Source of the DNA: a virus
Length of the DNA stretch: 62,057 nucleotides
Reading direction: 5' to 3' (one strand)
IMG/VR virus record: IMGVR_UViG_3300011113_000163
Span: 1 to 62,057 of that record
Positions 1 to 62,057 of this stretch are shown piece by piece (positions within the stretch are counted from its first letter, which is position 1; the number at the start of each line of letters is the position of its first letter). The position numbers and the translations under genes were made by a program. The notes beneath the pieces are model-generated. The model had not been told where the DNA came from and ran no database searches. It saw only the letters and a list, made by a program, of their open reading frames with translations.

Positions 1-20
1 TATATAAAAATAAAAAACTT

Positions 21-488
21 ATGGATAGTAAATCATTTTTAAAAGCTTTACAACTTATTATACGTGAGGAAGTTCAAAAAGCAGTACGTACTGAAGTTAA
101 AAAACTATTAGCAGAACAGTCTTCACATCATGTTGTCGACCATGGTATACGTATGAATACTCAAGCTATACCAAAGAAAAAAGTTAATAAAACATTTTCT
201 AAAGATCCTTTATTAAATGACTTGTTAGCAGAGACTGCTGCTAGTCCTATGGCTGTTACAGATGAATGGCCTGCTATGGATTTTCGTACGGAAATGGCAC
301 AAGGGTTTGGTATGATGAGATCTGCAGGACCTGACATTCCATATGCTCCTTCAGTTGCTCCTAGCCATGATGTTAACGGCAATCCGGTTAATACTAATAA
401 TGAAAATGTAGCTACTGTTGTTAATGCAATGACAAAAGATTATTCGGCATTAATGAAAGCAATTGATAAGAAAAAAGGTTTTAGATAA
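21..488 (+). CDS. Unknown small protein upstream of gp25
   Basis: I do not recognise this 155-residue protein. Residues 1-30 look like a basic amphipathic helix with the core LIIREEVQKAV. Similar IREE/IRK helices occur in the small proteins at 27735 and 28924. The middle is rich in Met, Pro and Ala and has no clear fold signature. The stop codon overlaps the gp25 start (TAATG), so the two are probably translationally coupled. In T4-like phages the slot just before gp25 often follows the central hub gene, which would lie left of this window. The bases before the start (TATATAAAAATAAAAAACTT) look like the right half of the late element, cut by the window edge. A virion or assembly role is inferred from position only. 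Confidence 0.8.
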   Translation: MDSKSFLKALQLIIREEVQKAVRTEVKKLLAEQSSHHVVDHGIRMNTQAIPKKKVNKTFSKDPLLNDLLAETAASPMAVTDEWPAMDFRTEMAQGFGMMRSAGPDIPYAPSVAPSHDVNGNPVNTNNENVATVVNAMTKDYSALMKAIDKKKGFR

Positions 489-1039
489 TGGCCAGGCCAA
501 TATATAGATATCAACCTATCAATCTATTTCCAGATCGTACAATTGGTATAAAATTGCCATTTAATCGTAATGTACCTGGTAATAATTCTAGGTCTACATC
601 TGATTCGTACTCTGGTAATACTAACGGCGGCGGATTATTTTCTATGTCTAAAACAACAGAAGAACAATCTACTAGTAATTTTGTTAATTTAATTTTAACA
701 GAGACTGGTGAACGTATAATGCAACCAACGTTTGGTACTAATTTACGTCGTGTATTATTTAATCAAAGTACAGAAGATTTAGTCTCTGAAGTCGACGATG
801 TTATCCGTACTGCCGCGGCATACTGGGTGCCTTATATTCGTATAGTAGATATTATAATTGAACGTGATATAGATAGACATATTTTTTCCGTTAAGATTGT
901 ATATCAAGTAACTAATTTTCCAGCTGAACGCGTTATTAACGTATTATTATCTGAAAATGTTATACAAATAGTACCACAGGAATCAGTACCGTTAATTAGT
1001 AGACTTACGCCAGTAGGTACATTTGGAGGATATGTATAA
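488..1039 (+). CDS. 25: Baseplate wedge protein gp25 (lysozyme-like fold)
   Basis: Matches the GPW/gp25 family, which forms the inner baseplate wedge of contractile tails with gp6 and gp53 and helps trigger sheath assembly. The family core runs from about residue 65 to 160: a segment with LILTETGERIMQPTFGTNL, then a helix starting LFNQSTEDLV and a beta segment with FSVKIVYQV. At 183 residues it is longer than T4 gp25 (132), mainly because of a Ser/Asn/Gly-rich N-terminal extension (about residues 25-60). The start overlaps the previous stop, and an A-rich AAAAAAGG lies a few bases upstream. The end of the gene carries the Shine-Dalgarno site of gp6, and the two genes overlap by one base. Confidence 0.93.
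   Translation: MARPIYRYQPINLFPDRTIGIKLPFNRNVPGNNSRSTSDSYSGNTNGGGLFSMSKTTEEQSTSNFVNLILTETGERIMQPTFGTNLRRVLFNQSTEDLVSEVDDVIRTAAAYWVPYIRIVDIIIERDIDRHIFSVKIVYQVTNFPAERVINVLLSENVIQIVPQESVPLISRLTPVGTFGGYV
1025..1029 (+). promoter_or_regulatory. Strong Shine-Dalgarno of gp6
   Basis: GGAGG inside the last codons of gp25, nine bases before the gp6 ATG. It fixes the gp6 start, and it is unusual if the host is a Bacteroidota species, where SD-led initiation is rare. Confidence 0.7.
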
Positions 1040-2913
1040 TGGAATTAATTAAAAAAGATGTACGTTATTTAAATAAAGATTTTGCACAATTTAGACAAAA
1101 TTTAATAAATTTTACACGGCAGTATTTCCCTAATACTTATAGCGATTTTAATGAATCGTCGCCAGGTATGATGTTTATTGAAATGGCATCTTATGTAGGG
1201 GATGTATTATCTTATTATACAGATCAATCGTTTAGAGAATCGTTACTTAAAACAGCTAAAGAAGATACTAATGTTTTAATGTTGTCGCAAATATTTGGAT
1301 ATAAGCCAAAATTAAATTCAGCTGCGATAGTATCATTAGATGTGTATCAGTTGATTCCTTCTATAGGGTCCGGCGCAAACGCACGTCCAGATTATCGATA
1401 TGCATTATCTATTAAAACTGGTATGCAAGTTACATCACAAACTTCAAATTTGCAGTTTAGAACCATAGCACCTGTAGATTTTAATAATGATACGCCGGAA
1501 GATCCTACAGATGTTTCTGTATATGAATTAGATAGTGCAGGTAATGTACTATTTTACTTACTTAAAAAACAGGTACAAGCCGTATCTGGTCAGATTATAG
1601 CTAGAACTTATACATTCGCCGATCCTAAGCCGTATGATAAAATAGTTTTACCAGAAGATAATGTATTAGATTTAATTGATATAGTTGATAGCGAAGGTAA
1701 TAAATGGTATCAAACCGATTATCTAGCACAAGATACTATATTTGAAGATATTTTAAACATTCCGTACAATGATCCAGATTTGGCTGTATATCGTAGTACA
1801 GTCCCGTATATTTTGAAATTACGTAAAACGCCAAGAAGATTTGTGACACGTATCAGATCTGACTATCGTACTGAAATACAGTTTGGTTCTGGAATTAGTT
1901 CTGATGCAGATGAAGAAATTATTCCGAATCCTAAAAACGTAGGATTAGGTTTAGATTATTTAGAACGTACTACAAATTCTAATATCGATCCATCAAACTT
2001 TTTATATACTAGTACATATGGATTAGCTCCGTATAATACTACATTAACTGTACGATATAGTATAGGTGGTAGCGTAAATGAAAATGTATCGTCTAATGTA
2101 TTAACAATTGTAAGTAGTATAGAATATAATACAAATCCATACAATGTCAATTTAGGTTTCGTTCAATCGTCAGTAGCTGTAAATAATCCGGTACCGGCAA
2201 TTGGAGGTAAACAACGTGACGAAATTGAAAGTATACGACAAAATGCTATGGCAAGTTTTGCCGCACAAAACAGAGCAATAACACGAGAAGATTATATCGT
2301 ACGTTGTTATTCAATGCCAGTAAAATACGGTTCTGTAGCAAAAGCTTATGTAGTTGCTGATCAGCAAGTTAATGCTTATGATGTTACATATCCGCGTGAA
2401 ACTATATCAAACCCATTAGCGTTAAATGTATATACATTGGCATATGATGCAAATAAAAACTTTGTATCACTCAATACGGCATTACAAGAAAATTTACGTA
2501 CTTATCTTTCTAATTATAGAATGTTAACTGACGGTATTAATATTAAAACTGCACATATTATAAACATTGGTATTGAGTTTGAGGTAATACCTCGTCCTAA
2601 CTATAATAGTAATGAGGTAATTTTAGCATGTATTAATCGTTTAAAAACAATGTTTAATAATGATAGAATGCAGATTAACGGATCGATTAATCTTTCAAAT
2701 GTTGTCAGTGATTTAGATAGATTAGAAGGAGTACAAAGTATACCTAGATTAGAAATACATAATCTTTATGATACAACTGCTGGTTATTCTGGTAATGTAT
2801 ATAACATTAATTTAGCAACACGTAACAATATTGTATATCCTAGTTTAGATCCATGTATTTTTGAGATTAAATATCCGGATACCGATATTGTAGGTAGAGC
2901 CATTAGCATATAA
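1039..2913 (+). CDS. 6: Baseplate wedge protein gp6 (baseplate J-like)
   Basis: T4 gp6 homologue of 624 residues (T4: 660). In T4, gp6 dimers form the continuous ring of the baseplate, linking wedges and moving on contraction. The N-terminal segment (residues 1-100) is the family hallmark: a LNKDF motif near residue 12, SPGMMFIEM near 42 and YVGDVLSYY near 52. The central part is beta-rich. The baseplate J-like core, with REDYIVRCYSMP near residue 420, lies in the C-terminal half. The next gene starts 11 bases downstream with its own AAGGAAG site. Confidence 0.93.
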   Translation: MELIKKDVRYLNKDFAQFRQNLINFTRQYFPNTYSDFNESSPGMMFIEMASYVGDVLSYYTDQSFRESLLKTAKEDTNVLMLSQIFGYKPKLNSAAIVSLDVYQLIPSIGSGANARPDYRYALSIKTGMQVTSQTSNLQFRTIAPVDFNNDTPEDPTDVSVYELDSAGNVLFYLLKKQVQAVSGQIIARTYTFADPKPYDKIVLPEDNVLDLIDIVDSEGNKWYQTDYLAQDTIFEDILNIPYNDPDLAVYRSTVPYILKLRKTPRRFVTRIRSDYRTEIQFGSGISSDADEEIIPNPKNVGLGLDYLERTTNSNIDPSNFLYTSTYGLAPYNTTLTVRYSIGGSVNENVSSNVLTIVSSIEYNTNPYNVNLGFVQSSVAVNNPVPAIGGKQRDEIESIRQNAMASFAAQNRAITREDYIVRCYSMPVKYGSVAKAYVVADQQVNAYDVTYPRETISNPLALNVYTLAYDANKNFVSLNTALQENLRTYLSNYRMLTDGINIKTAHIINIGIEFEVIPRPNYNSNEVILACINRLKTMFNNDRMQINGSINLSNVVSDLDRLEGVQSIPRLEIHNLYDTTAGYSGNVYNINLATRNNIVYPSLDPCIFEIKYPDTDIVGRAISI

Positions 2914-2924
2914 GGAAGTGTACT

Positions 2925-4070
2925 ATGTATCAACTATATTTTGTCGATAAAGATACTACAATATACGAACGGTTTCCTAACCGTAATACAGGAATAGATG
3001 CGGTTTTAGAACTAACAAAAATTGCATCTGGATCTAAATTAAATGGTGAAATACAAGCCAATACTTACAATAGTCGTATATTAATAGATTTTAGTGCACA
3101 GGTATCTGCATTAACGACTGCTATATCAAATGGTACTATTCCTCCGATTGGAAAGTCTGCTGGATCTGCATCTGTATATCTTAATTTGCATGCTGTAGAT
3201 TCTACAGATTTACCGTTATCATATACATTAAAAGCTTTTCCAGTGTCACAATCATGGGTTAATGGAAACGGTAATTACAGCGACCTCCCAGAGGTACGTA
3301 ACGGAGCTAGTTGGTATTATCGTGATGACTATGATATAGCTACCGCATGGAATACTGCATCCGCTGCTAGTGCTGGAGAGCCTGGGGCAACTATTAGACA
3401 AGGCGGTGGTACATGGATTACTGGGTCTGGTTATGAAGCTAGTCAGTCGTTTAGTTTTCAATCGCCTGATGTTCGCATGGATGTCACGGATATTGTAAGT
3501 AAATGGACTACAAACATTATACCTAACTATGGATTCATTGTTAAACGATCGTATACGGATGAAACATCTAGTGATATTTTAGGTAGTTTAAAATTCTTTT
3601 CTCGTGAAACAAATACTATTTTTGTTCCAAGATTAGAAGTTGCTTGGAACGATGCAAATTTATCGGGTACCGGGTCTGTTACAGAAATTTCCGTAAACGA
3701 AACATATGTACCATATTTTAAGAATTTACGTGATTCGTACAGAGATGCAGATGTTTCGTTGTTTAGAGTAGGAGTTCGACCAGAATATCCGACAGCTAGT
3801 TATATTTCAACAAATTCACATTACTTGAATAATTTTAGACTACCTGCTACTAGTTATTATTCAATTAAGGATACAATTACGGATGAAACGATAATTCCGT
3901 TCGATACTACTGCTACTCAATTGAGTTGTGATACAAACGGAAATTATTTCAAAATAGCTTTTAGTACATTTATGCCAGAACGATATTATAAAATAGTATT
4001 AAAGGCAGTACATAGTACAGGTGATACTCAGATACATGATAATGGATATTATTTTAAAGTAGTTAGATAA
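2925..4070 (+). CDS. Virion protein with DNRLRE-like beta domain
   Basis: A 381-residue protein next to gp6, so probably a baseplate or tail component. The first 230 residues resemble DNRLRE-type surface modules: YERFPNRNTGID near residue 14, a repeated 'sRiLIDFS' strand near 50, then a Trp-containing segment (SQSWVNGNGNY) and VRMDVTDIVSKW near 185. Such modules are beta-sandwiches found in cell-surface and appendage proteins. The C-terminal 150 residues are another beta domain without a recognisable family. AAGGAAG precedes the start, and the stop overlaps the next start (TAATG). The function is inferred from family resemblance and position. Confidence 0.7.
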   Translation: MYQLYFVDKDTTIYERFPNRNTGIDAVLELTKIASGSKLNGEIQANTYNSRILIDFSAQVSALTTAISNGTIPPIGKSAGSASVYLNLHAVDSTDLPLSYTLKAFPVSQSWVNGNGNYSDLPEVRNGASWYYRDDYDIATAWNTASAASAGEPGATIRQGGGTWITGSGYEASQSFSFQSPDVRMDVTDIVSKWTTNIIPNYGFIVKRSYTDETSSDILGSLKFFSRETNTIFVPRLEVAWNDANLSGTGSVTEISVNETYVPYFKNLRDSYRDADVSLFRVGVRPEYPTASYISTNSHYLNNFRLPATSYYSIKDTITDETIIPFDTTATQLSCDTNGNYFKIAFSTFMPERYYKIVLKAVHSTGDTQIHDNGYYFKVVR

Positions 4071-6691
4071 TGCCAACAACAAATAATAATATATACGATA
4101 ATCGTTACACTAATAGACGTAATACATACGAAGAATATCCTCAACCGACAGGTGTATATACGGATGAGCAGATTGCCAATGTACGATACGACGCTTTTGG
4201 TAGGCCGTATTGGATTTCGCCTACAACCCATAACAATCCGTTAAATGAATTACAACGCGATGGGATGAATATATTGTCAGTTAATGTACAAATACCTAAT
4301 ACATATGCTAAATATAAATTAGAAAAAGTATTTCCAAATGTTACTGATGATCGTATTGACGAACTTTTAGATGATGAATGGAACTATTATGGTCCGGATA
4401 TTGTAACCGAGTTAAGAACTCCCGGCGTAACAGGCGAATTTAAAACAGCGTTTGAAATAAATACTCCTATAGATTTTCATGCTACTTATATTCTATACGG
4501 CCCGTCAACTATAGATGCTAGAATAGCCGCTGGTCAGTCTTCTGATGATGTTATTAAAAATACGTTTTGTGTCTTTTTTATTCGAGATTCTATCGCATAT
4601 CCGATTCCTAACTACAAAACGCTGGAAGTGATGTTAGTAGAAAATGGCAAGTCGTATTCCGATATAAAGGAAGCTACTTTACAAGAAATGACCGAGTATG
4701 ATTTTACACTAGACGGTGCGTTTGCGGGCGATCAAACTGTTACATATACGCCTGATCCTGTTGAAGAATTTCAATTTCGTACCCTATTAAATCGTAGTAA
4801 TGAATGGAGCACATTAATTAGATATAAAAGCGGATATCGTCCGACATTGCCGTTCACACGTGATCCAGGTGATTATATTAAACCGTTAGGATATACCGGA
4901 ACAACATCTAATCAGCCTGATGTGTATGTGGCAGAAGATCCGACAGATACTTTCTTTGATACTACTTTTCAGCAACAAACTTATAAAGAACGTTTACGTG
5001 AAAAGTTTGAAGGTAAGATGATTATCTTGAATTGGCCATCGCCATATGCTAGTGGCGAATTGGGTGATGGTACTAATGTAGCCGATAGTTATCAGTTTGG
5101 TTTACGTATGATGATCCATGGATATTGGAAACAAGTAACTGATCCTAACGTGTTAAAATTATATGCTACAATCAATAACTTTGATATATCAGATTTTGAC
5201 GATCCAGGTTCTAGTGGTAATCCTATGTTAGGAACTAATGGATTAATTAATATATTAGTAAATCAACGCGGTATAACTGTTATTAATTATCTTGGTACCG
5301 AGTTTGCTCCAATATGGAATGATTTTCCTCATATCTACGATGTAGATGATGTTGATTTATTGGATTATCAAGAATATTTAGATTACTGGAGCAATGGTAA
5401 TAAAATGTTTGATGTATATTATCTGAATCCGTACGAACCTAAAGGAAGTATAGCATATTATCCGTTTTCTAGATTAGTATTGTTACAAGAACAATTAATC
5501 AATCAGTTTGAAATCGATGCTATACGTCCACAATTATTAACATTATGGCAGTCAGTCGCTACAAAACTTACAAATATTTCTAATATATCTAATTCAATAC
5601 CAGGAAATTTTACACAGTATTTCTTTAACATATATGGAGAGTCTGGTGATATTTTTAAAGTAATGAATGCTCCTAATGGCGATAAATGGAAATTTGTAAA
5701 AAGAAAAAATAACGGCGAATTAAAAGCTCTGGATGATCAGGCTAGCTTCCTCCGTCTTTTAGAAAAAAATAATAATATTCTACGAAAGTTCGATGGTAGT
5801 GAAGAAATGAATATTGTTAACATTTCTAAATGGGGTAAAACAATTGAACAAGATAGACTACGCAATCTTAGTATAGGTAGTTTAGGGCTTAACGGTAATG
5901 ATGATGAAAGTGTCATCAATGGCGGCCTTGGTATATTAGGCGCAGCGGCGGGAACTTTATCCGCGGCTAGTGTAACAACGGTTACAACAACTACACTTGT
6001 ATTAACTTCTTTGGAAGGCGCATTAATTCCTACGTTAGTAACAACTACTGCAACAACTGGAGTGGGTTTAGCGGTAGGTGCTGGTGTAGTTGCGACTGCA
6101 GCATTGTTGTATTTTGGATTACAAGTTATAATGGGCGAAGCTTTAGATGATAAGTATGACTTGCCAAGAAACAAATACATATACAATGGCCCAGGCGGAG
6201 GAGGTAGTGATAGATTAAGAACATTAATGAACGGCTCATATACAGATGCAATGATATTAAATGAACTAGCCGTTACGATATCTCAATTAGAAATAAATTC
6301 TACTTTAGCAGATGAAGCTTTAGTTGCATTACGCCAATCAATCGCAGCATTATCACCGGCAATAAACGAAATAGAAAGTAGAATTAATTCAGCTGAGGGT
6401 ATTGAAGAATTTCAGTTATTACTAGCAGATTTACAGACAATTGACGGTGTGTTAGATAGTTATATAAGTACGATTATACCTATAATACAAGACGTTAAAA
6501 CACAAATGGATTCAGTGGCAATTGTACAAATGCAAAAATATTATGATGCTATTCAATATGCACGTAGGATAGTATATGAACGCGTAGGAATAAATAATAC
6601 ACGTGGAATACAATGGCCCGAAGCTTCTATAGCAGTTATAAACAAATATTTACCAGGTAAGACTTTTGATGACTATTTACCGCAAAGTTAA
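4070..6691 (+). CDS. Large baseplate wedge-region protein (gp7-like by position)
   Basis: This 873-residue protein occupies the place that T4 gp7 has after gp6, but I see no decisive motif. The N-terminal two thirds are mixed alpha/beta and rich in Tyr, Asp and Asn. Residues about 620-690 form a long Ala/Gly/Val/Thr-rich hydrophobic stretch (including TTTTLVLTSLEGALIPTLV) that could be two membrane-like helices or a buried core. The C-terminal 150 residues are predicted helical and end in a VINKYLPGKTFDDYLPQS segment. It is coupled to both neighbours (TAATG at its start, three bases to the next gene). The gp7 assignment is positional. A fibre-attachment protein is an alternative. Confidence 0.6.
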   Translation: MPTTNNNIYDNRYTNRRNTYEEYPQPTGVYTDEQIANVRYDAFGRPYWISPTTHNNPLNELQRDGMNILSVNVQIPNTYAKYKLEKVFPNVTDDRIDELLDDEWNYYGPDIVTELRTPGVTGEFKTAFEINTPIDFHATYILYGPSTIDARIAAGQSSDDVIKNTFCVFFIRDSIAYPIPNYKTLEVMLVENGKSYSDIKEATLQEMTEYDFTLDGAFAGDQTVTYTPDPVEEFQFRTLLNRSNEWSTLIRYKSGYRPTLPFTRDPGDYIKPLGYTGTTSNQPDVYVAEDPTDTFFDTTFQQQTYKERLREKFEGKMIILNWPSPYASGELGDGTNVADSYQFGLRMMIHGYWKQVTDPNVLKLYATINNFDISDFDDPGSSGNPMLGTNGLINILVNQRGITVINYLGTEFAPIWNDFPHIYDVDDVDLLDYQEYLDYWSNGNKMFDVYYLNPYEPKGSIAYYPFSRLVLLQEQLINQFEIDAIRPQLLTLWQSVATKLTNISNISNSIPGNFTQYFFNIYGESGDIFKVMNAPNGDKWKFVKRKNNGELKALDDQASFLRLLEKNNNILRKFDGSEEMNIVNISKWGKTIEQDRLRNLSIGSLGLNGNDDESVINGGLGILGAAAGTLSAASVTTVTTTTLVLTSLEGALIPTLVTTTATTGVGLAVGAGVVATAALLYFGLQVIMGEALDDKYDLPRNKYIYNGPGGGGSDRLRTLMNGSYTDAMILNELAVTISQLEINSTLADEALVALRQSIAALSPAINEIESRINSAEGIEEFQLLLADLQTIDGVLDSYISTIIPIIQDVKTQMDSVAIVQMQKYYDAIQYARRIVYERVGINNTRGIQWPEASIAVINKYLPGKTFDDYLPQS

Positions 6692-6694
6692 GAT

Positions 6695-9600
6695 ATGTTA
6701 GAAAGATTTTCAAATAAAGATTATATACTATCAACAAAAGGATTTGTACGTGGTATAACTTGGAAACAAGAAGATATTGAACAGTTACAACTTAGTACAC
6801 AGACTGTATTAACACAAGAACGTCCGGTAGTTGAATTACATTTATATTCGCCCGGTGGTATGTATATTACCGGAGGTGTTACTACTGCATTTGATTTTGA
6901 CCGCGATAAAATATCTGTTGATTATGCTACATTTTTTAATACCGTTGATATTGAACGTGGATATTATGAAGTAGTATCGAACATATATCGTAATTTGTTA
7001 GGATCTGAAGTCGATCCGTTAATTCAAGTAAAAGAAATATCGGCAGATCGTCGTGAAATTATTGTACGATTAGTACCATTAGATCCGGCACGATTAGCCG
7101 TTAATGGTAATGCAATTCCTGCATACTTAACAGCTAATGATTCGGTATTTGACAAAGATATATTTTTAAATTTTGGTAAAGATCGTTTATTAAAAGTAAT
7201 TAATCAACGTAATTATTCGGAATCAAATACGTTAGAAAATAATACGATTGCTTTTAGATTATATCAACCATTACCAGCTGATATTGTTATCAATGATACT
7301 TTATGGGTTGTAGAATCGTTATCGGATTCGATTACAGACAATGTTAATGTAACTACAGTACCGGACGATCGTGTAGTAAACATATTACGTGGTCCTAATT
7401 TTGAATATGCAGATGATTTGGCTACAACAACTGAAACAGATTTTCAAAACTGGAATTCTTTGTTAGGATCAAATCTTTCTACATCACAGCAAATTATTGA
7501 TAGATATTTTTCTGGATCATTAGGTGGCGTACATTTAAATGTTGATTATACAGCATTTGAAAACTTTGTATTTTATTCTTCCGCATACGAAAGATTGGCT
7601 AATTTTAAATACAAACTTGAATTAATTGAATACTATGACAATCAACTAAATACATTAAACAATGTAGCCTTAGGGTCTGACGATACGGCGTTACAAAATA
7701 ACATTGCATTAACAACTGAACGTAAAGATAACGTTATTGGCGGGTTTGATGGTTTTGAACGTTGGTTATACAATGAACCTACTGCAAGTTTAACGACCCA
7801 TGGGGCATCTGGAAGTTATATTGGAACAGATGGTTATGCTATAACACCATGGCCAAAATATTTATCTGGCAGTAAATATTATTTATATGATACGAACAAT
7901 ACGTTAGCAATAGCTTGGTATGACGGTTTTTCTGCTACTGCGTCATTATATGATGAGCAAAATAATAATGCGTTAGTAAAAACAATACCCGAACATATAC
8001 GTAATGATGCAAATAATAGTGAATATGAACTGTTCATTAATATGATTGGACATCATTTTGATATTTTATATACTTACATCAAAGCTTTAACCGATATATA
8101 TCGGCCTGAAGAAAATCCTAAATTAGGACGTAGTCGTGAAGTATTATATAATGTAGCTGAAAGCTTAGGTTGGAAATTAACTAATGGTAATCAAGCTACT
8201 GCATTATGGAAATATAAATTAGGTACTAATTATGATGGTACATATCAAAGTACCGGTAGTTTATTTAGTAAGTCTAATGAAGATATTAGTACTGAGGTAT
8301 GGCGCCGTATTGTAAATAATTTACCTTACTTATTAAAGACAAAAGGTACTAGTCGTAGCGTTAAAGCTTTGATGAATGCATATGGTATTCCTCAGACATT
8401 GTTATCAATTCGTGAATACGGCGGCCCGTCAACTACAAACGAAACACCGTCATTAATTGAAGATCGTTTTGCGTATGCTGTTAGATTAACAGGCGAAAGC
8501 CAGATATATGCACATATGCATCATGTTACGTCTAGTATCGGAAGACCGTGGGGTATCGAACGCGGAGTTATTCCTATTATAACTCACGAAATACGCTTTA
8601 AGCCTAGCGTTACGCAATCAATGCTATTAATGTCGTATGCTAAAGATGTAGCCGCATCCATATATGTCGATGATGAGTATGTCAATCCATTTTATGTTAG
8701 TAGTTTAAGTGCTAACGGCGAAAGTTTATGGCATGTTATATTGGAACATACAGCATCTTATTCTGGATCTAGTAATTACGGTCGTGTACATTTTATAATG
8801 CCTGATGGTGGTCCGACAACTGTAATCGATCCATTACATGCAATAACTCCATGGACTCCTATTTATGACGGTGATTGGTGGAATTTTAGATTAAACTATA
8901 ATACATCTGGCCGGCATTACAATTCAGGTTCAAATACAGATACTTTATATCAAATTAAAGTACAAAAGAAATCTGATTTTGTTAATGCTAAAGTTGTACA
9001 TGCAGTATCTGCTTCAACTGTTACAGCTACTAGCGGTAGCCATTATCAATTTTGGTGTAGTCCTACTGCATCTTATAATATATTAATTGGCGGTAATAGC
9101 GGTTCTACAAATAATAACGATATTTACGGATTAGATGCATATGTATCTACATCTTTAGGATTAGGTAGTATACCTACCATGTATAAAGGTAATCTTCAAG
9201 AATATCGTGCTTGGTTAGAAACGGTTAATGACACTGCATTTAATGACCATACTATTAATCCTACAAGTTATGTTTCTAGTATTTCGCCTACTAGTAGTTT
9301 TGATACTTTAATTCGTCATTTTACACTAGGTACAGAAACAAAAGCTTATGATTTAAGTTTGACGGGTGTTTCTGTTATTTCTAGTAGTCACCCATTCCGA
9401 GGATTATCTAATTTTGGTAGCGAATCAATGCCGTTTGAAATTACCGGTAGTGTTCGTGGATTTCAAATTCCTTCTAACTTACAACGAGGTAATTTTAATG
9501 TTGTAGAAGAGACGTACTATGTGCCAGGAGTTTCATTAGGCGGTAATAATTTTTATTCACAAAAAATACGTTTTGATGATAATGAGTTAGTATATAATTT

Positions 9601-11191
9601 ATCTCCGATAGCCAATGGTGAACGTTCTAGATATGATTTATATCCAGTCGATTCAAATAAATTAGGTATGTTTTATAGCATGGCTGATCAGATTAATAAA
9701 GATATTTTTAATCATATCGGGCGGATAGAGTTGGATGATTATATCGGCGATCCAGATGATGAATTTGAATATACTTATCCTGATTTAGTATCGTTTTCAA
9801 AACAATACTGGAAGAAATTTTCTGATCGTAATGACTTGAATGCTTATATACGTATTTTTAGTCAGTTTGATTTTTCATTGTTTGAACAAATAAAACAATT
9901 ATTACCTGAGCGAGCCGATTATGTATATGGATTGCTAATCGAGCCACATGCATTGGAACGCGTTAAAATGCCTTTATATAAAGGAATGTCAAATGCACGT
10001 GAAAATAATATTGATATAGTAATTCAACCTTCGGTAGTATCTAGTAGCGGAGATTTTTCTCCAGAATATAATGCCACAATTGTACGTCCACTGTCATCAA
10101 GTTTTGATTTTATTTCAGAAAAGATCGGATCAATCGTAAGACCTTTATCGTCTAGTGCAGATTTTATTATTGAACATTCAGCTAGTATCGAGTATGTAGT
10201 TGAATCCGATTATTGTACTATATATACTCCACCGGTAGATGAACGTCCCTCAAGTACAGCTTCATTAGCAGATGCTTATAATAAAAATAGTGGAACATCG
10301 TTGCCATGGTCAACTTCAGCGCCATCATTTTTTATTGCTTTAAACGAGTCTGGAAGCTATAATGTATTTAATACTATTACTCCTACCGAAACTACTAGTT
10401 ATTTAATGACACGATATGCTGTAAATACTCAACATGATGTAGATTATGATTTTCGTGTGCGAATTTTATCTTCCGATGCGAATGGATCTTCGACTGGTTC
10501 ATGTACTGTTAAATTGTTAACAATTGATGAGGGTGGAGTATCAACGTTGTTAGATGAACATAAGATATCGTTGATTAATTATACTGGAACAAATTATCGC
10601 TCTGATGAAATATTGTTTCAAAATGTATTAGTTAACGCATATAATGATTTATATATAGCAGTTAAATTCAATAACTTGAATGTATCAGCTGACTTTATAC
10701 CTACTGTAGATCGTATAATTGTTACACGTACTATCAATGAAGTTTGCCATACCGGCACGTTTCCACTTATTGACGATTGTCGACCGAGTTATATTTATCA
10801 ACAAGATATACGATATTATTCTGGAAGTAGTACTTATAGTACTCGCGAAAGACGTAATACAGATCACTTCTTAAGCCAATCATTAGGTTTATATTATAGT
10901 TCAAGTATAGAACATGCATGCTATAAAGATGACTTCTTTACGCAAATAGAAAATTTATATTACGAAGGATGTCGTATAACAGCTCCAGATATTAACGTTT
11001 CAGTGCCGTTGGGTGGTATAGGATATGGACCTGTTGTCACTGTATGGATTACAAATCCAAATCAATTAATATATTCATTAACTCCTGGTTCAATTACGCC
11101 GGGCGGTAATACAGGTACTAGTGGCCCGATAGGCGGAAATACAGGGCCTGGACCAGGTAATTTACAGCCAGGTAACTTAATTATTAGATAA
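6695..11191 (+). CDS. Giant baseplate/tail structural protein with LamG-like domain
   Basis: At 1498 residues this is the largest protein in the window. Residues about 440-580 (NMIGHHFDILYTYIKAL, then NLPYLLKTKGTSRSVKALM) resemble the P2 gpI-type tail protein signature found in baseplate peripheral proteins. Residues about 590-845 look like a concanavalin/LamG sandwich with a Trp-rich strand. Around residues 1130-1165 an IVRPLSSS-x-DFI unit is repeated twice. The C terminus is a Gly/Pro/Asn-rich tail (GGNTGPGPGNLQPG). It lies three bases after the previous gene and ends before a late element. A role in the baseplate periphery or fibre attachment is inferred. A homologue of T4 gp8 or gp10 is possible but not shown. 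Confidence 0.65.
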   Translation: MLERFSNKDYILSTKGFVRGITWKQEDIEQLQLSTQTVLTQERPVVELHLYSPGGMYITGGVTTAFDFDRDKISVDYATFFNTVDIERGYYEVVSNIYRNLLGSEVDPLIQVKEISADRREIIVRLVPLDPARLAVNGNAIPAYLTANDSVFDKDIFLNFGKDRLLKVINQRNYSESNTLENNTIAFRLYQPLPADIVINDTLWVVESLSDSITDNVNVTTVPDDRVVNILRGPNFEYADDLATTTETDFQNWNSLLGSNLSTSQQIIDRYFSGSLGGVHLNVDYTAFENFVFYSSAYERLANFKYKLELIEYYDNQLNTLNNVALGSDDTALQNNIALTTERKDNVIGGFDGFERWLYNEPTASLTTHGASGSYIGTDGYAITPWPKYLSGSKYYLYDTNNTLAIAWYDGFSATASLYDEQNNNALVKTIPEHIRNDANNSEYELFINMIGHHFDILYTYIKALTDIYRPEENPKLGRSREVLYNVAESLGWKLTNGNQATALWKYKLGTNYDGTYQSTGSLFSKSNEDISTEVWRRIVNNLPYLLKTKGTSRSVKALMNAYGIPQTLLSIREYGGPSTTNETPSLIEDRFAYAVRLTGESQIYAHMHHVTSSIGRPWGIERGVIPIITHEIRFKPSVTQSMLLMSYAKDVAASIYVDDEYVNPFYVSSLSANGESLWHVILEHTASYSGSSNYGRVHFIMPDGGPTTVIDPLHAITPWTPIYDGDWWNFRLNYNTSGRHYNSGSNTDTLYQIKVQKKSDFVNAKVVHAVSASTVTATSGSHYQFWCSPTASYNILIGGNSGSTNNNDIYGLDAYVSTSLGLGSIPTMYKGNLQEYRAWLETVNDTAFNDHTINPTSYVSSISPTSSFDTLIRHFTLGTETKAYDLSLTGVSVISSSHPFRGLSNFGSESMPFEITGSVRGFQIPSNLQRGNFNVVEETYYVPGVSLGGNNFYSQKIRFDDNELVYNLSPIANGERSRYDLYPVDSNKLGMFYSMADQINKDIFNHIGRIELDDYIGDPDDEFEYTYPDLVSFSKQYWKKFSDRNDLNAYIRIFSQFDFSLFEQIKQLLPERADYVYGLLIEPHALERVKMPLYKGMSNARENNIDIVIQPSVVSSSGDFSPEYNATIVRPLSSSFDFISEKIGSIVRPLSSSADFIIEHSASIEYVVESDYCTIYTPPVDERPSSTASLADAYNKNSGTSLPWSTSAPSFFIALNESGSYNVFNTITPTETTSYLMTRYAVNTQHDVDYDFRVRILSSDANGSSTGSCTVKLLTIDEGGVSTLLDEHKISLINYTGTNYRSDEILFQNVLVNAYNDLYIAVKFNNLNVSADFIPTVDRIIVTRTINEVCHTGTFPLIDDCRPSYIYQQDIRYYSGSSTYSTRERRNTDHFLSQSLGLYYSSSIEHACYKDDFFTQIENLYYEGCRITAPDINVSVPLGGIGYGPVVTVWITNPNQLIYSLTPGSITPGGNTGTSGPIGGNTGPGPGNLQPGNLIIR

Positions 11192-11205
11192 TTTTAATGA
11201 TATAC

Positions 11206-11214
11206 ATATTTATT
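11206..11214 (+). promoter_or_regulatory. Late element copy
   Basis: ACATATTTATTAAAAAAT, ending 17 bases before the ATG of the 225-residue structural protein. Confidence 0.6.
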
Positions 11215-11231
11215 AAAAAATAAGGAATTTT

Positions 11232-11909
11232 ATGGGATATTTAGATAATAGTTCGATTACGGTAGACGCAATCCTTACTAAAAAAGGTAGAGAGTTGTTA
11301 GCCCGCGGACAAAACGAATTTGTAATTACGCAATTTGCATTAGCAGATGATGAGATCGATTACGGATTGTATAATACAGAACATCCGTTAGGTACTGCTT
11401 ATTATGGAGCTGCTATTGAAAATATGCCGATTGTAGAAGCATTACCAGATGAGACGTTAATGATGAAATATAAATTAGTAACGTTGCCTAGAGGCACTGT
11501 TAGAATTCCGGTTATATCTGTTGCTACTACAGAAGTAACATTAGAACCGGGACAAAGCTTTACAATTGCTCCACAAACTATTAATTTTAGCGGCGGCAAT
11601 TCTCAATACGGATATACAGCGATTCTAGCTAGTTCAGAGGCAGGTACAATTGTAGCAACACAAACCGCACAAATACAAATGGGGCCTACCATTCCTCAAT
11701 TTATTGGAGATAATGAAGCAGCACAAAGTGTTACAGTTGTAGGTCGTACATTTACATTTACTGCTGCTAATTTAATATTACCAACAACAACAACAATTAT
11801 GATTATTGGAAATGAAACTGGAGGTCGTGTTACAATCACCATAAATATTAATCCTGTACAGTTAAATAATATGCCTCAGCCAGGTCCGATAGCATTAGGC
11901 GGTGGGTAA
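11232..11909 (+). CDS. Conserved T4-like virion protein
   Basis: A 225-residue protein whose opening MGYLDNSSITVDAILTKKG belongs to a conserved but uncharacterised family in marine and freshwater T4-like phages. That segment is followed by a RELLARGQNEFVITQFALAD-type strand-helix. The remaining 130 residues are beta-rich with many Thr, Gln and Ile (immunoglobulin-like character). TAAGGAATTTT precedes the start. It begins a short run of structural genes between the baseplate and the resolvase. The molecular role is unknown. A baseplate or fibre adaptor is a reasonable guess from position. Confidence 0.75.
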   Translation: MGYLDNSSITVDAILTKKGRELLARGQNEFVITQFALADDEIDYGLYNTEHPLGTAYYGAAIENMPIVEALPDETLMMKYKLVTLPRGTVRIPVISVATTEVTLEPGQSFTIAPQTINFSGGNSQYGYTAILASSEAGTIVATQTAQIQMGPTIPQFIGDNEAAQSVTVVGRTFTFTAANLILPTTTTIMIIGNETGGRVTITININPVQLNNMPQPGPIALGGG

Positions 11910-11955
11910 TTAACTAATAAATTTAAAGTAACTACAACAAAAAACATAAAATAAT

Positions 11956-13314
11956 ATGGCATTAACATCACAATATCCGCAAGGATTTATAGATTGGGCA
12001 TCATCGACTCAAGGAGTTAATTTTAATAATCAGACAATTAACGGAAATGCGGTACCTGCATTTGATGCTGCGATACAAAATTTATTAAGTATTTGGGTAA
12101 GTTTAGGACGACCAGGCGGAGTTGCTGGATCAGGTACTGGCGCTACTACTTCGGGCGGTACTGTACCTCAAACATTTGGAACTTCGGCGATGCGTCCACA
12201 AATGCGTCCCCCGAGAGGTGGTAGAATTTGGACAATGTTTAATCCAGATGATGATATCTTACCTAATAACGTTGAAACTGTTACTAAAGGATTATTTTCA
12301 TGTAATTCCGGAAGTATGCAATATTTTTATACTTCATCTACAGAAACAGCTGTACAAAACACTTATTACAGAGAAATTTATACCGCAGATTGTAATTGTG
12401 GCGGTCCTGGAACTGAACCTCAATTTTCTATAGCATATGGTAATTTTAATGGATCAGGTTCTATAGATTTAACAGGTAATTTGAATAATGATACGCCATC
12501 ACGTGCTATTTATGCTCAATATGCTCAGTTATTATTAGAACCAAACGATTTTAAATTTACCATTAATGGACAAGATACTGATAGTATTTACGTATTAAAC
12601 TTTAATCGTGCACGTTGGAGAGAGCGTATAGATCCAGGGAACATTGAACTTAATTTGGCTATATTATCTGGATCGTTTTATGCAAATAACGTACATACAG
12701 GTTCCAATGTAAAATTAGATGGTACCGGACGTATTATACGATTAATTGATAATTCATCTACGACTGCTGCAGCGATTGGAGAGTCTGGAAAACGTTATAG
12801 TATTGTATCTGGAACAATCGACGGTGGTACGTCTATTCATAATTCAGCAGCACCTCATTATTACGGATTATTTTATCCTGATCATGGAGTTATGGTATTA
12901 GATGCCACTAAATTAGATTTATCGGCTTCTTTCAATACTGTGACTGGATCACAAGTGCAGGGCGATAATGCCATGAAGTTATTTACTTCTATATCAGGTT
13001 CGGCTCCGTTAGATGATGGCGCTACAACATATACATATGGTATACAAGCTCGTTCATCTGAACAAATTAAATCTACTTATTACTTTGTACGCGTAAAAAA
13101 TGCTGAGTATAACTATTCGAATAATCCTTCGTTTTCCTCAGGTTCATATGGAGATATGAGATATTCAACATTTATCAATGACCCTCAAACATATATTACT
13201 ACAGTAGGATTATATAATAATAGTAGAGAGTTATTAGCTGTTGCTAAACTTAGTAAACCAATATTAAAATCATTTACTAGAGAAGCATTAATTAAAGTTA
13301 AATTAGACTTCTAA
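11956..13314 (+). CDS. Virion protein sharing a C-terminal module with the next gene
   Basis: A 452-residue, beta-rich protein without a recognised family. The N terminus has a Gly/Thr-rich linker (GGVAGSGTGATTSGG) and then an Arg/Met/Pro segment (MRPQMRPPRGGRIW). The last 45 residues (YITTVGLYNNSRELLAVAKL) closely match the end of the following 615-residue protein (YITTVGLYNPQGQLLVIGKL). The two probably share an attachment or assembly module. The start has no clear Shine-Dalgarno, only AT-rich sequence. A tail or fibre-associated role is inferred from neighbours. Confidence 0.7.
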   Translation: MALTSQYPQGFIDWASSTQGVNFNNQTINGNAVPAFDAAIQNLLSIWVSLGRPGGVAGSGTGATTSGGTVPQTFGTSAMRPQMRPPRGGRIWTMFNPDDDILPNNVETVTKGLFSCNSGSMQYFYTSSTETAVQNTYYREIYTADCNCGGPGTEPQFSIAYGNFNGSGSIDLTGNLNNDTPSRAIYAQYAQLLLEPNDFKFTINGQDTDSIYVLNFNRARWRERIDPGNIELNLAILSGSFYANNVHTGSNVKLDGTGRIIRLIDNSSTTAAAIGESGKRYSIVSGTIDGGTSIHNSAAPHYYGLFYPDHGVMVLDATKLDLSASFNTVTGSQVQGDNAMKLFTSISGSAPLDDGATTYTYGIQARSSEQIKSTYYFVRVKNAEYNYSNNPSFSSGSYGDMRYSTFINDPQTYITTVGLYNNSRELLAVAKLSKPILKSFTREALIKVKLDF

Positions 13315-13326
13315 TAAAACGATGAT

Positions 13327-15174
13327 ATGTCAGCTACGCCATCTGTATTTAGACCAGTTCGGGCAAATGATGTCCATATACGACCATTTAAAGCATATAA
13401 AAATTATTTTGTTACAAATTTAACTGGTAGTACATGTACACCTGCAAATACTGCTTCAGCATATTATGCACGTACTGCATTACATAATACAGATTTAATT
13501 AACACAGACGACCCTACATCTACATTTTTATTAAATACGGACGGGTCAGACCAAAATATTGAATGGCGTAGTTTAGATCATCGATTCTACCGATATCCAT
13601 ATGATTGGGCTAGATGTAGTGAATTAACAAATCCTAGAACTAATTACAAGTTTCTATTTTATTCGGCATCTACGTTAGCAATACCATATTTAGATGCCGG
13701 TGAACGTATAAAACCAAACTCTGTTAGACTAGAAGCTACTGTATCTGGACAATATATTGATTTAATTGATGATGGTTATGGTAGTTTACGTGATCCGTTG
13801 ATTATAACAAGTTCATTTGCATCCGCTAGTTATTGTCGTATGTATTATACATTTAACGACGAATTTAGAAGGTTTAATACAAACTTTGGATTAAATGTTA
13901 ATAAAGATATCAAATTTATACGCGGCGGAGTAAGTGTACCGAGCATAGTTCGTAATGTAGACATTCAGCCAGGCGTTACTTTAGTTAACGGAACTACGAA
14001 CATACATAATTCAGGATTATCTGGTTATTTTGATGGTCAAAGTTATATACGATTGGCTGATAACGACATTTATAAACGTTTCAATCATTGTGATAGATGG
14101 ACAATATCATTCTGGTTAAACCCAGATTCTGCTTCTATCGCAGCTGCTACTTCAAGTGCAGGTACAATATTATCTAAAGGTTCTGTTGTAAAAGAGTGGC
14201 AAGCAGTACCAAACATGACAAATACTGGTACTGTAATGGGTTATGCTGATACGGTTTATAATAGACCTAATCCTTTTACCGGCGATTGGACTAATTATAA
14301 AACGCCAATGGAAGTATCTGTAGGTACTGCGTTAGATGTATTGTATGTTGAGTATGGATATGTTTCGAGTAGTTATGTAGAATCCTTAGCTAGCGCTCCA
14401 GCGTTAATGTTTAGATGTAGTGATGGTATATCTAGTACAGAAGTACGTGCACCTATATCAGGCTCAGAGTGGCAACATTATGCTATTGTATATGACGGTT
14501 CATTAGTTTCTATTTATCGTAACGGGTCTTCAACGGGTATTGCAGCTTCTATGCCAAAATATGCTACAGTTAATGCTGCCGATATAATGATAGGAGCAAC
14601 TGATACTAATTACAAGTATGGTTACAAAGGTAATATTGCTGAACTACGTTTTTATGATTATACTGTTAGTGATATAGGAATTCAGTCGTTAGCTAATCGT
14701 CATTTTCTATCAGCGTCACTATATCAAACAAACGTTGGCGGTAACGTATTTTATCGTAATGAGCAAATAGTAGTTACATCACCGTTATCAAAATATAATT
14801 CAGGTTCTGGATTATTTGCTAATGAATGGAAGTTAAATTATCGTGGACAACGTACGTTATATGAAAATGAAGTAATGGTACGTATACCGTCGGATGCTAT
14901 GAATATAAGTATGAATCCTACTGCTACTTATCGACGCGGTAGCGGTATTGATAATAATTGTAACACTGCACCGATGGGTAGCGGAGCAGAGCAATATAAC
15001 GAACCCGGCGAATTTAGGTTGCAAGGATTTTTATCAGGTAGTATGTTACCATATATCACTACTGTAGGATTATATAATCCACAAGGACAATTGTTAGTTA
15101 TTGGAAAATTAGCTCAAGCAGTACAAAAACGTGATGATGTACCGACTAATATAATTCTTCGTTGGGATTATTAA
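13327..15174 (+). CDS. LamG-domain virion protein
   Basis: A 615-residue structural protein. Residues about 228-465 form a LamG/concanavalin-like domain, with a GYFDGQSYIRLAD strand, WTISFWLNPDSAS, WQHYAIVYDG and NIAELRFYDYTVSD in the order expected for this fold. Such domains bind surface glycans in many phage adhesins. The final 40 residues repeat the C-terminal module of the preceding gene. The N-terminal 225 residues are unique. It follows the previous stop by 12 bases and ends just before a late element. A role in host-surface binding is inferred from the domain. Confidence 0.75.
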   Translation: MSATPSVFRPVRANDVHIRPFKAYKNYFVTNLTGSTCTPANTASAYYARTALHNTDLINTDDPTSTFLLNTDGSDQNIEWRSLDHRFYRYPYDWARCSELTNPRTNYKFLFYSASTLAIPYLDAGERIKPNSVRLEATVSGQYIDLIDDGYGSLRDPLIITSSFASASYCRMYYTFNDEFRRFNTNFGLNVNKDIKFIRGGVSVPSIVRNVDIQPGVTLVNGTTNIHNSGLSGYFDGQSYIRLADNDIYKRFNHCDRWTISFWLNPDSASIAAATSSAGTILSKGSVVKEWQAVPNMTNTGTVMGYADTVYNRPNPFTGDWTNYKTPMEVSVGTALDVLYVEYGYVSSSYVESLASAPALMFRCSDGISSTEVRAPISGSEWQHYAIVYDGSLVSIYRNGSSTGIAASMPKYATVNAADIMIGATDTNYKYGYKGNIAELRFYDYTVSDIGIQSLANRHFLSASLYQTNVGGNVFYRNEQIVVTSPLSKYNSGSGLFANEWKLNYRGQRTLYENEVMVRIPSDAMNISMNPTATYRRGSGIDNNCNTAPMGSGAEQYNEPGEFRLQGFLSGSMLPYITTVGLYNPQGQLLVIGKLAQAVQKRDDVPTNIILRWDY

Positions 15175-15179
15175 TCAGT

Positions 15180-15188
15180 ATATTTATA
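15180..15188 (+). promoter_or_regulatory. Late element copy
   Basis: ATATTTATATAAAAGG, ending 15 bases before the resolvase ATG. This suggests the resolvase is made late, with the packaging and virion genes. Confidence 0.6.
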
Positions 15189-15203
15189 TAAAAGGAAAAA
15201 GTT

Positions 15204-15611
15204 ATGGCATGGCATTCAAAGTCAAATATTCGTGCAAACGCGATTAAATATGGTTATCGTTCAGGATTTGAACATAAAATATCAGAACAATTAGAACAGT
15301 TAGATATCGATCCTAAGTATGAACAAACAGTTGTTAAATATACTATACCAGAACGCCAATCAAAATATACCGTAGATTTTACACTACCTAATGGTATATT
15401 AGTTGAGACAAAAGGCCGATGGATGACAGAAGATCGTAAAAAACATTTACTAGTTAAAGAACAGCATCCGGAATTAGACATACGAATTATATTTCAAAAT
15501 GCAAAATCTAAAATTCGCAAAGGGTCAAAAACTTCTTATGCAGACTTTTGCGATAAGCATGGAATTCTATGGGCAGAAAAAAAGATTCCAGAAAGTTGGC
15601 TAAATACTTGA
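15204..15611 (+). CDS. T7 endonuclease I-type Holliday junction resolvase
   Basis: A 135-residue member of the phage T7 endonuclease I family, which cleaves branched DNA to debranch replicating genomes before packaging. The catalytic set is visible as E23 (SGFEHKI), D58 (YTVDFTLP), E68 and K70 (LVETKGRW). The spacings of 35, 10 and 2 residues are the same as T7 E20, D55, E65 and K67. Length is close to T7 (149). An AAAAGGA site lies before the start and a late element before that. In T4 this job belongs to endonuclease VII (gp49), an unrelated fold, so this would be a functional replacement. It is followed by the primase after a 114-base gap. Confidence 0.9.
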   Translation: MAWHSKSNIRANAIKYGYRSGFEHKISEQLEQLDIDPKYEQTVVKYTIPERQSKYTVDFTLPNGILVETKGRWMTEDRKKHLLVKEQHPELDIRIIFQNAKSKIRKGSKTSYADFCDKHGILWAEKKIPESWLNT

Positions 15612-15725
15612 TCTTATGAGATTTTGTTTATAAATTCATGTAAATAAATTTTTATGAAAGTTATTGAATAAAACATTGTTAGTATGACAATGCTAATTAA
15701 TAATTTTATATTATAATATTAATTA
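15612..15725 (+). other. AT-rich gap before the primase-recombination pair
   Basis: A 114-base gap with no gene and no late element. A 6-bp inverted repeat (CATTGT at 15674-15679, ACAATG at 15687-15692) has no T-tract, so it is not a standard terminator. A TATAAT-like sequence lies in the very AT-rich end (TATATTATAATATTAATTA). Because primase and gp46/47 functions are needed early, an early or middle promoter could lie here, but no convincing -35 element is visible. Confidence 0.3.
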
Positions 15726-16652
15726 ATGAGTAAGTACTCACTTATTTCTTTGTTAGACTCTGTCTTAGGTAAAGGTAAGACTAATACTAATGATAACATT
15801 GCTTATTGTTGCCCATTCTGTCATACCCAAAAGAAAAAGTTAGAAGTTAATCTTATAACTCAATACTGGCATTGTTGGGTTTGTAATGCATCTGGTAGAA
15901 AGTTAAGCGTACTATTTCGTAAGTTAAATGTACAACGAGATAAGATTGCGCAGTTACTTAAGATAGTTGATGAAACTGAATACAAGCCTACAAAGACAAC
16001 TACAGATACACCCGTTGTAGCATTACCAGATGAATATCGTCCATTATGGATTATCGATAAAACATCACCCGAATATAGAAATGCTATTTACTATCTTAAG
16101 AATCGTGGCATTACTATTAAAGATATTCTTAAGTATCGTATCGGGTATTGCAGAAAAGGACCTTACGCTAAAAAAATTATTATTCCGAGTTATGATGCTA
16201 ATGGAAGTTTAAACTACTTTGTAGCTCGAGCATATTACGATTCGGACTTATTTAAACATAAGAATCCTAAAGTGTCTAAAGATATTGTCGGGTTTGAATT
16301 ACAGATCAATTGGACTATGCCCATTATACTAGTAGAAGGCGCTTTTGACGCAATTGCAATCAAACGTAATGCTATTCCGTTATTCGGTAAAACCATTTCA
16401 AACACGCTAAAAAAACGTATTGTAGAAAAGGGAGTAAAGGACATTTATATATGTTTAGATCTAGATGCTCGTAAGCAAGCGTTAGAAGCTGCTGAGTATT
16501 TTATTAGTAACGGTGTAAATGTATACTTTGTAGACTTAACAGATAAAGATCCTAGTAAATTAGGGTTCTTAAAAATAAAAGAATTGATAGACTTAACACC
16601 GCAGTTAACTGCAAATAGATTAATTGAAGAAAAAATATTATGTTTACTATAG
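15726..16652 (+). CDS. 61: DNA primase, T4 gp61-like (zinc finger plus Toprim)
   Basis: A 308-residue primase that makes RNA primers for lagging-strand synthesis, normally together with a gp41-type helicase (not in this window). An N-terminal CHC2-type zinc ribbon is formed by C29-P-F-C32 and C50-W-V-C53. A Toprim domain carries E204-G (LVEGAFDA) and D245-L-D247 (LDLDARK). Length is near T4 gp61 (342). There is no Shine-Dalgarno before the start, only AT-rich sequence. The last 13 bases overlap the start of the recombination nuclease gene, so the two are probably co-translated. No late element precedes the gene, consistent with early or middle expression. Confidence 0.9.
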   Translation: MSKYSLISLLDSVLGKGKTNTNDNIAYCCPFCHTQKKKLEVNLITQYWHCWVCNASGRKLSVLFRKLNVQRDKIAQLLKIVDETEYKPTKTTTDTPVVALPDEYRPLWIIDKTSPEYRNAIYYLKNRGITIKDILKYRIGYCRKGPYAKKIIIPSYDANGSLNYFVARAYYDSDLFKHKNPKVSKDIVGFELQINWTMPIILVEGAFDAIAIKRNAIPLFGKTISNTLKKRIVEKGVKDIYICLDLDARKQALEAAEYFISNGVNVYFVDLTDKDPSKLGFLKIKELIDLTPQLTANRLIEEKILCLL

Positions 16653-19600
16653 ACATTGGATTAGAGCGTATTGATAGAATTTATCATATCGCTGACGTAC
16701 ATGTACGCAACGTTAAAAGGCATGAAGAATACCGCCAGGTATTTAAAAAGTTATATGCTTACATAAAAAAGACAAAAACAAAGAATAGTGTTATCTACGT
16801 AGCTGGTGATATTGTACATGCTAAAACAGATATGTCTCCAGAATTAGTACATGTAGTATCTGATTTTTTTCAAAACTTAGCAGATATTGCACCTACAATT
16901 ATAATCTGCGGAAATCACGATTGTAATCTTAATAACGCGAATCGTTTAGATGCCATTTCCCCTATTGTTAAGGCCCTTAACCACCCTCAATTACATTATC
17001 TTAAAGACAACGGGATATATTGTATATCGGATGTACACTTTAACGTTATGTCTATTTTTAATAAGCCATCTGAATACATTAAAGCTAAGGATTTTGATGG
17101 AAAGTATAAGATTGCTTTACATCACGGGGCGGTTAATTTAGCACAAACTGATATAGGGATGACCTTAAGTAATACGCATGTTACTAACGAATTGTTTGAA
17201 GGACATGATTTAGTATTGTTAGGTGATATACATAAATTACAATTCTTAGATTCTAAAAAGACGATAGCATATCCAGGTAGTTTAATACAACAAAACTATG
17301 GCGAAGCACTACACCATGGTATTTTAGTATGGGACTTAGCTACTAGTACTTCTGAGTTTGTTGAAATTGTTAACGATCATGGATATTATACATTCGAAAT
17401 CGAAAATGGCGTTATACTTAATCCGTCAAATGATGTGCCTAAAAAGCCAAAGTTAAGATTAAAGGTTAAAGATACTGAAACATCTGTATTAAAAACGATT
17501 GTATCAGATTTACGTAAACAATATAAAGTTCAAGAAATTACAGTGCATAAAGTAAATGCATTAAGTAATTACGATCCTAAGCAAAAAGTTAATTTTGGTA
17601 ATATTAGAGACGTGGAATGGCAAAACAATGCTATTACAGATTATTTAAATGATACATATGCGTTAGATGAAGAGTTATTAGATTGTGTTAGGCATATTAA
17701 TCGTACCGTGCACGGTAAATTACCTGAATCAGAAATAACTAGAAATGCTTTATGGACACCTAAGATGTTTGAATTTAGTAACATGTTTAGTTATGGTAAT
17801 GATAATGTTATTGATTTTTCTACATTGAACGGCTCATATGGATTATTTGCTCCTAATGCTTCCGGGAAATCCACATTGTTAGATGCTTTGGCATTTTGTT
17901 GCTTTGATAGATGTAGTCGTACTACAAAAGCTATACACGTATTGAATAATAAACGTAGTACATTTGAATGTAAATTTCAATTTGAATTAGACGGTAAAGA
18001 TTATTTTATACAACGTACTGGAAAGAAAAATAATAAAGGTCATGTTAAAGTTGATGTAGATTTTTGGTATATAAATGAGTCTGGAGAGGAAATATTACTT
18101 AACGGCGACCAACGAGATACTACAAATAAAATTATACGCCAATATTTAGGCTCATATGAAGATTTTGTGTTAACAGCATTATCATTGCAAAGTAATAATA
18201 CTGGCTTTATTGACATGTCACAACGTGAACGTAAAGAGTTACTAACACAATTTTTGGATATCGACGTATTTGAACAACAGTATCAGATAGCTAATGAAGA
18301 GATTAGAGAAACAGCTGCATTAATACGTGAATATAAACGTACTGATCACAGCACGTCATTATCAGAAGCTAGTCAAACAATAACTAATTTAACAAAGTCG
18401 TTAAAAAGTATTACTAAACAAAAAACTGAGTTAGAATCAATGAAAGATGATTTAACTGAAATAGTAATCAATATGACTAAAGAGTTAAAGACGATTGGTA
18501 CTGGCATTGAAAAACCTGATAATATAAAAGCTAAAATCAATATAAAGCTAAGTCAACTAGATTCGTTAAACGATCAGTCTAACGAAATAACGGAACAATT
18601 AGATCAACTTGAAGATAATATTAATAGTATTGTAACCGAACTTGAAGATTACGATCGCGATGCCTTAGATGCTAAAAAGCAAGAGATATTAAAAAACATT
18701 GATACTCATCGCGATTTAACATCACGTGAAAAGTTATTGGAAATGGATATTGCCCATGCGGAAAAAATGGTTTCTAAATTAGAAAAACATCAATGGGATC
18801 CGAATTGTAAATATTGCATGGCTAATCCATGGTTGCAAGATACTAAAAAGGCTAGTGAACGATTACCGTTATTGCAAGAAGAATATAAAGCTTTACAAGC
18901 GGAGATTGAAATTATATGGCCTCAGTGTGATATGTATGACGTTAACAAAGAGTATGTACATTTAGGCGATTTAGAAAGTAGACATGGTAAATTTATTTTA
19001 AAACAATCTGAATTACAACTAAAAGATCAAAAATTAAAATCAGCAATTCAACATGTTAATTCGGAGTTACAAGAATTAGAACGATTGTTAAATGACTCGT
19101 TACAACATATTGATGACCTTAAATTTAATGAAGAAAAAAACGAAGAAATTTTAGAACATCAACAAGAGATTGCCGATTTAACAAACGAAATAAAATCATT
19201 AGAATCAAATATTCTTCAGATATCTGGAAAGATATTAATGGCAGAACAAGCTAAACAAGATGCAGAAAAGGCAATTGCTAGACTTCATGACTTAGAAATA
19301 CAGTATAAAGGATATGAATATTATTTGTTATCTGTTAAACGTGATGGCGTACCGTATAGATTGATAACAAAGGCTCTTCCACAGATCGAAGCTGAAATAA
19401 ATAATATTCTAGCGCAAATTGTAGACTTTTCTATTTTGTTAGAAACTGATGGTAAGAATATTAATGGTTATATTGTATATGATCAAGATAACTTTTGGCC
19501 ATTAGAATTAACATCGGGTATGGAGAAGTTTGTAGCTTCATTAGCGATACGTACTTCGTTAATTAAAATATCTAGTTTACCTAGACCAAACTTTTTAGCA

Positions 19601-19786
19601 ATTGATGAAGGGTTTGGAGTATTAGATTCTGATAATCTTAATAGCATGTTTGCGTTATTTGATTATCTCAAATCACAGTTTGGTTTTATTATGTGTATAT
19701 CACATATCGATGCTATGCGTGATATTGTAGATAAACTTATAGAAATTAAGAAAGATAGCGGATATTCTAAAATAAGTTATTCCTGA
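16640..19786 (+). CDS. Fused Mre11-Rad50 recombination nuclease (gp47-gp46 fusion)
   Basis: One 1048-residue polypeptide carries both subunits of the Mre11-Rad50 (SbcD-SbcC, T4 gp47-gp46) complex, which resects DNA ends for recombination-dependent replication. The N-terminal metallophosphoesterase has all motifs: D19-V-H21, G56-D57, G91-N-H93-D94, H161-H162-G and G195-D-I-H198. The ATPase half has Walker A A404-PNASGKST, a long coiled coil broken by a zinc hook C723-K-Y-C726, the ABC signature L957-TSGM, Walker B with D989-E990 and a late CISHID switch histidine. T4 encodes these as two proteins (about 340 and 560 residues). The reading frame runs unbroken from start to stop, with no internal stop or overlap. 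It overlaps the primase by 13 bases. Confidence 0.95.
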   Translation: MFTIDIGLERIDRIYHIADVHVRNVKRHEEYRQVFKKLYAYIKKTKTKNSVIYVAGDIVHAKTDMSPELVHVVSDFFQNLADIAPTIIICGNHDCNLNNANRLDAISPIVKALNHPQLHYLKDNGIYCISDVHFNVMSIFNKPSEYIKAKDFDGKYKIALHHGAVNLAQTDIGMTLSNTHVTNELFEGHDLVLLGDIHKLQFLDSKKTIAYPGSLIQQNYGEALHHGILVWDLATSTSEFVEIVNDHGYYTFEIENGVILNPSNDVPKKPKLRLKVKDTETSVLKTIVSDLRKQYKVQEITVHKVNALSNYDPKQKVNFGNIRDVEWQNNAITDYLNDTYALDEELLDCVRHINRTVHGKLPESEITRNALWTPKMFEFSNMFSYGNDNVIDFSTLNGSYGLFAPNASGKSTLLDALAFCCFDRCSRTTKAIHVLNNKRSTFECKFQFELDGKDYFIQRTGKKNNKGHVKVDVDFWYINESGEEILLNGDQRDTTNKIIRQYLGSYEDFVLTALSLQSNNTGFIDMSQRERKELLTQFLDIDVFEQQYQIANEEIRETAALIREYKRTDHSTSLSEASQTITNLTKSLKSITKQKTELESMKDDLTEIVINMTKELKTIGTGIEKPDNIKAKINIKLSQLDSLNDQSNEITEQLDQLEDNINSIVTELEDYDRDALDAKKQEILKNIDTHRDLTSREKLLEMDIAHAEKMVSKLEKHQWDPNCKYCMANPWLQDTKKASERLPLLQEEYKALQAEIEIIWPQCDMYDVNKEYVHLGDLESRHGKFILKQSELQLKDQKLKSAIQHVNSELQELERLLNDSLQHIDDLKFNEEKNEEILEHQQEIADLTNEIKSLESNILQISGKILMAEQAKQDAEKAIARLHDLEIQYKGYEYYLLSVKRDGVPYRLITKALPQIEAEINNILAQIVDFSILLETDGKNINGYIVYDQDNFWPLELTSGMEKFVASLAIRTSLIKISSLPRPNFLAIDEGFGVLDSDNLNSMFALFDYLKSQFGFIMCISHIDAMRDIVDKLIEIKKDSGYSKISYS

Positions 19787-19794
19787 TATTTATA
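19786..19794 (+). promoter_or_regulatory. Late element copy
   Basis: TGATATTTATATGAAAAG, starting at the end of the fused nuclease gene and ending 19 bases before the ATG of the 1256-residue fibre protein. Confidence 0.6.
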
Positions 19795-19813
19795 TGAAAA
19801 GTAGGAATAGTAA

Positions 19814-22800
19814 ATGCCGTTACGTAAAAAAGTCTCGTACGTAGGATTAAAAGATTTTGATTATTTAATTAGAGATACTAGTCTAACATCACCAGACTTC
19901 TTTAATATCGTACATTTTCCAGAAAAATTTAAAGCTGGTAAAAATTTATTTAAATTACGTGCACATCCATCTAACTTAGTAAATTTTAGTGAAATATTCA
20001 TTGAAATATTAGATTATAACGGTAAGCCTGTTTATTATGAACCTTTAAATTATATTGAAAAGGACGGTACACGTGTAATTGCTGTATATATTTACGAAGA
20101 TACGCCCCCGGATACATGTACTGTATATTTAGCCGGACGTACCGCGGTTAATCCAATCACTGGCGAATCGATACCTGCGGCGGTAGAGGATCGTACTAGT
20201 CCTAATGTATTATGGTCTCGTTCTGTTACAATTGCGCCTAATGATCGAAACGATGTAGAAATTATATATACGCAGTATCCGTCATTAGTAATATCAGAAG
20301 TTGTTCAATCGTATCTGCAACCTACTAACGTATACAACGTATTTACGCAATTGTCAGGTTCTGGCGGAACTATGACTATTACACCGGCTCCTTCTCAAGT
20401 TATCGGAGGATTAATCAATAGTACATTAGGCGGCCCTACTGGCCCGAGTACTACTACACCACAAGGCGCTGGCTCTGCAGGTACTCCGTCATTTGGTAAC
20501 CAATTTTACGATTTAACTCCTACTGAAAATACATTGGCGTTAACTAACGGAGCTACTGCATTATCTCCCCCGTTAAATACATTAAACGGATATTCATTAC
20601 TTACAACATCTGGATTTGCTTTATCGTCGCAAATGGAGGGAGGTGTTATTGTAGTTAGGCAACCTAATATTTCTATTCAACCGCCTACCCGCGGAAAAAG
20701 TGGATTAGTATATCCTAATTCGCAAGTTAATGAAACTAATACAAATATATTAGGAACTAGTTCACAGTTAAGCGGATCAATTAAATTTGCTATTGTAAAT
20801 GTTATTAATTCGACTCAAGCACTTGTATCTCAATTTGACGGATTTAAAAATACTAATGATAATACATATGGACCGTTTAATATAAGATTACGTAAGCAAT
20901 TACAGGGCGGGCAGTTTGTAACATATGTAGCAAACGCATTACAAGCTTCGTCTAATTTTACCGCTAGTTTTATACAGCCGACAGCTACTGTACTAACACA
21001 GAATTCTGCTAGTTTTGCTGATATAATTTTAACAGATATAGAGCCGGCTACTGGCGATGTATATAAAATTAAGACATTGTATAAACCTAGCGGATTCTTT
21101 GGAGATTTTAGTGATTTAGGAGATACAATTTTAGAACAGACGGATCTATTGATAGATACTGGGTCGTTAGAAACTAATGTTGTTATAGGATCTTATTACG
21201 AAAATTACGGCCGTTTTGATAATTTAGCAGAAATTAATCAATACTGGGAGTCAAGTTCATTAGGCTCAGTTACTAATCCATTTGCTATAACATATGATAC
21301 AGCTACACTTATAGGCGGAGCTAGACTTTTAACAGATTGGAGCCCTTCAAATCAATATATAGCTAGTATAGGAGATGCGTGTATATTTAATATACGACAA
21401 CAGTATCGCCCGTCAGTAACTAAAAATACCGAGTATTTAGTTAAATTTAGAATTGCAAATGATACTACAATTGCTAATTATTCGTCGAACGACCCAAATA
21501 TACCAAATGCTCGTTTAGATGTTTATGTATCCGGTTCTAGAATTACATATCAAGAAGAGTATCGATATACTCAAGCTGGCGAAATTGTTACAGTTCCAAA
21601 TATAAATGCTACATTGGTAGGAAATTTTAGAGATAACGGACCGTTAGGTACACGTATCGGAACATATCAAATTAAACAATCGCCTAGTTCATACGCAAAT
21701 GTAGTATTTAGATTTAAAGCGGAAGATAATGGGCCTATTGATATTAAATTTGTAACACGCCGTGGATCGTTTATTTTAGCAGATGTACAATTATTAGCTG
21801 ACAAAGAAACAGGATATTCGCCTAATTACGTACGTCTTTCAAAGCGAATACCTACTGAACATTTAAATACTCCATTAACATTTAAATTTCAATATTACGA
21901 CTATCGTGGTAATAAAGCTGATTTAGAAAGTATTGCATTTGGTGCCGTATTTGACGGTGATAATACTTATATAGACGGAGTTAATAACTTAATTACTGGC
22001 TCAATATTTTTAAGTAATCAAACTAACAGTGGTATTGAAATGGCCGGCGTTAGTTCTGGATTTATACGGTCTGTCGGATTCATAGGAGTTAATAGTAGTA
22101 GTAGTGGCGGATTTGTATTATATTCTGGATCTATTTTACGTAATGTAACGGATGAATTTAAAAACGGCGGCGTTGGATTTACTGCAGCTGCGTCGACAGC
22201 TTCTTATATACGTGTTAATACAATAAACGAAGAACTGACAATCAAATCGACTGGATTTAAATTATCAACTAGTAAAGGCGGTAATACCATAATGCAGTTT
22301 ACGGGCTCGGTTGGTATATCCGGTAGTTTAATACAAGACGGTGTTATTCGATTAGATCCGACAACCGATCCAGGTAGTGTATTTCCAAGCTCGTCATTTA
22401 TATATCAGAGCGGTTCTAATACCAATTTAGGAAGTGATTTATTTATTAAACAATCGAATCAAATAGTCAAATTTAATTGGTTGGCAGATCAGCTGTATAC
22501 GGGTTTGTTATATGGAGGTGTAGTAACTTATTCTGGAAGCACTGCATATATTTCATCCGGCTCTGGTTTAGTCGTCAATTACAATGCTAATAACTATAAT
22601 GAAAGTGCGCCGTCAATACAATATATCACATGGCCTAGTTTATCATTTACTCCTACTTATTTACCCGTACGGCAAGTTACTTATTTAGCAATAGATTCTG
22701 GTAGTAATGTATATCAAAGTTATACGCCTTTTACACGCGATGATTATTATGATAAAGTTGTATTAGGCGCAATAGGACATTTTGATTTAGCAAACGTAAC

Positions 22801-23584
22801 AGCGTTTCAAGGAGCAGCGCATACCGTTTACGGACAATCTATACAAACAAATGCATTCGTTGATGCGTTTGGTCCATTAAAAGTATCTGGATATGAACTA
22901 ACAGCACAACCGTCTAGCTTTAAATTGACAGTAGGTAGTGGCACTTCGTTTATACATGGCGGATTCTATGATTATGATCCGACGGACCCGTCGACAATAA
23001 ATACTACGTCACAGACAACGGCTAGCTTAGCATATGTATATCAAAACGGATCTGGCGGAATTTACTTTGATACAAACGGCGGCGCGTTCTATACAAACGT
23101 TACTAGTAGTAAATATGACGACGGTACCGGGACACCAGCTGCAGTTTCAAATAACAACTGGACTATTCAACGTGTATTCGCTGATCCGCGAACCGGTAAG
23201 TTATATATCTATTACGGCCGGACTGTGTATGCAACAAAAGCAACTGCATTAGCAAGTCTATCATCAGATACTTTCTCAGAAGGAGATACATTTGACTTTA
23301 CGACTTTCCTAGGATATTTAGTTGTAAAAAGTAACACGACAGATTTATCTAATACAACGGATAATTCTATATTAGCCGCCGGATTGTTTAGGGGTGTTAG
23401 TGGAGGGGGCGGAAGTTCTGGCGGCGGAACAACATCGCCAGGAGGCTCAGATACCCAAATACAATATAACAATGTGGGTTCTTTCGGGGGCGTGCCTGTA
23501 CTAACATATGATGGCACTACATTAAGAGCAACCGGATCATTTACAGGCTCATTTGAAGGTTTAATCAACGGCGGTACTTTCTAA
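19814..23584 (+). CDS. Large tail fibre or fibre-base protein
   Basis: A 1256-residue beta-rich virion protein opening the first fibre locus. The N-terminal 150 residues (opening MPLRKKVSYVGLKDFDYLIR) are conserved-looking and probably attach the protein to the tail. Low-complexity Gly/Thr/Pro linkers follow near residues 190-225. The middle has repeated beta-sandwich-like modules. Near residue 1195 a GGGGSSGGG linker leads to a GSDTQIQYNN-type fibre repeat (residue about 1211) and GTTLRATGSFTGSFEG at the end. TAGGAA lies before the start. The next gene follows after 17 bases. I infer a fibre. The receptor is unknown. Confidence 0.7.
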   Translation: MPLRKKVSYVGLKDFDYLIRDTSLTSPDFFNIVHFPEKFKAGKNLFKLRAHPSNLVNFSEIFIEILDYNGKPVYYEPLNYIEKDGTRVIAVYIYEDTPPDTCTVYLAGRTAVNPITGESIPAAVEDRTSPNVLWSRSVTIAPNDRNDVEIIYTQYPSLVISEVVQSYLQPTNVYNVFTQLSGSGGTMTITPAPSQVIGGLINSTLGGPTGPSTTTPQGAGSAGTPSFGNQFYDLTPTENTLALTNGATALSPPLNTLNGYSLLTTSGFALSSQMEGGVIVVRQPNISIQPPTRGKSGLVYPNSQVNETNTNILGTSSQLSGSIKFAIVNVINSTQALVSQFDGFKNTNDNTYGPFNIRLRKQLQGGQFVTYVANALQASSNFTASFIQPTATVLTQNSASFADIILTDIEPATGDVYKIKTLYKPSGFFGDFSDLGDTILEQTDLLIDTGSLETNVVIGSYYENYGRFDNLAEINQYWESSSLGSVTNPFAITYDTATLIGGARLLTDWSPSNQYIASIGDACIFNIRQQYRPSVTKNTEYLVKFRIANDTTIANYSSNDPNIPNARLDVYVSGSRITYQEEYRYTQAGEIVTVPNINATLVGNFRDNGPLGTRIGTYQIKQSPSSYANVVFRFKAEDNGPIDIKFVTRRGSFILADVQLLADKETGYSPNYVRLSKRIPTEHLNTPLTFKFQYYDYRGNKADLESIAFGAVFDGDNTYIDGVNNLITGSIFLSNQTNSGIEMAGVSSGFIRSVGFIGVNSSSSGGFVLYSGSILRNVTDEFKNGGVGFTAAASTASYIRVNTINEELTIKSTGFKLSTSKGGNTIMQFTGSVGISGSLIQDGVIRLDPTTDPGSVFPSSSFIYQSGSNTNLGSDLFIKQSNQIVKFNWLADQLYTGLLYGGVVTYSGSTAYISSGSGLVVNYNANNYNESAPSIQYITWPSLSFTPTYLPVRQVTYLAIDSGSNVYQSYTPFTRDDYYDKVVLGAIGHFDLANVTAFQGAAHTVYGQSIQTNAFVDAFGPLKVSGYELTAQPSSFKLTVGSGTSFIHGGFYDYDPTDPSTINTTSQTTASLAYVYQNGSGGIYFDTNGGAFYTNVTSSKYDDGTGTPAAVSNNNWTIQRVFADPRTGKLYIYYGRTVYATKATALASLSSDTFSEGDTFDFTTFLGYLVVKSNTTDLSNTTDNSILAAGLFRGVSGGGGSSGGGTTSPGGSDTQIQYNNVGSFGGVPVLTYDGTTLRATGSFTGSFEGLINGGTF

Positions 23585-23588
23585 ACGA

Positions 23589-23597
23589 ATATTTATA
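23589..23597 (+). promoter_or_regulatory. Late element copy, very close to a start codon
   Basis: GAATATTTATAATAAATG. Only four bases separate it from the ATG of the 711-residue fibre gene, so a transcript started just downstream would be leaderless or nearly so. Confidence 0.5.
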
Positions 23598-23601
23598 ATA
23601 A

Positions 23602-25737
23602 ATGGCTACAATAATAACTAAAAATAGTGCAACCGCAGGTAATACTCCAAGTAATTTAACACAGGGAGAGTTAGCAATTAATGTAGCGGACGGCCGTTTA
23701 TTTTATGGAAGCGGGTCTAGTAGTGTAGTAAAACAGTTTGATACTATATCAACCGCATCTTACGCTACAAATGCCGGTAATGCTTCTGCAATAGATATCT
23801 ACTCATTTAGCAGTCCAGTAGATAGCTATTTATTGATGTCAAATGTAGTTGGCACGACTGGAGTAGCAATAGGCGGCGACGCTGATCTGCGATACAATTC
23901 AAGTACAAATGTATTAACAGTAGGAAATATATCAGCTACAACATTAACAGGTTCATTATTAGGTACGGCTAGTAATGCAATAAATGCTGTAACGGCTTCC
24001 TACTTAATCGGTTCAGTAACTAGCGCCAGTTATGCAAGTACAGCTTCTTATATAAACACATTAAATCAAAGTTTAGTTGTTAATGGCGGACTTGTAGTAA
24101 CTAGTGGTTCTACGGCGAGTAATACAACAATAATGCAAGTTCAGTTAGCAAACAATGCTAAGCAAGTCGAAATAGCTACAAGTAATGGACATAGTGTATT
24201 AACTACATATAATTCAAATCAATTGCCAGTAAATCAAATCCATTCAAACAGTACTACATATTTCGCTAGTAGTTCCTTAAGTAGATTTATTGTAGGTGAT
24301 AGTAGTGGCTTATCCGGAAAATTTGGTGTTAAAGGAGATGCGTCAGATTCTAGTGTAAACACCTATCTTATAAACTCAAATAATACAATATTACTATCTG
24401 CATTAAATAATGGAAACATTGGCATAGGCACTATTTCACCGTCATTTCCATTAGATGTGGTTGGTCCTGCACGCTTTCAAAACGGAATTACAGGGTCAAT
24501 GGTACTTACAGGATCGTTAACAACGACCGGTATAATGTCAGCTTCATCCTTTAATTCTGTGTTATCCGTATTTTCTCAAAGTAGATTATTATTAGATAAC
24601 ACTTTTAACAACACAGCTGAGACTATTGCTACTCCAAATAGCATTCGTAATCGATCTCCTCTATTGCGAGTATATGGAACATATACTACAGCATCGGCAA
24701 ATGCCGCTTACAATAACCAAATAATATCAACTCACTTATATCCAACTTTTAATCCTACAAATAACACAATAGCTGTATTTAATACGCTAGTATTAGAACC
24801 GCAATTTTTAAATACTAATGCTACTGGTAGTGCTAGAGGATTATATGTGACTCCAGGCTTTTCTGGCGCACACCCAAACTGGAGAAGTATAGAATGGGAT
24901 AATATTGAGGGATATGGATTATATGGGTCTGGGACTGCTCGGAATTATTTAAATGGATCTTTAGGAATTGGAACATTAACCCCATCTGCTTCATTACATA
25001 CTACCGGTAGTGGAATAATCGTAGGCACTTTATCAGTAGGTACATCAAGTTTAGGCCCAAATGAAAATACAATAACTCTAGGAGCACGCGACGCTGCTTC
25101 CGAAGGAGGTCAAATTGGATTCAATGCTCCGGGTGGAACATATACATCTGCCTCAATGGTCGACCTTTACCAAAACAGACTTAGGGTATTAAGAGGAACG
25201 AATGCTGGTAGTGATGCTGAAGTTGCATGGTGGAGTATGCACTCCAAGCAAATGGCGTTACCGGCTTATAATAGTGCTACAGCATTTACTGGAAATGAAG
25301 TAGCAATGTTAGGAGTAGATAGTAGTGGGAATGTTTTAACAACAACAATACTAGGCGCTGTATTAACTAATAACTATATCGGTGCTGGTTTTACTAATCC
25401 CATAGTTACTTATATGCCTTTTGGAGCCGCGACAGTATCAGGTACTGAATCACAACGTCAAGTAGCATCGCCTGTTGCTGGATCATTAAAGAATTTTTAC
25501 TTAAGAACAAATAACGCATCGCCAGCCGGCAGTGTAACAACTTTTATAATTAGGGTTAACGGTGTAGCTACAAATATTAAAATAACTATATCTGGAAGTG
25601 CAGCAGCTGGTAAATTTTTTGATACTACAAACTCCGCTATAGTAGCTGTAGGTGATGATATTTCATTGCAAGTAAGTACTAGTGTAGGTAATAGTCCCCA
25701 AGTTAATCAATATAGTATTGGAATAATTCCTTCTTAA
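23602..25737 (+). CDS. Tail fibre with GIGT-x-P repeats
   Basis: A 711-residue fibre. The opening MATIITKNSATAGNTPSNL followed by GELAINVADGRLFYG is typical of trimeric fibre proteins, where this segment begins a repetitive shaft. Ser/Ala/Thr-rich shaft repeats (TASYA, TGSLLGTAS) follow. Two units of the type GIGT-x-(S/T)P-x(3)-L lie near residues 271 and 453. The last 130 residues form a compact beta domain that could be the receptor-binding tip. I see no C-terminal S74 chaperone (no conserved Ser/Lys dyad), so no intramolecular chaperone is proposed. There is no Shine-Dalgarno site, and the late element sits four bases upstream of the ATG. Confidence 0.75.
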   Translation: MATIITKNSATAGNTPSNLTQGELAINVADGRLFYGSGSSSVVKQFDTISTASYATNAGNASAIDIYSFSSPVDSYLLMSNVVGTTGVAIGGDADLRYNSSTNVLTVGNISATTLTGSLLGTASNAINAVTASYLIGSVTSASYASTASYINTLNQSLVVNGGLVVTSGSTASNTTIMQVQLANNAKQVEIATSNGHSVLTTYNSNQLPVNQIHSNSTTYFASSSLSRFIVGDSSGLSGKFGVKGDASDSSVNTYLINSNNTILLSALNNGNIGIGTISPSFPLDVVGPARFQNGITGSMVLTGSLTTTGIMSASSFNSVLSVFSQSRLLLDNTFNNTAETIATPNSIRNRSPLLRVYGTYTTASANAAYNNQIISTHLYPTFNPTNNTIAVFNTLVLEPQFLNTNATGSARGLYVTPGFSGAHPNWRSIEWDNIEGYGLYGSGTARNYLNGSLGIGTLTPSASLHTTGSGIIVGTLSVGTSSLGPNENTITLGARDAASEGGQIGFNAPGGTYTSASMVDLYQNRLRVLRGTNAGSDAEVAWWSMHSKQMALPAYNSATAFTGNEVAMLGVDSSGNVLTTTILGAVLTNNYIGAGFTNPIVTYMPFGAATVSGTESQRQVASPVAGSLKNFYLRTNNASPAGSVTTFIIRVNGVATNIKITISGSAAAGKFFDTTNSAIVAVGDDISLQVSTSVGNSPQVNQYSIGIIPS

Positions 25738-25739
25738 TT

Positions 25740-25997
25740 ATGATACAAAATAAATTTACACAATTAAATACTAATTTTATATTAGAGTTGCTTGATACTA
25801 TGGATGGTAAAGTACGTTTCACTTTATTCAATAATCCATCTGATTTATCTCAAAAAATAATATCCGTAGAAAACAGAGTCGATGAGTTTGATCAAATGAT
25901 TGTAGATTTCTATACAGATAATTCTAAATTAGATTATTTTATATCATTAATGATTCAAGATCATATAACTGCATTTGCAATCTATAATAATCTATAA
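25740..25997 (+). CDS. Small unknown protein after fibre gene
   Basis: An 85-residue acidic protein (MIQNKFTQLNTNFILELLDT) that I do not recognise. It starts two bases after the fibre stop and ends before a late element, so it is probably translated from the fibre message. Small genes directly after fibre genes are often fibre chaperones. That is only a positional suggestion here. The predicted structure is a short beta segment followed by two helices. Confidence 0.6.
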   Translation: MIQNKFTQLNTNFILELLDTMDGKVRFTLFNNPSDLSQKIISVENRVDEFDQMIVDFYTDNSKLDYFISLMIQDHITAFAIYNNL

Positions 25998-26004
25998 CGT
26001 TAAC

Positions 26005-26013
26005 ATATTTATA
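26005..26013 (+). promoter_or_regulatory. Late element copy
   Basis: ACATATTTATACAAAAGA, ending 16 bases before the ATG of the bifunctional nucleotidylyltransferase gene. This marks that enzyme as a late product. Confidence 0.6.
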
Positions 26014-26029
26014 CAAAAGAAGTATAGAT

Positions 26030-27703
26030 ATGAGTTTAAGTAATTGGTTAGTTGAACAAATTGTAACGGAAGCTGCTAACATACAGCGTGTTATAGCAGT
26101 ATATCCAGGACGTTTTCAGCCATTTGGACCTCACCACGCAAAAGCGTTTGCTTGGTTACAAGGAAAGTTTGGTGCTGAAAATACATATATTGTAACTAGT
26201 GATAAAGTTAAACCTCCTAAATCTCCGTTTTCATTTGCCGATAAAAAAAATATTATTACTAATTACGGCATAAAAAATCTTGTACAAACTAAACAACCAT
26301 ATACGCCGACAGAATTGTTAAATCAATTCGATCCGGCAACGACTGCAGTTGTTTTTATGGTAGGTCAAAAGGATATGGAAGAAGATCCTAGATTTGCTAT
26401 GATGCCTAAAAAGAGCGGAGATCCGTCATATTTTCAACCATATGCTACAAATAAAAATAAACTGCAGGGATATGGTAAACATGGATATCTAATTGTAGCT
26501 CCTCATGTATCATTACGAGTTACGGGATATGGAGAAATGTCAGGAACAGAATTACGTACTGCATTAAAAAATGCAACCCCAACCACATTTAAAACAATAA
26601 TGGGTTGGTATAATCCAACTGTATATAATATGATTAAAAAAAACTTAACTGAATCTGTTAATAAAAGAATGTTAATAGAGGGAGGTGCTGGTGGCCATAT
26701 GGCACATCCATTTGATATTCCGTCTGTAAAAACCGGTAAAGACTTAGTAAAAGTATTTGTACAAGCTGCTAACTATTTAGAAAAAGGCCCGGCATCTGTT
26801 AAGATAGACGGTGTTAACGCTAGCATTAGATTGGTTAATGTTGATGGGCGTCGTCAGTTTGTAATGGATAGAGGATCTAGCAAACCGTTAGATGTTAAAG
26901 GCGTAACTAAAGATGATCTTGAAGCACGTTTTGGTGCAGGGCATGGCATGATAGTTACCGGAGGTAAAGTATTAGATATATTTAATGATGCTATACCAAA
27001 TATATCAGCTCAACTTAAAACATTAGGCTTATGGAACAATCCTAACATATTGTTCAATATTGAGTATGTAGCTGGTTCTACCAATGTATTATCTTATAAC
27101 AAAAACTTCTTAGCAATACATGGATTGTTAGAAATTGAACAAGTAACACCTAAGCGTCGTGCTACTAAAGAGATAACTTATAATAAGAAATCCATGCAAG
27201 ATTTATTGAACAATTTAGCCCCGACTGCAAATGAATACGGGTTCGAAGTTTTAGGTTCCGTACCGACTACATTGGACAAATATCCAGATTTTCAAGGAGA
27301 ACTTGCTAAAAAGTATGCCATTACTATTAATGGTAAAAAAGTTTCTAAAACATTAAATCAATGGCTATCAACTGCACAAAACGAACGTGATACAACAGTT
27401 AAATTGGCGGATGGAAAAGCAGTTGGAGCTCAATCAAAACAAATTTTATTGGCATTGTCACAAGGCGAAGATGCTGCTAAAATAGTAGCTGATCCAGACG
27501 ATGTAGAAAAAGTAGTTAACGGCTTTGTTATTTATTTGGCTACAATGGAATTAGGTAATGCAGTGTTAGAAGCATTGAGTTCGCCACTAGGACCAGTTAA
27601 AGAACATGAAGGTATTGTAATTAGAGATCCTAAAATATATGATAGTCCATTTAAAATAACTGGTCGATTCATTGTTAAAGGACTTGAATCACAGTTTAGA
27701 TAG
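26030..27703 (+). CDS. Bifunctional nucleotidylyltransferase / ligase-like enzyme with a capsid-targeting-like N terminus
   Basis: A 557-residue fusion. Residues 20-200 are a cytidylyltransferase-superfamily domain of NMN adenylyltransferase type. The first motif is G27-RFQPF-GPHHAK (a variant of GRFQPFHxGH) and the second is M-SGTELR near residue 178. Residues 240-557 have the motifs of covalent nucleotidyltransferases (ATP-dependent RNA/DNA ligases): motif I K258-IDG, III FNIE345YV, IV E527-GIVIRD, and lysines 542 and 550 at the motif V position. Motifs I and IV are 269 residues apart, more than in T4 RNA ligase 2, so an insertion is likely. The first 14 residues (MSLSNWLVEQIVTE, then A) resemble a T4 capsid-targeting peptide with a gp21-type cut site. 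Further LTE-S (E208) and LIE-G (E217) sites lie between the domains. Substrates are unknown. Confidence 0.8.
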   Translation: MSLSNWLVEQIVTEAANIQRVIAVYPGRFQPFGPHHAKAFAWLQGKFGAENTYIVTSDKVKPPKSPFSFADKKNIITNYGIKNLVQTKQPYTPTELLNQFDPATTAVVFMVGQKDMEEDPRFAMMPKKSGDPSYFQPYATNKNKLQGYGKHGYLIVAPHVSLRVTGYGEMSGTELRTALKNATPTTFKTIMGWYNPTVYNMIKKNLTESVNKRMLIEGGAGGHMAHPFDIPSVKTGKDLVKVFVQAANYLEKGPASVKIDGVNASIRLVNVDGRRQFVMDRGSSKPLDVKGVTKDDLEARFGAGHGMIVTGGKVLDIFNDAIPNISAQLKTLGLWNNPNILFNIEYVAGSTNVLSYNKNFLAIHGLLEIEQVTPKRRATKEITYNKKSMQDLLNNLAPTANEYGFEVLGSVPTTLDKYPDFQGELAKKYAITINGKKVSKTLNQWLSTAQNERDTTVKLADGKAVGAQSKQILLALSQGEDAAKIVADPDDVEKVVNGFVIYLATMELGNAVLEALSSPLGPVKEHEGIVIRDPKIYDSPFKITGRFIVKGLESQFR

Positions 27704-27712
27704 ATATTTATA
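27704..27712 (+). promoter_or_regulatory. Late element copy
   Basis: AGATATTTATAATAAAAT, beginning one base after the preceding stop codon. It ends 22 bases before the ATG of the 192-residue protein and probably drives the run through terminase. Confidence 0.6.
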
Positions 27713-27734
27713 ATAAAATTATACAGGGAATATA

Positions 27735-28313
27735 ATGGCAACAGAAAAAGAATTACGTAATGAAATCCGTAAGCATGTACAAAAAATTCTTAAAGAATAT
27801 CAACCAGGTGGATTTTTACAAAGCGTAGGCGCACAAGCACGTACGAGTCTAGGATCAGGCCGTAGCATGCTAGATAAATATTTAGGTAATGTTGATACTG
27901 AAAGATTGGCTAGATTACCTAAAATGCAAAAGGTAAATTTACTAGCTGCATTAATGAGAACATTCGGCATTTCTGCTAACGATTTAACATCATTACGTGG
28001 ACAAGTATCACGTACATTGAAAGGATATGAGACAGCAGACGCACCGGTTGAAGAAGGTAAGCTCAATGAACTTGATTTTGAAAATCCACCTACCGACGCT
28101 AGTACAGATTCTGGAGATTCAGAAGTAAGTTCGGGTTTAGCCGCAAAAGGTGAAAAACTAAAAGATACTCAGGCATATAAAATGATGGTAAAGCAATTAG
28201 AAAACAAGCCGGCATCAGATCAATCAGCGTTTGTTTTAGATTTATTATCAAACTTACCGTTGGATGATTCTGCTAAACGCATGATTAAGATGAAAATTAA
28301 ATCGTCATTATAA
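27735..28313 (+). CDS. Unknown helical protein, first gene of the pre-terminase operon
   Basis: A 192-residue protein that I do not recognise. It opens with a charged helix (ELRNEIRKHVQKILKEY) like the N termini at 21 and 28924. A Gly/Ser-rich link follows, then a helical region (residues 50-100) and an acidic, Ser/Asp-rich linker (about 115-140) after a KLNE-L site (E112) of the type cut by T4 prohead proteases. A compact helical end carries KMMVKQLENKPASDQSAF. A CAGGGAAT site precedes the start. It is probably head-associated, judging from its place upstream of terminase. Confidence 0.65.
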   Translation: MATEKELRNEIRKHVQKILKEYQPGGFLQSVGAQARTSLGSGRSMLDKYLGNVDTERLARLPKMQKVNLLAALMRTFGISANDLTSLRGQVSRTLKGYETADAPVEEGKLNELDFENPPTDASTDSGDSEVSSGLAAKGEKLKDTQAYKMMVKQLENKPASDQSAFVLDLLSNLPLDDSAKRMIKMKIKSSL

Positions 28314-28319
28314 TAGTTT

Positions 28320-28949
28320 ATGAGCAATAAGTTACAAAATTTAAAAGCTACCAAGGAATTGTTAGCTGGAACGCATAGTACTCAAACACGTAAGTCATTT
28401 GGGTATGAAAATAAATCTGATAGCAAACGTGCTATTGGAGATGTTTGGATAGAAAAAGATCCAAAGACGGGCATTGAATATAAAATAGAACAGAAAGACG
28501 GCTTTCGTACTAAAACACCTTTAAACAGTATTTTAAAACAAATTCGTCAAATATTATCTGTTCCGGAAAAATGTCCATGCTGCAATAAAAAAATGCGAGA
28601 TGAAGAAAAGGCATTAAACTTTAAAATGTATTTCAAACGTAAAAAATGTTTTGAATGTGTTATTAAAGAAGAAACTGCAATACGAATGCAAGGTAAAGAA
28701 GCGTGGGAAGAATATTCGCGTAACATAATGTTAGCCAATGCGGAAGCATGGTTGGCAGATGCTGATAAAGAAGTTGAAATATTACGTGAATCGTTAAAAG
28801 TTCAGTTTATTCAAAATGCCGAAGGTGGATTAGAAGAATGGGATCAAACCGCATTTTTAGAAAAATTTGATACAGATTATCAATCGTTAAAAAACAATAT
28901 AATAACAAATTTAAAAGGTGAATATGGCAACACCAAGGAAAGTAACTAA
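28320..28949 (+). CDS. Zinc-ribbon protein of unknown function
   Basis: A 209-residue protein. A four-cysteine zinc-binding site is visible: C-P-C-C near residue 83 and C-F-E-C about 25 residues later. A basic N-terminal region contains THSTQTRKSFGY. The C-terminal half is a long acidic helix rich in Glu and Trp (EAWLADADKEVEILRESL). I considered a small terminase or a late transcription factor, both of which act near gp17 or late promoters, but no specific motif supports either. It overlaps the next gene by 26 bases and starts six bases after the previous stop with no clear Shine-Dalgarno. Confidence 0.65.
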   Translation: MSNKLQNLKATKELLAGTHSTQTRKSFGYENKSDSKRAIGDVWIEKDPKTGIEYKIEQKDGFRTKTPLNSILKQIRQILSVPEKCPCCNKKMRDEEKALNFKMYFKRKKCFECVIKEETAIRMQGKEAWEEYSRNIMLANAEAWLADADKEVEILRESLKVQFIQNAEGGLEEWDQTAFLEKFDTDYQSLKNNIITNLKGEYGNTKESN

Positions 28950-29199
28950 GGCAGCTGAAAAGTTAGAAAAACATAGCGCTGAGATGCAAGAAGTCGCAGC
29001 AAAATGGGCAAAGGCTATTGGTGATGAAAAACCAAAATTGTTTGATAAGCTTAAAAAGATGACGGCTGAAAAACGTAAGTTAGAACAAGAACTTAATACA
29101 GCGTTGTTAGAATTAGATAAAGATACTGAATTGCAAATTGACGAAGTACGTCGTTTAATCCGTAACATAATACGTGAAGAAATTAAAAAATTAAAGTAA
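28924..29199 (+). CDS. Small coiled-coil protein
   Basis: A 91-residue, strongly charged, almost fully helical protein. Heptad-like Leu and Ile run through KLFDKLKKMTAEKRKLEQEL, and the end is a LIRNIIREEIKKLK amphipathic helix like those of other small proteins here. I chose the ATG at 28924, preceded by AAAAGGTGA. A GTG two codons earlier is possible. The start lies inside the previous gene (26-base overlap), and the stop overlaps the next start (TAATG). The function is unknown. A scaffold or adaptor role fits the composition. Confidence 0.65.
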   Translation: MATPRKVTKAAEKLEKHSAEMQEVAAKWAKAIGDEKPKLFDKLKKMTAEKRKLEQELNTALLELDKDTELQIDEVRRLIRNIIREEIKKLK

Positions 29200-30506
29200 T
29201 GGCAAAAGTTAAATTAACAAGTATAATGACAGAAGTTTTATGGGAACGTTGTTTATTAAATCAACGTTCTATACAATTAGAACAGTCATTAACTAAAGAA
29301 GAAAAGATACACGGTATTTTTAAAGAATATGTATCTTATGTAAAAAACGTATTAAATACGGAACAGCTGACTTCTTTTAAAAATTTCTTTAATCCTACGT
29401 TAACAGAAGACCTTAGTGATGATGATATGGCTGAACTAATAGCTCAAGCAGCACGTGAGTTAGCTAATAAATTACCGGATGCTAAATACTTAACTGACCC
29501 AGAAAAGATACATATCGACGCTTTAGAAAAAGGTGATGTCGAACAAGGCATAGAGATAGACGGACAAGAAAGTAGTGAGGATGTACAGACAGAGTCATAT
29601 CGTACTAAGAAACGAATACTTACTGAAGCTGGCGTATTAATGACAATACTAGCTTTACCAGCTATAGGAAAATTAATTGCGAATGTCATTGATTGGGTTA
29701 AGCGCAATCTTACATTTCCGTCTACCGAGTCAATAAAAGAAGGTGAAATTATAGATATTTTAACTTTAATACATGCATATGCAAAGTCTAACAATAAAAT
29801 ACCGACAAAACAAATTGTTGCAGATTTAGCTAAAAAAACTACGTTTGATAAATTAGACAAATTGATTTCATTCATTAATAAAAAAGCTAAAACAGATTAC
29901 AAATCGCCAAATATAAAAACTCCAATATTTGACGAATACGAACTTTCATACTCCGATCCTGAAGCTGCATTAATGAAAAATATTGACATGGCATTCGACA
30001 GAATAAATGATGCAGTTACGGCTGATGCAGAAAAGAATAAGGGTCATAAAGTACAATTTTCACCCAAAGGCTCAAAGGTACAGCCGGCTGATGATCATAT
30101 GATACATATATTAAATAGTATGACTTATTCATCACCTGTTGCTAAGTCATTAGCTAACGCTAGTCATACGTTACATGAGTGGATTTTAAAAACTGTAGGT
30201 ACAATAATGACGCCTATATTCGCTGTGCGTTACGGACTTTTCAGTAAAGCTGGATGGAAAAAGGCTTGGGATAAATCACATCAATGGGCAAATGTAATGT
30301 ATATTACTGCGATGGGGGCATATTTAGGATGGCATGGAATTAAAGCTTTATTGACAGACTCTGATATATTAGGATTTATTAAAGGTATGTTTGAGTCAGT
30401 TGAAAAATTTGTCGAAGCTTCTAAAGATATAATTAAAACCGGAGATCTATCAGTTGCCGCCGTTGAAGAATTCCTTGCAGTTTCAGGCGCTTTACAAGAA
30501 GATTAA
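29199..30506 (+). CDS. Membrane-segment protein with acidic N-terminal domain
   Basis: A 435-residue protein without a recognised family. Residues 1-140 are helical and acidic. An ILTE-AGV site (E143-A144) of the (L/I)xE type lies directly before a hydrophobic segment (about 144-167, GVLMTILALPAIGKLIANVI). A second hydrophobic helix spans about 362-385 (VMYITAMGAYLGWHGIKALL). Between them is a Lys/Asp-rich helical domain. A virion protein stored in the head and placed in the host membrane during DNA entry would explain the membrane segments, the cut site and the head-gene context. This is inference. A lysis function is an alternative because the spanin-like pair follows at once. Confidence 0.6.
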   Translation: MAKVKLTSIMTEVLWERCLLNQRSIQLEQSLTKEEKIHGIFKEYVSYVKNVLNTEQLTSFKNFFNPTLTEDLSDDDMAELIAQAARELANKLPDAKYLTDPEKIHIDALEKGDVEQGIEIDGQESSEDVQTESYRTKKRILTEAGVLMTILALPAIGKLIANVIDWVKRNLTFPSTESIKEGEIIDILTLIHAYAKSNNKIPTKQIVADLAKKTTFDKLDKLISFINKKAKTDYKSPNIKTPIFDEYELSYSDPEAALMKNIDMAFDRINDAVTADAEKNKGHKVQFSPKGSKVQPADDHMIHILNSMTYSSPVAKSLANASHTLHEWILKTVGTIMTPIFAVRYGLFSKAGWKKAWDKSHQWANVMYITAMGAYLGWHGIKALLTDSDILGFIKGMFESVEKFVEASKDIIKTGDLSVAAVEEFLAVSGALQED

Positions 30507-30507
30507 T

Positions 30508-30870
30508 ATGCAAAAGTATTTAAAATATTGGTTATATGGGTTATCTGCATTAGTTATTATTTTAATAACGGCATTGGTAATTAGTTTATCAAATAGACCG
30601 CAAGTACCTAATAATATTCGAGACTATAAACTACAACGGACAATTGATAGTTTAAATACAGTTATACAAAACAATGCAATAGAACGTAATAAACTTGGTT
30701 TAGAGATTGATTCTTTAAATAAGTCAATCGCACAAGTAGAAGTTAGTATTGCAAAAAAACAAAAAGAAATACAAACATTACGGACAGAACATGAAGAAAC
30801 AGTTAATCGTGTTAATGGCTTTACTAATAACGACATTAACAGCTATTTCACAACGAGATATAGCGAATAA
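30508..30870 (+). CDS. Inner-membrane spanin-like protein (Rz-like)
   Basis: A 120-residue protein with one N-terminal membrane anchor (residues about 6-27, LYGLSALVIILITALVISL). A periplasmic coiled coil follows (TIDSLNTVIQ and LEIDSLNKSIAQ heptads) and a short polar end (NDINSYFTTRYSE). This layout is that of Rz/i-spanin proteins, which join inner and outer membranes at the end of lysis. I start it at 30508, one base after the previous stop, where the hydrophobic anchor begins at once. The last 80 bases overlap the next gene in the +1 frame, the arrangement typical of Rz/Rz1 pairs. No holin or endolysin is visible nearby, so the lysis role is inferred from architecture. Confidence 0.6.
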   Translation: MQKYLKYWLYGLSALVIILITALVISLSNRPQVPNNIRDYKLQRTIDSLNTVIQNNAIERNKLGLEIDSLNKSIAQVEVSIAKKQKEIQTLRTEHEETVNRVNGFTNNDINSYFTTRYSE

Positions 30871-31216
30871 AGATAGCTTAATTTGTTTACCAACTCCTAC
30901 ATTTAAAAAGATTATTTTAGATCTAGAATCGGGCGATTTTGCTAAAAAAGAATTAAAACTTTCGTACGAAATTAATACGGATCTTAATAAACAACTGAGT
31001 TACAAGGATGGTATTATACTACGATATCAGCAACGAGAAGCTACGTATAAAAGTGATAGCATTGCATATGGAAAAACATTACAAGCTAAAGATAGTCAAA
31101 TTGAAATAGCTGTTAAAGAAGCAAGAAAATATCGTAGACAACGTAATGGCGTTATTGTAGGTGGGTCTGCGATCATAATTGCAATTCCTACATTAATTCT
31201 TGTTTTTACGTTATAA
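30791..31216 (+). CDS. Second spanin-like protein, overlapping the first in +1 frame
   Basis: A 141-residue protein. It has a signal-peptide-like start (MKKQLIVLMALLITTLTAIS), a conserved-looking LICLPTPTFKKIILDLESGD segment, a coiled region, a basic KEARKYRRQR patch and a C-terminal membrane helix (residues about 119-141, ending TLILVFTL). Proteins of this design follow i-spanin-like genes in phages of Bacteroidota. A signal peptide plus a terminal membrane helix recalls unimolecular spanins, but there is no lipobox cysteine at the expected site. The ATG at 30791 is chosen because it begins the signal sequence. The 80-base overlap with the upstream gene supports a linked function. Confidence 0.6.
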   Translation: MKKQLIVLMALLITTLTAISQRDIANKDSLICLPTPTFKKIILDLESGDFAKKELKLSYEINTDLNKQLSYKDGIILRYQQREATYKSDSIAYGKTLQAKDSQIEIAVKEARKYRRQRNGVIVGGSAIIIAIPTLILVFTL

Positions 31217-31217
31217 A

Positions 31218-31226
31218 TTCTTTATA
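31218..31226 (+). promoter_or_regulatory. Possible degenerate late element before terminase
   Basis: TTCTTTATATTAAAC matches the late element at seven of nine core positions and ends ten bases before the terminase ATG. It may be chance in AT-rich DNA. Confidence 0.2.
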
Positions 31227-31236
31227 TTAAACAGTT

Positions 31237-32802
31237 ATGTCAAAATCATTAAAAGAAATTATAGCAGAAGAGTATAAAAAGTGTGCAGCTGATCCTGTAC
31301 ATTTTATGCGTAAATACTGCATAATTCAACATCCTACAAAAGGAAAGATGTATTTTAATTTATATCCTTTCCAAGAAGATACTTTACACGACCTACGTGA
31401 TAATAGATATAACATTATTCTTAAGTCACGACAGTTAGGTATTTCTACTTTAACTGCTGGATACGCCCTTTGGGCAATGTTATTTAAAAACGATTACAAT
31501 GTGTTAGTTATTGCTACTACTCAAGACGTTGCTAAAAACTTAGTAACAAAAGTAAGAGTAATGCATGACAATTTACCGGCTTGGTTAAAGGGTAAATCAA
31601 TTGAAGATAATAAATTATCCTTAAGATTTAAAAACGGATCTCAAATCAAAGCTGTTTCTAGTGCAGGTACATCAGGTCGTTCTGAAGCATTGTCATTGTT
31701 AGTAATCGACGAAGCTGCATTTATTAAAGGCATTGATGAAATATGGACATCAGCTCAGCAAACATTGGCAACTGGTGGAGGTGCTATCATATTATCAACA
31801 CCTAACGGTACCGGTAATTTATTTCATAAAATATGGGTAGATGCAGAGGCGGGTGGACAGTTCAATCCAATTAAGTTGCACTGGACAGTACATCCAGATC
31901 GTGATGAAACATGGAGAGAAGAACAAACGAGATTGCTAGGAGATAAAGAAGCAGCACAAGAATGTGATTGTGACTTTATATCATCCGGACATACAGTAGT
32001 TGACGGTCCTGTTATTCAATGGTATGAGCAGACATATGTAAAAGATCCTATCGAAAAACGAGGATTTGATAGTAATTATTGGATATGGGACTATCCGGAT
32101 TATACTAAAAGTTATGTAGTAGTTGCTGACGTTGCTCGAGGCGATGGTGCAGATTATTCCGCATTTCATGTGTTAGAAATTGAAACTATGACACAAGTGG
32201 CAGAGTATCGCGGAAAAATAGGAACTACAGAATACGGTAATATGCTTGTATCTGTTGCTACTGATTATAACAATGCATTGCTTGTAATTGAAAATGCAAA
32301 TATAGGCTGGGCTGTTATACAAATAGCTATTGACCGTAACTATGAAAATTTATATTACTCATATCGCCAAGATGCGTATGTAGATGAAGATGTACATTTA
32401 TCTAAAGGATATGATTTAAAATCTAAATCAGATAAAGTTCCTGGATTTTCAACTACGTCAAAGACAAGACCTCTAATGATTTCTAAATTAGAAACTTATT
32501 TTAGAGAGAAAGGTCCTATTGTAAAAAGTAGAAGATTAACTGATGAATTATATGTATTTATCTGGAACGGTAGTAGGGCTGAAGCACAACGTGGTTATAA
32601 TGATGATTTGGTAATGTCATTTGCAATTGCATTATGGGTTAGAGATACAGCATTACGTTTACGCCAACAAGGAATAGATTTATCTAGAAAATCTTTAGGT
32701 CATTTTGGTAAAGTTAATCCTAGTATTTATTCATCTAAAAATTCATCTAATGGATCATGGGACTGGAACGGAGATAGTAACGGTCTTAAATGGTTATTAT
32801 GA
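31237..32802 (+). CDS. 17: Terminase large subunit gp17
   Basis: The DNA-packaging motor, an ATPase plus headful nuclease that docks on the portal. Of its 521 residues (T4: 610), the N-terminal ATPase has a Walker A variant K63-SRQLGIST, as in T4 gp17 (SRQLGKTT), and Walker B LLVID158E159. The C-terminal RNase H-like nuclease has D298 (VVVADVARGDG) and the late acidic pair D456-D457 (YNDDLVMSFA). The end is Ser/Asn/Gly-rich. A small terminase (gp16) is not recognisable upstream. The gene is followed by a late element and the portal gene 22 bases later. In T4, gp18 and gp19 lie between 17 and 20. Here they have moved elsewhere. Confidence 0.95.
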   Translation: MSKSLKEIIAEEYKKCAADPVHFMRKYCIIQHPTKGKMYFNLYPFQEDTLHDLRDNRYNIILKSRQLGISTLTAGYALWAMLFKNDYNVLVIATTQDVAKNLVTKVRVMHDNLPAWLKGKSIEDNKLSLRFKNGSQIKAVSSAGTSGRSEALSLLVIDEAAFIKGIDEIWTSAQQTLATGGGAIILSTPNGTGNLFHKIWVDAEAGGQFNPIKLHWTVHPDRDETWREEQTRLLGDKEAAQECDCDFISSGHTVVDGPVIQWYEQTYVKDPIEKRGFDSNYWIWDYPDYTKSYVVVADVARGDGADYSAFHVLEIETMTQVAEYRGKIGTTEYGNMLVSVATDYNNALLVIENANIGWAVIQIAIDRNYENLYYSYRQDAYVDEDVHLSKGYDLKSKSDKVPGFSTTSKTRPLMISKLETYFREKGPIVKSRRLTDELYVFIWNGSRAEAQRGYNDDLVMSFAIALWVRDTALRLRQQGIDLSRKSLGHFGKVNPSIYSSKNSSNGSWDWNGDSNGLKWLL

Positions 32803-32810
32803 TATTTATA
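32802..32810 (+). promoter_or_regulatory. Late element copy
   Basis: TGATATTTATATAAAAAC, beginning on the last base of the terminase stop codon and ending 14 bases before the portal ATG. Confidence 0.6.
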
Positions 32811-32824
32811 TAAAAACATAAAGT

Positions 32825-34699
32825 ATGGCAGACACTTCATTATCGAATCGATTACGACGTTTATTTTCAACGAACGTAGTTGTAAGGCGAATAGCTAAAA
32901 ATAGATTAAAAGTAATTGATACTAACAGACTCCAATCATCTGGAGCTTTATCAAGTAATAGATATATAGACCGATTTGCAGGATTACAACGTGGTCAATC
33001 ATATGGTACATATAATCAATCGTATACGTTTCATACATCTAAATTAGAATTATTTTCTGACTATGAGACAATGGATATGGATCCAATCCTATCATCAGCT
33101 TTAGATATTTATGCAGATGAGTCTACAGTAAAAGATGCTGATGGAGATACTTTAACTATTCGTACTCCTAACAATGAAGTATATAAAGTATTACGTAATT
33201 TATTTTACGATATTCTTAACATAGATTATAATTTATGGCCATGGATTCGTAACGCATGTAAATACGGAGATTTCTTTTTATATTTAGATATTGAAGATGA
33301 ATTAGGTATTATTAACGTAGTACCACTTTCAGCATATGAAGTACGTCGTGAAGAAGGATATGATCCGGAGAATCCATATGCATATAGATTTGTATTTGAG
33401 GGTAGTCATACAATGTATGCAGCCGGACGTACTAAGACAGAGAGGGCTCCATTAGAAAATTATCAAGTAGCACACTTCCGATTATTATCCGATACAAACT
33501 TCCTTCCATATGGTAAGTCAATGATTGAGCCAGCACGTAAGATTTTCAAACAATTGACATTAATGGAAGATGCAATGTTAATTCACCGTATTATGCGTGC
33601 ACCTGAAAGACGTATTTTTAAAATAGATGTAGGTAACTTGCCACCAGCAGAAGTAGATGCGCATATCGATAGTATTGTTCAAAAGATGAAAAAGATTCCG
33701 TATATAGATGAATCTACGGGCCAATATAATCTTAAATTTAATATGCAAAACATGTTAGAAGATTATTTCTTACCAGTACGTGGAGGAGAATCTGGAACAT
33801 CGATTGATACATTAAATGGTTTAAGTAATGACGGACAAATTGAAGATATTGAATACTTAAGAAATAAAATGCACGCCGCATTGAAAATTCCAAAAGCATT
33901 TTTAGGATACGATGAAGGAGTTGAAGGTAAAGCAACGTTAGCAGCAGAAGATGTACGTTTTGCTAGAACAATAGAACGTCTACAAAAAATATTTGTATCA
34001 GAGTTAACAAAGATTGCAATTGTACATTTATATGCACAAGGATTTGAAGATGAGGATTTAACTAACTTTAGTTTATCATTAACTAATCCGTCATTAATTT
34101 ACGAAAAGCAAAAGTTAGAAACTTTGGCTACTAAAGTAGATTTGGCAGGTAATCTTAAAGAAAGCGGAATGTTTTCTGAAAAATGGATCTATGAAAATAT
34201 TTACGGAATGACCCAACAAGAATGGGAAACAGAACAAGAGCAGGTTATTGAAGATCTTAAACAAGACTTCCGTAAAGAACAAATTAAATCAGAAGGTAAT
34301 GACCCTGTTAAAACTAACATGAGTTTTGGTACACCGCATGACATTGCAAGTATGCATGTCGCAAATAAAATGGGCGATTTACCTATCGAGCAGGAACATG
34401 TAGCAGGACCAGGACGTCCAAAAGATCCTAGTACATGGGGCAAACATTCTAGTCCACATGGCAGAGATCCGTTAGGAGTTAAAGAATTATCTAAAACATT
34501 CAGTGCAGATTCTTCTCCGCTACAACATAAATTTAAAGGCGGCTCGCCGTTAAGTACAGAAAATATTGCATCTAAAAATTTAATAGACACGCTAAAATCT
34601 ACTTTTAAGACGCCTAAAGTTCTTAAACAAACATTAACTGAAGACGTAAAAGATCAAGACGCTGGCACTATGTTAGATGAACGACAATTATTAGATTAA
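32825..34699 (+). CDS. 20: Portal protein gp20
   Basis: T4 gp20-type portal of 624 residues (T4: 524), the dodecameric ring through which DNA enters and leaves the head. Characteristic stretches are YETMDMDPILSSALDIYADE near residue 80, WPWIRNACKYGDFFLYLDI near 138, AEVDAHIDSIVQKMKKIPY near 280 and YLRNKMHAALKIPKAFLGY near 345. The C-terminal 120 residues extend past the T4 core with a Pro/His/Gly-rich segment. An LTE-D site (E606) of prohead-protease type lies near the end, so the tail may be trimmed. A late element precedes it, and an early initiator for head assembly fits the following core genes. Confidence 0.94.
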   Translation: MADTSLSNRLRRLFSTNVVVRRIAKNRLKVIDTNRLQSSGALSSNRYIDRFAGLQRGQSYGTYNQSYTFHTSKLELFSDYETMDMDPILSSALDIYADESTVKDADGDTLTIRTPNNEVYKVLRNLFYDILNIDYNLWPWIRNACKYGDFFLYLDIEDELGIINVVPLSAYEVRREEGYDPENPYAYRFVFEGSHTMYAAGRTKTERAPLENYQVAHFRLLSDTNFLPYGKSMIEPARKIFKQLTLMEDAMLIHRIMRAPERRIFKIDVGNLPPAEVDAHIDSIVQKMKKIPYIDESTGQYNLKFNMQNMLEDYFLPVRGGESGTSIDTLNGLSNDGQIEDIEYLRNKMHAALKIPKAFLGYDEGVEGKATLAAEDVRFARTIERLQKIFVSELTKIAIVHLYAQGFEDEDLTNFSLSLTNPSLIYEKQKLETLATKVDLAGNLKESGMFSEKWIYENIYGMTQQEWETEQEQVIEDLKQDFRKEQIKSEGNDPVKTNMSFGTPHDIASMHVANKMGDLPIEQEHVAGPGRPKDPSTWGKHSSPHGRDPLGVKELSKTFSADSSPLQHKFKGGSPLSTENIASKNLIDTLKSTFKTPKVLKQTLTEDVKDQDAGTMLDERQLLD

Positions 34700-34717
34700 T
34701 AGTTTGTCAGTAGACAC

Positions 34718-34726
34718 ATATTTATT
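34718..34726 (+). promoter_or_regulatory. Late element copy
   Basis: ACATATTTATTAAAAATA, ending 30 bases before the ATG of the 278-residue protein at the head of the prohead-core gene run. Confidence 0.6.
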
Positions 34727-34756
34727 AAAAATATACGTACTAACAGGACGCATTTA

Positions 34757-35593
34757 ATGAAACGAATTAAACATTCAAAAGTAAAAAATACCGGTTTGAT
34801 ATTCGAACTATTGGTAAGACAAGTAGCATCGGATACAATGAACAACCGTGATTCTAAAGCATTACGTATCATTAAAAGAAATTTCAAATTAAATTCTCTT
34901 TTAGGACAAGAACTTAAGTTATATAGATCATTGCACGAAGAAAAATTTAATAGTGCAAAAGCAGATTTATTTGTATCTGCAGTTATAACCGCACGTAAAG
35001 CTATTAATGAAACGGCACTGAAACGTGAAAAGTATAACTTGATCAAAGAAATTCGTTCTACATACGATATTGAAGAATTTTTTAAGGCACGAGTTAGTAA
35101 TTATAAACTACATGCTGCAGCATATAAATTGTTTGAATATGCAGAAGCGGATGATCCAAAAGAATATGTAGTTAACAAATTTACTATTATAGAACACGTT
35201 GCTAGCCCAGAACATAAAAATAATGTAAACTCAGTATTAGTGGCTGAGAATAAAGATTTGCAAATTTTAGCTTCTAAAATTCTTATTGATAAATTTAATG
35301 AAAAATATTCAACGTTAACAGGTTCGCAAAAAAGTATGTTACGTGAATATATTAACAACGTAAGTAATTCAGTTGGACTTAAAAAATATATTTCTAAAGA
35401 AATTAAATCTTTACAGGAACAACTTGGTAAACTTAAAACATCTGTACCTAGTAAAGTAGTACGTATTAAATTAACAGAAGTATCTAATTTATTATCTCAA
35501 TTAAATAAAAAGCATGTAATTGAAGATAAGGATGTTGTTACTATGTTAAAATACTATGAATTAGTAGATGAATTAAACAAGATAAAAGGATAA
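34757..35593 (+). CDS. Conserved head-region protein between portal and protease
   Basis: A 278-residue helical protein of a family often seen between gp20 and gp21 in marine T4-like phages (opening MKRIKHSKVKNTGLIFELLV, then RQVASDTMN). The N-terminal 60 residues are basic, and the rest is predicted helical with a coiled segment (KSLQEQLGKLK). The role is unknown. In T4 the same interval holds the small core proteins gp67 and gp68, so an assembly-core role is possible. It is followed one base later by the next start. GGACGC lies before the ATG, and no strong Shine-Dalgarno is seen. Confidence 0.75.
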   Translation: MKRIKHSKVKNTGLIFELLVRQVASDTMNNRDSKALRIIKRNFKLNSLLGQELKLYRSLHEEKFNSAKADLFVSAVITARKAINETALKREKYNLIKEIRSTYDIEEFFKARVSNYKLHAAAYKLFEYAEADDPKEYVVNKFTIIEHVASPEHKNNVNSVLVAENKDLQILASKILIDKFNEKYSTLTGSQKSMLREYINNVSNSVGLKKYISKEIKSLQEQLGKLKTSVPSKVVRIKLTEVSNLLSQLNKKHVIEDKDVVTMLKYYELVDELNKIKG

Positions 35594-35594
35594 T

Positions 35595-35903
35595 ATGCCG
35601 GAACAAGGACCATATACATATACAGCGACTGCTGCTAGCCAATTTGAAAGATTAGGTCATCCAGGAAAATATATTACATCATATCAATATACATCCGGTC
35701 AAGTTGATTTTACCGGATCGAATTACGGGTATGGTGCAGTTATGGTAGTATCTGCGGGTGGAGCAACTGCTAGTTTATCTAACGGTGGAACATTAAATTT
35801 AGGCGATCTTAACGTAAAAGATGTATATGATTTTTCTATTAGTAAAATAACAGGCGGAACGGCAGCAACAGTTTATTTATTTAAACGTCAAGGAGTGGCA
35901 TGA
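35595..35903 (+). CDS. Small beta-rich head protein
   Basis: A 102-residue beta-rich protein with no helix-forming segment. It contains Gly/Ser/Thr/Tyr-rich strands (SGQVDFTGSNYGYGAVMVV, TASLSNGGTLNLGDL). The size and composition resemble small capsid decoration or stabilising proteins, but I cannot assign a family. AAAGGATA lies just before the start. The stop overlaps the next start as ATGA, so it is coupled to the 346-residue core protein. Confidence 0.65.
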   Translation: MPEQGPYTYTATAASQFERLGHPGKYITSYQYTSGQVDFTGSNYGYGAVMVVSAGGATASLSNGGTLNLGDLNVKDVYDFSISKITGGTAATVYLFKRQGVA

Positions 35904-36940
35904 GTTTTTTAAAAGACATAGAAAGACATTTTCGATTGTTAAACGAGGCTAAAGTAGATCGTATATCTGATAAAGAGGCGGAAGAAGATTTTGAAGATTT
36001 GGACGATAAAGACGTTGATAATGACGGCGATACCGACAAGTCAGATAAGTATTTACATAAACGTTTAGGTACTATTGCTAAAGTAGATGAAAATCATTTA
36101 GGCGTTGAAGAACCATTTTATATTGAAATAGCAGTTCGTGATGCACGTAAGGCCGTTGAATTAATAAAAGACGATCCTTTACTAGTAAAGGCATTACGTA
36201 ATAAAACTATTATGCCATATGGAAGTAACGTGTTCGCAACAGATGATCAAGAAATTATTCAGTCATTATCGGATAAATTATTAGATAGTGGCATTGAATT
36301 AATTAGTCATCAAGGATTGGATGAAATGTCAACTACTGCCGGAGTACCTGGATATCAAACTCCATATGCATTTGGTAAGGCAGATGATGATACTTTAAAA
36401 CAAGGTGGAATGATGCCAGTTAAAAAAACTAATAAAATTTTCAAACCAATATGGAATGAAAATGTGTCGGCATATAAAAAAATGATGTCTGAGATGTACG
36501 GTGTAGAATCTATCAATGAAGCTGCTAATCCACAAATGGATAAGTTAGTTACGGCATTTGTTGATAAGATAGCAGAAAGAAATGGATATCCAACGTCAGA
36601 AGCTATTATAGCAATATTTGATGCTCTTAAGCGTAAAGGATTTTTACATAAGAGTGTTGAATATAAATCACCGTCAGGATATAGTATTGAAGAAGCAGTA
36701 TCATATCGAGACTATAAAAAAGACCCAACTTCAACTCCAGCACAAAAAGTTAATGCTGGTATAATGGAAGTTAATCGCATGTTAAGCGAAATGGAAAAAA
36801 TTGTACATAACAATCTACGTTTAAAGACGGAAATGGGAGTACAATCAAATCATTTTTGGAAATCGACAAGTTCACGGTTTTCAAAAATTAATGAACGTAT
36901 TGTTAGAATCTCAAATAAATTAAAGGAATTATCACAATGA
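35900..36940 (+). CDS. Head-core protein with EF-hand-like loop and cleavage sites
   Basis: A 346-residue protein. Residues 1-16 (MSFLKDIERHFRLLNE, then A) have the layout of a T4 capsid-targeting peptide with an (L/I)xE cut site. A second matching site, SINE-AAN, lies at E207. Residues 36-52 hold an acidic DKDVDNDGDTDKSDKYL loop with Asp at 38, 40, 42 and 44, like a calcium-binding EF-hand or dockerin loop. A small alpha/beta domain follows (IEIAVRDARKAVELIKDD), and then helices. It starts in an ATGA overlap and ends in one. A prohead core or packaged internal protein is inferred. Confidence 0.65.
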   Translation: MSFLKDIERHFRLLNEAKVDRISDKEAEEDFEDLDDKDVDNDGDTDKSDKYLHKRLGTIAKVDENHLGVEEPFYIEIAVRDARKAVELIKDDPLLVKALRNKTIMPYGSNVFATDDQEIIQSLSDKLLDSGIELISHQGLDEMSTTAGVPGYQTPYAFGKADDDTLKQGGMMPVKKTNKIFKPIWNENVSAYKKMMSEMYGVESINEAANPQMDKLVTAFVDKIAERNGYPTSEAIIAIFDALKRKGFLHKSVEYKSPSGYSIEEAVSYRDYKKDPTSTPAQKVNAGIMEVNRMLSEMEKIVHNNLRLKTEMGVQSNHFWKSTSSRFSKINERIVRISNKLKELSQ

Positions 36941-37743
36941 GCTATTTTATTGATTGGCGCGACTATGTAAGACAACCGCGCATTAAAAGTTTAATTGAAA
37001 GCAAAGGTATAGAAGCTGCTCGCCAAGAATACATTCGCGAATCAAACAAAGCAATGTGGGATGACCCATTCGTTATTAACGAAAGTCTATATAGTTCTGC
37101 AGATCCAACTACAGCCGCGGCCGGTGCCGGTGGAGATAGTGCTGCTATCGTAGGGCATGTAGCTGAAGTTAGTAGATTTTCATGGGCTAGCACAGTGACA
37201 AATGACGTAACCGGATCTAATGGAGATGGTTTACATGGATATTATTTTGAAGTTGCTGCATATAACGGTAGTGTCGATTTTTCATTTAACCACGTAAATT
37301 CTACTAAGAGATTTAGATTTTATTTTGTATCATCTTCTACTACTGGATTTACTGCTACAAATACAACTGGTATTGCTGGTATAGTAACAGCTTCGTATAC
37401 TAGAACCACTGAAACTACTCCGGTAACTGGAAGCTTATTAAGTAAATTATATACAGCAATATTAGGACAAAGTGCTACTGCGGTAGTTGCAGGATTTACA
37501 AATACAATTGCTCCTAGTACATTATTTGCGCCTACAATGTCTGCAGGTAGTAGTTCATTGACGTTAGTACACGTTAATAAAGGCGGAGTTCCTAATATTT
37601 CTAGTACAGTGCCAACAGTATCAGCATCTGTAAGTGTAGTTACTAACGGATTAGATAGATATTGGGGAACATCAGCCGCGATGCCTGGACCAACGTTTGA
37701 CGGATTTGTATCGCCATATACAACATTGGCACGTAGAGGATAA
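36937..37743 (+). CDS. Head protein with helical propeptide-like N terminus
   Basis: A 268-residue protein of two unlike halves. Residues 1-49 are helical and charged and end in a VINE-SL site (E49-S50) of the gp21 cleavage type. Residues 50-268 are Ser/Thr/Gly/Ala-rich beta sequence, compatible with a small capsid-bound or decoration domain. The hinge position of the site suggests that a propeptide is removed during maturation. It starts within an ATGA overlap, and the protease gene follows at once. Confidence 0.6.
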   Translation: MSYFIDWRDYVRQPRIKSLIESKGIEAARQEYIRESNKAMWDDPFVINESLYSSADPTTAAAGAGGDSAAIVGHVAEVSRFSWASTVTNDVTGSNGDGLHGYYFEVAAYNGSVDFSFNHVNSTKRFRFYFVSSSTTGFTATNTTGIAGIVTASYTRTTETTPVTGSLLSKLYTAILGQSATAVVAGFTNTIAPSTLFAPTMSAGSSSLTLVHVNKGGVPNISSTVPTVSASVSVVTNGLDRYWGTSAAMPGPTFDGFVSPYTTLARRG

Positions 37744-37747
37744 TAAA

Positions 37748-38353
37748 ATGTCTAAACAATTAATTGTCGATTATAGTTTATTTGAAGTATCGCCTCAGGC
37801 TATTAACGAATCATTAGCTAACAATAATGGTAAATTAGTCGTTACAGGCGTTCTTCAAAGAGCAGATGCACGTAACCAAAACGGTCGTGTATATCCAATG
37901 GAAACATTAATGCGTGAAGCAAAAAAATATCAATCAACATATATTGCTGAGCGCAGGGCGTTAGGAGAATTAGACCATCCAGATAGCTCAGTGGTTAATT
38001 TAAATAACGTATCTCATAACATTTTATCTATGGGATGGAACGGCAATGATTTAGTAGGTACTGTTGAAGTATTACCGACACCGTCTGGTAACATTTTAAA
38101 AGCGTTGTTTCAATCGGGAATTAAATTAGGTATTAGTTCACGTGGTTTAGGTTCTGTAAAAGAAGTTATGCGCGAAGGAAATACTGCAATGGAAGTTCAA
38201 CCCGACTTTGAGTTGATTGCATTTGATTTTGTAAGTAATCCTTCGACCCATGGGGCATTCCTTTCACCTGTTAACGAATCTGTTAATAAAAATACATCTA
38301 ACAAATACGGAAATATCGAACGTATTATTTCCGATATAATTATGGAGTTCTAA
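37748..38353 (+). CDS. 21: Prohead maturation protease gp21
   Basis: T4 gp21-type serine protease (201 residues, T4: 212), which cuts scaffold, capsid and core proteins after (L/I)xE during head maturation. The active-site segments are GELDH77P and GIS130S131RG, matching the His and Ser of the herpesvirus-like assemblin fold. A third conserved segment is FELIAFDFVSNPSTHGAF. I start it at 37748 (ATG after AGGATAATAAA). An upstream extension lacks protease character. AINE-S (E21) and PVNE-S (E177) flank the protease core and are likely self-cleavage sites, as in T4. Confidence 0.93.
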   Translation: MSKQLIVDYSLFEVSPQAINESLANNNGKLVVTGVLQRADARNQNGRVYPMETLMREAKKYQSTYIAERRALGELDHPDSSVVNLNNVSHNILSMGWNGNDLVGTVEVLPTPSGNILKALFQSGIKLGISSRGLGSVKEVMREGNTAMEVQPDFELIAFDFVSNPSTHGAFLSPVNESVNKNTSNKYGNIERIISDIIMEF

Positions 38354-38354
38354 C

Positions 38355-38633
38355 ATGGCAGCACCAAATAGAGGTTTAGTAGATTTAGCTCATTCATCTG
38401 CATATGGTCCAAGTAATCCAGGCCAATTAGGCACTGGAACTATTTTAGGAACTAACATTTCTCCTATAGCAAATGCACAATTAGGTAATCCAAAGAACGG
38501 TAAAAAGTTTTTTAATAGCTTATTTGACTCATCACATGCTAGTTTATACGGGCCATTCAATGTACCGGGCAAAAGAGGTACAGGTATAATGCCAGATGTA
38601 TTTGGAAACATTCCTAGAGAGATTAATATTTAA
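38355..38633 (+). CDS. Small Gly/Asn/Pro-rich head-region protein
   Basis: A 92-residue protein with low helix content. An SAYGPSNPGQLGTGTI-type segment is echoed later by ASLYGPFNVPGKRGTGIM, so the protein looks like an internal duplication (units about 45 residues apart). I recognise no family. It starts one base after the protease stop. A structural peptide of the head or neck is the likely class. Confidence 0.6.
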   Translation: MAAPNRGLVDLAHSSAYGPSNPGQLGTGTILGTNISPIANAQLGNPKNGKKFFNSLFDSSHASLYGPFNVPGKRGTGIMPDVFGNIPREINI

Positions 38634-38641
38634 AGGATAGT

Positions 38642-38968
38642 ATGTCAAACTTAAAATCAAGATATGCTCAATTGTTTGCAGGTAAACTTAAATCAAACGA
38701 TAAAAAATTAATATCGGAAGGGTTTGAAGATTTGCAAGGAGTAGCTGATCAGTTATCAGAACTTTATGATCAAGTATATGCTTTTGAGGAAGCTTTGATA
38801 AACATGTTAGATGATCTTGAAGTAGCAGAGCCAGAAAATACTATGTATAAACAATTAGGAGCACAGGCGAGTAGATATACTAAAGCAGTGATAACTAATA
38901 TGGATGGTGTTTCTAAAATAATAGACAAATTAGAAAAAATAGGATCTATGCAAAATGAAGAAATTTGA
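38642..38968 (+). CDS. Small prohead-core-like protein A
   Basis: A 108-residue acidic helical protein with a long coiled-coil segment (DLQGVADQLSELYDQVYAFE). A KLISE-GF site (E26-G27) sits near the N terminus. AAAGGATAG is a good Shine-Dalgarno. It overlaps the next gene by 14 bases. Position between gp21 and gp22, composition and the cut site fit a core protein like T4 gp67/gp68, though no sequence homology is claimed. Confidence 0.6.
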   Translation: MSNLKSRYAQLFAGKLKSNDKKLISEGFEDLQGVADQLSELYDQVYAFEEALINMLDDLEVAEPENTMYKQLGAQASRYTKAVITNMDGVSKIIDKLEKIGSMQNEEI

Positions 38969-39359
38969 ACAACAATTACTAAAAAACATACTTAATGAAA
39001 ATGTAGGTATGGATGATGAAAAGAAAGTTACTAGCGAAGAAAAGCGTAATTTCCTACGTGCCGTATCAGAATACCACAAGTTAGGTGAAATGATTTATCG
39101 TGCACAAGGCTTAAAAGAAGTAGCCGAAACATTACAGAACATTGTCACTACTGCTGAAAACTTAACAATACAAGAGTCAGAACATTGGTTTGATAATGTT
39201 ACAGTATCACGCCATATGAAGCAAATGAATGAAGCTTATAAAGTATTTGAAAAAACTGCACAGGAAATGTCAGGAATGCAACAACGTTTAGAAGCTGCAT
39301 ATGAAGACATGGGTATGGTATTAAACAAGTATTATAAAGTTAACGAAGCCTTAAAATAA
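38955..39359 (+). CDS. Small prohead-core-like protein B
   Basis: A 134-residue charged, helical protein. The N-terminal 15 residues (MKKFEQQLLKNILNE, then N) again have the targeting-peptide layout ending in LNE. The rest is helix with coiled-coil character (VFEKTAQEMSGMQQRLEAAY). It overlaps the preceding core-like gene by 14 bases and probably acts with it. No specific family is recognised. Confidence 0.6.
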   Translation: MKKFEQQLLKNILNENVGMDDEKKVTSEEKRNFLRAVSEYHKLGEMIYRAQGLKEVAETLQNIVTTAENLTIQESEHWFDNVTVSRHMKQMNEAYKVFEKTAQEMSGMQQRLEAAYEDMGMVLNKYYKVNEALK

Positions 39360-39384
39360 TTTGTAATTTTAAATAAAAGTTATT

Positions 39385-39393
39385 ATATTAATA
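39385..39393 (+). promoter_or_regulatory. One-mismatch late element before bS21
   Basis: ATATTAATACAAAATA differs from the element at one core base and lies 14 bases before the bS21 ATG, the usual distance. A weak TTGTAA-17-TATATT host-type promoter (39361-39389) overlaps it. Confidence 0.4.
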
Positions 39394-39407
39394 CAAAATA
39401 AAAAGTT

Positions 39408-39662
39408 ATGAGTAAAAAACAAAAACATTTTGAAAGCATTATTCCTGGATCAATGACCGGAGTACGTGTTCCAAAGTTACCTTTCGACGATGGTAAAAGA
39501 GATCTTTCATTTGCGTTACGTAAATGGAAGAAAATGGTTAAAGATTCTAAGATTTTAATTGAGTTAAAGGATCGAACCGAATACATTAAACCATCCTTTA
39601 AGAAAAAGGAGCAACGTAAACGTAGTGCTTATTTACAACGAAAGCAATCAGAAAACATGTAG
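39408..39662 (+). CDS. rpsU: Phage-encoded ribosomal protein bS21
   Basis: An 84-residue homologue of small-subunit protein bS21, which sits on the 30S platform by the 3' end of 16S rRNA, where anti-Shine-Dalgarno pairing occurs. The family pattern is complete: VRVPK, then FALRKWKK (E. coli ALRRFKR), SKILIELKDRTEYIKPS, and a basic tail KKKEQRKRSAYLQRK. DRTEYIKPS and SAYLQ look closest to Bacteroidota S21 as I remember it (ARTAFIKPS, AAYIQ). Y75 aligns with the Bacteroidota tyrosine implicated in occluding the anti-Shine-Dalgarno. An N-terminal extension of about 18 residues is unusual. No Shine-Dalgarno is seen before its start. A terminator follows, then scaffold and capsid genes. Confidence 0.88.
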   Translation: MSKKQKHFESIIPGSMTGVRVPKLPFDDGKRDLSFALRKWKKMVKDSKILIELKDRTEYIKPSFKKKEQRKRSAYLQRKQSENM

Positions 39663-39678
39663 TTGTAAAAAAATTAAA

Positions 39679-39708
39679 AAAAAAGATGTCAGAGACGGCA
39701 TCTTTTTT
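39679..39708 (+). terminator. Rho-independent terminator after bS21
   Basis: A 12-bp stem, AAAAAAGATGTC / GGCATCTTTTTT, with a six-base loop AGAGAC and one T-G wobble. A-tract and T-tract flanks make it able to work in either direction. Confidence 0.85.
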
Positions 39709-39831
39709 ACTATCGTGTATATATATAATTGTCTTGATACTATATCTCAATATATAGTCACTCTAAATTATTTTTATATCTTTATTAAGATTCCAATAAT
39801 CTTATTTCCAAATTAAATACGAGGAAAAGCA
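39709..39831 (+). promoter_or_regulatory. Leader region of scaffold-capsid genes
   Basis: This stretch between the terminator and gp22 must hold the promoter for gp22 and gp23 if the terminator is efficient. A one-mismatch late element, ATCTTTATTAAGAT, lies at 39778-39786, 45 bases before the ATG. A GAGG Shine-Dalgarno lies at 39821-39824. No convincing host-type -35/-10 pair with proper spacing is seen. Confidence 0.45.
39821..39824 (+). promoter_or_regulatory. Shine-Dalgarno of gp22
   Basis: GAGG seven bases before the ATG (context TACGAGGAAAAGCAATG). It is among the clearer sites in the window and one of two in the gene pair after bS21. Confidence 0.7.
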
Positions 39832-40731
39832 ATGAACAAATTGTTAAAAGAGGCTATTGCTGATGCTAAAGCTGTACGCGAAACTGCACTAGCAAATGCC
39901 AAAATTGCATTAGAAGAAGCTTTCACTCCAAGACTCCAAAGCATGTTATCTGCTCGCTTATCTGAAGCTGATGATGAGATGTACGACGAAGAAGAAGAAA
40001 TTGAAGCACCGGCTCCAGAAGTAACTGAAGAAGGTGAAGAAAATGACACTGACGGTACACCTGATCCAGGCCCAGCTATTGAAGAAGAAGATGAAATGGG
40101 AGAGGAAGAATTGGATTTAGAAGCGATCATTCGTGAACTTGAAGGTGACGAAGAAGTAACCGAAGAGGACCTAGATTCTTCAGACATCGGAACTGGTGAT
40201 AACAAAGTAGATGCATATTCATCTACAACAGAAGATCCAGGAGAAGGTGAAATTTCAATCGACGAAATCATTAATGCTTTACGCGAAGCAGAAGGTGAAG
40301 ACGAAGAAATGAAAGAAGAAGAAGAAAAGGAAATGAAAGAAGAAGAAGAAAAAGAAACTAACGAAGAAGCTGAAAAAGAATTAGAAGAAGCTATTCGTGT
40401 TATCAAATTCTTGAAAAACAAAATTAACGAAGTAAATCTTCTTAATGCAAAACTATTATTTTCTAACAAGTTGTTTAGAAACTATGAATTAAATGAATCA
40501 CAAAAAATGAAAGTTATTGAAAACTTTGATCGTGCAAATAATTTGCGTGAAGTTAAGTTAGTATTTAGCACATTGTGTGAATCTTTAACTGTTTCTAAAA
40601 CAGCAAAAAAACAAAACATTAAAGAAGGCTATGCTTCTAAACCAACACGTAGTACTGCTCCAAAGAAAGAAATTCTTTCTGAAGGTAATACTTTAGCTGA
40701 ACGTTGGAAGAAATTGGCTAATTTAAAGTAA
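39832..40731 (+). CDS. 22: Prohead scaffold protein gp22
   Basis: The major scaffold of the prohead (299 residues, T4: 269), which is degraded by gp21 before DNA packaging. The N terminus, MNKLLKEAIADAKAVRETAL followed by ANAKIALEE, is conserved among T4-like gp22 proteins. The middle (residues about 45-190) is extremely acidic with long Glu/Asp runs, and the C-terminal part is helical. Many (L/I)xE sites are present, for example KINE-V, ELNE-S and ILSE-G. It directly precedes the capsid gene, as in T4. Confidence 0.9.
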   Translation: MNKLLKEAIADAKAVRETALANAKIALEEAFTPRLQSMLSARLSEADDEMYDEEEEIEAPAPEVTEEGEENDTDGTPDPGPAIEEEDEMGEEELDLEAIIRELEGDEEVTEEDLDSSDIGTGDNKVDAYSSTTEDPGEGEISIDEIINALREAEGEDEEMKEEEEKEMKEEEEKETNEEAEKELEEAIRVIKFLKNKINEVNLLNAKLLFSNKLFRNYELNESQKMKVIENFDRANNLREVKLVFSTLCESLTVSKTAKKQNIKEGYASKPTRSTAPKKEILSEGNTLAERWKKLANLK

Positions 40732-40740
40732 TTAACAAAC

Positions 40741-40746
40741 AAGAGG
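40741..40746 (+). promoter_or_regulatory. Shine-Dalgarno of gp23
   Basis: AAGAGG seven bases before the capsid ATG, followed by an A-run. It is a clear site for the most abundant phage protein. Confidence 0.7.
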
Positions 40747-40753
40747 AAAAAAA

Positions 40754-42472
40754 ATGAATTTAAATTCTTTGTTACCTCATGATGCTCAAGCAAATCAAAA
40801 TGCAGTATCTATCCAACTTGAAAAGAAGTGGGCACGTACTGGTCTTTTGGAAGGCTTAAGCAATGAGGTTGAGCGCAAGGGCATGGCTGTTCTTTTAGAG
40901 AACCAAGCTAAGCAACTTGTAACTGAAGCTAACTCTACTGGTACTGATTCAAATGCTGAACAGTGGGCTGGTGTAGCTTTACCATTAGTACGTCGTATCT
41001 TTGCTGAAATTGCTGCAAAAGATTTCGTTAGTGTACAACCAATGAACCTACCATCGGGTCTTGTATTCTATTTGGATTTCAAATATGGTACTGCTCAAGG
41101 TATTCAACGCGGTGGTTCTGCATCTGGTAACGACTTTTTAACTGGTCAAGGACGTAACTCTCAAGCTGACTCTGTATTCGGTATCACCGATTCAGATCGT
41201 GGTGGTTCTGCTCCTAGCGAAGGTCTTTACGGTGCTGGACGTTTTGGTTATTCTGTTAACAACGTAACTGCATCATTAGGTCAATTAGGTGCTACTGCAG
41301 CAACTCAAGCACAAACTGGTTCTGTAGCAGTTGGTACTGGTGTATTCACTAGTGGTACTGGTTTAACACAAACACAGTTTGATTGGTTTACTAACTTCAA
41401 TGCAGAATTTTCTGCTTCTGTAGTTGCTAACGGTCTATCTGGATTTGTAGTATTATCTGTTCCGACAGCATCACTTTCAGGCTTTGATTCAAAAGGTATT
41501 CGCGGATTTAACGTTCAGGCTACTAACATCACTGGATTCTATCCTGAATTTACCCGTTTATCACCGACTAAGAGTCATATCCAATTCTTAGTAGACCCTG
41601 CAGTTGACTTTAATGCTCCAGTAGTAGTTTATCATAAGCAACCGCTTGATAACAGCCGTGGTGATTTTGAAGATCCAACAGCTATTGGAAACAATACAAA
41701 CTCAAGCACAAACTTAGCTATTCCAGAAATTAACTTAGAACTTCGTTCTGAAGCAATCGTTGCTAAGACACGTAAGTTAAAAGCTATTTGGTCTCCTGAG
41801 TTTGCTCAAGACTTAAATGCTTACCACTCAATTGATGCTGAAGCAGAATTGACTAGCATGTTGTCTGAGTATATTTCACAAGAAATTGATCTTGAGATTT
41901 TAGATATGTTGATCCAAAACGCTCAAACAACTGAGTATTGGTCAGCTCAAATCGGTTATGTATATGATTCTGCTACTAGCGCATTTGTAAATGCCGCTAC
42001 TGCAGGTCAAGCATATAACCAAGGTACTTGGTTCCAAACTTTAGGAACTAAAATCCAAAAAGTATCTAACAAAATTCATCAGTTAACTATGCGCGGTGGA
42101 GCGAACTTCTTAGTATGTTCTCCAACTGTAGCAACTATCCTTGAGTCTATCCCAGGATATGCTGCTGATACTGACGGTAACAAGATGAACTTTGCAATGG
42201 GTGTACAAAAAGTAGGTGCTATTAACAACCGTTATCAAGTATATAAGAATCCTTATATGACTGAAAACACTATCCTTTTAGGATACCGTGGATCTCAGTT
42301 CCTTGAAACTGGTGCTGTTTATGCTCCATATGTTCCATTGATGATGACTCCACTTGTTTATGACCCAACTAACTTCACTCCACGTAAGGGTGTAATGACT
42401 CGTTACGCTAAGAAGATGGTTCGTCCTGAATTCTATGGTAAGATCTGGGTTGGTGGATTAAATCAACTTTAA
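40754..42472 (+). CDS. 23: Major capsid protein gp23
   Basis: HK97-fold major capsid protein (572 residues, T4: 521). The most diagnostic block is LVRRIFAEIAAKDFVSVQPM then NLPSGLVFYLDFKYG (residues about 76-115), the same arrangement as in T4 and cyanophage gp23. The central part (150-300) is variable. The C-terminal half has conserved LELRSEAIVAKTRKLKAIW and FTPRKGVMTRYAKKMVRP segments. Processing by gp21 probably occurs after LVTE58, before ANSTGTDSNAEQW, close to the T4 cut after residue 65. Codon use here is smoother than in the neighbours (more GGT, CGT, AAC), as expected for a very highly expressed gene. No second vertex gene (gp24) is seen. Confidence 0.96.
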   Translation: MNLNSLLPHDAQANQNAVSIQLEKKWARTGLLEGLSNEVERKGMAVLLENQAKQLVTEANSTGTDSNAEQWAGVALPLVRRIFAEIAAKDFVSVQPMNLPSGLVFYLDFKYGTAQGIQRGGSASGNDFLTGQGRNSQADSVFGITDSDRGGSAPSEGLYGAGRFGYSVNNVTASLGQLGATAATQAQTGSVAVGTGVFTSGTGLTQTQFDWFTNFNAEFSASVVANGLSGFVVLSVPTASLSGFDSKGIRGFNVQATNITGFYPEFTRLSPTKSHIQFLVDPAVDFNAPVVVYHKQPLDNSRGDFEDPTAIGNNTNSSTNLAIPEINLELRSEAIVAKTRKLKAIWSPEFAQDLNAYHSIDAEAELTSMLSEYISQEIDLEILDMLIQNAQTTEYWSAQIGYVYDSATSAFVNAATAGQAYNQGTWFQTLGTKIQKVSNKIHQLTMRGGANFLVCSPTVATILESIPGYAADTDGNKMNFAMGVQKVGAINNRYQVYKNPYMTENTILLGYRGSQFLETGAVYAPYVPLMMTPLVYDPTNFTPRKGVMTRYAKKMVRPEFYGKIWVGGLNQL

Positions 42473-42510
42473 TTGTTAATTAATAATTAATAATTGTTTA
42501 GTTTGTAAAG

Positions 42511-42532
42511 AGGCGGCTTCGGTCGCCTTTTT
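42511..42532 (+). terminator. Rho-independent terminator after capsid gene
   Basis: A 7-bp stem AGGCGGC / GTCGCCT (one wobble) closed by a stable TTCG tetraloop in C(TTCG)G context, followed by five Ts. Confidence 0.9.
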
Positions 42533-42544
42533 ACTTTTCAAAGG

Positions 42545-42553
42545 ATATTTATA
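42545..42553 (+). promoter_or_regulatory. Late element copy
   Basis: GGATATTTATACGAAAGG, directly after the capsid terminator and 15 bases before the PhoH ATG. It restarts transcription. Confidence 0.65.
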
Positions 42554-42568
42554 CGAAAGGTATAAGTT

Positions 42569-43249
42569 ATGGAACAAGCTACTAAGTTATCAAATTTCGA
42601 TAAACGCAAACCGAAGAATCCAATCAAGTTTGCTATTGAATTAAATGAAGAACAAAAACAGGCTAAGGCGTTAATATATGACAATCCAGTTGTATTGTTA
42701 AAAGGCCAGGCTGGTTCGGGTAAAACATTGGCAGCTTGTCAGTGTGCAATAGACATGTTCTTTAAACGCGAAATAGAAAAAATTGTAATTACGAGGCCTA
42801 CAGTATCTAAAGAAGAGATTGGATTCTTGCCAGGAGATCTTAAAGAAAAAATGGATCCATGGTTAGCTCCTATTTATTCTAATTTATATCTTTTATACAA
42901 TCGTGAGAAGATCGATAAAATGGTCGCAAATGGAGAAATTGAAATTGTACCATTTGCGTTTATGCGTGGTAGAACATTTCCTAATACATTTGTTATTGTA
43001 GATGAATGTCAAAATATTACACATGGACAGACTGAAATGATGTTAGGTAGATTGGGCCGAGGTGGTAAAATGGTTTTCTGTGGAGATATTAGTCAAACGG
43101 ACTTAAAAAATAAAAAAGATTCTGGTATTAGCTTCTTTGCACGATTGGAAGAAAATGTAAAAGGTGTTAAAATACATGTTCTTAAGACCAATCATCGCCA
43201 CGAAATTGTTGAGCCAATTCTTAAAATTTACAGTGAATATAGAGACTAA
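42569..43249 (+). CDS. phoH: PhoH-like P-loop NTPase
   Basis: A 226-residue PhoH-family ATPase, common in marine and freshwater phages and related to the N-terminal half of RNA/DNA helicases. Walker A is G46-QAGSGKT. A conserved ITRPTVSKEEIGFLPGD segment follows near residue 72. Walker B is IVD145ECQN, and a sensor-type FCGDISQTDL lies near 170. The physiological role in phage infection is unresolved, and an RNA-related function is the current view for bacterial relatives. It stands alone between the capsid terminator and the second fibre locus, with its own late element. Confidence 0.92.
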   Translation: MEQATKLSNFDKRKPKNPIKFAIELNEEQKQAKALIYDNPVVLLKGQAGSGKTLAACQCAIDMFFKREIEKIVITRPTVSKEEIGFLPGDLKEKMDPWLAPIYSNLYLLYNREKIDKMVANGEIEIVPFAFMRGRTFPNTFVIVDECQNITHGQTEMMLGRLGRGGKMVFCGDISQTDLKNKKDSGISFFARLEENVKGVKIHVLKTNHRHEIVEPILKIYSEYRD

Positions 43250-43348
43250 GTGTACGGTATTAAATTAGATATCATGTAACACTTGTAGATAGCAATAAAC
43301 GAAGTAATTGCTATATAAAAATATTAGAATCTTAACATAGTTACATAC
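43250..43348 (+). other. Gap after PhoH with a stem-loop
   Basis: This intergenic stretch holds an 8-bp inverted repeat, ATAGCAAT (43289-43296) and ATTGCTAT (43307-43314), around a ten-base loop. There is no T-tract, so it is a weak terminator candidate or an mRNA 3' end structure. Confidence 0.35.
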
Positions 43349-43357
43349 ATATTTATT
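43349..43357 (+). promoter_or_regulatory. Late element copy
   Basis: ACATATTTATTTATAAAA, with a second overlapping TATTTATA at 43354-43361. It ends 16 bases before the ATG of the 128-residue protein. Confidence 0.55.
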
Positions 43358-43373
43358 TATAAAAAAGTAAACT

Positions 43374-43760
43374 ATGGCAGCAGGTAAATACTCATTCATT
43401 ATTGAACAAGGTTCAACAGTGGATTTTCAAGTACAATATAAAGATTCTACAGGTACGCCGGTAGACTTGACCGGATATTCTGGAAAAATGCAGATACGAT
43501 CTGCGTTTGCAGATGCAAATCCAACTACATATATTACATTGTCAAGTTCACTGGCTAGTGACGGTACCGGATTAAATTTTAGTGGTAGTAACGGAATTAC
43601 TCCATTAACATCAGGTTCGATAGGAGTTTACATATCAGCCGTGTCTAGTTCCGCATTTACATTTACATCTGCTAAGTATGATTTAGAAATAGTGTCTGGC
43701 AGTAGAGTTACACGTATATTAGAAGGCAATGTTAATTTAAGTTTAGAGGTGACACGATAA
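43374..43760 (+). CDS. Fibre-locus BppU-like small protein
   Basis: A 128-residue beta-sandwich protein. The opening AAGKYSFIIEQGSTVDFQVQY followed by VDLTGYSGKMQIR is typical of a conserved phage family placed before fibre genes, related in pattern to the N-terminal domain of BppU-type baseplate proteins. It probably links the fibre to the tail. The stop overlaps the start of the large fibre gene (TAATG), suggesting equal translation of both. Confidence 0.7.
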   Translation: MAAGKYSFIIEQGSTVDFQVQYKDSTGTPVDLTGYSGKMQIRSAFADANPTTYITLSSSLASDGTGLNFSGSNGITPLTSGSIGVYISAVSSSAFTFTSAKYDLEIVSGSRVTRILEGNVNLSLEVTR

Positions 43761-46700
43761 TGTCAGTTAATATTAACACGACTAACAATATTGTTAGTGT
43801 ACAAACAGACAATAATAGTGTTATTGTAACAAATAACAATACAGGAACTACAGTTAACGTGTCCCGGCCGATTGCTTCTGTCGTAACCGTTAGTTCTCCC
43901 GGACCGCAAGGCGCAGTAGGGCCGCAAGGTATCCAAGGAGAGACAGGGCCACCAACTCCGTTTACCAATATTGGTAGTGGAGTCTATTCGACAACATCTA
44001 GTATTCAAATATCAGGATCGTTTTTAGTATCGGGTTCGAGTACGTTTACTAATATAGGACCTGCCATATTTTCTGGCAGTGTTACAATATCCGATTCATT
44101 AACGGTTAACGGCTTTAACGTAATAACATCAAATCAAACCAGTTCATTAACATCGTTAAGTGCTAGTTATGCAAATACATCTAGTTATGCATATTATGCA
44201 GAAACGGGATTAACTTCAAGTTATGCTACAACTGCAGGAACTGCTAATGCCGTAACACAACTTAATCAAAACGTAGTTATTACAGGTAATTTAAATGTAT
44301 TTGGGACAGCGTCATATAATTACGTAACTGCATCACAATTGGATGTTGGTACGAGTTATATATCCGTTAACATTGCCGAGCCAGGTGAAAGATTTGGTGG
44401 ATTAAAAGTATATGACTCCGGGTCATTGTCTCACCAAGCAACTGCTAGTTTATCATGGGACTCGCAAAACAATCATTGGATCTACCAAAATGCTTCAGGT
44501 AGTACATATTCAGGCGGCATGCTTATCTCCGGACCGAGAAATACAGGTGCAATAGGTAATGAACAAGGTACTACTAACAATGCCTTGATGAAAGGACAGG
44601 GCGGAGACCATATTACTTCATCAGGTATATTTGAAGATGCAAGTGGTAATGTCACAATTGGAGCGTCGGGGACAGGCTTTTATTGGGACAACACGAATAG
44701 TAGGTTGGGGATTGGTACAGGTTCGCCTGCAACAACTTTGCAAATAGCAGGAACAACTACAACGCAAAATATACTTGTTCAAACAGGCGCAACTTATGAC
44801 ATAGGAGTTAATGCAACGCGTTTCAGAGATGGTTGGTTTAGTAGAAATGTTCAATGTGGTTCAGTTTGGACAGCTAACATAGCAATTGCTGGAACTAATT
44901 TAACATTTTACAACAACTTGGTTGCTGTTCTTGGTACTTTATTTAGCACAGGAAATTTACTTCTTTCAACAGGAACACAAACCGACGCAGGTTATAGATT
45001 AGCTATAAACTCATCAGGCTCATTATCCGGCTCCTTATATATTACTGGGTCTAGTAACCAAACTTTACTAAGAATAGACTCACCAGCATCATCAAGCATA
45101 CTATTTGTAAGTGGAAGTGGTAATGTTGGTATTGGAACAAGTACACCTTCTTTTAGATTAGATGTTGTAGGAAATGACGCAAGAATAAACACATTAACTG
45201 TTGGTCTTGGTGGTGGGCAACAATCAACTAACACCGCTATTGGAGTAAATGCGTTAAGTGTAAACACAACAGGTGTTGGAAATGTTGCTATTGGTATAAA
45301 TTCTTTGCTTGCAAATACCACTGGAAATTCAAATATCAGTATTGGTCAAGCAACATTATCGACAAATATAGGTGGGGTTCAAAATACCGCTGTTGGAAGT
45401 AGCACTTTGCAAAATATAAGTGCTGGAAGTGGAAATACTTCTTTTGGCTTTTACAACTTAAATGGTTTAACTTCTGGAAACCAAAATATAACAATGGGTG
45501 CTTTTTCAGGTAGATTTTTATCTGACGGAACAACTGTTTTGACAACAATGAATAACTCAGTGTTATTAGGTTATCAAACTTATCCACTTGGGAACGCACA
45601 AACTAATCAAATAGTAATAGGACACAATGCAACTGGATTAGGAAGTAATAGTGCTGTATTAGGTAATGATAGTATTACTCGCACTGCACTTAAAGGTAAT
45701 ATCAGTATAGGGACAACTGGTTCTATATCATCTAGACTACATGTACAAGGTTCAGGCACAACATCAGCTACAACAGCATTACGAGTAGAAAACACTAATG
45801 CTAGTGCAAGTTTAGTAGTACTAGATAATGGATATGTTGGTATAGGAACAAGCTCAGCACAATACCAGTTAGACGTATATGGCACTTACCACCAATACCA
45901 AGCTCAAGGAGGAATAGCTAGATATGATATAAGTTCGGCTAATGCTAACCAAAACAGAGGTGTATGGGATTTTTATACAAATGCAGCTGTTGCCCCTGAC
46001 TTTTTTGGTAGATTTGGATTTAAATTTGAAGGTGGTACTGCAGATTCTTTCAAACAATTTCAAGTACATGTAGCTGATTCTACAACTCCTAAGTTTGTTG
46101 TAGATGGGTCTGGAAGAACGGGGATAGGAACCATAGCACCATCTGCAAAACTTCATGTTAGTGGTTCAACCTCAGAAGCTTTGCTAATAGCAAGCTCATC
46201 AGCTGGACCTGCTTTATATGTAAGTGGAAGTGGTAATGTTGGTATAGGAACAAGTACGCCTGCATATACATTAGATGTAAATGGAACTGCAAGATTTGTA
46301 AGTGACATAAGAAGTACAACAGGAGTTTATATTGGAACAACCGCAACTTTTGCAGGAGTATTCCCTACAGGAACAGCAGGAAGGGAAACGATGAATATAA
46401 GAGGGGGTTTATTTCCAACAGATGTAGGTAGTGATGTCATTATAAGTAATGCTCAAGGCGATGTAGCAAATACTACTTCAAATAGAACTTTATTAAGTCT
46501 TTCAAGAGGATTTAACCCAACAAGTGGAGGTGGAATATATAATGTAATACAAATAAATCCAACTATTAACCAAACTGGAGGAGCAAGTGGAGCAAGTCGC
46601 GGTTTATATATCAACCCAACACTCACCTCAGCATTTGATTTTAGAGCAATAGACAGCACTAATGGTCGTGTAGTAATCGCAGATACAGCTACAGTAACAG

Positions 46701-47584
46701 GCTCTAATGCTACTTCATTACTTGATTTATCTCAAACTTGGAATACTAGTGGTCAACCAATAGCAATTAAGTTAAATATCACCGATACAACAAGTGCTGC
46801 TCTTTCTGATTTAATGAGTTTACAAGTCGGAGGTTCACCACGATTTAGAATATTAAAATCAGGTTATTTTGTTCATAATACAGGCGGTGAGATAAACGGT
46901 ACTTTAATAGTAGGGTCTAACGCGACAGCAACTGCTAGATTACAAGTCAGAGGATCAGGTGCAACAAACGCTACAACAACATTCTTACTCCAAAACAGTT
47001 CTCCAACAAACTTACTATCTGTTTTAGACAATGGTCAAGTATCATTTACTTCACCTACAATGTCACTTGCAGCATCACAATCTGCATTTAGCATAGCTCC
47101 TATTATATCTGCTTCTAACGTTGTTGGAGGACAATACTATGGCGTAAACATCGCACCTACATTCTTCCAAACAACAGGATCACAAACAGAAACAGCATTC
47201 CGAGTAGCAGCAACATATAATCAGACGTCCGCAGTTGCTACGGGCGGGACTAACATAATAGCTGACTTTGGATCAACAAGTGCTGGTAGTCAATTAACAG
47301 TAACAGATGTAACATCAGGAAGCATTTACATGGTAAATGATGTATCTGGTATTCCAATTATAGAGGCTACAAGTAACTGGGATGTTAACATATACGACTT
47401 CCCGAACAAGATATTTGAAAAAACAGGTTCACAAGTAAACATCTATGGAACATTGAGAGTGAGTGGTAGCTTTATATTGCCACTATCTCAATCAGCGACC
47501 CCACAATTAGGAAGTGCTTACTGGAGCGGATCATTGTTATTTATTTATAATGGGACTCGTTACATGAGTGCAAGTTTTGCTTAA
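43760..47584 (+). CDS. Mosaic tail fibre with collagen-like and YadA-like repeats
   Basis: A 1274-residue fibre. A 45-residue beta N terminus is followed by a short collagen-like stretch (GPQGAVGPQGIQGETGPP, about residues 48-66), then Ser/Thr-rich shaft repeats. Several GIGT-x-(S/T)P-x(3)-L units follow (for example NVGIGTSTP near 455 and 828). Residues about 490-600 resemble trimeric-autotransporter head repeats (NTAVGSSTL, NTSFGFYNL, NNSVLLGYQ). No C-terminal S74 chaperone domain is seen. From about 44.7 to 47.1 kb arginine is almost always AGA and the text lacks the TACG/CGT-rich style of other phage genes, which suggests that this part was acquired. It is coupled to the small gene upstream and followed by three LamG genes. 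Confidence 0.75.
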   Translation: MSVNINTTNNIVSVQTDNNSVIVTNNNTGTTVNVSRPIASVVTVSSPGPQGAVGPQGIQGETGPPTPFTNIGSGVYSTTSSIQISGSFLVSGSSTFTNIGPAIFSGSVTISDSLTVNGFNVITSNQTSSLTSLSASYANTSSYAYYAETGLTSSYATTAGTANAVTQLNQNVVITGNLNVFGTASYNYVTASQLDVGTSYISVNIAEPGERFGGLKVYDSGSLSHQATASLSWDSQNNHWIYQNASGSTYSGGMLISGPRNTGAIGNEQGTTNNALMKGQGGDHITSSGIFEDASGNVTIGASGTGFYWDNTNSRLGIGTGSPATTLQIAGTTTTQNILVQTGATYDIGVNATRFRDGWFSRNVQCGSVWTANIAIAGTNLTFYNNLVAVLGTLFSTGNLLLSTGTQTDAGYRLAINSSGSLSGSLYITGSSNQTLLRIDSPASSSILFVSGSGNVGIGTSTPSFRLDVVGNDARINTLTVGLGGGQQSTNTAIGVNALSVNTTGVGNVAIGINSLLANTTGNSNISIGQATLSTNIGGVQNTAVGSSTLQNISAGSGNTSFGFYNLNGLTSGNQNITMGAFSGRFLSDGTTVLTTMNNSVLLGYQTYPLGNAQTNQIVIGHNATGLGSNSAVLGNDSITRTALKGNISIGTTGSISSRLHVQGSGTTSATTALRVENTNASASLVVLDNGYVGIGTSSAQYQLDVYGTYHQYQAQGGIARYDISSANANQNRGVWDFYTNAAVAPDFFGRFGFKFEGGTADSFKQFQVHVADSTTPKFVVDGSGRTGIGTIAPSAKLHVSGSTSEALLIASSSAGPALYVSGSGNVGIGTSTPAYTLDVNGTARFVSDIRSTTGVYIGTTATFAGVFPTGTAGRETMNIRGGLFPTDVGSDVIISNAQGDVANTTSNRTLLSLSRGFNPTSGGGIYNVIQINPTINQTGGASGASRGLYINPTLTSAFDFRAIDSTNGRVVIADTATVTGSNATSLLDLSQTWNTSGQPIAIKLNITDTTSAALSDLMSLQVGGSPRFRILKSGYFVHNTGGEINGTLIVGSNATATARLQVRGSGATNATTTFLLQNSSPTNLLSVLDNGQVSFTSPTMSLAASQSAFSIAPIISASNVVGGQYYGVNIAPTFFQTTGSQTETAFRVAATYNQTSAVATGGTNIIADFGSTSAGSQLTVTDVTSGSIYMVNDVSGIPIIEATSNWDVNIYDFPNKIFEKTGSQVNIYGTLRVSGSFILPLSQSATPQLGSAYWSGSLLFIYNGTRYMSASFA
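45107..45147 (+). repeat. Fibre DNA repeat, copy 1
   Basis: A 41-base repeat coding VSGSGNVGIGTSTP, with two mismatches to the copy at 46220-46260. It could allow recombination within the fibre gene. Confidence 0.7.
46220..46260 (+). repeat. Fibre DNA repeat, copy 2
   Basis: Second copy of the 41-base GNVGIGTSTP-coding repeat, 1113 bases after the first and in the same frame. Confidence 0.7.
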
Positions 47585-47586
47585 TT

Positions 47587-48321
47587 ATGGCTATATACAA
47601 AAATACACCTCCAATAGTTACTAATGGATTAATCTTTTATTTGGACGCTTCAAATGCTAGATCGTACGTTAGTGGTAGTACTGTTGCTTACTCATTAATA
47701 CCAAGTGCATCTTTCTCACGTGCTATAAGTTGTTCTTTATTTGGAGGAGTAGGATATAATACATCTAATTTAGGTAGCTTTGTATTTGATGGAACAAACG
47801 ACCAACTACTATTAGAAAATACGCCAGTACAATCTACAGGCATTCAACTTGGTACAAGCAACGCACCATGGATGGTTAATGTGTGGTTAAAAACAAGTGC
47901 AGCTGGAGATGGATTACTTGGTACCTTTCCTGTATTAACAAACAGATCTGGAGGCCCAGTGTATGGTGCTATGGGTATAGGCCCAGCAGGCGTATTAAAA
48001 TATTCTCACTATAGTGGAAGTTGGCTAACTGAATCAGGTAGTAGGTCTATCAATAACAACCAATGGCATATGGCTACTTGGGTAAATAAAGATAATAACA
48101 CATTAGACATGTATGTAGATGGGACTTTTGATCGCACAGTCTCCTCTTCTATTGTAGGCGGCGGAAACATAAACCCAGTAGATGTAATAGCAGGTAGTTG
48201 GGCAGGTACTTATTTAAATGCCTCAATAGCATCAGTTGCAATTTACAAAAGAAGTAGTTTATTTACAGCACAAGAAATCCTTCAAAACTACAACGCAACA
48301 AAAGGGAGATTTGGCTTATGA
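47587..48321 (+). CDS. LamG adhesin-like protein 1 of 3
   Basis: A 244-residue protein that is nearly all one LamG/concanavalin-like domain. It contains the opening TPPIVTNGLIFYLDASNARS, FVFDGTNDQLLLE, a Trp-rich core (NNQWHMATWVNKD) and the closing ILQNYNATKGRFGL. It is the first of three tandem paralogues that share the opening and closing segments but differ in the middle, where ligand-binding loops lie. It starts two bases after the fibre stop. A role as interchangeable fibre tip or accessory adhesin is inferred. Confidence 0.75.
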   Translation: MAIYKNTPPIVTNGLIFYLDASNARSYVSGSTVAYSLIPSASFSRAISCSLFGGVGYNTSNLGSFVFDGTNDQLLLENTPVQSTGIQLGTSNAPWMVNVWLKTSAAGDGLLGTFPVLTNRSGGPVYGAMGIGPAGVLKYSHYSGSWLTESGSRSINNNQWHMATWVNKDNNTLDMYVDGTFDRTVSSSIVGGGNINPVDVIAGSWAGTYLNASIASVAIYKRSSLFTAQEILQNYNATKGRFGL

Positions 48322-48965
48322 TATACGGAACGCCTACAATAGTAACAAATGGATTAGTATTAAATTTAGATGCTGCTAATACTAAATCATATGTAAGTGG
48401 AAGTACTAACTGGTTTAGTTTAGGTAATCCATCTTTAAGTGGTAGTTTAATAAATGGACCTGCATTTAATAATACAAACGGAGGTTATATAGTTTTTGAC
48501 GGAGTAAATGATTATGTACCTATAGCATCTCTCCCTGCCTTAGGAACCAATCATTCATTAAGTTTTTGGATGAGAATAATATCAATTACAGCAGCTGAGA
48601 CACAAATCTTTATGCCTGCCGGCGATGTTGCTTCTATATCAATAACCAATTCTAGGATTGGTAGTTGGAATGGTACGACTTATAGACAAAGTTCAACAAC
48701 AATGCCAACCGGAGTTTGGTTTAATTTTGTAATGACGTGTAACGGTAGTACAACAATATTCTATCTTAACGGTAATGTAGATTTAATATCAGCCACTACC
48801 GGAAACTTCCAAGCAGGTACTGGGTATTTATGTAGTGTAGGACCAGCTATTGCAAGATACTTAAACGCTAATATTGGCAATGTCGCATTTTACGATAGAG
48901 CACTCTCCCAACAAGAAATAACACAAAACTACAACGCACTCAAATCACGATACGGATTATCATAA
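48318..48965 (+). CDS. LamG adhesin-like protein 2 of 3
   Basis: A 215-residue LamG-type domain, paralogous to its neighbours. It shares TIVTNGLVLNLDAANTKSYV at the start, YIVFDGVNDYVPI, a SLSFWMRI strand, GVWFNFVMTCNG and the closing ITQNYNALKSRYGLS. It overlaps the preceding gene by four bases (ATGA). The shared ends with diverged middles fit duplication followed by selection on binding loops. Confidence 0.75.
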   Translation: MIYGTPTIVTNGLVLNLDAANTKSYVSGSTNWFSLGNPSLSGSLINGPAFNNTNGGYIVFDGVNDYVPIASLPALGTNHSLSFWMRIISITAAETQIFMPAGDVASISITNSRIGSWNGTTYRQSSTTMPTGVWFNFVMTCNGSTTIFYLNGNVDLISATTGNFQAGTGYLCSVGPAIARYLNANIGNVAFYDRALSQQEITQNYNALKSRYGLS

Positions 48966-48966
48966 T

Positions 48967-49662
48967 ATGGCAGTAAACACAAGAAATAGTATTGTTACAA
49001 ATGGATTGGTATTAGCATTAGATGCTGGTAACACTAAAAGTTATGTTAGTGGATCTGCTACTATAACTAATTTAATTAACCCTAATATTAATGGAACTTG
49101 GATAAATGGTATTCCAGACCTACAACAAGGAAAATTAATTATAGCATCTTCTGCAAATTACCTCAACTCTATACCCGGGATATCACAATCTGCATTCCCT
49201 CAAGCTAGTGGTTCCGTATCAATATGGGTTAATGCATTATATGGACTTAGTAGTGTTGGTGGTAAAGGTTATTTTGATAGCTATGACCTCAGCAGAAATC
49301 ATATCTTTATACGTAGTATAAGTGGCACTAATCAGATAGCTCTACAAATATCAGGAGCATCATTATATAATGACGTTTATAATTTACCCTCCCACCAACC
49401 TAATACATGGTATAATTATGTAGTTACTTACATAACTGGTACTAATAGGAATTTTAAAGTATATTCTAATGGAGTATTATTAGCAGATAGTACACCTGTA
49501 TCTGCTAGCTGGGCGCCTGATGGCCAGTATGTAGGGTATGGATTTACTAATAACACTATGAGTGGTTCATATGGACCTCTTTTAATATATAATAAAGTCC
49601 TCTCTCAACAAGAAGTACTTCAAAACTACAACGCTACAAAAACTAGATTTGGATTGACCTAA
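48967..49662 (+). CDS. LamG adhesin-like protein 3 of 3
   Basis: A 231-residue third paralogue with the same opening (SIVTNGLVLALDAGNTKSYV) and ending (VLQNYNATKTRFGLT). The VFDG-x-ND motif of the other two is missing. In its place lies a different segment (LIIASSANYLNSIPGIS), so its ligand site probably differs. It is separated by one base from the second copy and followed by a late element before the neck genes. Confidence 0.75.
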   Translation: MAVNTRNSIVTNGLVLALDAGNTKSYVSGSATITNLINPNINGTWINGIPDLQQGKLIIASSANYLNSIPGISQSAFPQASGSVSIWVNALYGLSSVGGKGYFDSYDLSRNHIFIRSISGTNQIALQISGASLYNDVYNLPSHQPNTWYNYVVTYITGTNRNFKVYSNGVLLADSTPVSASWAPDGQYVGYGFTNNTMSGSYGPLLIYNKVLSQQEVLQNYNATKTRFGLT

Positions 49663-49663
49663 C

Positions 49664-49672
49664 ATATTTATA
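49664..49672 (+). promoter_or_regulatory. Late element copy
   Basis: ACATATTTATATGAAAAG, directly after the third LamG gene and 14 bases before the gp13 ATG. Confidence 0.6.
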
Positions 49673-49686
49673 TGAAAAGGTAAAGT

Positions 49687-50862
49687 ATGTCAGTTAAAAT
49701 TCCTATATGGCCTGGTTCTAGTTCGTTTTATCCCGGACAAACTCCGTTCGGATTATATGACAATGACTATGACTTTCAACTTGAAGCAGACCAAATTGCA
49801 AAATGGTGTGCACAACGTTTAGGTTATCCGTTAAGCGAAATAGAATTACAAGACATACATTTTTATACATGTTTTGAAGAAGCTATATCAGAGTATGGTG
49901 CACAACTAAATGCTTATAACATACGTGATAACATGTTAAACTTGCAAGGAGCAAGTACTTCAAGTAATTTAACTGGTCAAAACATTTCTGCGGGATTAGG
50001 CGGAGTTGTAGCATTGGCAGAAGAGTATGGCGTTGAATCTGGTACTAAAGGCAATGTTACTTGGTATACTGGTAGTATTACAATGACACGTAACAAACAA
50101 ATTTACGATTTAACAGATCCTAACATTGTAAGTTTAGAATCGGGAACGGCTGGACAAACTGAAATTGAAATCAAACGTATTTATCATGAACCACCGCCGG
50201 CATTGGTACGTTTCTTTGATCCATTTATAGGATCAGGTGTAGGTACTCAACAAATGTTAGATGCATTTGGATTTGGTAGTTTTTCGCCCGGCGTATCGTT
50301 TATGATGATGCCTATCTATGCTGATATATTACGTTTGCAAGCAATTGAATTTAACGACTTAGTACGTCGTTCTGCATATTCCTTTGAAATACATAACAAC
50401 CGTATACGTATATTTCCTATACCAGATGGTAATGCATTTAACAAAATATACTTTGAATACATTAAAAAATCAGATCGTAGCAATCCTTTAAAGACAGGTA
50501 ACGGACATAGTACCGGTACTATATCAGATTTTTCAAATGTACCATATGACAATGTTATTTATGGCAATGTTAATAGTGTTGGAAGGCAATGGATACGTAG
50601 ATATGCATTGGCATTGGCAAAGGAAATGTTAGGTTGGGTACGTAGTAAGTATTCTTCTATTCCAATACCAAATGCTGAAATTACATTGAACGGCGGAGAT
50701 TTGATAAGCTCTGCTCAAACAGAAAAAGATGGCTTACTTCAAGAATTGAAAGATATTTTAGATACAATGTCTAGACAATCACAATTAGAACGCAAGCAGG
50801 CAGAAGCAACGGCATTGCAAGGACAAATGAATTTCATACCGCTTAAAATTTATATAGGATAA
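49687..50862 (+). CDS. 13: Neck protein gp13-like
   Basis: A 391-residue protein opening a block of three genes whose order and sizes fit T4 13-14-15. T4 gp13 (309 residues) closes the filled head and forms the neck that receives the tail. Visible features are a Tyr/Phe-rich N terminus (SSFYPGQTPFGLYDNDYDF), a helical QIAKWCAQRLGYPLSEIEL segment and a C-terminal helix with KDILDTMSRQSQLERKQAEA. Assignment rests on order, size and resemblance to neck proteins of marine T4-like phages rather than on a catalytic motif. Confidence 0.75.
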   Translation: MSVKIPIWPGSSSFYPGQTPFGLYDNDYDFQLEADQIAKWCAQRLGYPLSEIELQDIHFYTCFEEAISEYGAQLNAYNIRDNMLNLQGASTSSNLTGQNISAGLGGVVALAEEYGVESGTKGNVTWYTGSITMTRNKQIYDLTDPNIVSLESGTAGQTEIEIKRIYHEPPPALVRFFDPFIGSGVGTQQMLDAFGFGSFSPGVSFMMMPIYADILRLQAIEFNDLVRRSAYSFEIHNNRIRIFPIPDGNAFNKIYFEYIKKSDRSNPLKTGNGHSTGTISDFSNVPYDNVIYGNVNSVGRQWIRRYALALAKEMLGWVRSKYSSIPIPNAEITLNGGDLISSAQTEKDGLLQELKDILDTMSRQSQLERKQAEATALQGQMNFIPLKIYIG

Positions 50863-50866
50863 TATA

Positions 50867-51400
50867 ATGGCATTGTTTGGTAGCGATAGAGACATGAGTT
50901 TATTTCGTTCTGTTAACAGGGAACTAATAAATCGTTACATAGATACAGAAGTTGTTTTATATAAACTTGCGCTAGCAAACACTGACATAAACATTTACGG
51001 AGAGTCTGATCGTAAAACATATTATCAGCCTGTTCGTATGAATGCATTAGTAACACGCGATGCGACAGCAGCTGTAGATGACGGCTATGGTATTGATAAA
51101 AATCGTAGTGCTACATTTGCATTTTTAAAGCCTGATTTAATTGATAAAAATCTTATGATTGAGATAGGCGACATTATTTATTGGGATATGGAATATTATG
51201 AAGTTGATAATGAGGCGCAGAGCCAAGAACATATTGCGGGCCGTAATGAATATACAGATATAGCCGCCGGCGAACGTGGAATATTTGGTATGGATCTATC
51301 CGTTATTATTGAAGCACATATAACAAGAATCAACGGATTAAATATAATAGAAACAAGATCTGGCACATCAGTTGTTAGTTCTAAACCTAGGAACTTGTAA
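50867..51400 (+). CDS. 14: Neck protein gp14-like
   Basis: A 177-residue protein between the gp13-like and gp15-like genes, matching gp14 of T4 in order though shorter (T4: 256). gp14 joins gp13 in the head-tail connector. A beta-barrel-type segment (IEIGDIIYWDMEYYEVDN) and NEYTDIAAGERGIFGMD are the clearest stretches. The stop overlaps the next start (TAATG). The gene begins four bases after gp13. Confidence 0.75.
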   Translation: MALFGSDRDMSLFRSVNRELINRYIDTEVVLYKLALANTDINIYGESDRKTYYQPVRMNALVTRDATAAVDDGYGIDKNRSATFAFLKPDLIDKNLMIEIGDIIYWDMEYYEVDNEAQSQEHIAGRNEYTDIAAGERGIFGMDLSVIIEAHITRINGLNIIETRSGTSVVSSKPRNL

Positions 51401-52236
51401 TGGCTAAACCAGAATTAAAAAGAACGTATAGTACATTTACAGATAATATCAAGCTTAGTCGTGCCGATGAAATACGTCGTGATAATGATGTTATTAGGAC
51501 GCCTAAGTGTACTATCTACGATGTAGACTATGCAATTATATCATATCTACGTGATGTCATTCAACCGCAAGTTGTAGAGCATGAAAAGATAATAGATGTT
51601 CCTATAAAATATGCTAGCGGGGAAAAATGGTCATCTGTTCGTGCACGTGGATACATGTTAGATCAATCGGGTAAATTAATGACGCCGGTTATTGCCGTAC
51701 GCCGTAATAGTATTACAGAACGAGATACATTAAAAAAATTAGATGTAAACTGGAATCCGGTTAGTACAAATGATTATGCACGTAATACATTAACATTTCA
51801 AAGTAAGTATACACGTAAAAACCAATATGACCGATTTTCGGTTACACAGAATACTAGACCTTCACGTGAATTGTATGTATCATCTATACCAGAGTATATT
51901 GATGTATCATATGAATTAGCAATATGGACACAGTATAACGAACAGATGAATAGTGTTATTGAACAAATTATGCCAACCGGAGGATTTGCCTGGGGTACAA
52001 CATGGAAGTTTGTAACACAGATACAAGATTATACGTTCGAACAAAGTAACGGACCGGGTGAGGAACGTATTGTAAGAGCCACATTGCCGATCAATGTAAA
52101 AGCGACATTAATAATGCCATACGAATTACATCGATCTAGCATGGTTAAACAGTTTTCAGTTAAACGTATTACATTTGGTAGTGAGACTGAAAGCTTTAAT
52201 GTTAATGTCACAGATCCACCACCGAACGGATATTGA
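51400..52236 (+). CDS. 15: Tail completion / sheath stabiliser gp15
   Basis: A 278-residue protein, close to T4 gp15 (272), the hexameric ring that caps sheath and tube and receives the head. Family-like stretches are the KCTIYDVDYAIISYLRDVI region and a long segment with ELYVSSIPEYIDVSYELAIW followed by TQYNEQMNSVIEQI, where gp15 proteins are best conserved. It is coupled to gp14 by one base. The end is followed by a late element and the third fibre locus. Confidence 0.85.
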   Translation: MAKPELKRTYSTFTDNIKLSRADEIRRDNDVIRTPKCTIYDVDYAIISYLRDVIQPQVVEHEKIIDVPIKYASGEKWSSVRARGYMLDQSGKLMTPVIAVRRNSITERDTLKKLDVNWNPVSTNDYARNTLTFQSKYTRKNQYDRFSVTQNTRPSRELYVSSIPEYIDVSYELAIWTQYNEQMNSVIEQIMPTGGFAWGTTWKFVTQIQDYTFEQSNGPGEERIVRATLPINVKATLIMPYELHRSSMVKQFSVKRITFGSETESFNVNVTDPPPNGY

Positions 52237-52239
52237 TAC

Positions 52240-52248
52240 ATATTTATA
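52240..52248 (+). promoter_or_regulatory. Late element copy
   Basis: ACATATTTATATAAAACT, ending 25 bases before the ATG of the 973-residue fibre protein. Confidence 0.6.
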
Positions 52249-52273
52249 TAAAACTTTATAACTGGATTAAAAT

Positions 52274-55195
52274 ATGCCACTTACCCTACGATTAGTAAAA
52301 GGATCGGAATTAACATATGCCGAATTAGACGGTAACTTCACGTTTATAACGGGTAGTTTTACGCCGTTATCTATAACAAGTTCTATGTCAGTTGCAACTG
52401 CAAGTAATATTACTCCTGCAATTGCAAGTAACGGAAATGATAGAATTATTACAAGTGACGGAGATGGTACTGTAACTGCTGAAGCTAATTTTACTTTTAA
52501 TGGTAGTACTGCTAGAATAACCGGATCATTGATAGTATCTAGCTCAGTTAACGTAATTGGAACTAGTTTAATAACTGGCTCATTATCATTGCTAGGTAAT
52601 AGTTCAATTATCGGTAATGAAACATTGACCGGCGGCGTTACTGCGACCGGAGGATTTACAGGTTCATTGATAGGAACAGCGACTACTGCTAGTAATATTA
52701 CACCTGCTATTGCATCAGACGCAGTTAACAGAGTATTAACTAGTGATGGCGACGGTACCGTAACTGCAGAAGCCAATTTAACATTTGACGGTAATGCATT
52801 ATTAGTAACAGGATCATTGACAGTATCTGGTTCTAATACATTACGTAATATAGGTCCTGCGAGATTTAAGGGCGATACACTTAATACTGCAACTATCACA
52901 GCATTAGAAATTACCGGAGGTCTACAAGTATCCGCTAGTATTGATTCTGTCAATAGATATTTGTATAATAGTTCTAGTGTTGTTACGGTAGAGTGGGATG
53001 CGGGTAAATTAAAACATCAATCAAATGGCACTTCTGTTGATTGGATGTCATATTTGTTAAAAAGATCAAGTGGCACTACTGTTGCTAACTGGGATAATAC
53101 ATCTTTATATGATTATTCCGGCGGCGTAAGTGTCGATTGGGGTGGACGACAATTGGCTGATACTTCTGGTATTACATCAATACATTGGGGAAATAGATAT
53201 GCATTATATTCATCTGGATTAAATGCATTTAACTGGGGAACGCCAGGTAAAATATTTATGTCTGGCAGTGTTATATTGACAGGATCTTTATTAGTATCGG
53301 GGTCAGGTACATTGACAAATATAGGACCTGCGCGGTTTAGAAGTAAAGTCACAAACGATGGCACAGTAACAGCACTTGAAATTACAGGCGGTTTACAAGT
53401 ATCAGAAAGTATAAATTCTATCGACAGGCGTTTATATTCAACCGGAACTGTTAATTCTATCGATTGGGGCAATCGTTATTTATATGCCGACGACGGAGCA
53501 ACTGCTGTTGTAAATTGGTATAATTTAAGATTATTTGATGCAGGAGCACTTGCATCAGTAGATTGGTCTGGTAGAACATTACTTAATTCAGCCGAATCAC
53601 CTACAATTGATTGGGAATCACTTTTATTAAGTGATGACACTGGAGCTTCAAGTATTGGTTGGAATAACCGTCGATTATTTTATAGAAATGGAAATGTTGC
53701 TGCGGATTGGAATACTAACAATCAAGTAAAATTTAACGTTTCGCAAAGCTTTATAGTATCAGCATCGACTCAAGGGGCTACTGCAAGTTTAGGAGTTGTG
53801 TATGGCGGACAAGCTGCAACTTGGTATGATGTTGCATTGAATTCAAAAATAAATACTGGCGCAAGTTCATCATTAGTAGTTAGTAAATACATAACATTAA
53901 CTCCTTCGGATACGTTTACAACAATAATTAACGGCGATACAGAAATGTATGCCAAAAACCAAACTAGGATATATGACAATGCCAGTAATAACGCAGCTGT
54001 TCTTATTGATCCAGCTACAGCATTGGCAAGTACATTAACTGTAGCAGGTCTTGCAAAATTTGCAAATGGAGTAAAAGTTACTGGTTCATTGAGTGTATCA
54101 GGGTCGGGTACATTAACAAATATAGGACCTGCAAGATTTAGAAGTACTACTACAAATTCTGCAACAACAACGGCATTGGAAATAACTGGTGGTTTGCAAG
54201 TGTCTGCTAGTATTGATTCTGTTAATAGATACTTAATAGATAATGGAAGTGTTAATTCAATATCATGGAACAACCGCCGTTTAGTAGACACCTCAGGTAA
54301 TACTGTTGCAGATTGGAATGCACTTACATTAACCGACACTATCGGTAATCCAAGCTTGGATTGGGGAAATAGAGCTTTGTACGACTCTACCAATAATACA
54401 AGCGTAGATTGGGGAAGTTACGCACTAAACGATTCTAATACAGTAGCATCTATAGATTGGTCCGGTCGTAGAATATACGATTCTGCTAGTATTGTATCTA
54501 TAGGGTATAATACTCGTACGTTAACTGACGATGTGAATGTAACCTCTATAGATTGGAAAAACAGAACACTTAAAAATGCTTCCAATATAACATTGGTTGA
54601 TTATGCAGCTGGTGATTTATATGATATGGCAGGTAAAAAGTCAATTGACTGGACAGGCGGCGGCGGTGCACGTACATTATATGATGCGAATGCAAGTGCG
54701 TCTATAGATTGGGCAAACCGTCAAATAAAAGGCGAACAACCTGCGGGAGTATCGTATGCAAAGATTGATTACGGCACTGCATATTCAACAACCATCCAAT
54801 CGATATCAGGCTCTGGTGCAACTTCAACGACTGCTAGCATTGTAGTAAGTAACAATCATAATACAGATAATAATGGTGGAGTATTAATAAGTTCTTATAT
54901 AGGAACTCAAGGTTCTACATTAGCAGTAGGTAAGGGAGTAAATATAAACAGTGCCGCCGGAATGACAATAACCGCTGGTAACAGTTTAATAATAACCGGA
55001 AGTTCGACTGTAACTGCAACAACAAATATTTCATCTAGTTATAATGCGCCAGTAACGTTAAATAATATACTTACTATGACACCAGTTAGTACGTTGCCTA
55101 ATGGATTACCGACGGGATCGTTTTTAGTATCAGGATCAGGTGCAAGTTGTAAGCCGTATTTTTGGAACGGAGCTACATGGACAGCCTTATTCTAA
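52274..55195 (+). CDS. Tail fibre with DW-x-NR tandem repeats
   Basis: A 973-residue fibre. The start, LRLVKGSELTYAELDGNFTF, is a common fibre attachment segment. Three blocks of about 15-residue repeats with consensus S-(I/V)-DW-x-x-R-x-L-x-D lie at roughly 52980-53240, 53440-53710 and 54240-54730. They probably fold as a repetitive triple-stranded beta shaft. Between blocks, a 40-residue module (LTNIGPARFRS then ALEITGGLQVS) occurs three times (from about 52841, 53307 and 54109). A C-terminal SFLVSGSGASCKPYFWNGAT segment may form the tip. It stands alone between gp15 and the sheath operon. Confidence 0.78.
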   Translation: MPLTLRLVKGSELTYAELDGNFTFITGSFTPLSITSSMSVATASNITPAIASNGNDRIITSDGDGTVTAEANFTFNGSTARITGSLIVSSSVNVIGTSLITGSLSLLGNSSIIGNETLTGGVTATGGFTGSLIGTATTASNITPAIASDAVNRVLTSDGDGTVTAEANLTFDGNALLVTGSLTVSGSNTLRNIGPARFKGDTLNTATITALEITGGLQVSASIDSVNRYLYNSSSVVTVEWDAGKLKHQSNGTSVDWMSYLLKRSSGTTVANWDNTSLYDYSGGVSVDWGGRQLADTSGITSIHWGNRYALYSSGLNAFNWGTPGKIFMSGSVILTGSLLVSGSGTLTNIGPARFRSKVTNDGTVTALEITGGLQVSESINSIDRRLYSTGTVNSIDWGNRYLYADDGATAVVNWYNLRLFDAGALASVDWSGRTLLNSAESPTIDWESLLLSDDTGASSIGWNNRRLFYRNGNVAADWNTNNQVKFNVSQSFIVSASTQGATASLGVVYGGQAATWYDVALNSKINTGASSSLVVSKYITLTPSDTFTTIINGDTEMYAKNQTRIYDNASNNAAVLIDPATALASTLTVAGLAKFANGVKVTGSLSVSGSGTLTNIGPARFRSTTTNSATTTALEITGGLQVSASIDSVNRYLIDNGSVNSISWNNRRLVDTSGNTVADWNALTLTDTIGNPSLDWGNRALYDSTNNTSVDWGSYALNDSNTVASIDWSGRRIYDSASIVSIGYNTRTLTDDVNVTSIDWKNRTLKNASNITLVDYAAGDLYDMAGKKSIDWTGGGGARTLYDANASASIDWANRQIKGEQPAGVSYAKIDYGTAYSTTIQSISGSGATSTTASIVVSNNHNTDNNGGVLISSYIGTQGSTLAVGKGVNINSAAGMTITAGNSLIITGSSTVTATTNISSSYNAPVTLNNILTMTPVSTLPNGLPTGSFLVSGSGASCKPYFWNGATWTALF
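52980..54730 (+). repeat. Tandem DW-x-x-R fibre repeats
   Basis: Three blocks of roughly 45-base coding repeats, SxDWxxRxLxD in protein, separated by near-copies of a GPARF/ITGGLQVS module. The DNA of the modules is partly conserved (AATATAGGACCTGC at two sites). Confidence 0.75.
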
Positions 55196-55207
55196 TTACC
55201 GGTCAAC

Positions 55208-55216
55208 ATATTTATA
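55208..55216 (+). promoter_or_regulatory. Late element copy
   Basis: ACATATTTATATTAAATT, ending 22 bases before the ATG of the 93-residue coiled-coil protein. Confidence 0.6.
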
Positions 55217-55238
55217 TTAAATTAATAAAGGAATAGTT

Positions 55239-55520
55239 ATGTCAGAAACAAAAAAATTTACACCCGAAGAACTTCAAATGTTAACAGACCTTCGTAAACG
55301 CTACGAATCCAAAGTTACAGAATTTGGTCAGTTAGAATTAGAAATTATGCTAACAGATCAACATGTTGAAGAATTGAAAAAAGCAAAAGTACAAATACAA
55401 CAAGATTATCGTGATCTTCAAGAAGAAGAACGCAAATTACTTGAAACATTTAACTTAAAGTACGGCGCTGGGACGGTAGATGTCGCTACCGGAGAATTTA
55501 CTCCTAATGCAGCACAATAA
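55239..55520 (+). CDS. Small coiled-coil protein before sheath
   Basis: A 93-residue acidic helical protein (KFTPEELQMLTDLRKRYESK, then a long coiled coil). Similar small proteins precede gp18 in marine T4-like phages, and their role is not known. AAAGGAATAG precedes the start. It has its own late element and is separated from the sheath gene by another, so it can be made independently. A chaperone for sheath or tube assembly is possible by position only. Confidence 0.7.
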   Translation: MSETKKFTPEELQMLTDLRKRYESKVTEFGQLELEIMLTDQHVEELKKAKVQIQQDYRDLQEEERKLLETFNLKYGAGTVDVATGEFTPNAAQ

Positions 55521-55544
55521 CATAGTGTTTGGCAATTTGCTTCG

Positions 55545-55553
55545 ATATTTATA
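55545..55553 (+). promoter_or_regulatory. Late element copy
   Basis: CGATATTTATATGAAACA, ending 34 bases before the sheath ATG, the longest leader in the set. Confidence 0.6.
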
Positions 55554-55574
55554 TGAAACATGTTAATAACAATT

Positions 55575-55580
55575 TAGGAG
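55575..55580 (+). promoter_or_regulatory. Shine-Dalgarno of gp18
   Basis: TAGGAG seven bases before the sheath ATG, a clear site in front of an abundant virion protein. Confidence 0.65.
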
Positions 55581-55587
55581 CAAACTA

Positions 55588-57369
55588 ATGGCTGAAAAAA
55601 TTATATCTCCCGGAGTATTTACGAATGAAGTAGATCAATCGTTTTTACCTGCGGGAGTTGCTGCAATTGGAGCTGCAATTATAGGACCTACTGCAAAAGG
55701 CCCTGCTGGTATTCCTACTCAAGTAACTAGTTACTCAGAGTTTGTACAAATATTTGGCGGAGCATTTACAAGCGGTTCTGCAGCGGTTGAAGCTGATTAC
55801 AAATATTTAACTAACTATGCAGCACAAGAGTATTTAAAATATGCGGATACATTGACTGTAGTACGTATTTTAGCTGGCACATATGGACCGGCGACATCAT
55901 ACGTAACTCAATCAATTGGATCTGGCTACTCATTTAAATTAACTACATTGGCAGACGGTGCTATTTTAAACAGCGGTCAGGCAAGTGCAGTTACTTTAGG
56001 AAGAGGATTAGGGTCAGACCAAGGTATTAATGGTATACTTGTAAGTGGAAGTGCTAATAATTTACGTTGGGAAGTATCAAATGTAAACAATGCAAAAGGT
56101 ACATTTACATTATTACTTCGCCGTGGTGATGATACCAATCGTAGAAAAACAATCGTTGAACAGTTCAATAATTTAACATTGGATCCTAATTCCCCAAATT
56201 TTATTTCACGTGTAATTGGAGACCAAGTATATACATTACGTGATAGCGGCACATCAGATCCATTTCTTCAATTGTCTGGATCATTCCCTAACAAATCAAG
56301 TTATGTACGTGTTAGTGAAGTTAAAACAACTTTAAATTATTTAGATTCAAATGGTCGTGTACGTGTTGGAGCAGCTTCTGCATCGCTTCCGTCGGCAGTA
56401 TCGGGAACATTTGCACAAGGAAGTGATGGTAATGTAACTCATCCAATTGCATTCTTTGAAACTATTAGCAATACTAATACGCAAGGATTTAACTTAGCCA
56501 ACGCAAATGATGGATTAAATGCATATGTTGATGCTATTCGTTTATTGAAAAACCAAGACGAATATGATATTAACTTGTTAGTATTACCTGGATTGGTTGA
56601 TAACTATACAAATCATGCTGCTGTTATTTCTGAAGCAGTAAGTATGGTAGAAGATCGCGGTGATTGCTTCTTAGTTTATGATCCAGTAGAGTATGGGGCT
56701 TCATTATCGCAAGCAACTACAGTTGCCGACGGCCGTGATAGTAACTATGCTGCAATTTATTGGCCATGGGTTAAAATTCCAGATAACGATCTAGGAAAGA
56801 ATGTATGGGTTCCTGCATCTGCATTGATACCAGGAGTATATGCATTTAATGACCGAGTAGCTGCTCCATGGTTTGCACCTGCAGGTTTAAATCGTGGTGG
56901 AATTGACATTGCAATTCAAACAGAACGTAAATTAACATTGGCAAATAGAGATACTTTATATGATGCATCTGTAAATCCGATTGCAACTTTCCCTAATAAC
57001 GGAGTTGTTGTATTTGGTCAAAAGACATTGCAAAAGAAAGCATCTGCATTGGATCGTGTAAATGTACGTCGTTTATTGATTGCTGCTAAGAAGTTTATTG
57101 CTTCAAGTACCAAGTATTTAGTATTTGAAAACAATACGGCAGCAACAAGAAACAGATTCTTAAGTATTGTTAATCCATACTTTGATAATATCCAACAACG
57201 TCAAGGTTTATATGCCTTTAAAGTTGTAATGGATGAAACAAATAATACTCCTGATGTAATTGATAGAAATGAAATGAGAGGAGCAATTTATCTTCAACCT
57301 GCTAAAACGGCTGAATTTATTATTGTTGATTTCAATATTCTACCAACAGGTGCTAGTTTCCCAGAATAG
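55588..57369 (+). CDS. 18: Contractile tail sheath protein gp18
   Basis: Tail sheath of 593 residues (T4: 659), which surrounds the tube and contracts to drive it through the cell wall. The N-terminal SPGVFTNEVDQSFLPAG and AAIIGPTAKGPAGIPTQVTS are classic sheath motifs. The conserved C-terminal domain has KTLQKKASALDRVNVRRLL near residue 475, RFLSIVNPYFDNIQQRQGLY and a final AEFIIVDFNILPTGASFPE. It has a late element and Shine-Dalgarno site of its own and is followed by the tube gene after 45 bases, as in T4. Confidence 0.96.
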   Translation: MAEKIISPGVFTNEVDQSFLPAGVAAIGAAIIGPTAKGPAGIPTQVTSYSEFVQIFGGAFTSGSAAVEADYKYLTNYAAQEYLKYADTLTVVRILAGTYGPATSYVTQSIGSGYSFKLTTLADGAILNSGQASAVTLGRGLGSDQGINGILVSGSANNLRWEVSNVNNAKGTFTLLLRRGDDTNRRKTIVEQFNNLTLDPNSPNFISRVIGDQVYTLRDSGTSDPFLQLSGSFPNKSSYVRVSEVKTTLNYLDSNGRVRVGAASASLPSAVSGTFAQGSDGNVTHPIAFFETISNTNTQGFNLANANDGLNAYVDAIRLLKNQDEYDINLLVLPGLVDNYTNHAAVISEAVSMVEDRGDCFLVYDPVEYGASLSQATTVADGRDSNYAAIYWPWVKIPDNDLGKNVWVPASALIPGVYAFNDRVAAPWFAPAGLNRGGIDIAIQTERKLTLANRDTLYDASVNPIATFPNNGVVVFGQKTLQKKASALDRVNVRRLLIAAKKFIASSTKYLVFENNTAATRNRFLSIVNPYFDNIQQRQGLYAFKVVMDETNNTPDVIDRNEMRGAIYLQPAKTAEFIIVDFNILPTGASFPE

Positions 57370-57385
57370 GATTTTAGCAAAGTAG

Positions 57386-57394
57386 ATATTTATA
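57386..57394 (+). promoter_or_regulatory. Late element copy
   Basis: AGATATTTATAAGAAATA, ending 20 bases before the tail-tube ATG. Confidence 0.6.
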
Positions 57395-57414
57395 AGAAAT
57401 AATAGGATAAGAAA

Positions 57415-57903
57415 ATGGCAGAATTATTAGATCCAAGCGAAATATTTTATACCGCGTATGAGCCGAAAATGGCAAACCGCTTCATTATGTACATTGAAGG
57501 AATTCCTGCATACCTTATTAAGGCAGCAAGTCGTCCAAGTATTGACCAAGGTGAAGTGATTCTAGATCATATCAACGTAGAACGCAAGTTAAAAGGTAAA
57601 AGCCGTTGGCAAGATGTTACCGTAACATTATATGACCCAGTTGTTCCGTCAGGCGCACAAGCGGTAATGGAATGGGTACGTTTGCACCACGAGTCTGTAA
57701 CCGGACGTGATGGTTATAGTGACTTTTATAAAAAGAACATTACTTTCAATACTTTAGGACCGGTGGGTGATAAGGTTGAAGAATGGACTTTGATAGGAGC
57801 ATTTATTTCATCTGCAACGTTTGGTGATATGGATTGGGCGACTGAAGATCCAGTTAACATCGAGCTTACGCTGAAGTATGACTATGCCATTTTACAATTT
57901 TAA
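57415..57903 (+). CDS. 19: Tail tube protein gp19
   Basis: Tail tube monomer of 162 residues (T4: 163). Conserved features are an N-terminal MANRFIMYIEGIPAYLIKAA segment, the RKLKGKSRWQDVTVTLYDP strand and the terminal NIELTLKYDYAILQF strand, which together form the hexameric ring barrel. A TAGGATAAG site lies before the start. It is followed by a strong hairpin that probably ends its message. Confidence 0.95.
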   Translation: MAELLDPSEIFYTAYEPKMANRFIMYIEGIPAYLIKAASRPSIDQGEVILDHINVERKLKGKSRWQDVTVTLYDPVVPSGAQAVMEWVRLHHESVTGRDGYSDFYKKNITFNTLGPVGDKVEEWTLIGAFISSATFGDMDWATEDPVNIELTLKYDYAILQF

Positions 57904-57931
57904 TGGCAATCATATTTGGAAGTTAGAATTT

Positions 57932-57975
57932 AAATCCTTATATTTATTAGAAATAATAAGTATAAGGATTTTTTT
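57932..57975 (+). terminator. 18-bp GAAA-loop hairpin abutting the HNH start codon
   Basis: The left arm AAATCCTTATATTTATTA (57932-57949), loop GAAA and right arm TAATAAGTATAAGGATTT (57954-57971) pair over 18 positions with one wobble and are followed by Ts. It can terminate transcription from the tube gene. Because the HNH ATG starts at 57976, it also takes up the whole ribosome-binding region and should block translation. Its left arm contains a late element. Confidence 0.85.
57940..57948 (+). promoter_or_regulatory. Late element copy inside a hairpin
   Basis: TTATATTTATTAGAAATA lies within the left arm and loop of the hairpin. A transcript begun just after it would lack the left arm and so would not fold the block on the HNH start codon. 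Confidence 0.5.
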
Positions 57976-58668
57976 ATGACCGAATTTACATGTACTGCCT
58001 GTAATCGCAAATTCAATAGTTACAAGAGTCTACAGACCCATAATTCCAGGACACATAAAATAAAAGGAATACAGACCTTTATTAATGTATATCACGGCGG
58101 TATTCATCCAAAATGTAAATGCGGCTGTGATCAAGAACTAAACTATCAGAACGGTAAGTTTGGTGAATACATTCGAGGACATGTAGCCAGAGTTAACGGA
58201 GGCTTTTATACGGAAGAAGGTATCAATAAGTCAACCGAAACTCGTAGGCAGCAGTATAAAGACGGTACACGTATGCAATGGAATGCCGGTAAACAAATGA
58301 CAGATAATTGGCTAGCTACTTATAAAATAGGATGGAAAAAACGTGGCGTAGAATGGAAACAATCGTTACGTGAAACTAGAGCCAAGCAACTCGGATACGA
58401 ATCCTGGCGGCATTGGTATGATACTCTACCAGACCGTAAACGCTATTACTACGATGTATGGAGATTGACAGAAGCCAATGCACACCTCATACCAGGATAT
58501 GATCCAGAACTACGAGGAATTGCCGGTACTGAAGGAGCCTATCAAATTGATCATGTTATTCCAATATCTAAAGGATATACAGAAAGCATGCCTCCGGACA
58601 TTATTGCTTCGCCAGAAAATTTAAGATTTATTTCGTGGCAAGAAAATTTACAAAAGGGAAATCGCTGA
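57976..58668 (+). CDS. Free-standing HNH homing-type endonuclease with C2H2 finger
   Basis: A 230-residue nuclease that probably cuts related genomes lacking the gene and spreads by repair. The N terminus is a C2H2 finger (C6-x2-C9-x12-H22-x4-H27) for DNA binding. A Cys-rich KCKCGCDQEL segment follows, then basic NUMOD-like helices. The HNH core has QID192H193VIPISKGY and the terminal ENLRFISWQENLQKGNR. It interrupts the tail operon between the tube and baseplate genes, a usual site for such elements. The start codon directly follows the 18-bp hairpin. Confidence 0.88.
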   Translation: MTEFTCTACNRKFNSYKSLQTHNSRTHKIKGIQTFINVYHGGIHPKCKCGCDQELNYQNGKFGEYIRGHVARVNGGFYTEEGINKSTETRRQQYKDGTRMQWNAGKQMTDNWLATYKIGWKKRGVEWKQSLRETRAKQLGYESWRHWYDTLPDRKRYYYDVWRLTEANAHLIPGYDPELRGIAGTEGAYQIDHVIPISKGYTESMPPDIIASPENLRFISWQENLQKGNR

Positions 58669-58673
58669 CCCAT

Positions 58674-58682
58674 ATATTTATA
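58674..58682 (+). promoter_or_regulatory. Late element copy, very close to a start codon
   Basis: ATATATTTATATAAAATG. Four bases separate it from the ATG at 58687, so this would be a leaderless message if it is a promoter. Confidence 0.5.
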
Positions 58683-58686
58683 TAAA

Positions 58687-58950
58687 ATGAAAAAGAACGT
58701 TGATCCTATAGAACATTACGGTACTAAAATTAATGAAGCTATATCTCTTGCTGCTTTATTAGGTACTGGTGTAGCCGCAATATTATACGGTAAAAAACTT
58801 TACGATGCTATAAAGGCAGTACGTAAAAAGTTCGACAATGATCCAGAGATTGAAGCCGCGGCAGATGACATGCTTAAACAAGCAGAACGCCTTAAAGATA
58901 CGGCAGAACGAAAAGTTTCAGAACGTGATAAACGTCATACAAAACGATAA
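58687..58950 (+). CDS. Small protein with one hydrophobic helix and targeting-like N terminus
   Basis: An 87-residue protein. Residues 1-17 end in KINE, then A (a gp21-type site). A hydrophobic helix follows at about 18-36 (ISLAALLGTGVAAILYG), then a charged helix rich in Lys, Asp and Arg. The same plan (short head ending in NE, hydrophobic segment, charged helix) recurs in the gene at 60108, so the two may be distant paralogues. After cleavage, a small membrane-active helical peptide would remain. An internal head protein ejected with DNA is one possibility. Confidence 0.6.
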   Translation: MKKNVDPIEHYGTKINEAISLAALLGTGVAAILYGKKLYDAIKAVRKKFDNDPEIEAAADDMLKQAERLKDTAERKVSERDKRHTKR

Positions 58951-58955
58951 ATACC

Positions 58956-58964
58956 ATATTTATT
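58956..58964 (+). promoter_or_regulatory. Late element copy
   Basis: CCATATTTATTAAAAATA, ending 28 bases before the ATG of the gp26-type gene. Confidence 0.6.
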
Positions 58965-58992
58965 AAAAATAAAGTTATATAAAAAGGAAAAT

Positions 58993-59850
58993 ATGCCAAC
59001 AGTTAACGACGAGTACAAAGGCGGGCCATTATCAGATGCACAATTAAAGGCAATGGCAACTGCAAATTATCAAACCCAAAATCCATCAACTCCTACATCA
59101 GGATATACAGGTCCTACGGAAATCATTGAATTACCTAGCAAAGGAGTATTATATCCAGAAGATCATCCATTAAAGTCTGGTAAGATTGAGATGAAGTATA
59201 TGACTGCAAAGGAAGAAGATATTCTTACCAATCAAAGTTATATCAAGCAAGGAGTAGTGCTAGATAAATTGTTTCAAGCACTTATTATAACGCCTGTTGA
59301 TTACAATGATTTATTGTTAGGCGATAAAAATGCTATCATGGTTGCAGCTCGTGTATTAGGATACGGTTCTAAATACGAAACAGATGTTATTTCTCCGGCT
59401 GGAACAAAACAACGCGTTGAAATAGATTTAACACAATTAAAAGATAAAGAAATTGATTGGTCATTGTTAGTACCTGGTAAAAATGAATTTGAATTTGAAT
59501 TACCAGCGAGCAAACATAAAATTACTTTCAAGTTATTGACACAAGCCGATAACAAAAAGATTGATGCAGAAATTACAGGACTAGCAAAAGTTAAAAAAGA
59601 AGCTCCATTAACTACACGATTGAAATATTTGATTACATCAGTTGATGGTAATACAGAAACAGCATTTATACGTAAGTTTGTTGATAATGAATTATTGGCA
59701 ATTGATAGTCGTGCAATTCGTAATTACATGTCTAGCATTACTCCAGATATTGATTTAAATGTTGATTTGGTCGATGAGGTGACCGGAGAAAGCTTTCGTA
59801 GTTCGTTTACCTTCGGATTGGACTTTTTTTGGCCTGACGCCCAAGTATAA
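58993..59850 (+). CDS. 26: Baseplate hub/assembly protein, T4 gp26-type
   Basis: A 285-residue member of the T4 baseplate family (gp26, 208 residues in T4), required for hub assembly, with an EIIELPSKGVLYPEDHPLKS segment near residue 42, KIEMKYMTAKEEDILTNQSY near 64 and FTFGLDFFWPD at the end. The family motif order LPS-kG-lYp then MtakEEdIL is typical. AAAAAGGAAAAT precedes the start. The end has a run of seven Ts where reading can shift into the downstream small frame. In T4 the next gene is 51, another assembly factor. Confidence 0.85.
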   Translation: MPTVNDEYKGGPLSDAQLKAMATANYQTQNPSTPTSGYTGPTEIIELPSKGVLYPEDHPLKSGKIEMKYMTAKEEDILTNQSYIKQGVVLDKLFQALIITPVDYNDLLLGDKNAIMVAARVLGYGSKYETDVISPAGTKQRVEIDLTQLKDKEIDWSLLVPGKNEFEFELPASKHKITFKLLTQADNKKIDAEITGLAKVKKEAPLTTRLKYLITSVDGNTETAFIRKFVDNELLAIDSRAIRNYMSSITPDIDLNVDLVDEVTGESFRSSFTFGLDFFWPDAQV

Positions 59851-59854
59851 AGTA
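59824..59854 (+). other. Possible programmed frameshift site
   Basis: Seven Ts at 59824-59830 lie near the end of the gp26-type gene. A +1 (or -2) slip on TTT-TTT continues as FFGLTPKYKVM into the small frame at 59855 without a stop. The codons between the slip and that ATG read as plausible protein sequence. Confidence 0.4.
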
Positions 59855-60049
59855 ATGTTGCAAGAGCAACTATTCGATTTAGTATTTTTTGGTAAGGGCG
59901 GGTTTACATATTCAGATGTATGCAATATGCCAGTTTTTATACGGCATTTCTTTATAAGAAGATTGCAAAAGCATTTTGACGATGAAAAGAAAGCACATGA
60001 TAAAGCCATGAGACAATCCAAAGGAAAGGTTAAACCTGGTAAAAGATAA
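59855..60049 (+). CDS. Small assembly-chaperone-like protein, possibly also a frameshift product
   Basis: A 64-residue reading frame beginning MLQEQLFDLVFFGKGGFTYS, then DVCNMPVFIRHFFIRRLQKH. Proteins of this pattern (aromatic strand, GGF-T/S, then MP and an Arg-rich helix) follow gp26-type genes in T4-like phages and take the place of tail-assembly partners. It can start at its own ATG, four bases after the gp26-type stop, or be joined to that protein by a slip on the T-run. Weak ribosome-binding sequence (AAGTATAAAGTA) is compatible with frameshift or coupling. It ends before a terminator. Confidence 0.65.
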   Translation: MLQEQLFDLVFFGKGGFTYSDVCNMPVFIRHFFIRRLQKHFDDEKKAHDKAMRQSKGKVKPGKR

Positions 60050-60074
60050 AAAGAGCTCCATCCGGAGCTTTTTT
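60050..60074 (+). terminator. Rho-independent terminator
   Basis: A 6-bp stem AGCTCC / GGAGCT with loop ATCC, extended by a G-T and A-T pairs, followed by six Ts. It ends the gp26-type message. Confidence 0.85.
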
Positions 60075-60083
60075 ACTGATCTG

Positions 60084-60092
60084 ATATTTATA
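60084..60092 (+). promoter_or_regulatory. Late element copy
   Basis: TGATATTTATATAAAAGG, just after the terminator and 15 bases before the ATG of the 84-residue protein. It starts the tape-measure message. Confidence 0.65.
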
Positions 60093-60107
60093 TAAAAGGT
60101 ATTAAGT

Positions 60108-60362
60108 ATGTCTAGCAATAAATTTGAACAAAAAGCTTTAAAACAAATCAATCTTAATGAAGGATTGATTAGTACAATAGCTGGATTTTTTTTAGGATCT
60201 AAATTTCGATCATCAATGCGAGAGTTAGAAAAGATGAAAAAAGATGATCCTACTTTAAAAGCTGATATAGCTAGCTTTTATCAAAATTATAAATCATTAC
60301 GAAACCAATTAGATACAATCTGCGATAAACATCCGAATTTACCGAATTGTAAAGATAGATAA
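60108..60362 (+). CDS. Small protein with hydrophobic segment and targeting-like N terminus
   Basis: An 84-residue protein. Residues 1-18 (FEQKALKQINLNE, then G) end in an LNE cut-type site. A hydrophobic, Gly/Phe-rich segment follows (ISTIAGFFLGSK), then a charged helical part and a Cys-containing end (TICDKHPNLPNC). It resembles the small protein at 58687 in plan. The stop overlaps the tape-measure start (TAATG). It is a likely internal virion protein, though no family is recognised. Confidence 0.6.
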   Translation: MSSNKFEQKALKQINLNEGLISTIAGFFLGSKFRSSMRELEKMKKDDPTLKADIASFYQNYKSLRNQLDTICDKHPNLPNCKDR

Positions 60363-62057
60363 TGGCTGAATATTCTAAAGAACAAATAAAGTTACTGCAA
60401 GAAGCTCAGAGTCTTTTTGAAATGACAGAGATAAGCTTAGACAGGCAAGCTGACATTCAAAATGATATTTTACTGGGTACAATAAAAAATAACAACGAAT
60501 TATTAAACTCATTAAAGTATCTTGAAGAAATAGAAGCTCAAGAGCGTGTGATACAAAAAGTAGAAGAGGCACGTGAAAAAGCTTTAAACGACTATGCGGG
60601 AGTACTGCAAAGTACATTAAAGCCGATGACTAAATTAAACGAGTTAACGGCTAAGGGGTTAAAAGAGGATAAAGAAAAAATTTCACGTGCAGTACAGTTA
60701 GGTCAAATAACTCAAGATCAAGCAAATGATTTATTGAAACAATTAGATACTTTAGAAAGAATTAGTAAAAATCCTATAGCGAAAGAAGGTTTCATAGCTG
60801 CGGGCACGAGTATAGAAAAAATGCAAAGTAGCATCGATGGTTTCATGAAAAGCTTACCAGGCGGCCCGTTTTTATCAAAAGCTTTAGGTTTAGATAAACT
60901 TGGAGAAAAATTACAAAACAATTTGATAAGTGGTGGTAAATTAGGTTTTTTAGGAGTAATAGCGGCTGCGGGGATATTATTTACTTTATTAAAAAGTATA
61001 TCAGATGAAGCCAAAAAGTTATCAACCGAAACTGGTTTAACGTTCGGCCAGGCTATGAAGCTTAATAATGAAATGAGAGAAGCTTCAACTGCATATGGCG
61101 TAACATTGGCAACTCAAGAAGACTTAGTTGCAGTTCAAAAAGAATCAATTGCTGAATTTGGTAATGCCGCAATACTATCAGGCGAAGTAGCTGCCAGTGT
61201 TGCAGAGACAGGTAAAGCCTTTGGATACGGCGCAATGGAAGCAGGTAAAGTAAATGCTGTCTTTATGCAAATGGGAATATCAGGTACAGAGGCTGCAGAT
61301 GCACAACAAGACTTAGCAGCATCGGCACTTAAAGCCGGCGTCAATGTTGGCGCTGTAATGAAAGATATTTCTACCAATTCTAAAGAGGTTGCTAAATACT
61401 TTGGCGGTAATGTTAAGGCATTGAAAGACGCTGCTATAGAAGCTCAGAAGTTAGGAATGAGTTTAGCTACAATGGGCAGGATAGCAGACTCATTGTTAGA
61501 CTTTGAAACAAGTATTTCAAATCAATTTGAATTCCAAGCACTTACCGGCAAACAAATTAATTTAGACAGTGCACGTCAATTGGCGTTGCAAGGAGATATT
61601 GCCGGAGCAGCAAAAGAGGTTGTAAATCAATTTGGTAGTTTAGCAGAGTTGCAAGCCCAAGGTCCTATTGCAATGGAGTCGGCAGCAAAAGCGGCCGGTA
61701 TGACAGTTGACGAATTGACTAAGTCAATGTATGTACAAGAAACCTTAGGTGACTTAACGAAAGAACAGCAAGCTGCTATGACTAACTTAGGATTGTCTGC
61801 TGCTGAATTACAAGACATGAGTAAAGAACAATTGCAAGCTGAATTGGCAAAACAACAATCAATTGATCAATCGGCTAAAGCATTTGAAGATATAAAAAAT
61901 ACTTTTATGACTGCATTGGCTCCGTTAGCCGAGTCATTTGGTAGCATTATTTCATCGTTAGTTCCAATATTACGAGTTATTGGACAAATAATAAGTGTAG
62001 CATTTATACCTATAGGATGGGCAGTCGATGCAGTAAGTACTTTAGTAGATTTATTTA
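60362..62057 (+). CDS. Tail tape measure protein (partial, cut by window end)
   Basis: An open frame of at least 565 codons running off the right edge. It begins MAEYSKEQIKLLQEAQSLFE and continues as long charged coiled coils. A short hydrophobic helix (LGFLGVIAAAGILFTLL) comes near residue 205. A helical Ala/Gly-rich region follows that is typical of tape measures (EAADAQQDLAASALKAG, LADSLLDFETSIS-type segments). Another hydrophobic stretch near the edge contains ISSLVPILRVIGQIISVAF. Position after gp26-type genes equals that of T4 gp29. The protein fixes tail length and is ejected ahead of the DNA. The start is set by the TAATG overlap. Confidence 0.88.
   Translation, partial: MAEYSKEQIKLLQEAQSLFEMTEISLDRQADIQNDILLGTIKNNNELLNSLKYLEEIEAQERVIQKVEEAREKALNDYAGVLQSTLKPMTKLNELTAKGLKEDKEKISRAVQLGQITQDQANDLLKQLDTLERISKNPIAKEGFIAAGTSIEKMQSSIDGFMKSLPGGPFLSKALGLDKLGEKLQNNLISGGKLGFLGVIAAAGILFTLLKSISDEAKKLSTETGLTFGQAMKLNNEMREASTAYGVTLATQEDLVAVQKESIAEFGNAAILSGEVAASVAETGKAFGYGAMEAGKVNAVFMQMGISGTEAADAQQDLAASALKAGVNVGAVMKDISTNSKEVAKYFGGNVKALKDAAIEAQKLGMSLATMGRIADSLLDFETSISNQFEFQALTGKQINLDSARQLALQGDIAGAAKEVVNQFGSLAELQAQGPIAMESAAKAAGMTVDELTKSMYVQETLGDLTKEQQAAMTNLGLSAAELQDMSKEQLQAELAKQQSIDQSAKAFEDIKNTFMTALAPLAESFGSIISSLVPILRVIGQIISVAFIPIGWAVDAVSTLVDLF

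Follow-up and report, generated by a model that had tools for sequence, protein, structure and literature searches.

The window, the 62,057-nucleotide stretch of viral DNA analysed here (record IMGVR_UViG_3300011113_000163, positions 1 to 62,057), encodes an Mre11 nuclease and a Rad50 ATPase joined in one 1048-residue protein, a member of the known viral family of Mre11/Rad50 fusions that resemble Mimivirus R555. Motifs and modelled structure point, with a probability of roughly 0.92, to a one-chain phage version of the SbcCD/Mre11-Rad50 end-processing enzyme, which would act as paired chains and would descend from an old joining of genes. Fusions of this kind have been known since 2011 and occur widely in large phages of aquatic habitats and in giant viruses. 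All coordinates without a locus label refer to the window.

Layout of the fused protein

Residues 1-359 make up Mre11, with its phosphoesterase, its cap and the helices that probably bind Rad50, and residues 371-1048 a full Rad50 with its zinc hook. The gene, its parts and its two upstream neighbours are as follows.

15204..15611, + strand: T7 gp3-like endonuclease I, 135 aa (Pfam Phage_endo_I, E 5e-54), a conserved neighbour
15726..16652, + strand: DnaG-like primase, 308 aa, overlapping the fusion start by 13 nt, a conserved neighbour
16640..19786, + strand: fused Mre11-Rad50 gene, ATG start, 1048 aa plus stop, no internal stop
16676..17335, + strand: Mre11 calcineurin-like phosphoesterase domain, about residues 13-232 (Pfam Metallophos, motif alignment, VIA-align)
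17348..17551, + strand: capping domain, about residues 237-304 (AlphaFold secondary structure; within the span matched by 7dog_A, nuclease plus capping domain)
17612..17716, + strand: helices 325-339 and 344-359, putative Rad50-binding helix-loop-helix (predicted structure; identified by position)
17717..17749, + strand: linker between the halves, residues 360-370, 11 residues (predicted structure)
17750..18262, + strand: Rad50 N-lobe, residues 371-541, with Walker A APNASGKS at 17849-17872 (Pfam, predicted structure, motif and fold matches)
18263..18787, + strand: ascending coiled coil, residues 542-716 (predicted structure)
18806..18817, + strand: zinc hook CKYC (C723, C726), both Cys invariant in alignment A1
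18827..19336, + strand: descending coiled coil, residues 730-899 (predicted structure)
19349..19783, + strand: Rad50 C-lobe, residues 904-1048, with SGME at 19514-19525, Walker B/D-loop and H-loop H1022 (motifs, predicted structure, VIA-align)

Reading along the chain, the Mre11 motifs come first (D19-x-H21, G56-D57-x-x-H60, G91-N92-H93-D94, H162 and motif V, G195-D196-I197-H198), and the Rad50 set follows: Walker A at residues 404-411, the Q-loop, the hook C723-x-x-C726, the signature SGME at 959-962, Walker B at D989-E990 and the H-loop at H1022. Two sets of motifs, each in order, within one frame of 1048 codons are not a matter of chance. In motif V (GDIH), Asp stands at the place of Pyrococcus furiosus His206. 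Pfam places Metallophos at residues 13-199 (E 6e-10) and AAA_23 at 380-661 (E 1.3e-8), both above the curated cut-off, and SbcC_Walker_B at 959-1007, below it; the SbcC-like PHROG_77 matches residues 375-1047 (E 1e-56). An earlier, sequence-only reading had described a single protein in which the phosphoesterase motifs precede the ABC-ATPase and zinc-hook motifs without interruption, and the profile matches and motif order bear this out.

The AlphaFold model of the fusion (30-row alignment, mean pLDDT 82.8) resolves into a phosphoesterase, a cap, the two helices within 325-359, the 11-residue linker, the Rad50 N-lobe, two long coils around the hook and the C-lobe; its low pTM of 0.47 means that the placement of the domains relative to one another is not to be read from it. 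Each half resembles its cellular counterpart in the PDB: the ATPase half (model residues 372-1048) matches Escherichia coli SbcC (7yzo_D; VIA-align Z 31.2, 350 aligned, rmsd 3.9); for the nuclease half (model residues 11-303) the match is Staphylococcus aureus SbcD (7dog_A; Z 23.7, 273 aligned, rmsd 3.7). Among viral proteins the top fold matches are full-length fusions from giant viruses and jumbo phages. The best full-length ones are mimivirid fusions at 19-26% identity; Tupanvirus (26%), Harvfovirus and Catovirus, all relatives of Mimivirus, are among the top matches. The same search returned a 1009-aa entry from Listeria phage LMTA-57 and several giant-virus proteins.

Is the fusion genuine?

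A missed stop or a frameshift, introduced in sequencing or assembly, might join two neighbouring genes on paper. The sequence-only reading had marked 17700-17860 as the place where such an error would lie. It is excluded without recourse to reads, because independent contigs from other metagenomes carry a continuous frame over the junction: two at 90-91% amino acid identity (L004 and L005), one at 62% (L007) and more than 100 others, with scans of IMG/VR giving matching frames at 90, 91, 62 and about 50% identity. The collection comprises 144 viral loci, of which 122 are full length, representing 105 distinct full-length proteins; in every one of the 138 loci that span the junction it lies within one ORF. 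Over the range of about 40-91% identity the frame is uninterrupted in independent contigs, and it is so in the complete genome of Microcystis phage Mel-JY01. Selection speaks in the same direction. The dN/dS ratio of the gene stays under 0.08 (0.074 against L004 and 0.063 against L005), which denotes strong purifying selection, and falls to about 0.01-0.03 in the phosphoesterase and ATPase lobes; residues 355-385 show no amino acid change in either comparison. The chance of an artefact is thus practically negligible.

Relatives in phages and other genomes

A tblastn search of a collection of phage records gave full-length relatives in Mel-JY01 (44.8%) and in uncultured phages: LR756508, of 484 kb (37%, interrupted), and LR756501 and LR756503, of 735 kb (26%). 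When the nuclease half of LR756501 was used as query, Tenacibaculum phage PTm1 (one CDS, 1318 aa), phage PTm5 and Sphingomonas phage PAU gp288 (1301 aa) were recovered; pT24 comes from the fold search. The search of phage genomes that had been proposed therefore yields named phages encoding one such protein, Mel-JY01, PTm1 and PAU among them. By terminase and capsid protein, the window groups with Mel-JY01 (63% and 59%), Flavobacterium phage immuto (59.5% and 57%) and LR756508.

A scan of genome contigs yielded one fused candidate (L069), on a contig that is binned with Pelagibacteraceae and is probably viral. The three best full-span bacterial candidates of that scan, from Dorea, Phocaeicola and Chloroflexi, all proved to be split pairs. 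Rhodothermus phage RM378 p100, suggested as a fusion by its size and primase neighbour, is unrelated.

Origin of the fusion

How did the two genes come to be joined? The sequence-only reading had suggested tracing whether a stop between gp47 and gp46 was lost. The route itself exists, as split genes in the same order, adjacent or nearly so, are usual among the T4-, T5- and SPO1-like phages examined. A recent, lineage-specific event of this kind in the window phage nevertheless has a very slim probability. Fused forms span 91% to 23% identity to the window, yet they group together and apart from the split phage and bacterial pairs sampled, so that no recent stop loss is visible; and the analysis turned up no close relative whose Mre11 and Rad50 are separate chains. 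The nearest isolated relatives that lack the fusion, immuto and RM378, both near the window in terminase or capsid comparisons, have no detectable Mre11 or Rad50 either (no match at E <= 1 over the whole record). In immuto (L149, 4403-6107) the gene after the primase, where the window's clade has the fusion, is annotated as an exonuclease and is unrelated.

In the tree, fused rows were set against eight split phage pairs and three bacterial pairs; R555, the 1009-aa Listeria protein and the giant-virus proteins of the fold search lie outside this sample. The fused rows fall on one side of a branch with SH-aLRT values of 99 (combined), 97 (Rad50 heads) and 86 (Mre11 part, not starred). The ATPase signature divides the rows in the same way: SGM occurs in 20/20 uninterrupted fused rows compared and in 0/11 split rows. 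The fused form is SGM followed by E or Q (SGMQ in PAU), against the usual S-x-G-E/Q, and SGLE is found in the re-split rows L023 and L027 described below. The motif V Asp, present in 104 of the 105 distinct fused relatives, is an imperfect marker, since split nucleases of T5-like phages and MAR10 carry it and PAU is without it. The sequence comparisons are consistent with one old fusion among the sampled forms. The window protein would then most likely stem from an old joining of adjacent nuclease and ATPase genes, not from recent stop loss. Separate fusions may have taken place elsewhere, e.g. in Listeria phage LMTA-57 or among the fusions scattered over the 2011 tree (PMC3175470).

Re-split relatives and homing endonucleases

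In four relatives two ORFs encode the Mre11 half, with the break after GDIHK..Q, and the second ORF remains fused to Rad50 (L002:4971-9193, L023:5953-9324, L027:5953-9253 and L059:2952-6211). The N-terminal pieces end in similar peptides, EYEYEELEIDEQQLQSYLNSGW in L059 and EVEEMVVEEDELEKYLNSGW in L002. Similar peptides also open the C-terminal pieces, MNKKITVYKKKP in L059 and MKTYKIRKKSP in L027. Between the Mre11 pieces of L002 lies an ORF of 305 aa whose nuclease domain is TnsA-like and which resembles a homing endonuclease. At the same loop, about residues 200-235 of the fused protein, L011 and L012 have an in-frame insertion of 21 aa, LQEYSCEELVVNESKLTTKKIKHIKP, perhaps the healed scar of a like insertion. 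The gap of about 130 nt in L059 is too short for a group I intron, which is rejected for that reason; no intein-like Cys start was seen. In L058 the frames are broken at two places other than the re-split loop.

Two further loci show related arrangements. An ORF directly after the fused gene at L014:9298-10116 has a weak ROS/MUCR-like N-terminal match, and its C-terminal end is related to the final 65 residues of the Rad50 part; from its sequence it looks like a homing endonuclease carrying a replacement gene end. In the T4-like Escherichia phage SQ17 (L166:4124-4984), a MobE homing endonuclease is annotated between the gp47-like and gp46-like genes. Homing endonucleases that split phage genes or sit between them are known from T4-related phages (PMC2988022).

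Might the fused family be a repeated target of homing endonucleases, with Mre11 re-split in these four relatives? The odds appear about even. If this is true and the products are functional, the re-split forms would be Mre11 nucleases in which two half-domains come together. The literature searched contained no case of fusion followed by fission.

Genome neighbourhood

Among the 83 relatives with enough upstream sequence, the primase lies upstream of the fusion in 80 and endonuclease I in 73 (both genes in 70, primase alone in 10, endonuclease alone in three). Two other ORFs in the window deserve mention. One of 230 aa at 57976-58668, between the tail sheath region and the baseplate hub gene, has a C2H2-like zinc finger, matches HNH and endonuclease VII weakly and is a probable free-standing homing endonuclease. 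Another, of 557 aa at 26030-27703 among the structural genes, has a weak cytidyltransferase match over residues 15-83.

Proposed function

It is reasonable to infer that the fusion fixes stoichiometry and that two chains suffice for M2R2, as the sequence-only reading had suggested. The Mre11 halves of two chains would pair, ATP would close their two Rad50 heads to give the equivalent of M2R2, and the zinc hooks would join. Helices 325-359 may hold the nuclease to the root of the coil, as in SbcCD. Under ATP control the head complex would resect or nick DNA ends and hairpins in the manner of T4 gp46/gp47 and E. coli SbcCD, and the processed ends might feed recombination-dependent replication and repair, a role that fits the neighbouring genes for a primase and a Holliday-junction-type endonuclease I. 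Fusion would guarantee a 1:1 supply and simultaneous delivery of the two activities, with the Mre11 helices tethered at the Rad50 root. It need not change the architecture, since the length of the linker allows the canonical contact; its 11 residues agree with the 9-12 argued to be sufficient for Mre11/Rad50 fusion (PMC3175470).

No biochemistry was found for the phage fusions treated here. Activity may differ from that of SbcCD, because motif V has Asp where a His of the metal site would stand and the ABC signature reads SGME. Could the protein be inactive as a nuclease, or repurposed? In its favour, both changes are near-invariant in the clade. Against it, purifying selection acts on the remaining catalytic motifs, all of them intact; the same Asp occurs in split nucleases of T5-like phages and MAR10, and R555 shows the matching change (PMC3175470). 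Loss or replacement of nuclease function is accordingly given a slim probability, and an active end-processing enzyme is the preferred reading. The hook is likewise retained: of the 105 distinct fused proteins, 101 have a CxxC in that region.

Comparison with known systems

T4 gp47/gp46, T5 D12/D13, the SPO1-like exonuclease pairs and E. coli SbcD/SbcC belong to the same two protein families, and their genes are neighbours in nuclease-ATPase order. Unlike the fusion, they are separate chains, and their signature is S-x-G without Met; the window has a single ORF where T4 has nuclease and ATPase on two chains. The earlier statement that the two are separate in T4 and in cells holds for canonical complexes only, as Yoshida, Claverie and Ogata documented fusions in 2011 in Mimivirus (R555), Bacillus phage 0305phi8-36, plasmids, bacteria and eukaryotes (PMC3175470). 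Nor is the fusion new, given its many relatives in phages and giant viruses.

Of the phage relatives, Mel-JY01 WWT39521.1 is like the window protein over its full length and has the primase upstream, but is annotated merely as 'AAA domain containing protein'. LR756508 encodes a full-length relative, but an inserted ORF interrupts its Mre11 half. PTm1, PTm5, pT24 and PAU gp288 have single proteins of 1301-1318 aa with the same domain order and the SGM signature; they differ in lying on a distant branch and in their longer coils, and PAU retains His in motif V.

Mimivirus R555, known here from PMC3175470, shares with the window protein an N-terminal Mre11 and a C-terminal Rad50 on one chain and the Asp in place of His206, but has 1351 aa with a longer coiled coil, against 1048 aa in the window phage. 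Its homologs are abundant in viral metagenome fractions, and in the GOS/BIOME metagenome they lie on phage-like scaffolds beside a phage primase and a T7 gp3-like endonuclease (PMC3175470), the arrangement found at 15204-16652. With the window, the R555-like sequences reported as abundant in aquatic metagenomes in 2011 gain a full genomic setting; at least in part they represent a clade of large phages with contractile tails that are related to Mel-JY01. A one-chain Mre11-Rad50 could also be convenient for structural biology, because its stoichiometry is fixed; beyond these two points the fusion leaves what is known of such enzymes as it stood with R555.

Follow-up and report, generated by a model that had tools for sequence, protein, structure and literature searches.

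Why should a phage place a nucleotidylyltransferase (NT) and a ligase-like domain in a single late protein, and what would such a protein do? In the known phage systems, NAD synthesis and RNA ligation reside in separate proteins (PMC9503650, PMC7824862), as the first-pass annotation of this locus had also stated. In the window, by which we mean the whole 62,057-nucleotide viral stretch analysed here, one ORF carries both domains and the two-domain observation made in that annotation is confirmed, with the motifs lying where it had placed them (GRFQPFGPHH at residues 27–36, SGTELR at 171–176, K258-IDG, NIE345, E527-GIVIRD and K542). The exception is K550, which had been proposed as a further ligase lysine; it is not conserved and is R or G in relatives. 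Coordinates of these and other features are collected in Table 1.

The two-domain arrangement lies far beyond chance, since 35 relatives were found with the first query in a scan of viral contigs, and ligase-domain profiles then gave at least 490 and at least 578 confirmed stretches. The latter two scans correspond to two deep subfamilies, N (that of the window) and D, and their totals should not be added up, since some stretches may be in both. At the sensitivity used, the ligase domain was found in 3 of 50,697 phage records, namely Microcystis phage Mel-JY01, the only cultured phage with the pairing among these records, and the uncultured LR756500 and LR756508. A scan of cellular genomes gave two loci, one on a 4.3-kb contig and the other on a 410-kb contig that is probably phage, as the stretch examined contains Peptidase_S77; a scan of plasmids gave no match. 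No report of an NT-ligase fusion was found with the literature searches made, most subscription papers lying outside their reach. As far as these searches reach, the family is widespread and nearly undescribed. The fusion had been called unusual, but it is not peculiar to the phage of the window and belongs to a large, recurrent family. In one relative (L029, 5959–7830), a stop near 7162 splits the NT-ligase frame, reflecting either a sequencing error or a split gene.

The window derives from a T4-like, contractile-tailed phage, with genes for baseplate wedge, terminase, portal, major head protein, head-tail adaptor, tail sheath and hub, and the fusion gene lies within this late head/tail module, in agreement with its earlier description as a late gene. 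Across the family, the fusion gene is usually followed closely by a zinc-finger gene and the terminase. Values of dN/dS between 0.02 and 0.22 in the NT and ligase domains alike indicate purifying selection on both. Single-sequence searches of Pfam and PHROGs with the window protein gave only weak matches, to PF01467 (CTP_transf_like) and to phrog_395/3041, and the full-length protein used alone gave no credible match in the PDB. Promoter and terminator scans near the fusion gene gave nothing above shuffled sequences, and no tRNA genes were found in the window.

Other ORFs of the window and its relatives deserve mention. Inside the structural gene module are a T7-like endonuclease I (15204–15611), a DnaG-type primase-like ORF (15726–16652) and PhoH (42569–43249). 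A 1048-residue ORF (16640–19786) contains a calcineurin-like phosphoesterase (residues 13–199) followed by SMC/AAA_23 ATPase parts (380–1040), and looks like a fusion of T4 gp47 and gp46 (SbcD-SbcC). In two relatives (L069, 4124–8344, and L097, 6646–8699), homing-endonuclease-like ORFs seem to break up the ligase and terminase genes.

Table 1. Features of the fusion gene and its surroundings in the window (a slash marks a candidate cleavage site)
Feature	Coordinates	Strand	Basis or remark
NT-ligase fusion gene	26030..27703	+	ATG start, 557 aa, single ORF
N-terminal 14 residues MSLSNWLVEQIVTE, candidate capsid-targeting peptide, cleavage after E14 (VTE/A)	26030..26071	+	inferred
HIGH-superfamily nucleotidylyltransferase domain, NadM-NMNAT-like, residues 20–207	26087..26650	+	family profile
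GPHH, GxHH variant of HxGH motif	26126..26137	+	last His 117/117
SGTELR (SxTxxR motif)	26540..26557	+	R176 in 122/122 unique NT domains
GGAGGHMAHPFD, family signature before motif I, H223 and H226 invariant	26681..26716	+	alignment of relatives
Ligase motif I, K258-IDGVN	26801..26818	+	K, D, G 168/168
Motif III/IIIa, E345...N352...Y356, Rnl1-like	27062..27097	+	E345 168/168
Motif IV, E527-G-x-V	27608..27619	+	E, G 167/167; overlaps PF09414 match
Motif V, K542-ITGRF	27653..27670	+	K, T, G, F 167/167
CxxC zinc-finger-like protein	28320..28949	+	recurrent downstream neighbour, within 5 kb in 125 of the 152 loci whose downstream sequence reaches 2.9 kb or more
Large terminase	31237..32802	+	at most 5 kb downstream in 113 of the same 152 loci, a count limited by locus length
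T4 gp21-type prohead protease (Peptidase_S77)	37823..38281	+	E 9.9e-28
VTE/A candidate maturation site, major head protein residues 56–59	40919..40930	+	sequence likeness

The two domains occur in both orders, with 95 complete ORFs of the NT-ligase type and 25 of the ligase-NT type, whilst in a few cases the NT is a separate gene, almost always adjacent, and 33 without a detected NT form one clade, mostly of 346-residue proteins (a few loci were counted twice, and NT presence was scored by profiles, as a strict NT-motif regex undercounted fusions). The stand-alone ligase clade includes several incomplete records without NT, and some of its genomes have an NT elsewhere. An 82-row tree, built by a quick method and with some long branches, contains at least 10 changes of architecture, the ligase-NT order having been gained or lost at least 3 times on well-supported branches. 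These repeated changes of order, together with the adjacency of the separate genes, provide strong evidence that the NT and the ligase are functionally coupled. Further domains are fused in some relatives, including ParB_N in L037 (2575–5331), an AAA_33/zeta-like kinase in L269 (1547–5281) and SET in L065 (3183–6071).

The reading we prefer, tentatively and with slightly less than even confidence, is that of a head-packaged two-enzyme protein that would form a ligase-AMP and seal or modify nucleic-acid ends, coupled to an NT that would make NAD or a related dinucleotide close by. The NT product would supply the AMP donor (or recycled NMN) beside the ligase domain; counting against this reading, a NadV-like source of NMN was detected in only one of the nine records searched, and the stand-alone ligase clade has several (incomplete) records in which no NT is seen. 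A head-packaged and injected ligase run on NAD+, with its own NMN adenylyltransferase recycling the released NMN to NAD+, appears distinctly unlikely. To our knowledge, an RNA ligase that depends on NAD+ would be a novelty, and none was found by phrase search of the literature within reach.

The two domains could instead be linked but independent counter-defences, with the NT rebuilding NAD+ after the action of host NADases, an ATP-using ligase repairing cleaved tRNA and no substrate passing between them. Phages have separate NadM, NadR or NadV enzymes and RNA ligases for such ends (PMC9503650, PMC7824862), and the record that contains L097 (G008) has a stand-alone ligase, separate NT genes, a NAPRTase and other RNA ligases. 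We regard this arrangement as somewhat unlikely for the fusion, however, as its repeated re-arrangement in both orders suggests a tighter coupling and NAPRTase is absent from 8 of the 9 records searched.

The second domain (residues ~215–557) is assigned to no Pfam family, and its proposed place in the ligase superfamily is borne out by the invariance of its motifs, by matches of PF09414 and PF01653 to motif I in relatives, and by alignments to Rnl and LigA that keep the motif register. Among 168 unique ligase domains, K258, D260, G261 and E345 are invariant, as are E527 and K542 apart from one gap; residues conserved at 97% or above include these six as well as G218, G219, G222, H223, H226, P227, N352, Y356, H364, G528, T544, G545 and F547. 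PF09414 (RNA_ligase) is the Pfam family touched by most members (8 of 27, best E 0.003) and six-frame searches placed it on motif I in the ligase ORFs of about ten relatives; the window domain itself scores 13.5 bits, below the gathering score of 27. PF01653 (NAD-dependent ligase) matches at motif I in three relatives, over profile positions 24–76 only.

In profile-profile comparisons, subfamily D scored 41 against LigA with a probability of 49–53%, compared with 29% for the best control pair (Rnl1-like against Rnl2), 17% for Rnl1-like against LigA; decoys scored no higher than 30. When Rnl1-like and Rnl2 profiles were run against 5,574 ORFs, the top scorer was a family member each time, with weak E values (0.03 and 0.8), and the matches to family members fell on motifs IV–V or motif I. 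A T4 DNA-ligase profile did not favour family members among the ORFs searched, and the ligase-domain profiles A4 and A5 drew only weak, spurious matches from the PDB. As regards the AMP donor, motif IV is RNA/ATP-ligase-like, whilst LigA gives the highest score for the region of motif I. On this motif and profile evidence, the second domain is a member of the covalent nucleotidyltransferase superfamily that fits the definition of no named family.

According to the preferred two-enzyme reading, K258 would be adenylylated by ATP or NAD+. The resulting enzyme-AMP would activate a 5'-phosphate end and seal or block nucleic acid, most likely RNA and possibly DNA. No OB or other C-terminal domain was found behind motif V, the protein stopping 15 residues past K542, which leaves the distinction between ligation and adenylylation uncertain. 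The covalent nucleotidyltransferase superfamily also includes capping enzymes, and the domain might adenylylate or cap a target (a protein, an RNA 5' end, or a DNA end during packaging) rather than join strands. Such a role would suit the early end of the protein and the synteny with terminase, but is improbable given that the domain is closest in sequence to RNA ligases and LigA.

The first domain had been described as NMN-adenylyltransferase-like, and profile searches with the domain family agree. An alignment of 17 NT members has the NMN adenylyltransferase MJ0541 as its top match in the PDB (1f9a, E 9.7e-9), with NadM-Nudix (2qjt) at 1e-8, and the NCBIfam nicotinamide-nucleotide adenylyltransferase model matches 14 of the 17. 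The window NT itself gave no match in the NCBIfam search and reaches 13.7 bits against PF01467, below the cut-off of 21, which several relatives exceed. Judged by these profiles, the NT family is closest to the NadM-type NMN adenylyltransferases, and the domain would move AMP from ATP onto an NMN-like phosphate to produce NAD+ or a related AMP-pp-X.

The altered GPHH motif had cast doubt on the activity of this domain. The first His of HxGH is indeed lost, but the motif has not decayed: 61 of 122 unique NT domains have HxGH and 44 have GxHH, the last His is found in all 117 without a gap at this position (5 gaps) and the SxTxxR Arg in all 122, so that GPHH is a stable subfamily variant, one under purifying selection. 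That the NT of the GxHH lineage, including the window, performs no catalysis and serves instead to bind a nucleotide or to regulate, leaving the ligase to work alone, would fit the lost His and the window's poor NCBIfam and PF01467 results, but is hardly probable in the face of the invariant His and Arg, the low dN/dS of the NT and the fixation of GxHH in 44 unique domains.

The further suggestion that the protein may be packaged has some evidence in its favour. T4 capsid-targeting sequences (CTS) are N-terminal peptides of ~10 residues carried by internal proteins (PMC9958956). The candidate peptide of the window protein ends in QIVTE/A, close to QLVTE/A of its major head protein, and the window encodes a Peptidase_S77. 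Many family members have a CTS-like start, a loose pattern being present in 32 of 106 unique N-termini against 21 of 757 others, although this pattern was picked after inspection and the members are mutually related, with kinship uncorrected; an earlier loose N-terminal regex hardly discriminates (50% against 36%). In L281, 13 of 29 ORFs, including the ligase, match a CTS pattern that was designed on the same sequences it scores, against 0.65% of 1,857 other ORFs, and in the T4 pieces searched this pattern picks out exactly IpII and IpIII. Against packaging, the sharing of N-termini within loci does not reach significance when all loci are taken together (4 of 98, with 4.9 expected).

The fusion protein may travel in the virus head, as its N-terminus and gene neighbourhood suggest. 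For some family members at least, the N-terminal peptide would direct entry into the prohead. The gp21-type protease would then remove this peptide, and the protein would be injected with the genome and repair damage from host defences. Taken as a whole, the first-pass interpretation is partly supported.

Two loci warrant separate comment. The shared N-terminus in L069, considered as a sign of packaging, is explained by the homing-endonuclease-like insertion in the ligase gene. L281 sits in the 410-kb contig, which is filed under a Firmicutes MAG (RUG343); its 13 ORFs with a T4-CTS-like N-terminus form a run (1447–9574) near a prohead protease (Peptidase_S77), and a separate GRFQPF NT gene is located at 320–1423.

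The window leads to a large phage enzyme family in which NMN-adenylyltransferase-like and ligase domains are coupled in both orders. Cultured phages hardly ever carry it, and annotation of its members goes no further than 'cytidylyltransferase'. If the proposed function is correct, NAD supply and nucleic-acid repair would be joined in one injected protein, with a bearing on phage resistance to NAD-depleting and RNA-cutting defences, and the family may provide a new ligase for laboratory use.

Compared with known systems, the NT family shares with NadM-type NMN adenylyltransferases (MJ0541/1f9a; NadM-Nudix 2qjt) the GRFQPxHxGH start, the SPFxFxxK region and SxTxxR, whereas the window lineage has GxHH instead of HxGH, the window sequence itself falls under curated cut-offs and, unlike in NadM-Nudix, the partner is a ligase-like domain and not a Nudix domain. 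The second domain resembles the phage RNA ligases Rnl1 and Rnl2 (PF09414; T4 RnlA, RnlB) in KxDG, the E...N..Y of motif III/IIIa, EGxV and the motif V lysine, but differs from them in its score below the Pfam cut-off, its GGxxGHMxHPFD signature, the ~180 residues from motif III to IV, the lack of a C-terminal domain and the fused NT. LigA (NAD+-dependent DNA ligase, PF01653) gives the best profile-profile score around motif I and offers a possible NAD+ link through the NMNAT-like domain; in contrast, its NAD-binding domain Ia is not recognised in the phage protein, the profile alignment beginning after Ia, motif IV of the phage domain is EG rather than DG, and nothing resembling OB, HhH or BRCT follows motif V. 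Finally, whereas the cargo would here be an enzyme of another fold, its packaging being a prediction, the family resembles the T4 internal head proteins (IpII, IpIII and Alt) in its candidate N-terminal peptide ending in x-E, its place in the late module and the accompanying gp21-type protease.

Follow-up and report, generated by a model that had tools for sequence, protein, structure and literature searches.

A predicted nucleotidyltransferase and RNA ligase precursor with conserved candidate head-protease sites in a T4-type phage

Domain organisation of the 26030 protein

The window (the whole stretch of DNA analysed, 62,057 nucleotides) is a 62 kb fragment of a T4-type phage, and all features described here lie on its plus strand. 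The gene starting at 26030 belongs to the late head block and lies close to the terminase gene, as does its counterpart in Mel-JY01, a cultured Microcystis phage with the fused gene. Judging from sequence motifs and a predicted structural model, its product is an NMNAT-like domain joined to an RNA-ligase-like domain. Residues 1-14 (26030..26071; MSLSNWLVEQIVTE, then A) form a candidate targeting peptide ending in VTE↓A at E14 (arrows mark predicted cut positions), residues 19-207 (26084..26650) correspond to the NMNAT-like nucleotidyltransferase, a linker (26651..26680) carries candidate protease sites at E208 (NLTE↓S) and E217 (MLIE↓GG), and residues 218-557 (26681..27700) make up the RNA-ligase-like domain.

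The first domain has the Rossmann-like fold of HIGH-superfamily NMN/NaMN adenylyltransferases and an SGTxxR motif, and its fold matches to NaMN/NMN adenylyltransferases (NadD, NadM) and to PPAT are all tied at a Z of about 11. The HxGH catalytic motif is replaced by GxHH in 98 of 107 frames (HxGH is present in one and no motif was found in eight), so we refer to the domain as NMNAT-like rather than as an NMNAT. The second domain contains the ligase motifs KxDG (KIDG at 258-261), the motif III glutamate, EGxV (EGIV) and KxT (KITG), all in order, and positions K41, D43, G44, E128, E310-G311, V313, K325 and T327 are invariant across 39 ligase domains. Its predicted model (pLDDT 89) has a ligase adenylylation-domain fold and aligns best with chains of RNA ligases, T4 Rnl1 among them (Z 9.2, rmsd 3.7, 176 residues aligned). 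Foldseek matches with this model were weak (best E 6.5e-3), and none of the Pfam, PHROGs and PDB sequence searches names the ligase. The 26030 protein as a whole has zero Pfam matches, and no built-in metallopeptidase domain was detected that way. In LR756508 a ParB-like domain is fused to the NMNAT-like/ligase pair. The polyprotein tail of another relative (L033) was also compared with separate genes of the window, and no match was found.

The N-terminal leader is conserved as MNLGxWLxxxI(L/T)TE within the close group, and a comparable N-terminal extension is present in 50 of the 55 proteins listed; the L013/L017/L018 group is without it. Residues 1-15 have low confidence in the predicted model. 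In the 26030 family the N-terminal site is found in 2/12 members with a strictly small or polar next residue and in 7/12 with any next residue (mostly D). Most relatives have D, E or Q after E14, which leaves cutting at this position uncertain. The 27735 protein was considered as sharing the leader and dropped, its site not being conserved.

Conserved sites in head-module proteins

The first-pass annotation had listed eight proteins with N-terminal (L/I/V)xE sites, the 26030 protein among them, and had proposed that they are packed into the prohead and trimmed. All eight sites are present in the sequence. The gp21-type prohead protease (37748..38353, with its ATG at 37748) was identified as Peptidase_S77 (PF03420, 92 bits, 37823-38281) and has an N-terminal site of its own, INE↓S at E21. 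The 35900 protein (35900..36940) has the leader MSFLKDIERHFRLLNE followed by A, with LNE↓A at E16, a site that is kept while its flanks change. The 36937 protein (36937..37743) has LIE↓S at E21 and INE↓S at E49, the 38642 protein (38642..38968) has ISE↓G at E26 and the 38955 protein (38955..39359) has a weak ILNE↓N at E15. Two small proteins further along combine a site with a following hydrophobic stretch: KINE↓A at E17 (58687..58950) and LNE↓G at E18 (60108..60362).

The site claimed for the major capsid protein gp23 (40754..42472) was located as LVTE↓A at E58 (40925-40927); its form is kept in relatives, and the T4 counterpart is FLTE↓A at E65. The preceding gene (39832..40731) encodes a probable gp22 scaffold, judging from its position before gp23 and its 10 motif sites; it has no family match and no N-terminal excess of sites (3/8). 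Some of the listed proteins may be core or scaffold rather than injected. A further site, which was not in the first-pass annotation, is internal to a 435 aa protein (29199..30506): RILTE↓AG at E143 (29625-29627) is followed by a hydrophobic stretch, and L(T/V)E↓(A/G) with a hydrophobic stretch recurs in all five relatives that cover the region. The 29199 protein gave no matches as a query in our phage search.

Conservation of N-terminal sites was tested in 39 families, each with at least three non-redundant members. Six families reached P<0.01, and all six had been listed: gp21 (20/20), 60108 (10/10), 38642 (7/7), 58687 (3/3), 35900 (5/8) and 36937 (3/3). At the sequence level, this conservation is decisive for the predicted sites of gp21 and of the 35900, 38642, 58687 and 60108 proteins. 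For 36937 it rests on E21 and not on E49, which is INE↓S or INE↓N in eight of ten relatives and LVE↓H in two. The 38955 site has a small next residue in only 5/17 relatives (P=0.08), the next residue often being K. As a set of head-module proteins whose N-terminal gp21-type sites are conserved, the proposal is supported, with the 38955 site and E49 of 36937 as its weak points. The conserved sites are restricted to head genes, and the count is 0 in the portal, terminase, sheath and tube families. Allowing any residue after the glutamate is not specific, because families that are merely conserved rise too (34757, 15/15).

Motif counting gave a more modest signal. We compared 53 proteins of the window with shuffled versions, and found [LIV]xE↓[AGSN] with the glutamate at positions 8-30 in 9/53 proteins against a shuffle mean of 3.6 (P=0.0065). 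The [LI]xE↓[AGS] form was found in 7/53 against 2.2 (P=0.0035) and the loosest form in 9/53 against 5.4 (P=0.087). The 8-30 range was chosen after seeing the list of proposed sites, and with the glutamate at 8-60 the excess is not significant (10/53 against 7.2, P=0.16). The bare motif was no predictor of virion detection in S-SZBM1 (5/30 vs 19/191, P=0.21). Because the excess vanishes at 8-60 and the motif failed to predict detection in S-SZBM1, counting alone is too weak for the claim. Early genes of two related phages were at shuffle level, as the packaging proposal expected (8/167 in Mel-JY01, 10.1 expected; 6/91 in immuto, 7.7 expected), and the motif was present in 5/21 and 9/14 head-module proteins, respectively. 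The strictest form in Mel-JY01 was not significant (2/21 vs 5/167, P=0.18).

The domain junction

It had also been suggested that E208 and E217 would let the protease separate the two domains. E208 (LTE↓S) is kept in the close group only, whereas E217 coincides with the beginning of the ligase domain and is widely conserved. At the junction, 103 of 110 relatives have the form (L/I/V)xE↓GG, as do 39 of 43 unrelated, non-redundant linkers, against a background of 45 of 989 linker positions. Across these unrelated linkers P3 and P1 are kept and P2 is not, while the length and content of the linker vary freely. Residues 209-223 of the model are below pLDDT 50, and both predicted cut regions, leader and linker, are disordered in the model. 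Cutting at E217 is likely. The separation of the domains is not always kept, because C replaces the glutamate in 7/110 relatives.

The N-terminal leader is repeated before the GG of the ligase in five relatives (L255, L260, L267, L268 and L273). In 22 of 51 proteins, with 4.9 expected, no other window ending in the motif matches the leader as well as the junction peptide does. Indirectly, the repeat supports the idea that the leader by itself could direct a protein into the head. Stand-alone ligases can also carry leaders, as in LR756500 (MKFLKSYEEFLNENLILE, then GG) and L376 (...ILE, then GG). Fusions occur in both domain orders, and ligase-first proteins start M-GG and lack the junction glutamate. 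The M-GG start is the N terminus that cutting at the junction would yield.

NMNAT-like relatives in cyanophage virions

In each of 80 cyanophage loci the NMNAT-like protein starts MKKFSAFL(T/S/N/I)E↓A, resembling T4 MKTYQEFIAE↓A, and many cyanophage records annotate the pair as two adjacent genes. According to the proteomics passages of the published reports, virion mass spectrometry detected NMNAT-like relatives in four phages: S-SM1 (T4-GC190), S-SZBM1 (S-SZBM1_140, which starts MRFRQFIIE↓A), S-CREM2 (ORF154) and S-SCSM1 (ORF91). The reported detections rest on three peptides in S-CREM2 and two in S-SZBM1, and in two of these papers the authors state that they cannot exclude CsCl carry-over. 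The ligase-like S-SZBM1_141 lacks a leader and is reported as undetected in S-SZBM1 virions. Neither the split state of the pair nor these proteomic data had entered the first-pass annotation. Among the open-licence full texts searched, no passage ties NMNAT-like virion proteins to a targeting leader, and the search returned no combination of leader, two-enzyme precursor and head-protease site.

Proposed explanation and alternatives

We favour, as reasonably probable, an explanation in which the 26030 protein is a precursor whose leader is followed by an NMNAT-like nucleotidyltransferase, with a removable linker between this enzyme and an RNA-ligase-like domain. Entry into the prohead core would be directed by the leader, of which some relatives have another copy in front of the ligase; packaging of the 26030 protein is likely. 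In the core the precursor would meet the gp21-type protease, which would cleave behind the glutamate of (L/I/V)xE; E217↓GG is the surest of the predicted sites, and E14 and E208 are possible ones. The head would thus hold two separate enzymes, which would accompany the DNA into the cell and be active immediately. We infer that they most likely repair cut RNA and maintain the supply of NAD or related cofactors. The remaining head-module proteins whose N-terminal sites are conserved would be treated alike, as core or ejected proteins.

It is unlikely that the 26030 protein is instead an ordinary late cytoplasmic enzyme, its helix and the LxE before GG being features of folding or dimerisation unrelated to gp21. 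The residues after E14, the frequency of the bare motif (shuffle expectation 3.6/53) and the few peptides behind the reported virion detections would fit such an enzyme. However, the retention of P3 and P1, without P2, in unrelated linkers, the missing glutamate in ligase-first proteins, the disordered junction and the leader repeated before the ligase argue against it, as do the position in the late head block and the several separate virion detections reported for NMNAT-like relatives.

More unlikely still is a protein that is packaged and injected but uncut, or that loses only its leader, with both domains functioning as one enzyme. The seven relatives without the glutamate fit this reading, and fusions in both orders suggest that the activities gain from staying joined, but the site recurs in 39/43 unrelated linkers that are otherwise free in length and content, and the pair is two neighbouring genes in many cyanophage records. 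Least probable is a role of the listed proteins in the prohead core or in assembly, after which the protease would destroy or clear them and none would be delivered to the cell: the 35900, 38642 and 38955 proteins are small, lie between the portal and gp23 genes and resemble T4 genes 67 and 68, whose products are rich in sites, but such a role does not fit a protein of two folded enzyme domains whose catalytic motifs are conserved, and T4 Alt and the IPs are reported to be ejected (PMC9026906).

If the precursor is packaged and split, the conserved cut site at the domain border would put the T4-type head protease to a new use. The leader would also explain why NMNAT-like proteins recur in cyanophage virions, where their finders could not tell them from carry-over. 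Since packaged enzymes act before the host response, a head that contains an RNA ligase together with an NAD-type enzyme would let the phage counter tRNA-cutting or NAD-draining defences from the first minute. More tentatively, and with somewhat more doubt than confidence, we suggest that in T4-type phages and some huge phages the head-maturation protease doubles as a polyprotein processor. The NMNAT-like enzyme and the RNA ligase, both preceded by a leader of their own, would be packed as a single precursor, split, and delivered with the DNA as an RNA-repair and cofactor kit before phage gene expression.

Comparison with known systems

The arrangement resembles that reported for T4 IPI-IPIII and Alt, in which proteins carried in the head have a short N-terminal leader ending in (L/I)xE, the capsid-targeting sequence, and are cut by gp21; Alt is itself a packaged enzyme (PMC9026906). 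Leaders like T4 MKTYQEFIAE↓A are found in cyanophages and huge phages, whereas the 26030 leader reads xLGxWLxxxIxxE. The 26030 protein also differs in combining two enzymes in a precursor that has a site where the domains meet, and its enzymes are unrelated to Alt.

Cyanophage T4-GC190, a cytidylyltransferase / NMNAT-like protein, belongs to the same HIGH-type nucleotidyltransferase superfamily, is paired with the ligase-like gene T4-GC71, and combines a leader ending in FL(T/S)E↓A with a reported presence in virions. It differs in that the pair is usually two genes, the ligase being without a leader and, in the S-SZBM1 data reported, absent from the detected proteins. The virion-proteomics passages of the cyanophage papers make no mention of a leader or of cutting.

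In SPN3US and phiKZ, the prohead protease is reported to remove propeptides of packaged ejection proteins after an xxE motif; those propeptides are mostly longer than 100 residues, and the passages concerned describe no ligase-nucleotidyltransferase precursor. Polyvalent proteins (Iyer et al. 2017, PMC5512222) are described as multi-domain, probably packaged and thought to be split into units by a peptidase, and the passages on them do not list RNA ligases among their domains. Their proposed cutter is a built-in metallopeptidase, whereas that of the 26030 protein would be the head protease of the phage.

A hydrophobic-x-E site precedes the ligase domain

The 26030 protein (proteins are named by gene start in the window) comprises a leader, an NMNAT-like nucleotidyltransferase, a linker and an RNA-ligase-like domain. 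The first-pass annotation had proposed that it is packed into the prohead and trimmed at E14 by the Peptidase_S77 protease gp21, and that further sites at E208 and E217 allow its two domains to be separated. A ligase profile search of viral contigs recovered at least 457 relatives, 80 of which were kept. Of the 120 frames carrying one or both domains, 103 have the order nucleotidyltransferase-ligase, two have the reverse order, 13 carry the ligase alone (many of these end at contig edges) and two the nucleotidyltransferase alone. Of the 118 frames with a ligase, eight were excluded: four lack the GG motif, and in the other four GG is too close to the frame start or the ligase comes first. A hydrophobic-x-E sequence lies immediately N-terminal to the ligase's invariant GG in 103 of the 110 usable frames, corresponding to E217↓GG in the window (↓, predicted cut). 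The site precedes GG in 39 of 43 unrelated linkers, compared with 45 of 989 other linker positions. Its middle residue varies (T, L, V, I, K, M and others), which fits a protease site rather than a folded element. In two loci with the ligase first (L033 and L036), the ligase starts M-GG, so plain initiation yields the same end as cutting.

The seven exceptions (L206, L207, L211, L217, L218, L234 and L258) read (R/K)QLL(T/V)C↓GG. Domain separation has probably been lost in these frames, and so would not be essential everywhere. Two of them (L234:3-2771 and L258:1-2178) contain an in-frame HNH-like insert, named by eye, exactly between the linker and the GG of the ligase, and apparent remnants are present in L206 (37-2316), L207, L211 and L217 (2843-5209). 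The insert looks like a mobile element targeting the conserved GGxxGHM DNA. A hydrophobic stretch of the GLGAIAAIPIPGTMLLIPVIVQLAKKF type was seen by eye in the interdomain linker of L206, L217 and L234.

In some relatives the junction peptide also resembles the leader. Of 55 proteins compared, 50 start with an extension of about 13-25 residues, which in nearly all of them ends in hydrophobic-x-E; those without it are the L013, L017 and L018 groups, L033, which begins with the ligase, and L199, which begins with a ParB-like domain (L199:5587-8331, LR756508; 915 aa, ParB_N-like domain followed by nucleotidyltransferase and ligase). Five loci (L255, L260, L267, L268 and L273) repeat a near-identical leader peptide just before the ligase, e.g. 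ENLGQWLAKQILTE↓GG, and matches to this pattern across 8,429 frames were limited to the 26030 family and two chance cases. The junction peptide was the best leader match among motif-ending windows in 22 of 51 proteins (4.9 expected). A stand-alone ligase from a large phage (LR756500) has its own leader, MKFLKSYEEFLNENLILE↓GG, and the adjoining genes begin MEFVKTYLEFINE and MEYVKLFEEFVND. A stand-alone ligase with a leader-like start is also found on ONIZ01000001.1 (L376), a 410 kb contig filed as a Firmicutes MAG that may be a huge phage misfiled as a bacterium.

Domain structure and genomic context

The 62,057-base virus record carries a T4-type late block with terminase, portal, gp21, gp22-like, gp23, sheath and tube genes (names other than gp21 and gp23 were assigned from position and relatives). 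Among sequenced phages, gp23 is closest to that of Microcystis phage Mel-JY01 (58.9%), followed by that of Flavobacterium phage immuto (56.6%). The order of the 26030 gene relative to terminase is identical in Mel-JY01.

An AlphaFold model of the 26030 protein, built on 22 relatives, has two domains (pLDDT 82). Its pLDDT falls below 50 at residues 1-15 and 209-223, which are the predicted cut regions, and at the four C-terminal residues. The fold of the first domain matches NaMN/NMN adenylyltransferases and PPAT equally (tied at Z about 11). Its catalytic HxGH is replaced by GxHH in 98 of 107 relatives (GRFQPFGPHH; window 26108-26137), and it is therefore classed as NMNAT-like; this is a conserved swap, not decay. 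The second domain, modelled alone (pLDDT 89), best matches T4 RNA ligase 1 (Z 9.2, rmsd 3.7, 176 aligned) and retains KxDG, EGxV and KxT.

Conserved N-terminal sites in head-module proteins

All eight N-terminal sites that the first-pass annotation had listed are present at the glutamates claimed. The motif [LIV]xE↓[AGSN] occurs at glutamates 8-30 in nine of 53 window proteins (3.6 from shuffles, P=0.0065) and at glutamates 8-60 in 10 of 53 (7.2 from shuffles, P=0.16). The excess by count alone is modest, and the shuffle test is generous to the motif because the list was compiled while seeking such sites.

For conservation, we called frames and compared N termini in 160 loci surrounding gp21 relatives and relatives of the 58993 protein, together with the loci of 26030 relatives; each of the 39 families that had three or more non-redundant members was tested against shuffled versions of its N termini. 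Six families had P<0.01, all named in the first-pass annotation: gp21 (20/20), 60108 (10/10), 38642 (7/7), 58687 (3/3), 35900 (5/8) and 36937 (3/3), the last through E21 rather than the proposed E49. The other two proposals, 38955 (5/17) and the 26030 N terminus (2/12), did not reach this level. The portal, terminase, sheath and tube families had no conserved N-terminal sites in this test. Among 38642 and 60108 relatives, hydrophobic-x-E with G (once S) as the next residue is constant despite variable spacing and flanks. An additional site, absent from the earlier list, is E143 of the 29199 protein, where L(T/V)E↓(A/G) and a hydrophobic stretch after it are present in all five relatives covering it.

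The motif is not equally common in early proteins. It occurs in eight of 167 early-region proteins of Mel-JY01 (10.1 expected from shuffling) versus five of 21 in the head module (Fisher P=0.008), and in six of 91 (7.7 expected from shuffling) versus nine of 14 in immuto, counted outside 50,001-110,410 (Fisher P=2.5e-6). As a positive control, the same approach recovers the T4 sites of IPI, IPII, IPIII, gp23 and gp24.

A hydrophobic start is expected after the predicted cut at window 29625-29690, 58738-58800 and 60162-60200 and in L037:26740-27465 (Mel-JY01). Such a start after cutting is reported for SPN3US gp47 and is predicted here for the 29199, 58687, 60108 and L037:26740-27465 proteins, which by analogy are possible membrane-acting ejected proteins. 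Proteins that are unrelated to one another, in the window phage and in cyanophages, share a DxDNDGDxDxSDKYLxxR-type stretch resembling a calcium-binding loop (window about 35990-36060; L291:3278-4585; L292:4172-5581; L287:17264-17989). Between gp21 and gp23 of Mel-JY01, a 388 aa protein (L037:22429-23595) is ADP-ribosyltransferase-like by eye (YRA, STT, ESE) and had no match in a Pfam search; it may be a packaged enzyme of the Alt type.

Cyanophage counterparts reported in virions

In cyanophages, the first domain corresponds to T4-GC190, which in Syn33 and P-HM1 is encoded directly downstream of a ligase-like gene, T4-GC71; the two parts are fused in one protein in S-PM2. According to the accessible portions of the reports, mass spectrometry placed T4-GC190 among S-SM1 virion proteins (Sullivan et al. 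2010, PMC3037559), and virions contained a cytidylyltransferase in S-CREM2 (three peptides, PMC10665884), S-SZBM1_140 in S-SZBM1 (two peptides, PMC9146016) and NMNAT in S-SCSM1 (PMC9602691), with two of the groups, including that of S-SCSM1, cautioning about carry-over. No mention of a leader on these proteins was found in those portions of the four papers. S-SZBM1_140 begins MRFRQFIIE↓A and the S-SM2 counterpart MKSFFQFLSE↓A, and all 80 closely related viral loci have the start MK(K/S)FSAFL(T/S/N/I)E↓A; the N-terminal sequence of the P-HM1 counterpart has no leader.

No site lies close to the N terminus of the ligase-like S-SZBM1_141, whose tag is missing from both the main text and the 30-row table of PMC9146016. 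This fits the leader idea, yet leaves the ligase unseen in the S-SZBM1 virion. S-CREM2 ORF153, possibly the ligase, is absent from the protein table in PMC10665884. The bare motif did not predict virion detection in S-SZBM1 (5/30 detected versus 19/191 others, P=0.21). T4-GC534 (L291:3278-4585, L287:17014-17289) is labelled 'possible cytitidyltransferase', and no nucleotidyltransferase motif was seen by eye; the label seems to belong to the neighbouring gene.

Comparison with T4

Taken together, leader-directed packing of the 26030 protein into the head and cutting at E217 are likely, as the first-pass annotation had proposed; E14 and E208 are possible further cut sites. That the protein is injected into the cell is a possibility drawn solely from T4 precedent, and the task of the enzymes is a guess. 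Targeting leaders, gp21 processing and packaged enzymes are already known from T4, and the 26030 system would belong to this kind. What is new is that two enzymes share one precursor, with a predicted protease site where the domains meet.

Follow-up and report, generated by a model that had tools for sequence, protein, structure and literature searches.

We found a clade of T4-like phages in which an N-terminally extended ribosomal protein bS21 and Shine–Dalgarno (SD) sites come and go together at the same genes, those for capsid and scaffold. Within this clade the extended phage bS21 and SD use appear to be linked, and the sequences suggest a retuning of host ribosomes. Earlier work that looked to ribosome-binding sites for a reason why phages carry bS21 gave no clear relation to phage S21 (Watson et al. 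2020, PMC7550191). If the reading set out below is true, a virus would be altering the rule by which the ribosomes of its host initiate translation.

A bS21 gene in a T4-like head-gene block

The window, that is, the whole stretch of 62,057 nucleotides that was analysed (a 62-kb virus record), holds a T4-like phage structural block with terminase, gp20 portal, gp21 protease, bS21, gp22, gp23, PhoH and further genes. The features around bS21 are as follows.

37748-38353, + strand: prohead protease, gp21-like (PF03420; PHROG head maturation protease), in the conserved head block 5' of bS21
39377-39407, + strand: bS21 leader (AAGTTATTATATTA ... AAAAAGTT-ATG), no SD; no SD core, duplex -1.0 kcal/mol
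39408-39662, + strand: phage bS21 gene, 84 aa; N-extension at about residues 1-20 (KKQKHFESIIPG), core at about 24-79, Y75 equivalent to Tyr54 of F. johnsoniae
39679-39708, + strand: terminator-like hairpin in the gap between bS21 and gp22 (-12.8 kcal/mol, z -5.8, U run at its end)
39821-39824, + strand: SD of gp22, GAGG, identified by sequence (duplex -5.9 kcal/mol)
39832-40731, + strand: gp22-like scaffold gene, 299 aa, acidic; the ORF directly before gp23, as in T4
40741-40746, + strand: SD of gp23, AAGAGG, identified by sequence (duplex -6.3 kcal/mol)
40754-42472, + strand: gp23 major capsid protein, 572 aa (PF07068, 268.9 bits)

The initial annotation had reported a bS21-like protein upstream of gp22 and gp23, both led by SDs, and this is confirmed by Pfam, PHROG, the ORFs and the SD sequences. 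It was right about gp23 and its AAGAGG site but not about the extent of the gene, which ends at 42472, well beyond the 40760 given at the time. The label 'gp22-like' is drawn from position and composition, because the product matched neither Pfam nor PHROG. The gp20-gp21-gp22-gp23 block and the kinship of gp23 place the phage in a T4-like, immutovirus-related clade; the nearest cultured relatives by gp23 identity are Mel-JY01 (59%), Flavobacterium phage immuto (57%) and Rhodothermus phage RM378 (46%). The head block of Mel-JY01 also contains bS21. In immuto the head genes follow the same order as in the window with bS21 missing, and a check of the whole immuto genome found no bS21.

PHROG assigns the bS21 ORF to 'ribosomal protein S21', and residues 32-75 match the family profile PF01165 at 28.6 bits (cut-off 27). 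Among all bS21 chains in the PDB, the best match was that of F. johnsoniae (7jil, E 5.5e-5; runner-up 0.007), in an alignment that pairs Y75 with Tyr54 and is gap-free over the stretch between the KPS motif and the C-terminus. When 53 bS21s of Bacteroidota were aligned with it by MAFFT, the pairing was the same, so that the earlier assignment of Y75 to the Bacteroidota tyrosine holds in both the pairwise and the multiple alignment. Of these 53 proteins, 19 have Tyr and 34 have Arg at position 54; the residue is Lys in E. coli and B. subtilis. An AF2 model (mean pLDDT 89) has helices at residues 3-10, 33-47, 49-55 and 62-83, which fall where bS21 helices are expected; a structure search with this model returned no significant match.

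In Bacteroidia ribosomes, bS21, bS18 and bS6 conceal the anti-SD, and Tyr54, a residue reported as unique to, or uniquely conserved in, Bacteroidia, stacks against A1534 and gives the 16S 3' tail a new direction (PMC9976891). Phage retention of the anti-SD tyrosine is not new, because bS21 with Tyr54 in a structural-gene neighbourhood has already been published for Bacteroidota phages (PMC9723584). The window protein has the tyrosine of the Bacteroidia type, but the rest of its core is not nearer to that type (22.7 bits, against 25.2 bits for the Arg54 type, with column 54 omitted), which leaves it neutral on the question of the host. Host rpsU in Tyr54-type Bacteroidota often carries an extended SD, whereas the phage bS21 leader has none. 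This leader motif (AAGTTATTATATTA ... AAAAAGTT-ATG) has a single exact occurrence in the window, and the bS21 leader is SD-less in 58 of 61 bS21-positive loci. A hairpin lies between bS21 and gp22 and therefore bS21 probably closes one transcription unit and gp22 opens another; a consensus terminator scan did not include the hairpin at 39679-39708 among its calls.

SD use and the N-terminal extension across the clade

One gene and start caller was applied to every sequence compared for SD use, and an SD core was defined as GGAG, GAGG or AGGA ahead of the start. By this measure 51% of the genes in the window have an SD core (6% after shuffling), with 41% in Mel-JY01 and 53% in T4; the figures for immuto and F. 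johnsoniae are 2% and 1%. We then scanned IMG/VR for gp23 relatives and obtained 80 loci. Within one T4-like clade, an SD core precedes 440 of 877 genes in 59 bS21-positive loci versus 7 of 180 genes in 9 bS21-negative loci, and a positional peak at -12 to -10, the spacing proper to an SD, is seen only in the bS21-positive set. Taken by orthologue and among unique leaders, the gp22 SD is present in 33/36 of the bS21-positive relatives versus 0/9 of the bS21-negative ones, and the gp23 SD in 41/44 versus 0/9. Three other genes are almost free of SDs: bS21 itself has one in 3/48, portal in 1/24 and terminase in 2/17. An SD-less bS21 leader had been considered as proof of a translational switch; it is weak evidence, because portal and terminase leaders also lack SDs.

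The initial annotation had left an N-terminal extension of 18 residues unexplained. The extension is real, measures about 20 residues before the core in the window protein and is kept across 42 phage family members. In SD-rich members it spans 15-30 residues ahead of the core valine, mostly 20, and consists of a basic patch followed by an S/M-I-x-P-G motif, with Gly14 in 39/42. The core signature is kept alongside it: K41 and K45 are invariant in the extended phage bS21s, and residue 54 is commonly Tyr or Phe (31/42), with Arg in 10/42. A search of 395 Bacteroidia genomes for N-extended bS21 had no hit at E 1e-8. Phage bS21s that do not have a long extension belong to SD-poor genomes (1/16 genes in L278, 1/8 in L004, and the host-like Bacteroidota-phage type of contigs L172-L198), and those with Tyr54 but no N-extension occur in SD-free genomes. 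Judged from the sequences compared, it is the N-extension that accompanies SD use, not bS21 as such. The idea that SD use is special near bS21 is strengthened by the comparison, as SDs track the N-extended bS21 across the clade, but the retained tyrosine does not alone predict a rise in SD use, because the Y54A substitution or C-terminal loss of bS21 increases SD-dependent translation in F. johnsoniae (PMC9976891) and because unextended Tyr54 phages are SD-free.

In the comparison of early and late genes called for by the initial annotation, late genes of bS21-positive contigs are strongly biased towards SDs (89/172, versus 69/283 conserved non-late genes), but Vibrio phage KVP40, which has no bS21, is similar (16/23 late versus 21/64 non-late genes). 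We therefore rejected the late bias as a diagnostic sign of a bS21 effect; it fits the proposal without being specific to it.

In the gp23 tree, bS21-negative lineages are nested at several places within the SD-rich clade, and the minimum number of changes is at least 3 for bS21 and 4 for SD-richness. The tree offers 2 well-supported independent pairs, both concordant, or up to 4 when all branches are used. With just 2 well-supported pairs, a sign test of the two traits gives no claimable significance. We conclude that the association of bS21 with SDs is consistent, and statistically thin by event count.

Proposed mechanism, hosts and rival explanations

We propose, with somewhat less than even confidence, that the N-extended phage bS21 makes Bacteroidota ribosomes use SD-led late mRNAs, those of capsid and scaffold foremost. 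The phage protein, with its extension of about 20 residues (basic patch, S-I-x-P-G), would replace host bS21 on the Bacteroidota 30S subunit, and its C-terminal helix would still contact the 16S 3' tail in the Tyr54 manner. The extension would alter the hold on this tail or on the mRNA, making SD–anti-SD pairing, normally blocked, usable for phage mRNAs. The SD-less bS21 mRNA could be read by unmodified host ribosomes, and the modified ribosomes would then prefer SD-led mRNAs that encode high-copy proteins of the virion, chief among them scaffold and capsid. What the sequences show is the gene, the equivalence of Y75 to Tyr54, the conservation of the extension, and SD sites that co-occur with the extended bS21; that the protein enters ribosomes and frees the anti-SD, and when it does so, we infer. 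That the protein is a translational switch whose extension unlocks the anti-SD of Bacteroidia, giving capsid and scaffold a private SD code in a non-SD host, is a reading we take with greater doubt.

Two features of the extended proteins sit uneasily with the mechanism. Retention of Tyr54 should favour occlusion of the anti-SD, and Arg54 is found in 10/42 extended bS21s, while some Arg54-type Bacteroidota use SDs.

The main rival is that SD use simply matches the host, with SD-rich members infecting SD-using bacteria (of a Bacteroidota class or another phylum) and SD-free members infecting Bacteroidia; bS21 would then be an ordinary translation-helping replacement, and its Tyr54 ancestral or convergent. 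We consider this possible, though on the doubtful side. SDs usually follow the host: T4, KVP40 and HTVC008M are SD-rich, and few genes carry SDs in phages whose hosts are known to be Bacteroidia (immuto 3/121 genes, phi14:2 2/56, FCL-2 1/64, B40-8 5/52, crAss001 7/45), a scarcity that fits the mechanism proposed above as well. Host matching suffices for the two Arg54-type phages G301 and G302, which have clear Bacteroidota promoters, since SDs are used in some Bacteroidota genomes of the Arg54 type (8/19 and 7/18 genes in two examples); members with Arg54 may well have such SD-using Bacteroidota as hosts. Clear promoters of this kind were also seen in Mel-JY01, G303 and the published-type contig G306. 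The lack of Bacteroidota promoter enrichment in the Y-type contigs is a further point for host matching, although the known Flavobacterium phage immuto is likewise without a clear signal.

Against it stand the aromatic residue at position 54 in 31/42 extended bS21s and the GroEL encoded by a long, SD-rich Y-type contig (G003) whose gp23 is 79% identical to that of the window. This GroEL scores best with class Bacteroidia (745 bits, 67%), its exact placement in the tree being poorly supported; in the PDB it best matches a chaperonin reconstructed for the Fibrobacteres-Chlorobi-Bacteroidetes ancestor (702 bits; E. coli 628), and its scores with the GroELs of immuto, G301 and G302 are much lower (517-551 bits). 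The genomes nearest to it have a Tyr54 bS21 and no SD use (0/14 in G006, 1/11 in G103, 1/20 in G084), and the sampled Tyr54-type genomes are SD-free. Host matching also leaves unexplained why the extension, and not bS21 itself, tracks SDs. Taken with the kinship to immuto, the Tyr or Phe at position 54 points to Bacteroidia as candidate hosts. Positions 28000-43300 of the window gave no clear CRISPR spacer or prophage match to 395 Bacteroidia genomes, where the best DNA hits were short and fell in the regions of PhoH and MCP, and a secreted-looking protein of contig G309, tried as a host marker, had no match. A cyanobacterial host by way of Mel-JY01 was set aside, as the promoters and relatives of that phage look Bacteroidota.

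In the model of Chen et al., host bS21 is replaced, the anti-SD stays blocked and phage mRNAs are favoured without SDs, which would be of marginal help, for example on a few bS21-lacking ribosomes. This model is published for Tyr54 Bacteroidota phages with structural-gene neighbours (PMC9723584), the window bS21 retains Tyr54, and F. johnsoniae ribosomes lacking bS21 prefer strong SDs (PMC9976891). We nevertheless judge it improbable here: the gp22 and gp23 SDs are near-invariant in bS21-positive members and absent in their relatives, a strictness that marginal help would not conserve, and they are modest (about -6 kcal/mol), far below the very strong type found in rpsU autoregulation. Very improbable, in our view, is a role outside the ribosome, with phage bS21 packaged in the virion or acting as an RNA-binding regulator of head-gene mRNA. 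The gene sits among head genes, its extension is basic, and Chen et al. (PMC9723584) considered that bS21 might be packaged; yet the signature of the core is kept, with invariant K41 and K45 and a frequent Tyr or Phe at position 54, and the bS21 of phage HTVC008M is described in PMC9976891, citing PMC6375957, as entering E. coli ribosomes.

Comparison with known systems

Most of the single elements described here have been published. The literature searched contained no report of an N-extended bS21 coupled, within one phage clade, to SDs on orthologous genes for capsid and scaffold, and this coupling looks new. Flavobacterium phage immuto (Immutovirus) resembles the window in its T4-like head-gene order and its gp23 (57%), and differs in having neither bS21 nor SDs. 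F. johnsoniae bS21 (McNutt et al. 2023, PMC9976891) shares with the phage protein the position of Tyr54 and the C-terminal helix on the 16S tail; its gene, rpsU, has an extended SD and encodes no N-extension, whereas the phage gene differs in both respects, with no SD in its leader and an extended product.

The phage bS21s of Chen et al. 2022 (PMC9723584) are like that of the window in having Tyr54 or another aromatic residue and structural-gene neighbours, and late replacement of host bS21 was proposed for them as it is here. Their bS21 gene lies on the strand opposite to the structural genes, whereas that of the window is on the same strand, directly before gp22. The contigs in our set with this host-like bS21 (L172-L198) have no N-extension and SD-free genes, unlike the window, with its extension of about 20 residues and SDs on 51% of genes. 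The bS21s of huge phages (Al-Shayeb et al. 2020, PMC7162821; Watson et al. 2020, PMC7550191) do have a basic-rich N-extension, as in the window, so that phage bS21 extensions as such are already on record (PMC7162821); those papers tie no extension to SD use, whereas in the clade of the window the extension tracks SDs.

SD use by gene class and the bS21 leader

Throughout the SD-rich members of the T4-like clade, the terminase and portal genes (window 31237-34699) consistently lack a Shine-Dalgarno (SD) core; the capsid and scaffold genes are nearly always SD-led. SD use seems to track protein copy number in these phages. An AAGTTAT-like motif often lies directly 5′ of the bS21 start codon (window 39377-39407; leaders in relatives L205-L281) and is also found in the bS21 leaders of divergent members. 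The longer upstream motif of this leader is not a general motif within the window.

Intergenic elements, host labels and a phage GroEL

Two of the sequences described here:

PP395634.1 (handles L163 and L323), Microcystis phage Mel-JY01
L285:2092-3708, GroEL gene on a phage contig

Despite the name in its record, Mel-JY01 has a gp23 that groups inside the Bacteroidota-phage clade, and Bacteroidota promoters are enriched in its intergenic regions (8 versus 0.5 expected). The Microcystis host label may be wrong, or due to Bacteroidota in the same culture. The L285 GroEL is near Bacteroidia GroEL and far from those of related phages, which points to separate acquisition. Intergenic regions of the bS21-free relative G303 (L302-L306) share a repeated G+C-containing element, exemplified by GCnnGAGT (13 intergenic regions versus 0.6 expected).

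Residue 54 of bS21 and SD use in Bacteroidota

SD use within Bacteroidota may be predictable from bS21 residue 54. In Arg54-type genomes, SD-led genes numbered 7 of 18 (G022, L331), 4 of 14 (G188, L332) and 8 of 19 (G298, L333). Some Arg54-type Bacteroidota use SDs, in contrast to Tyr54-type genomes.
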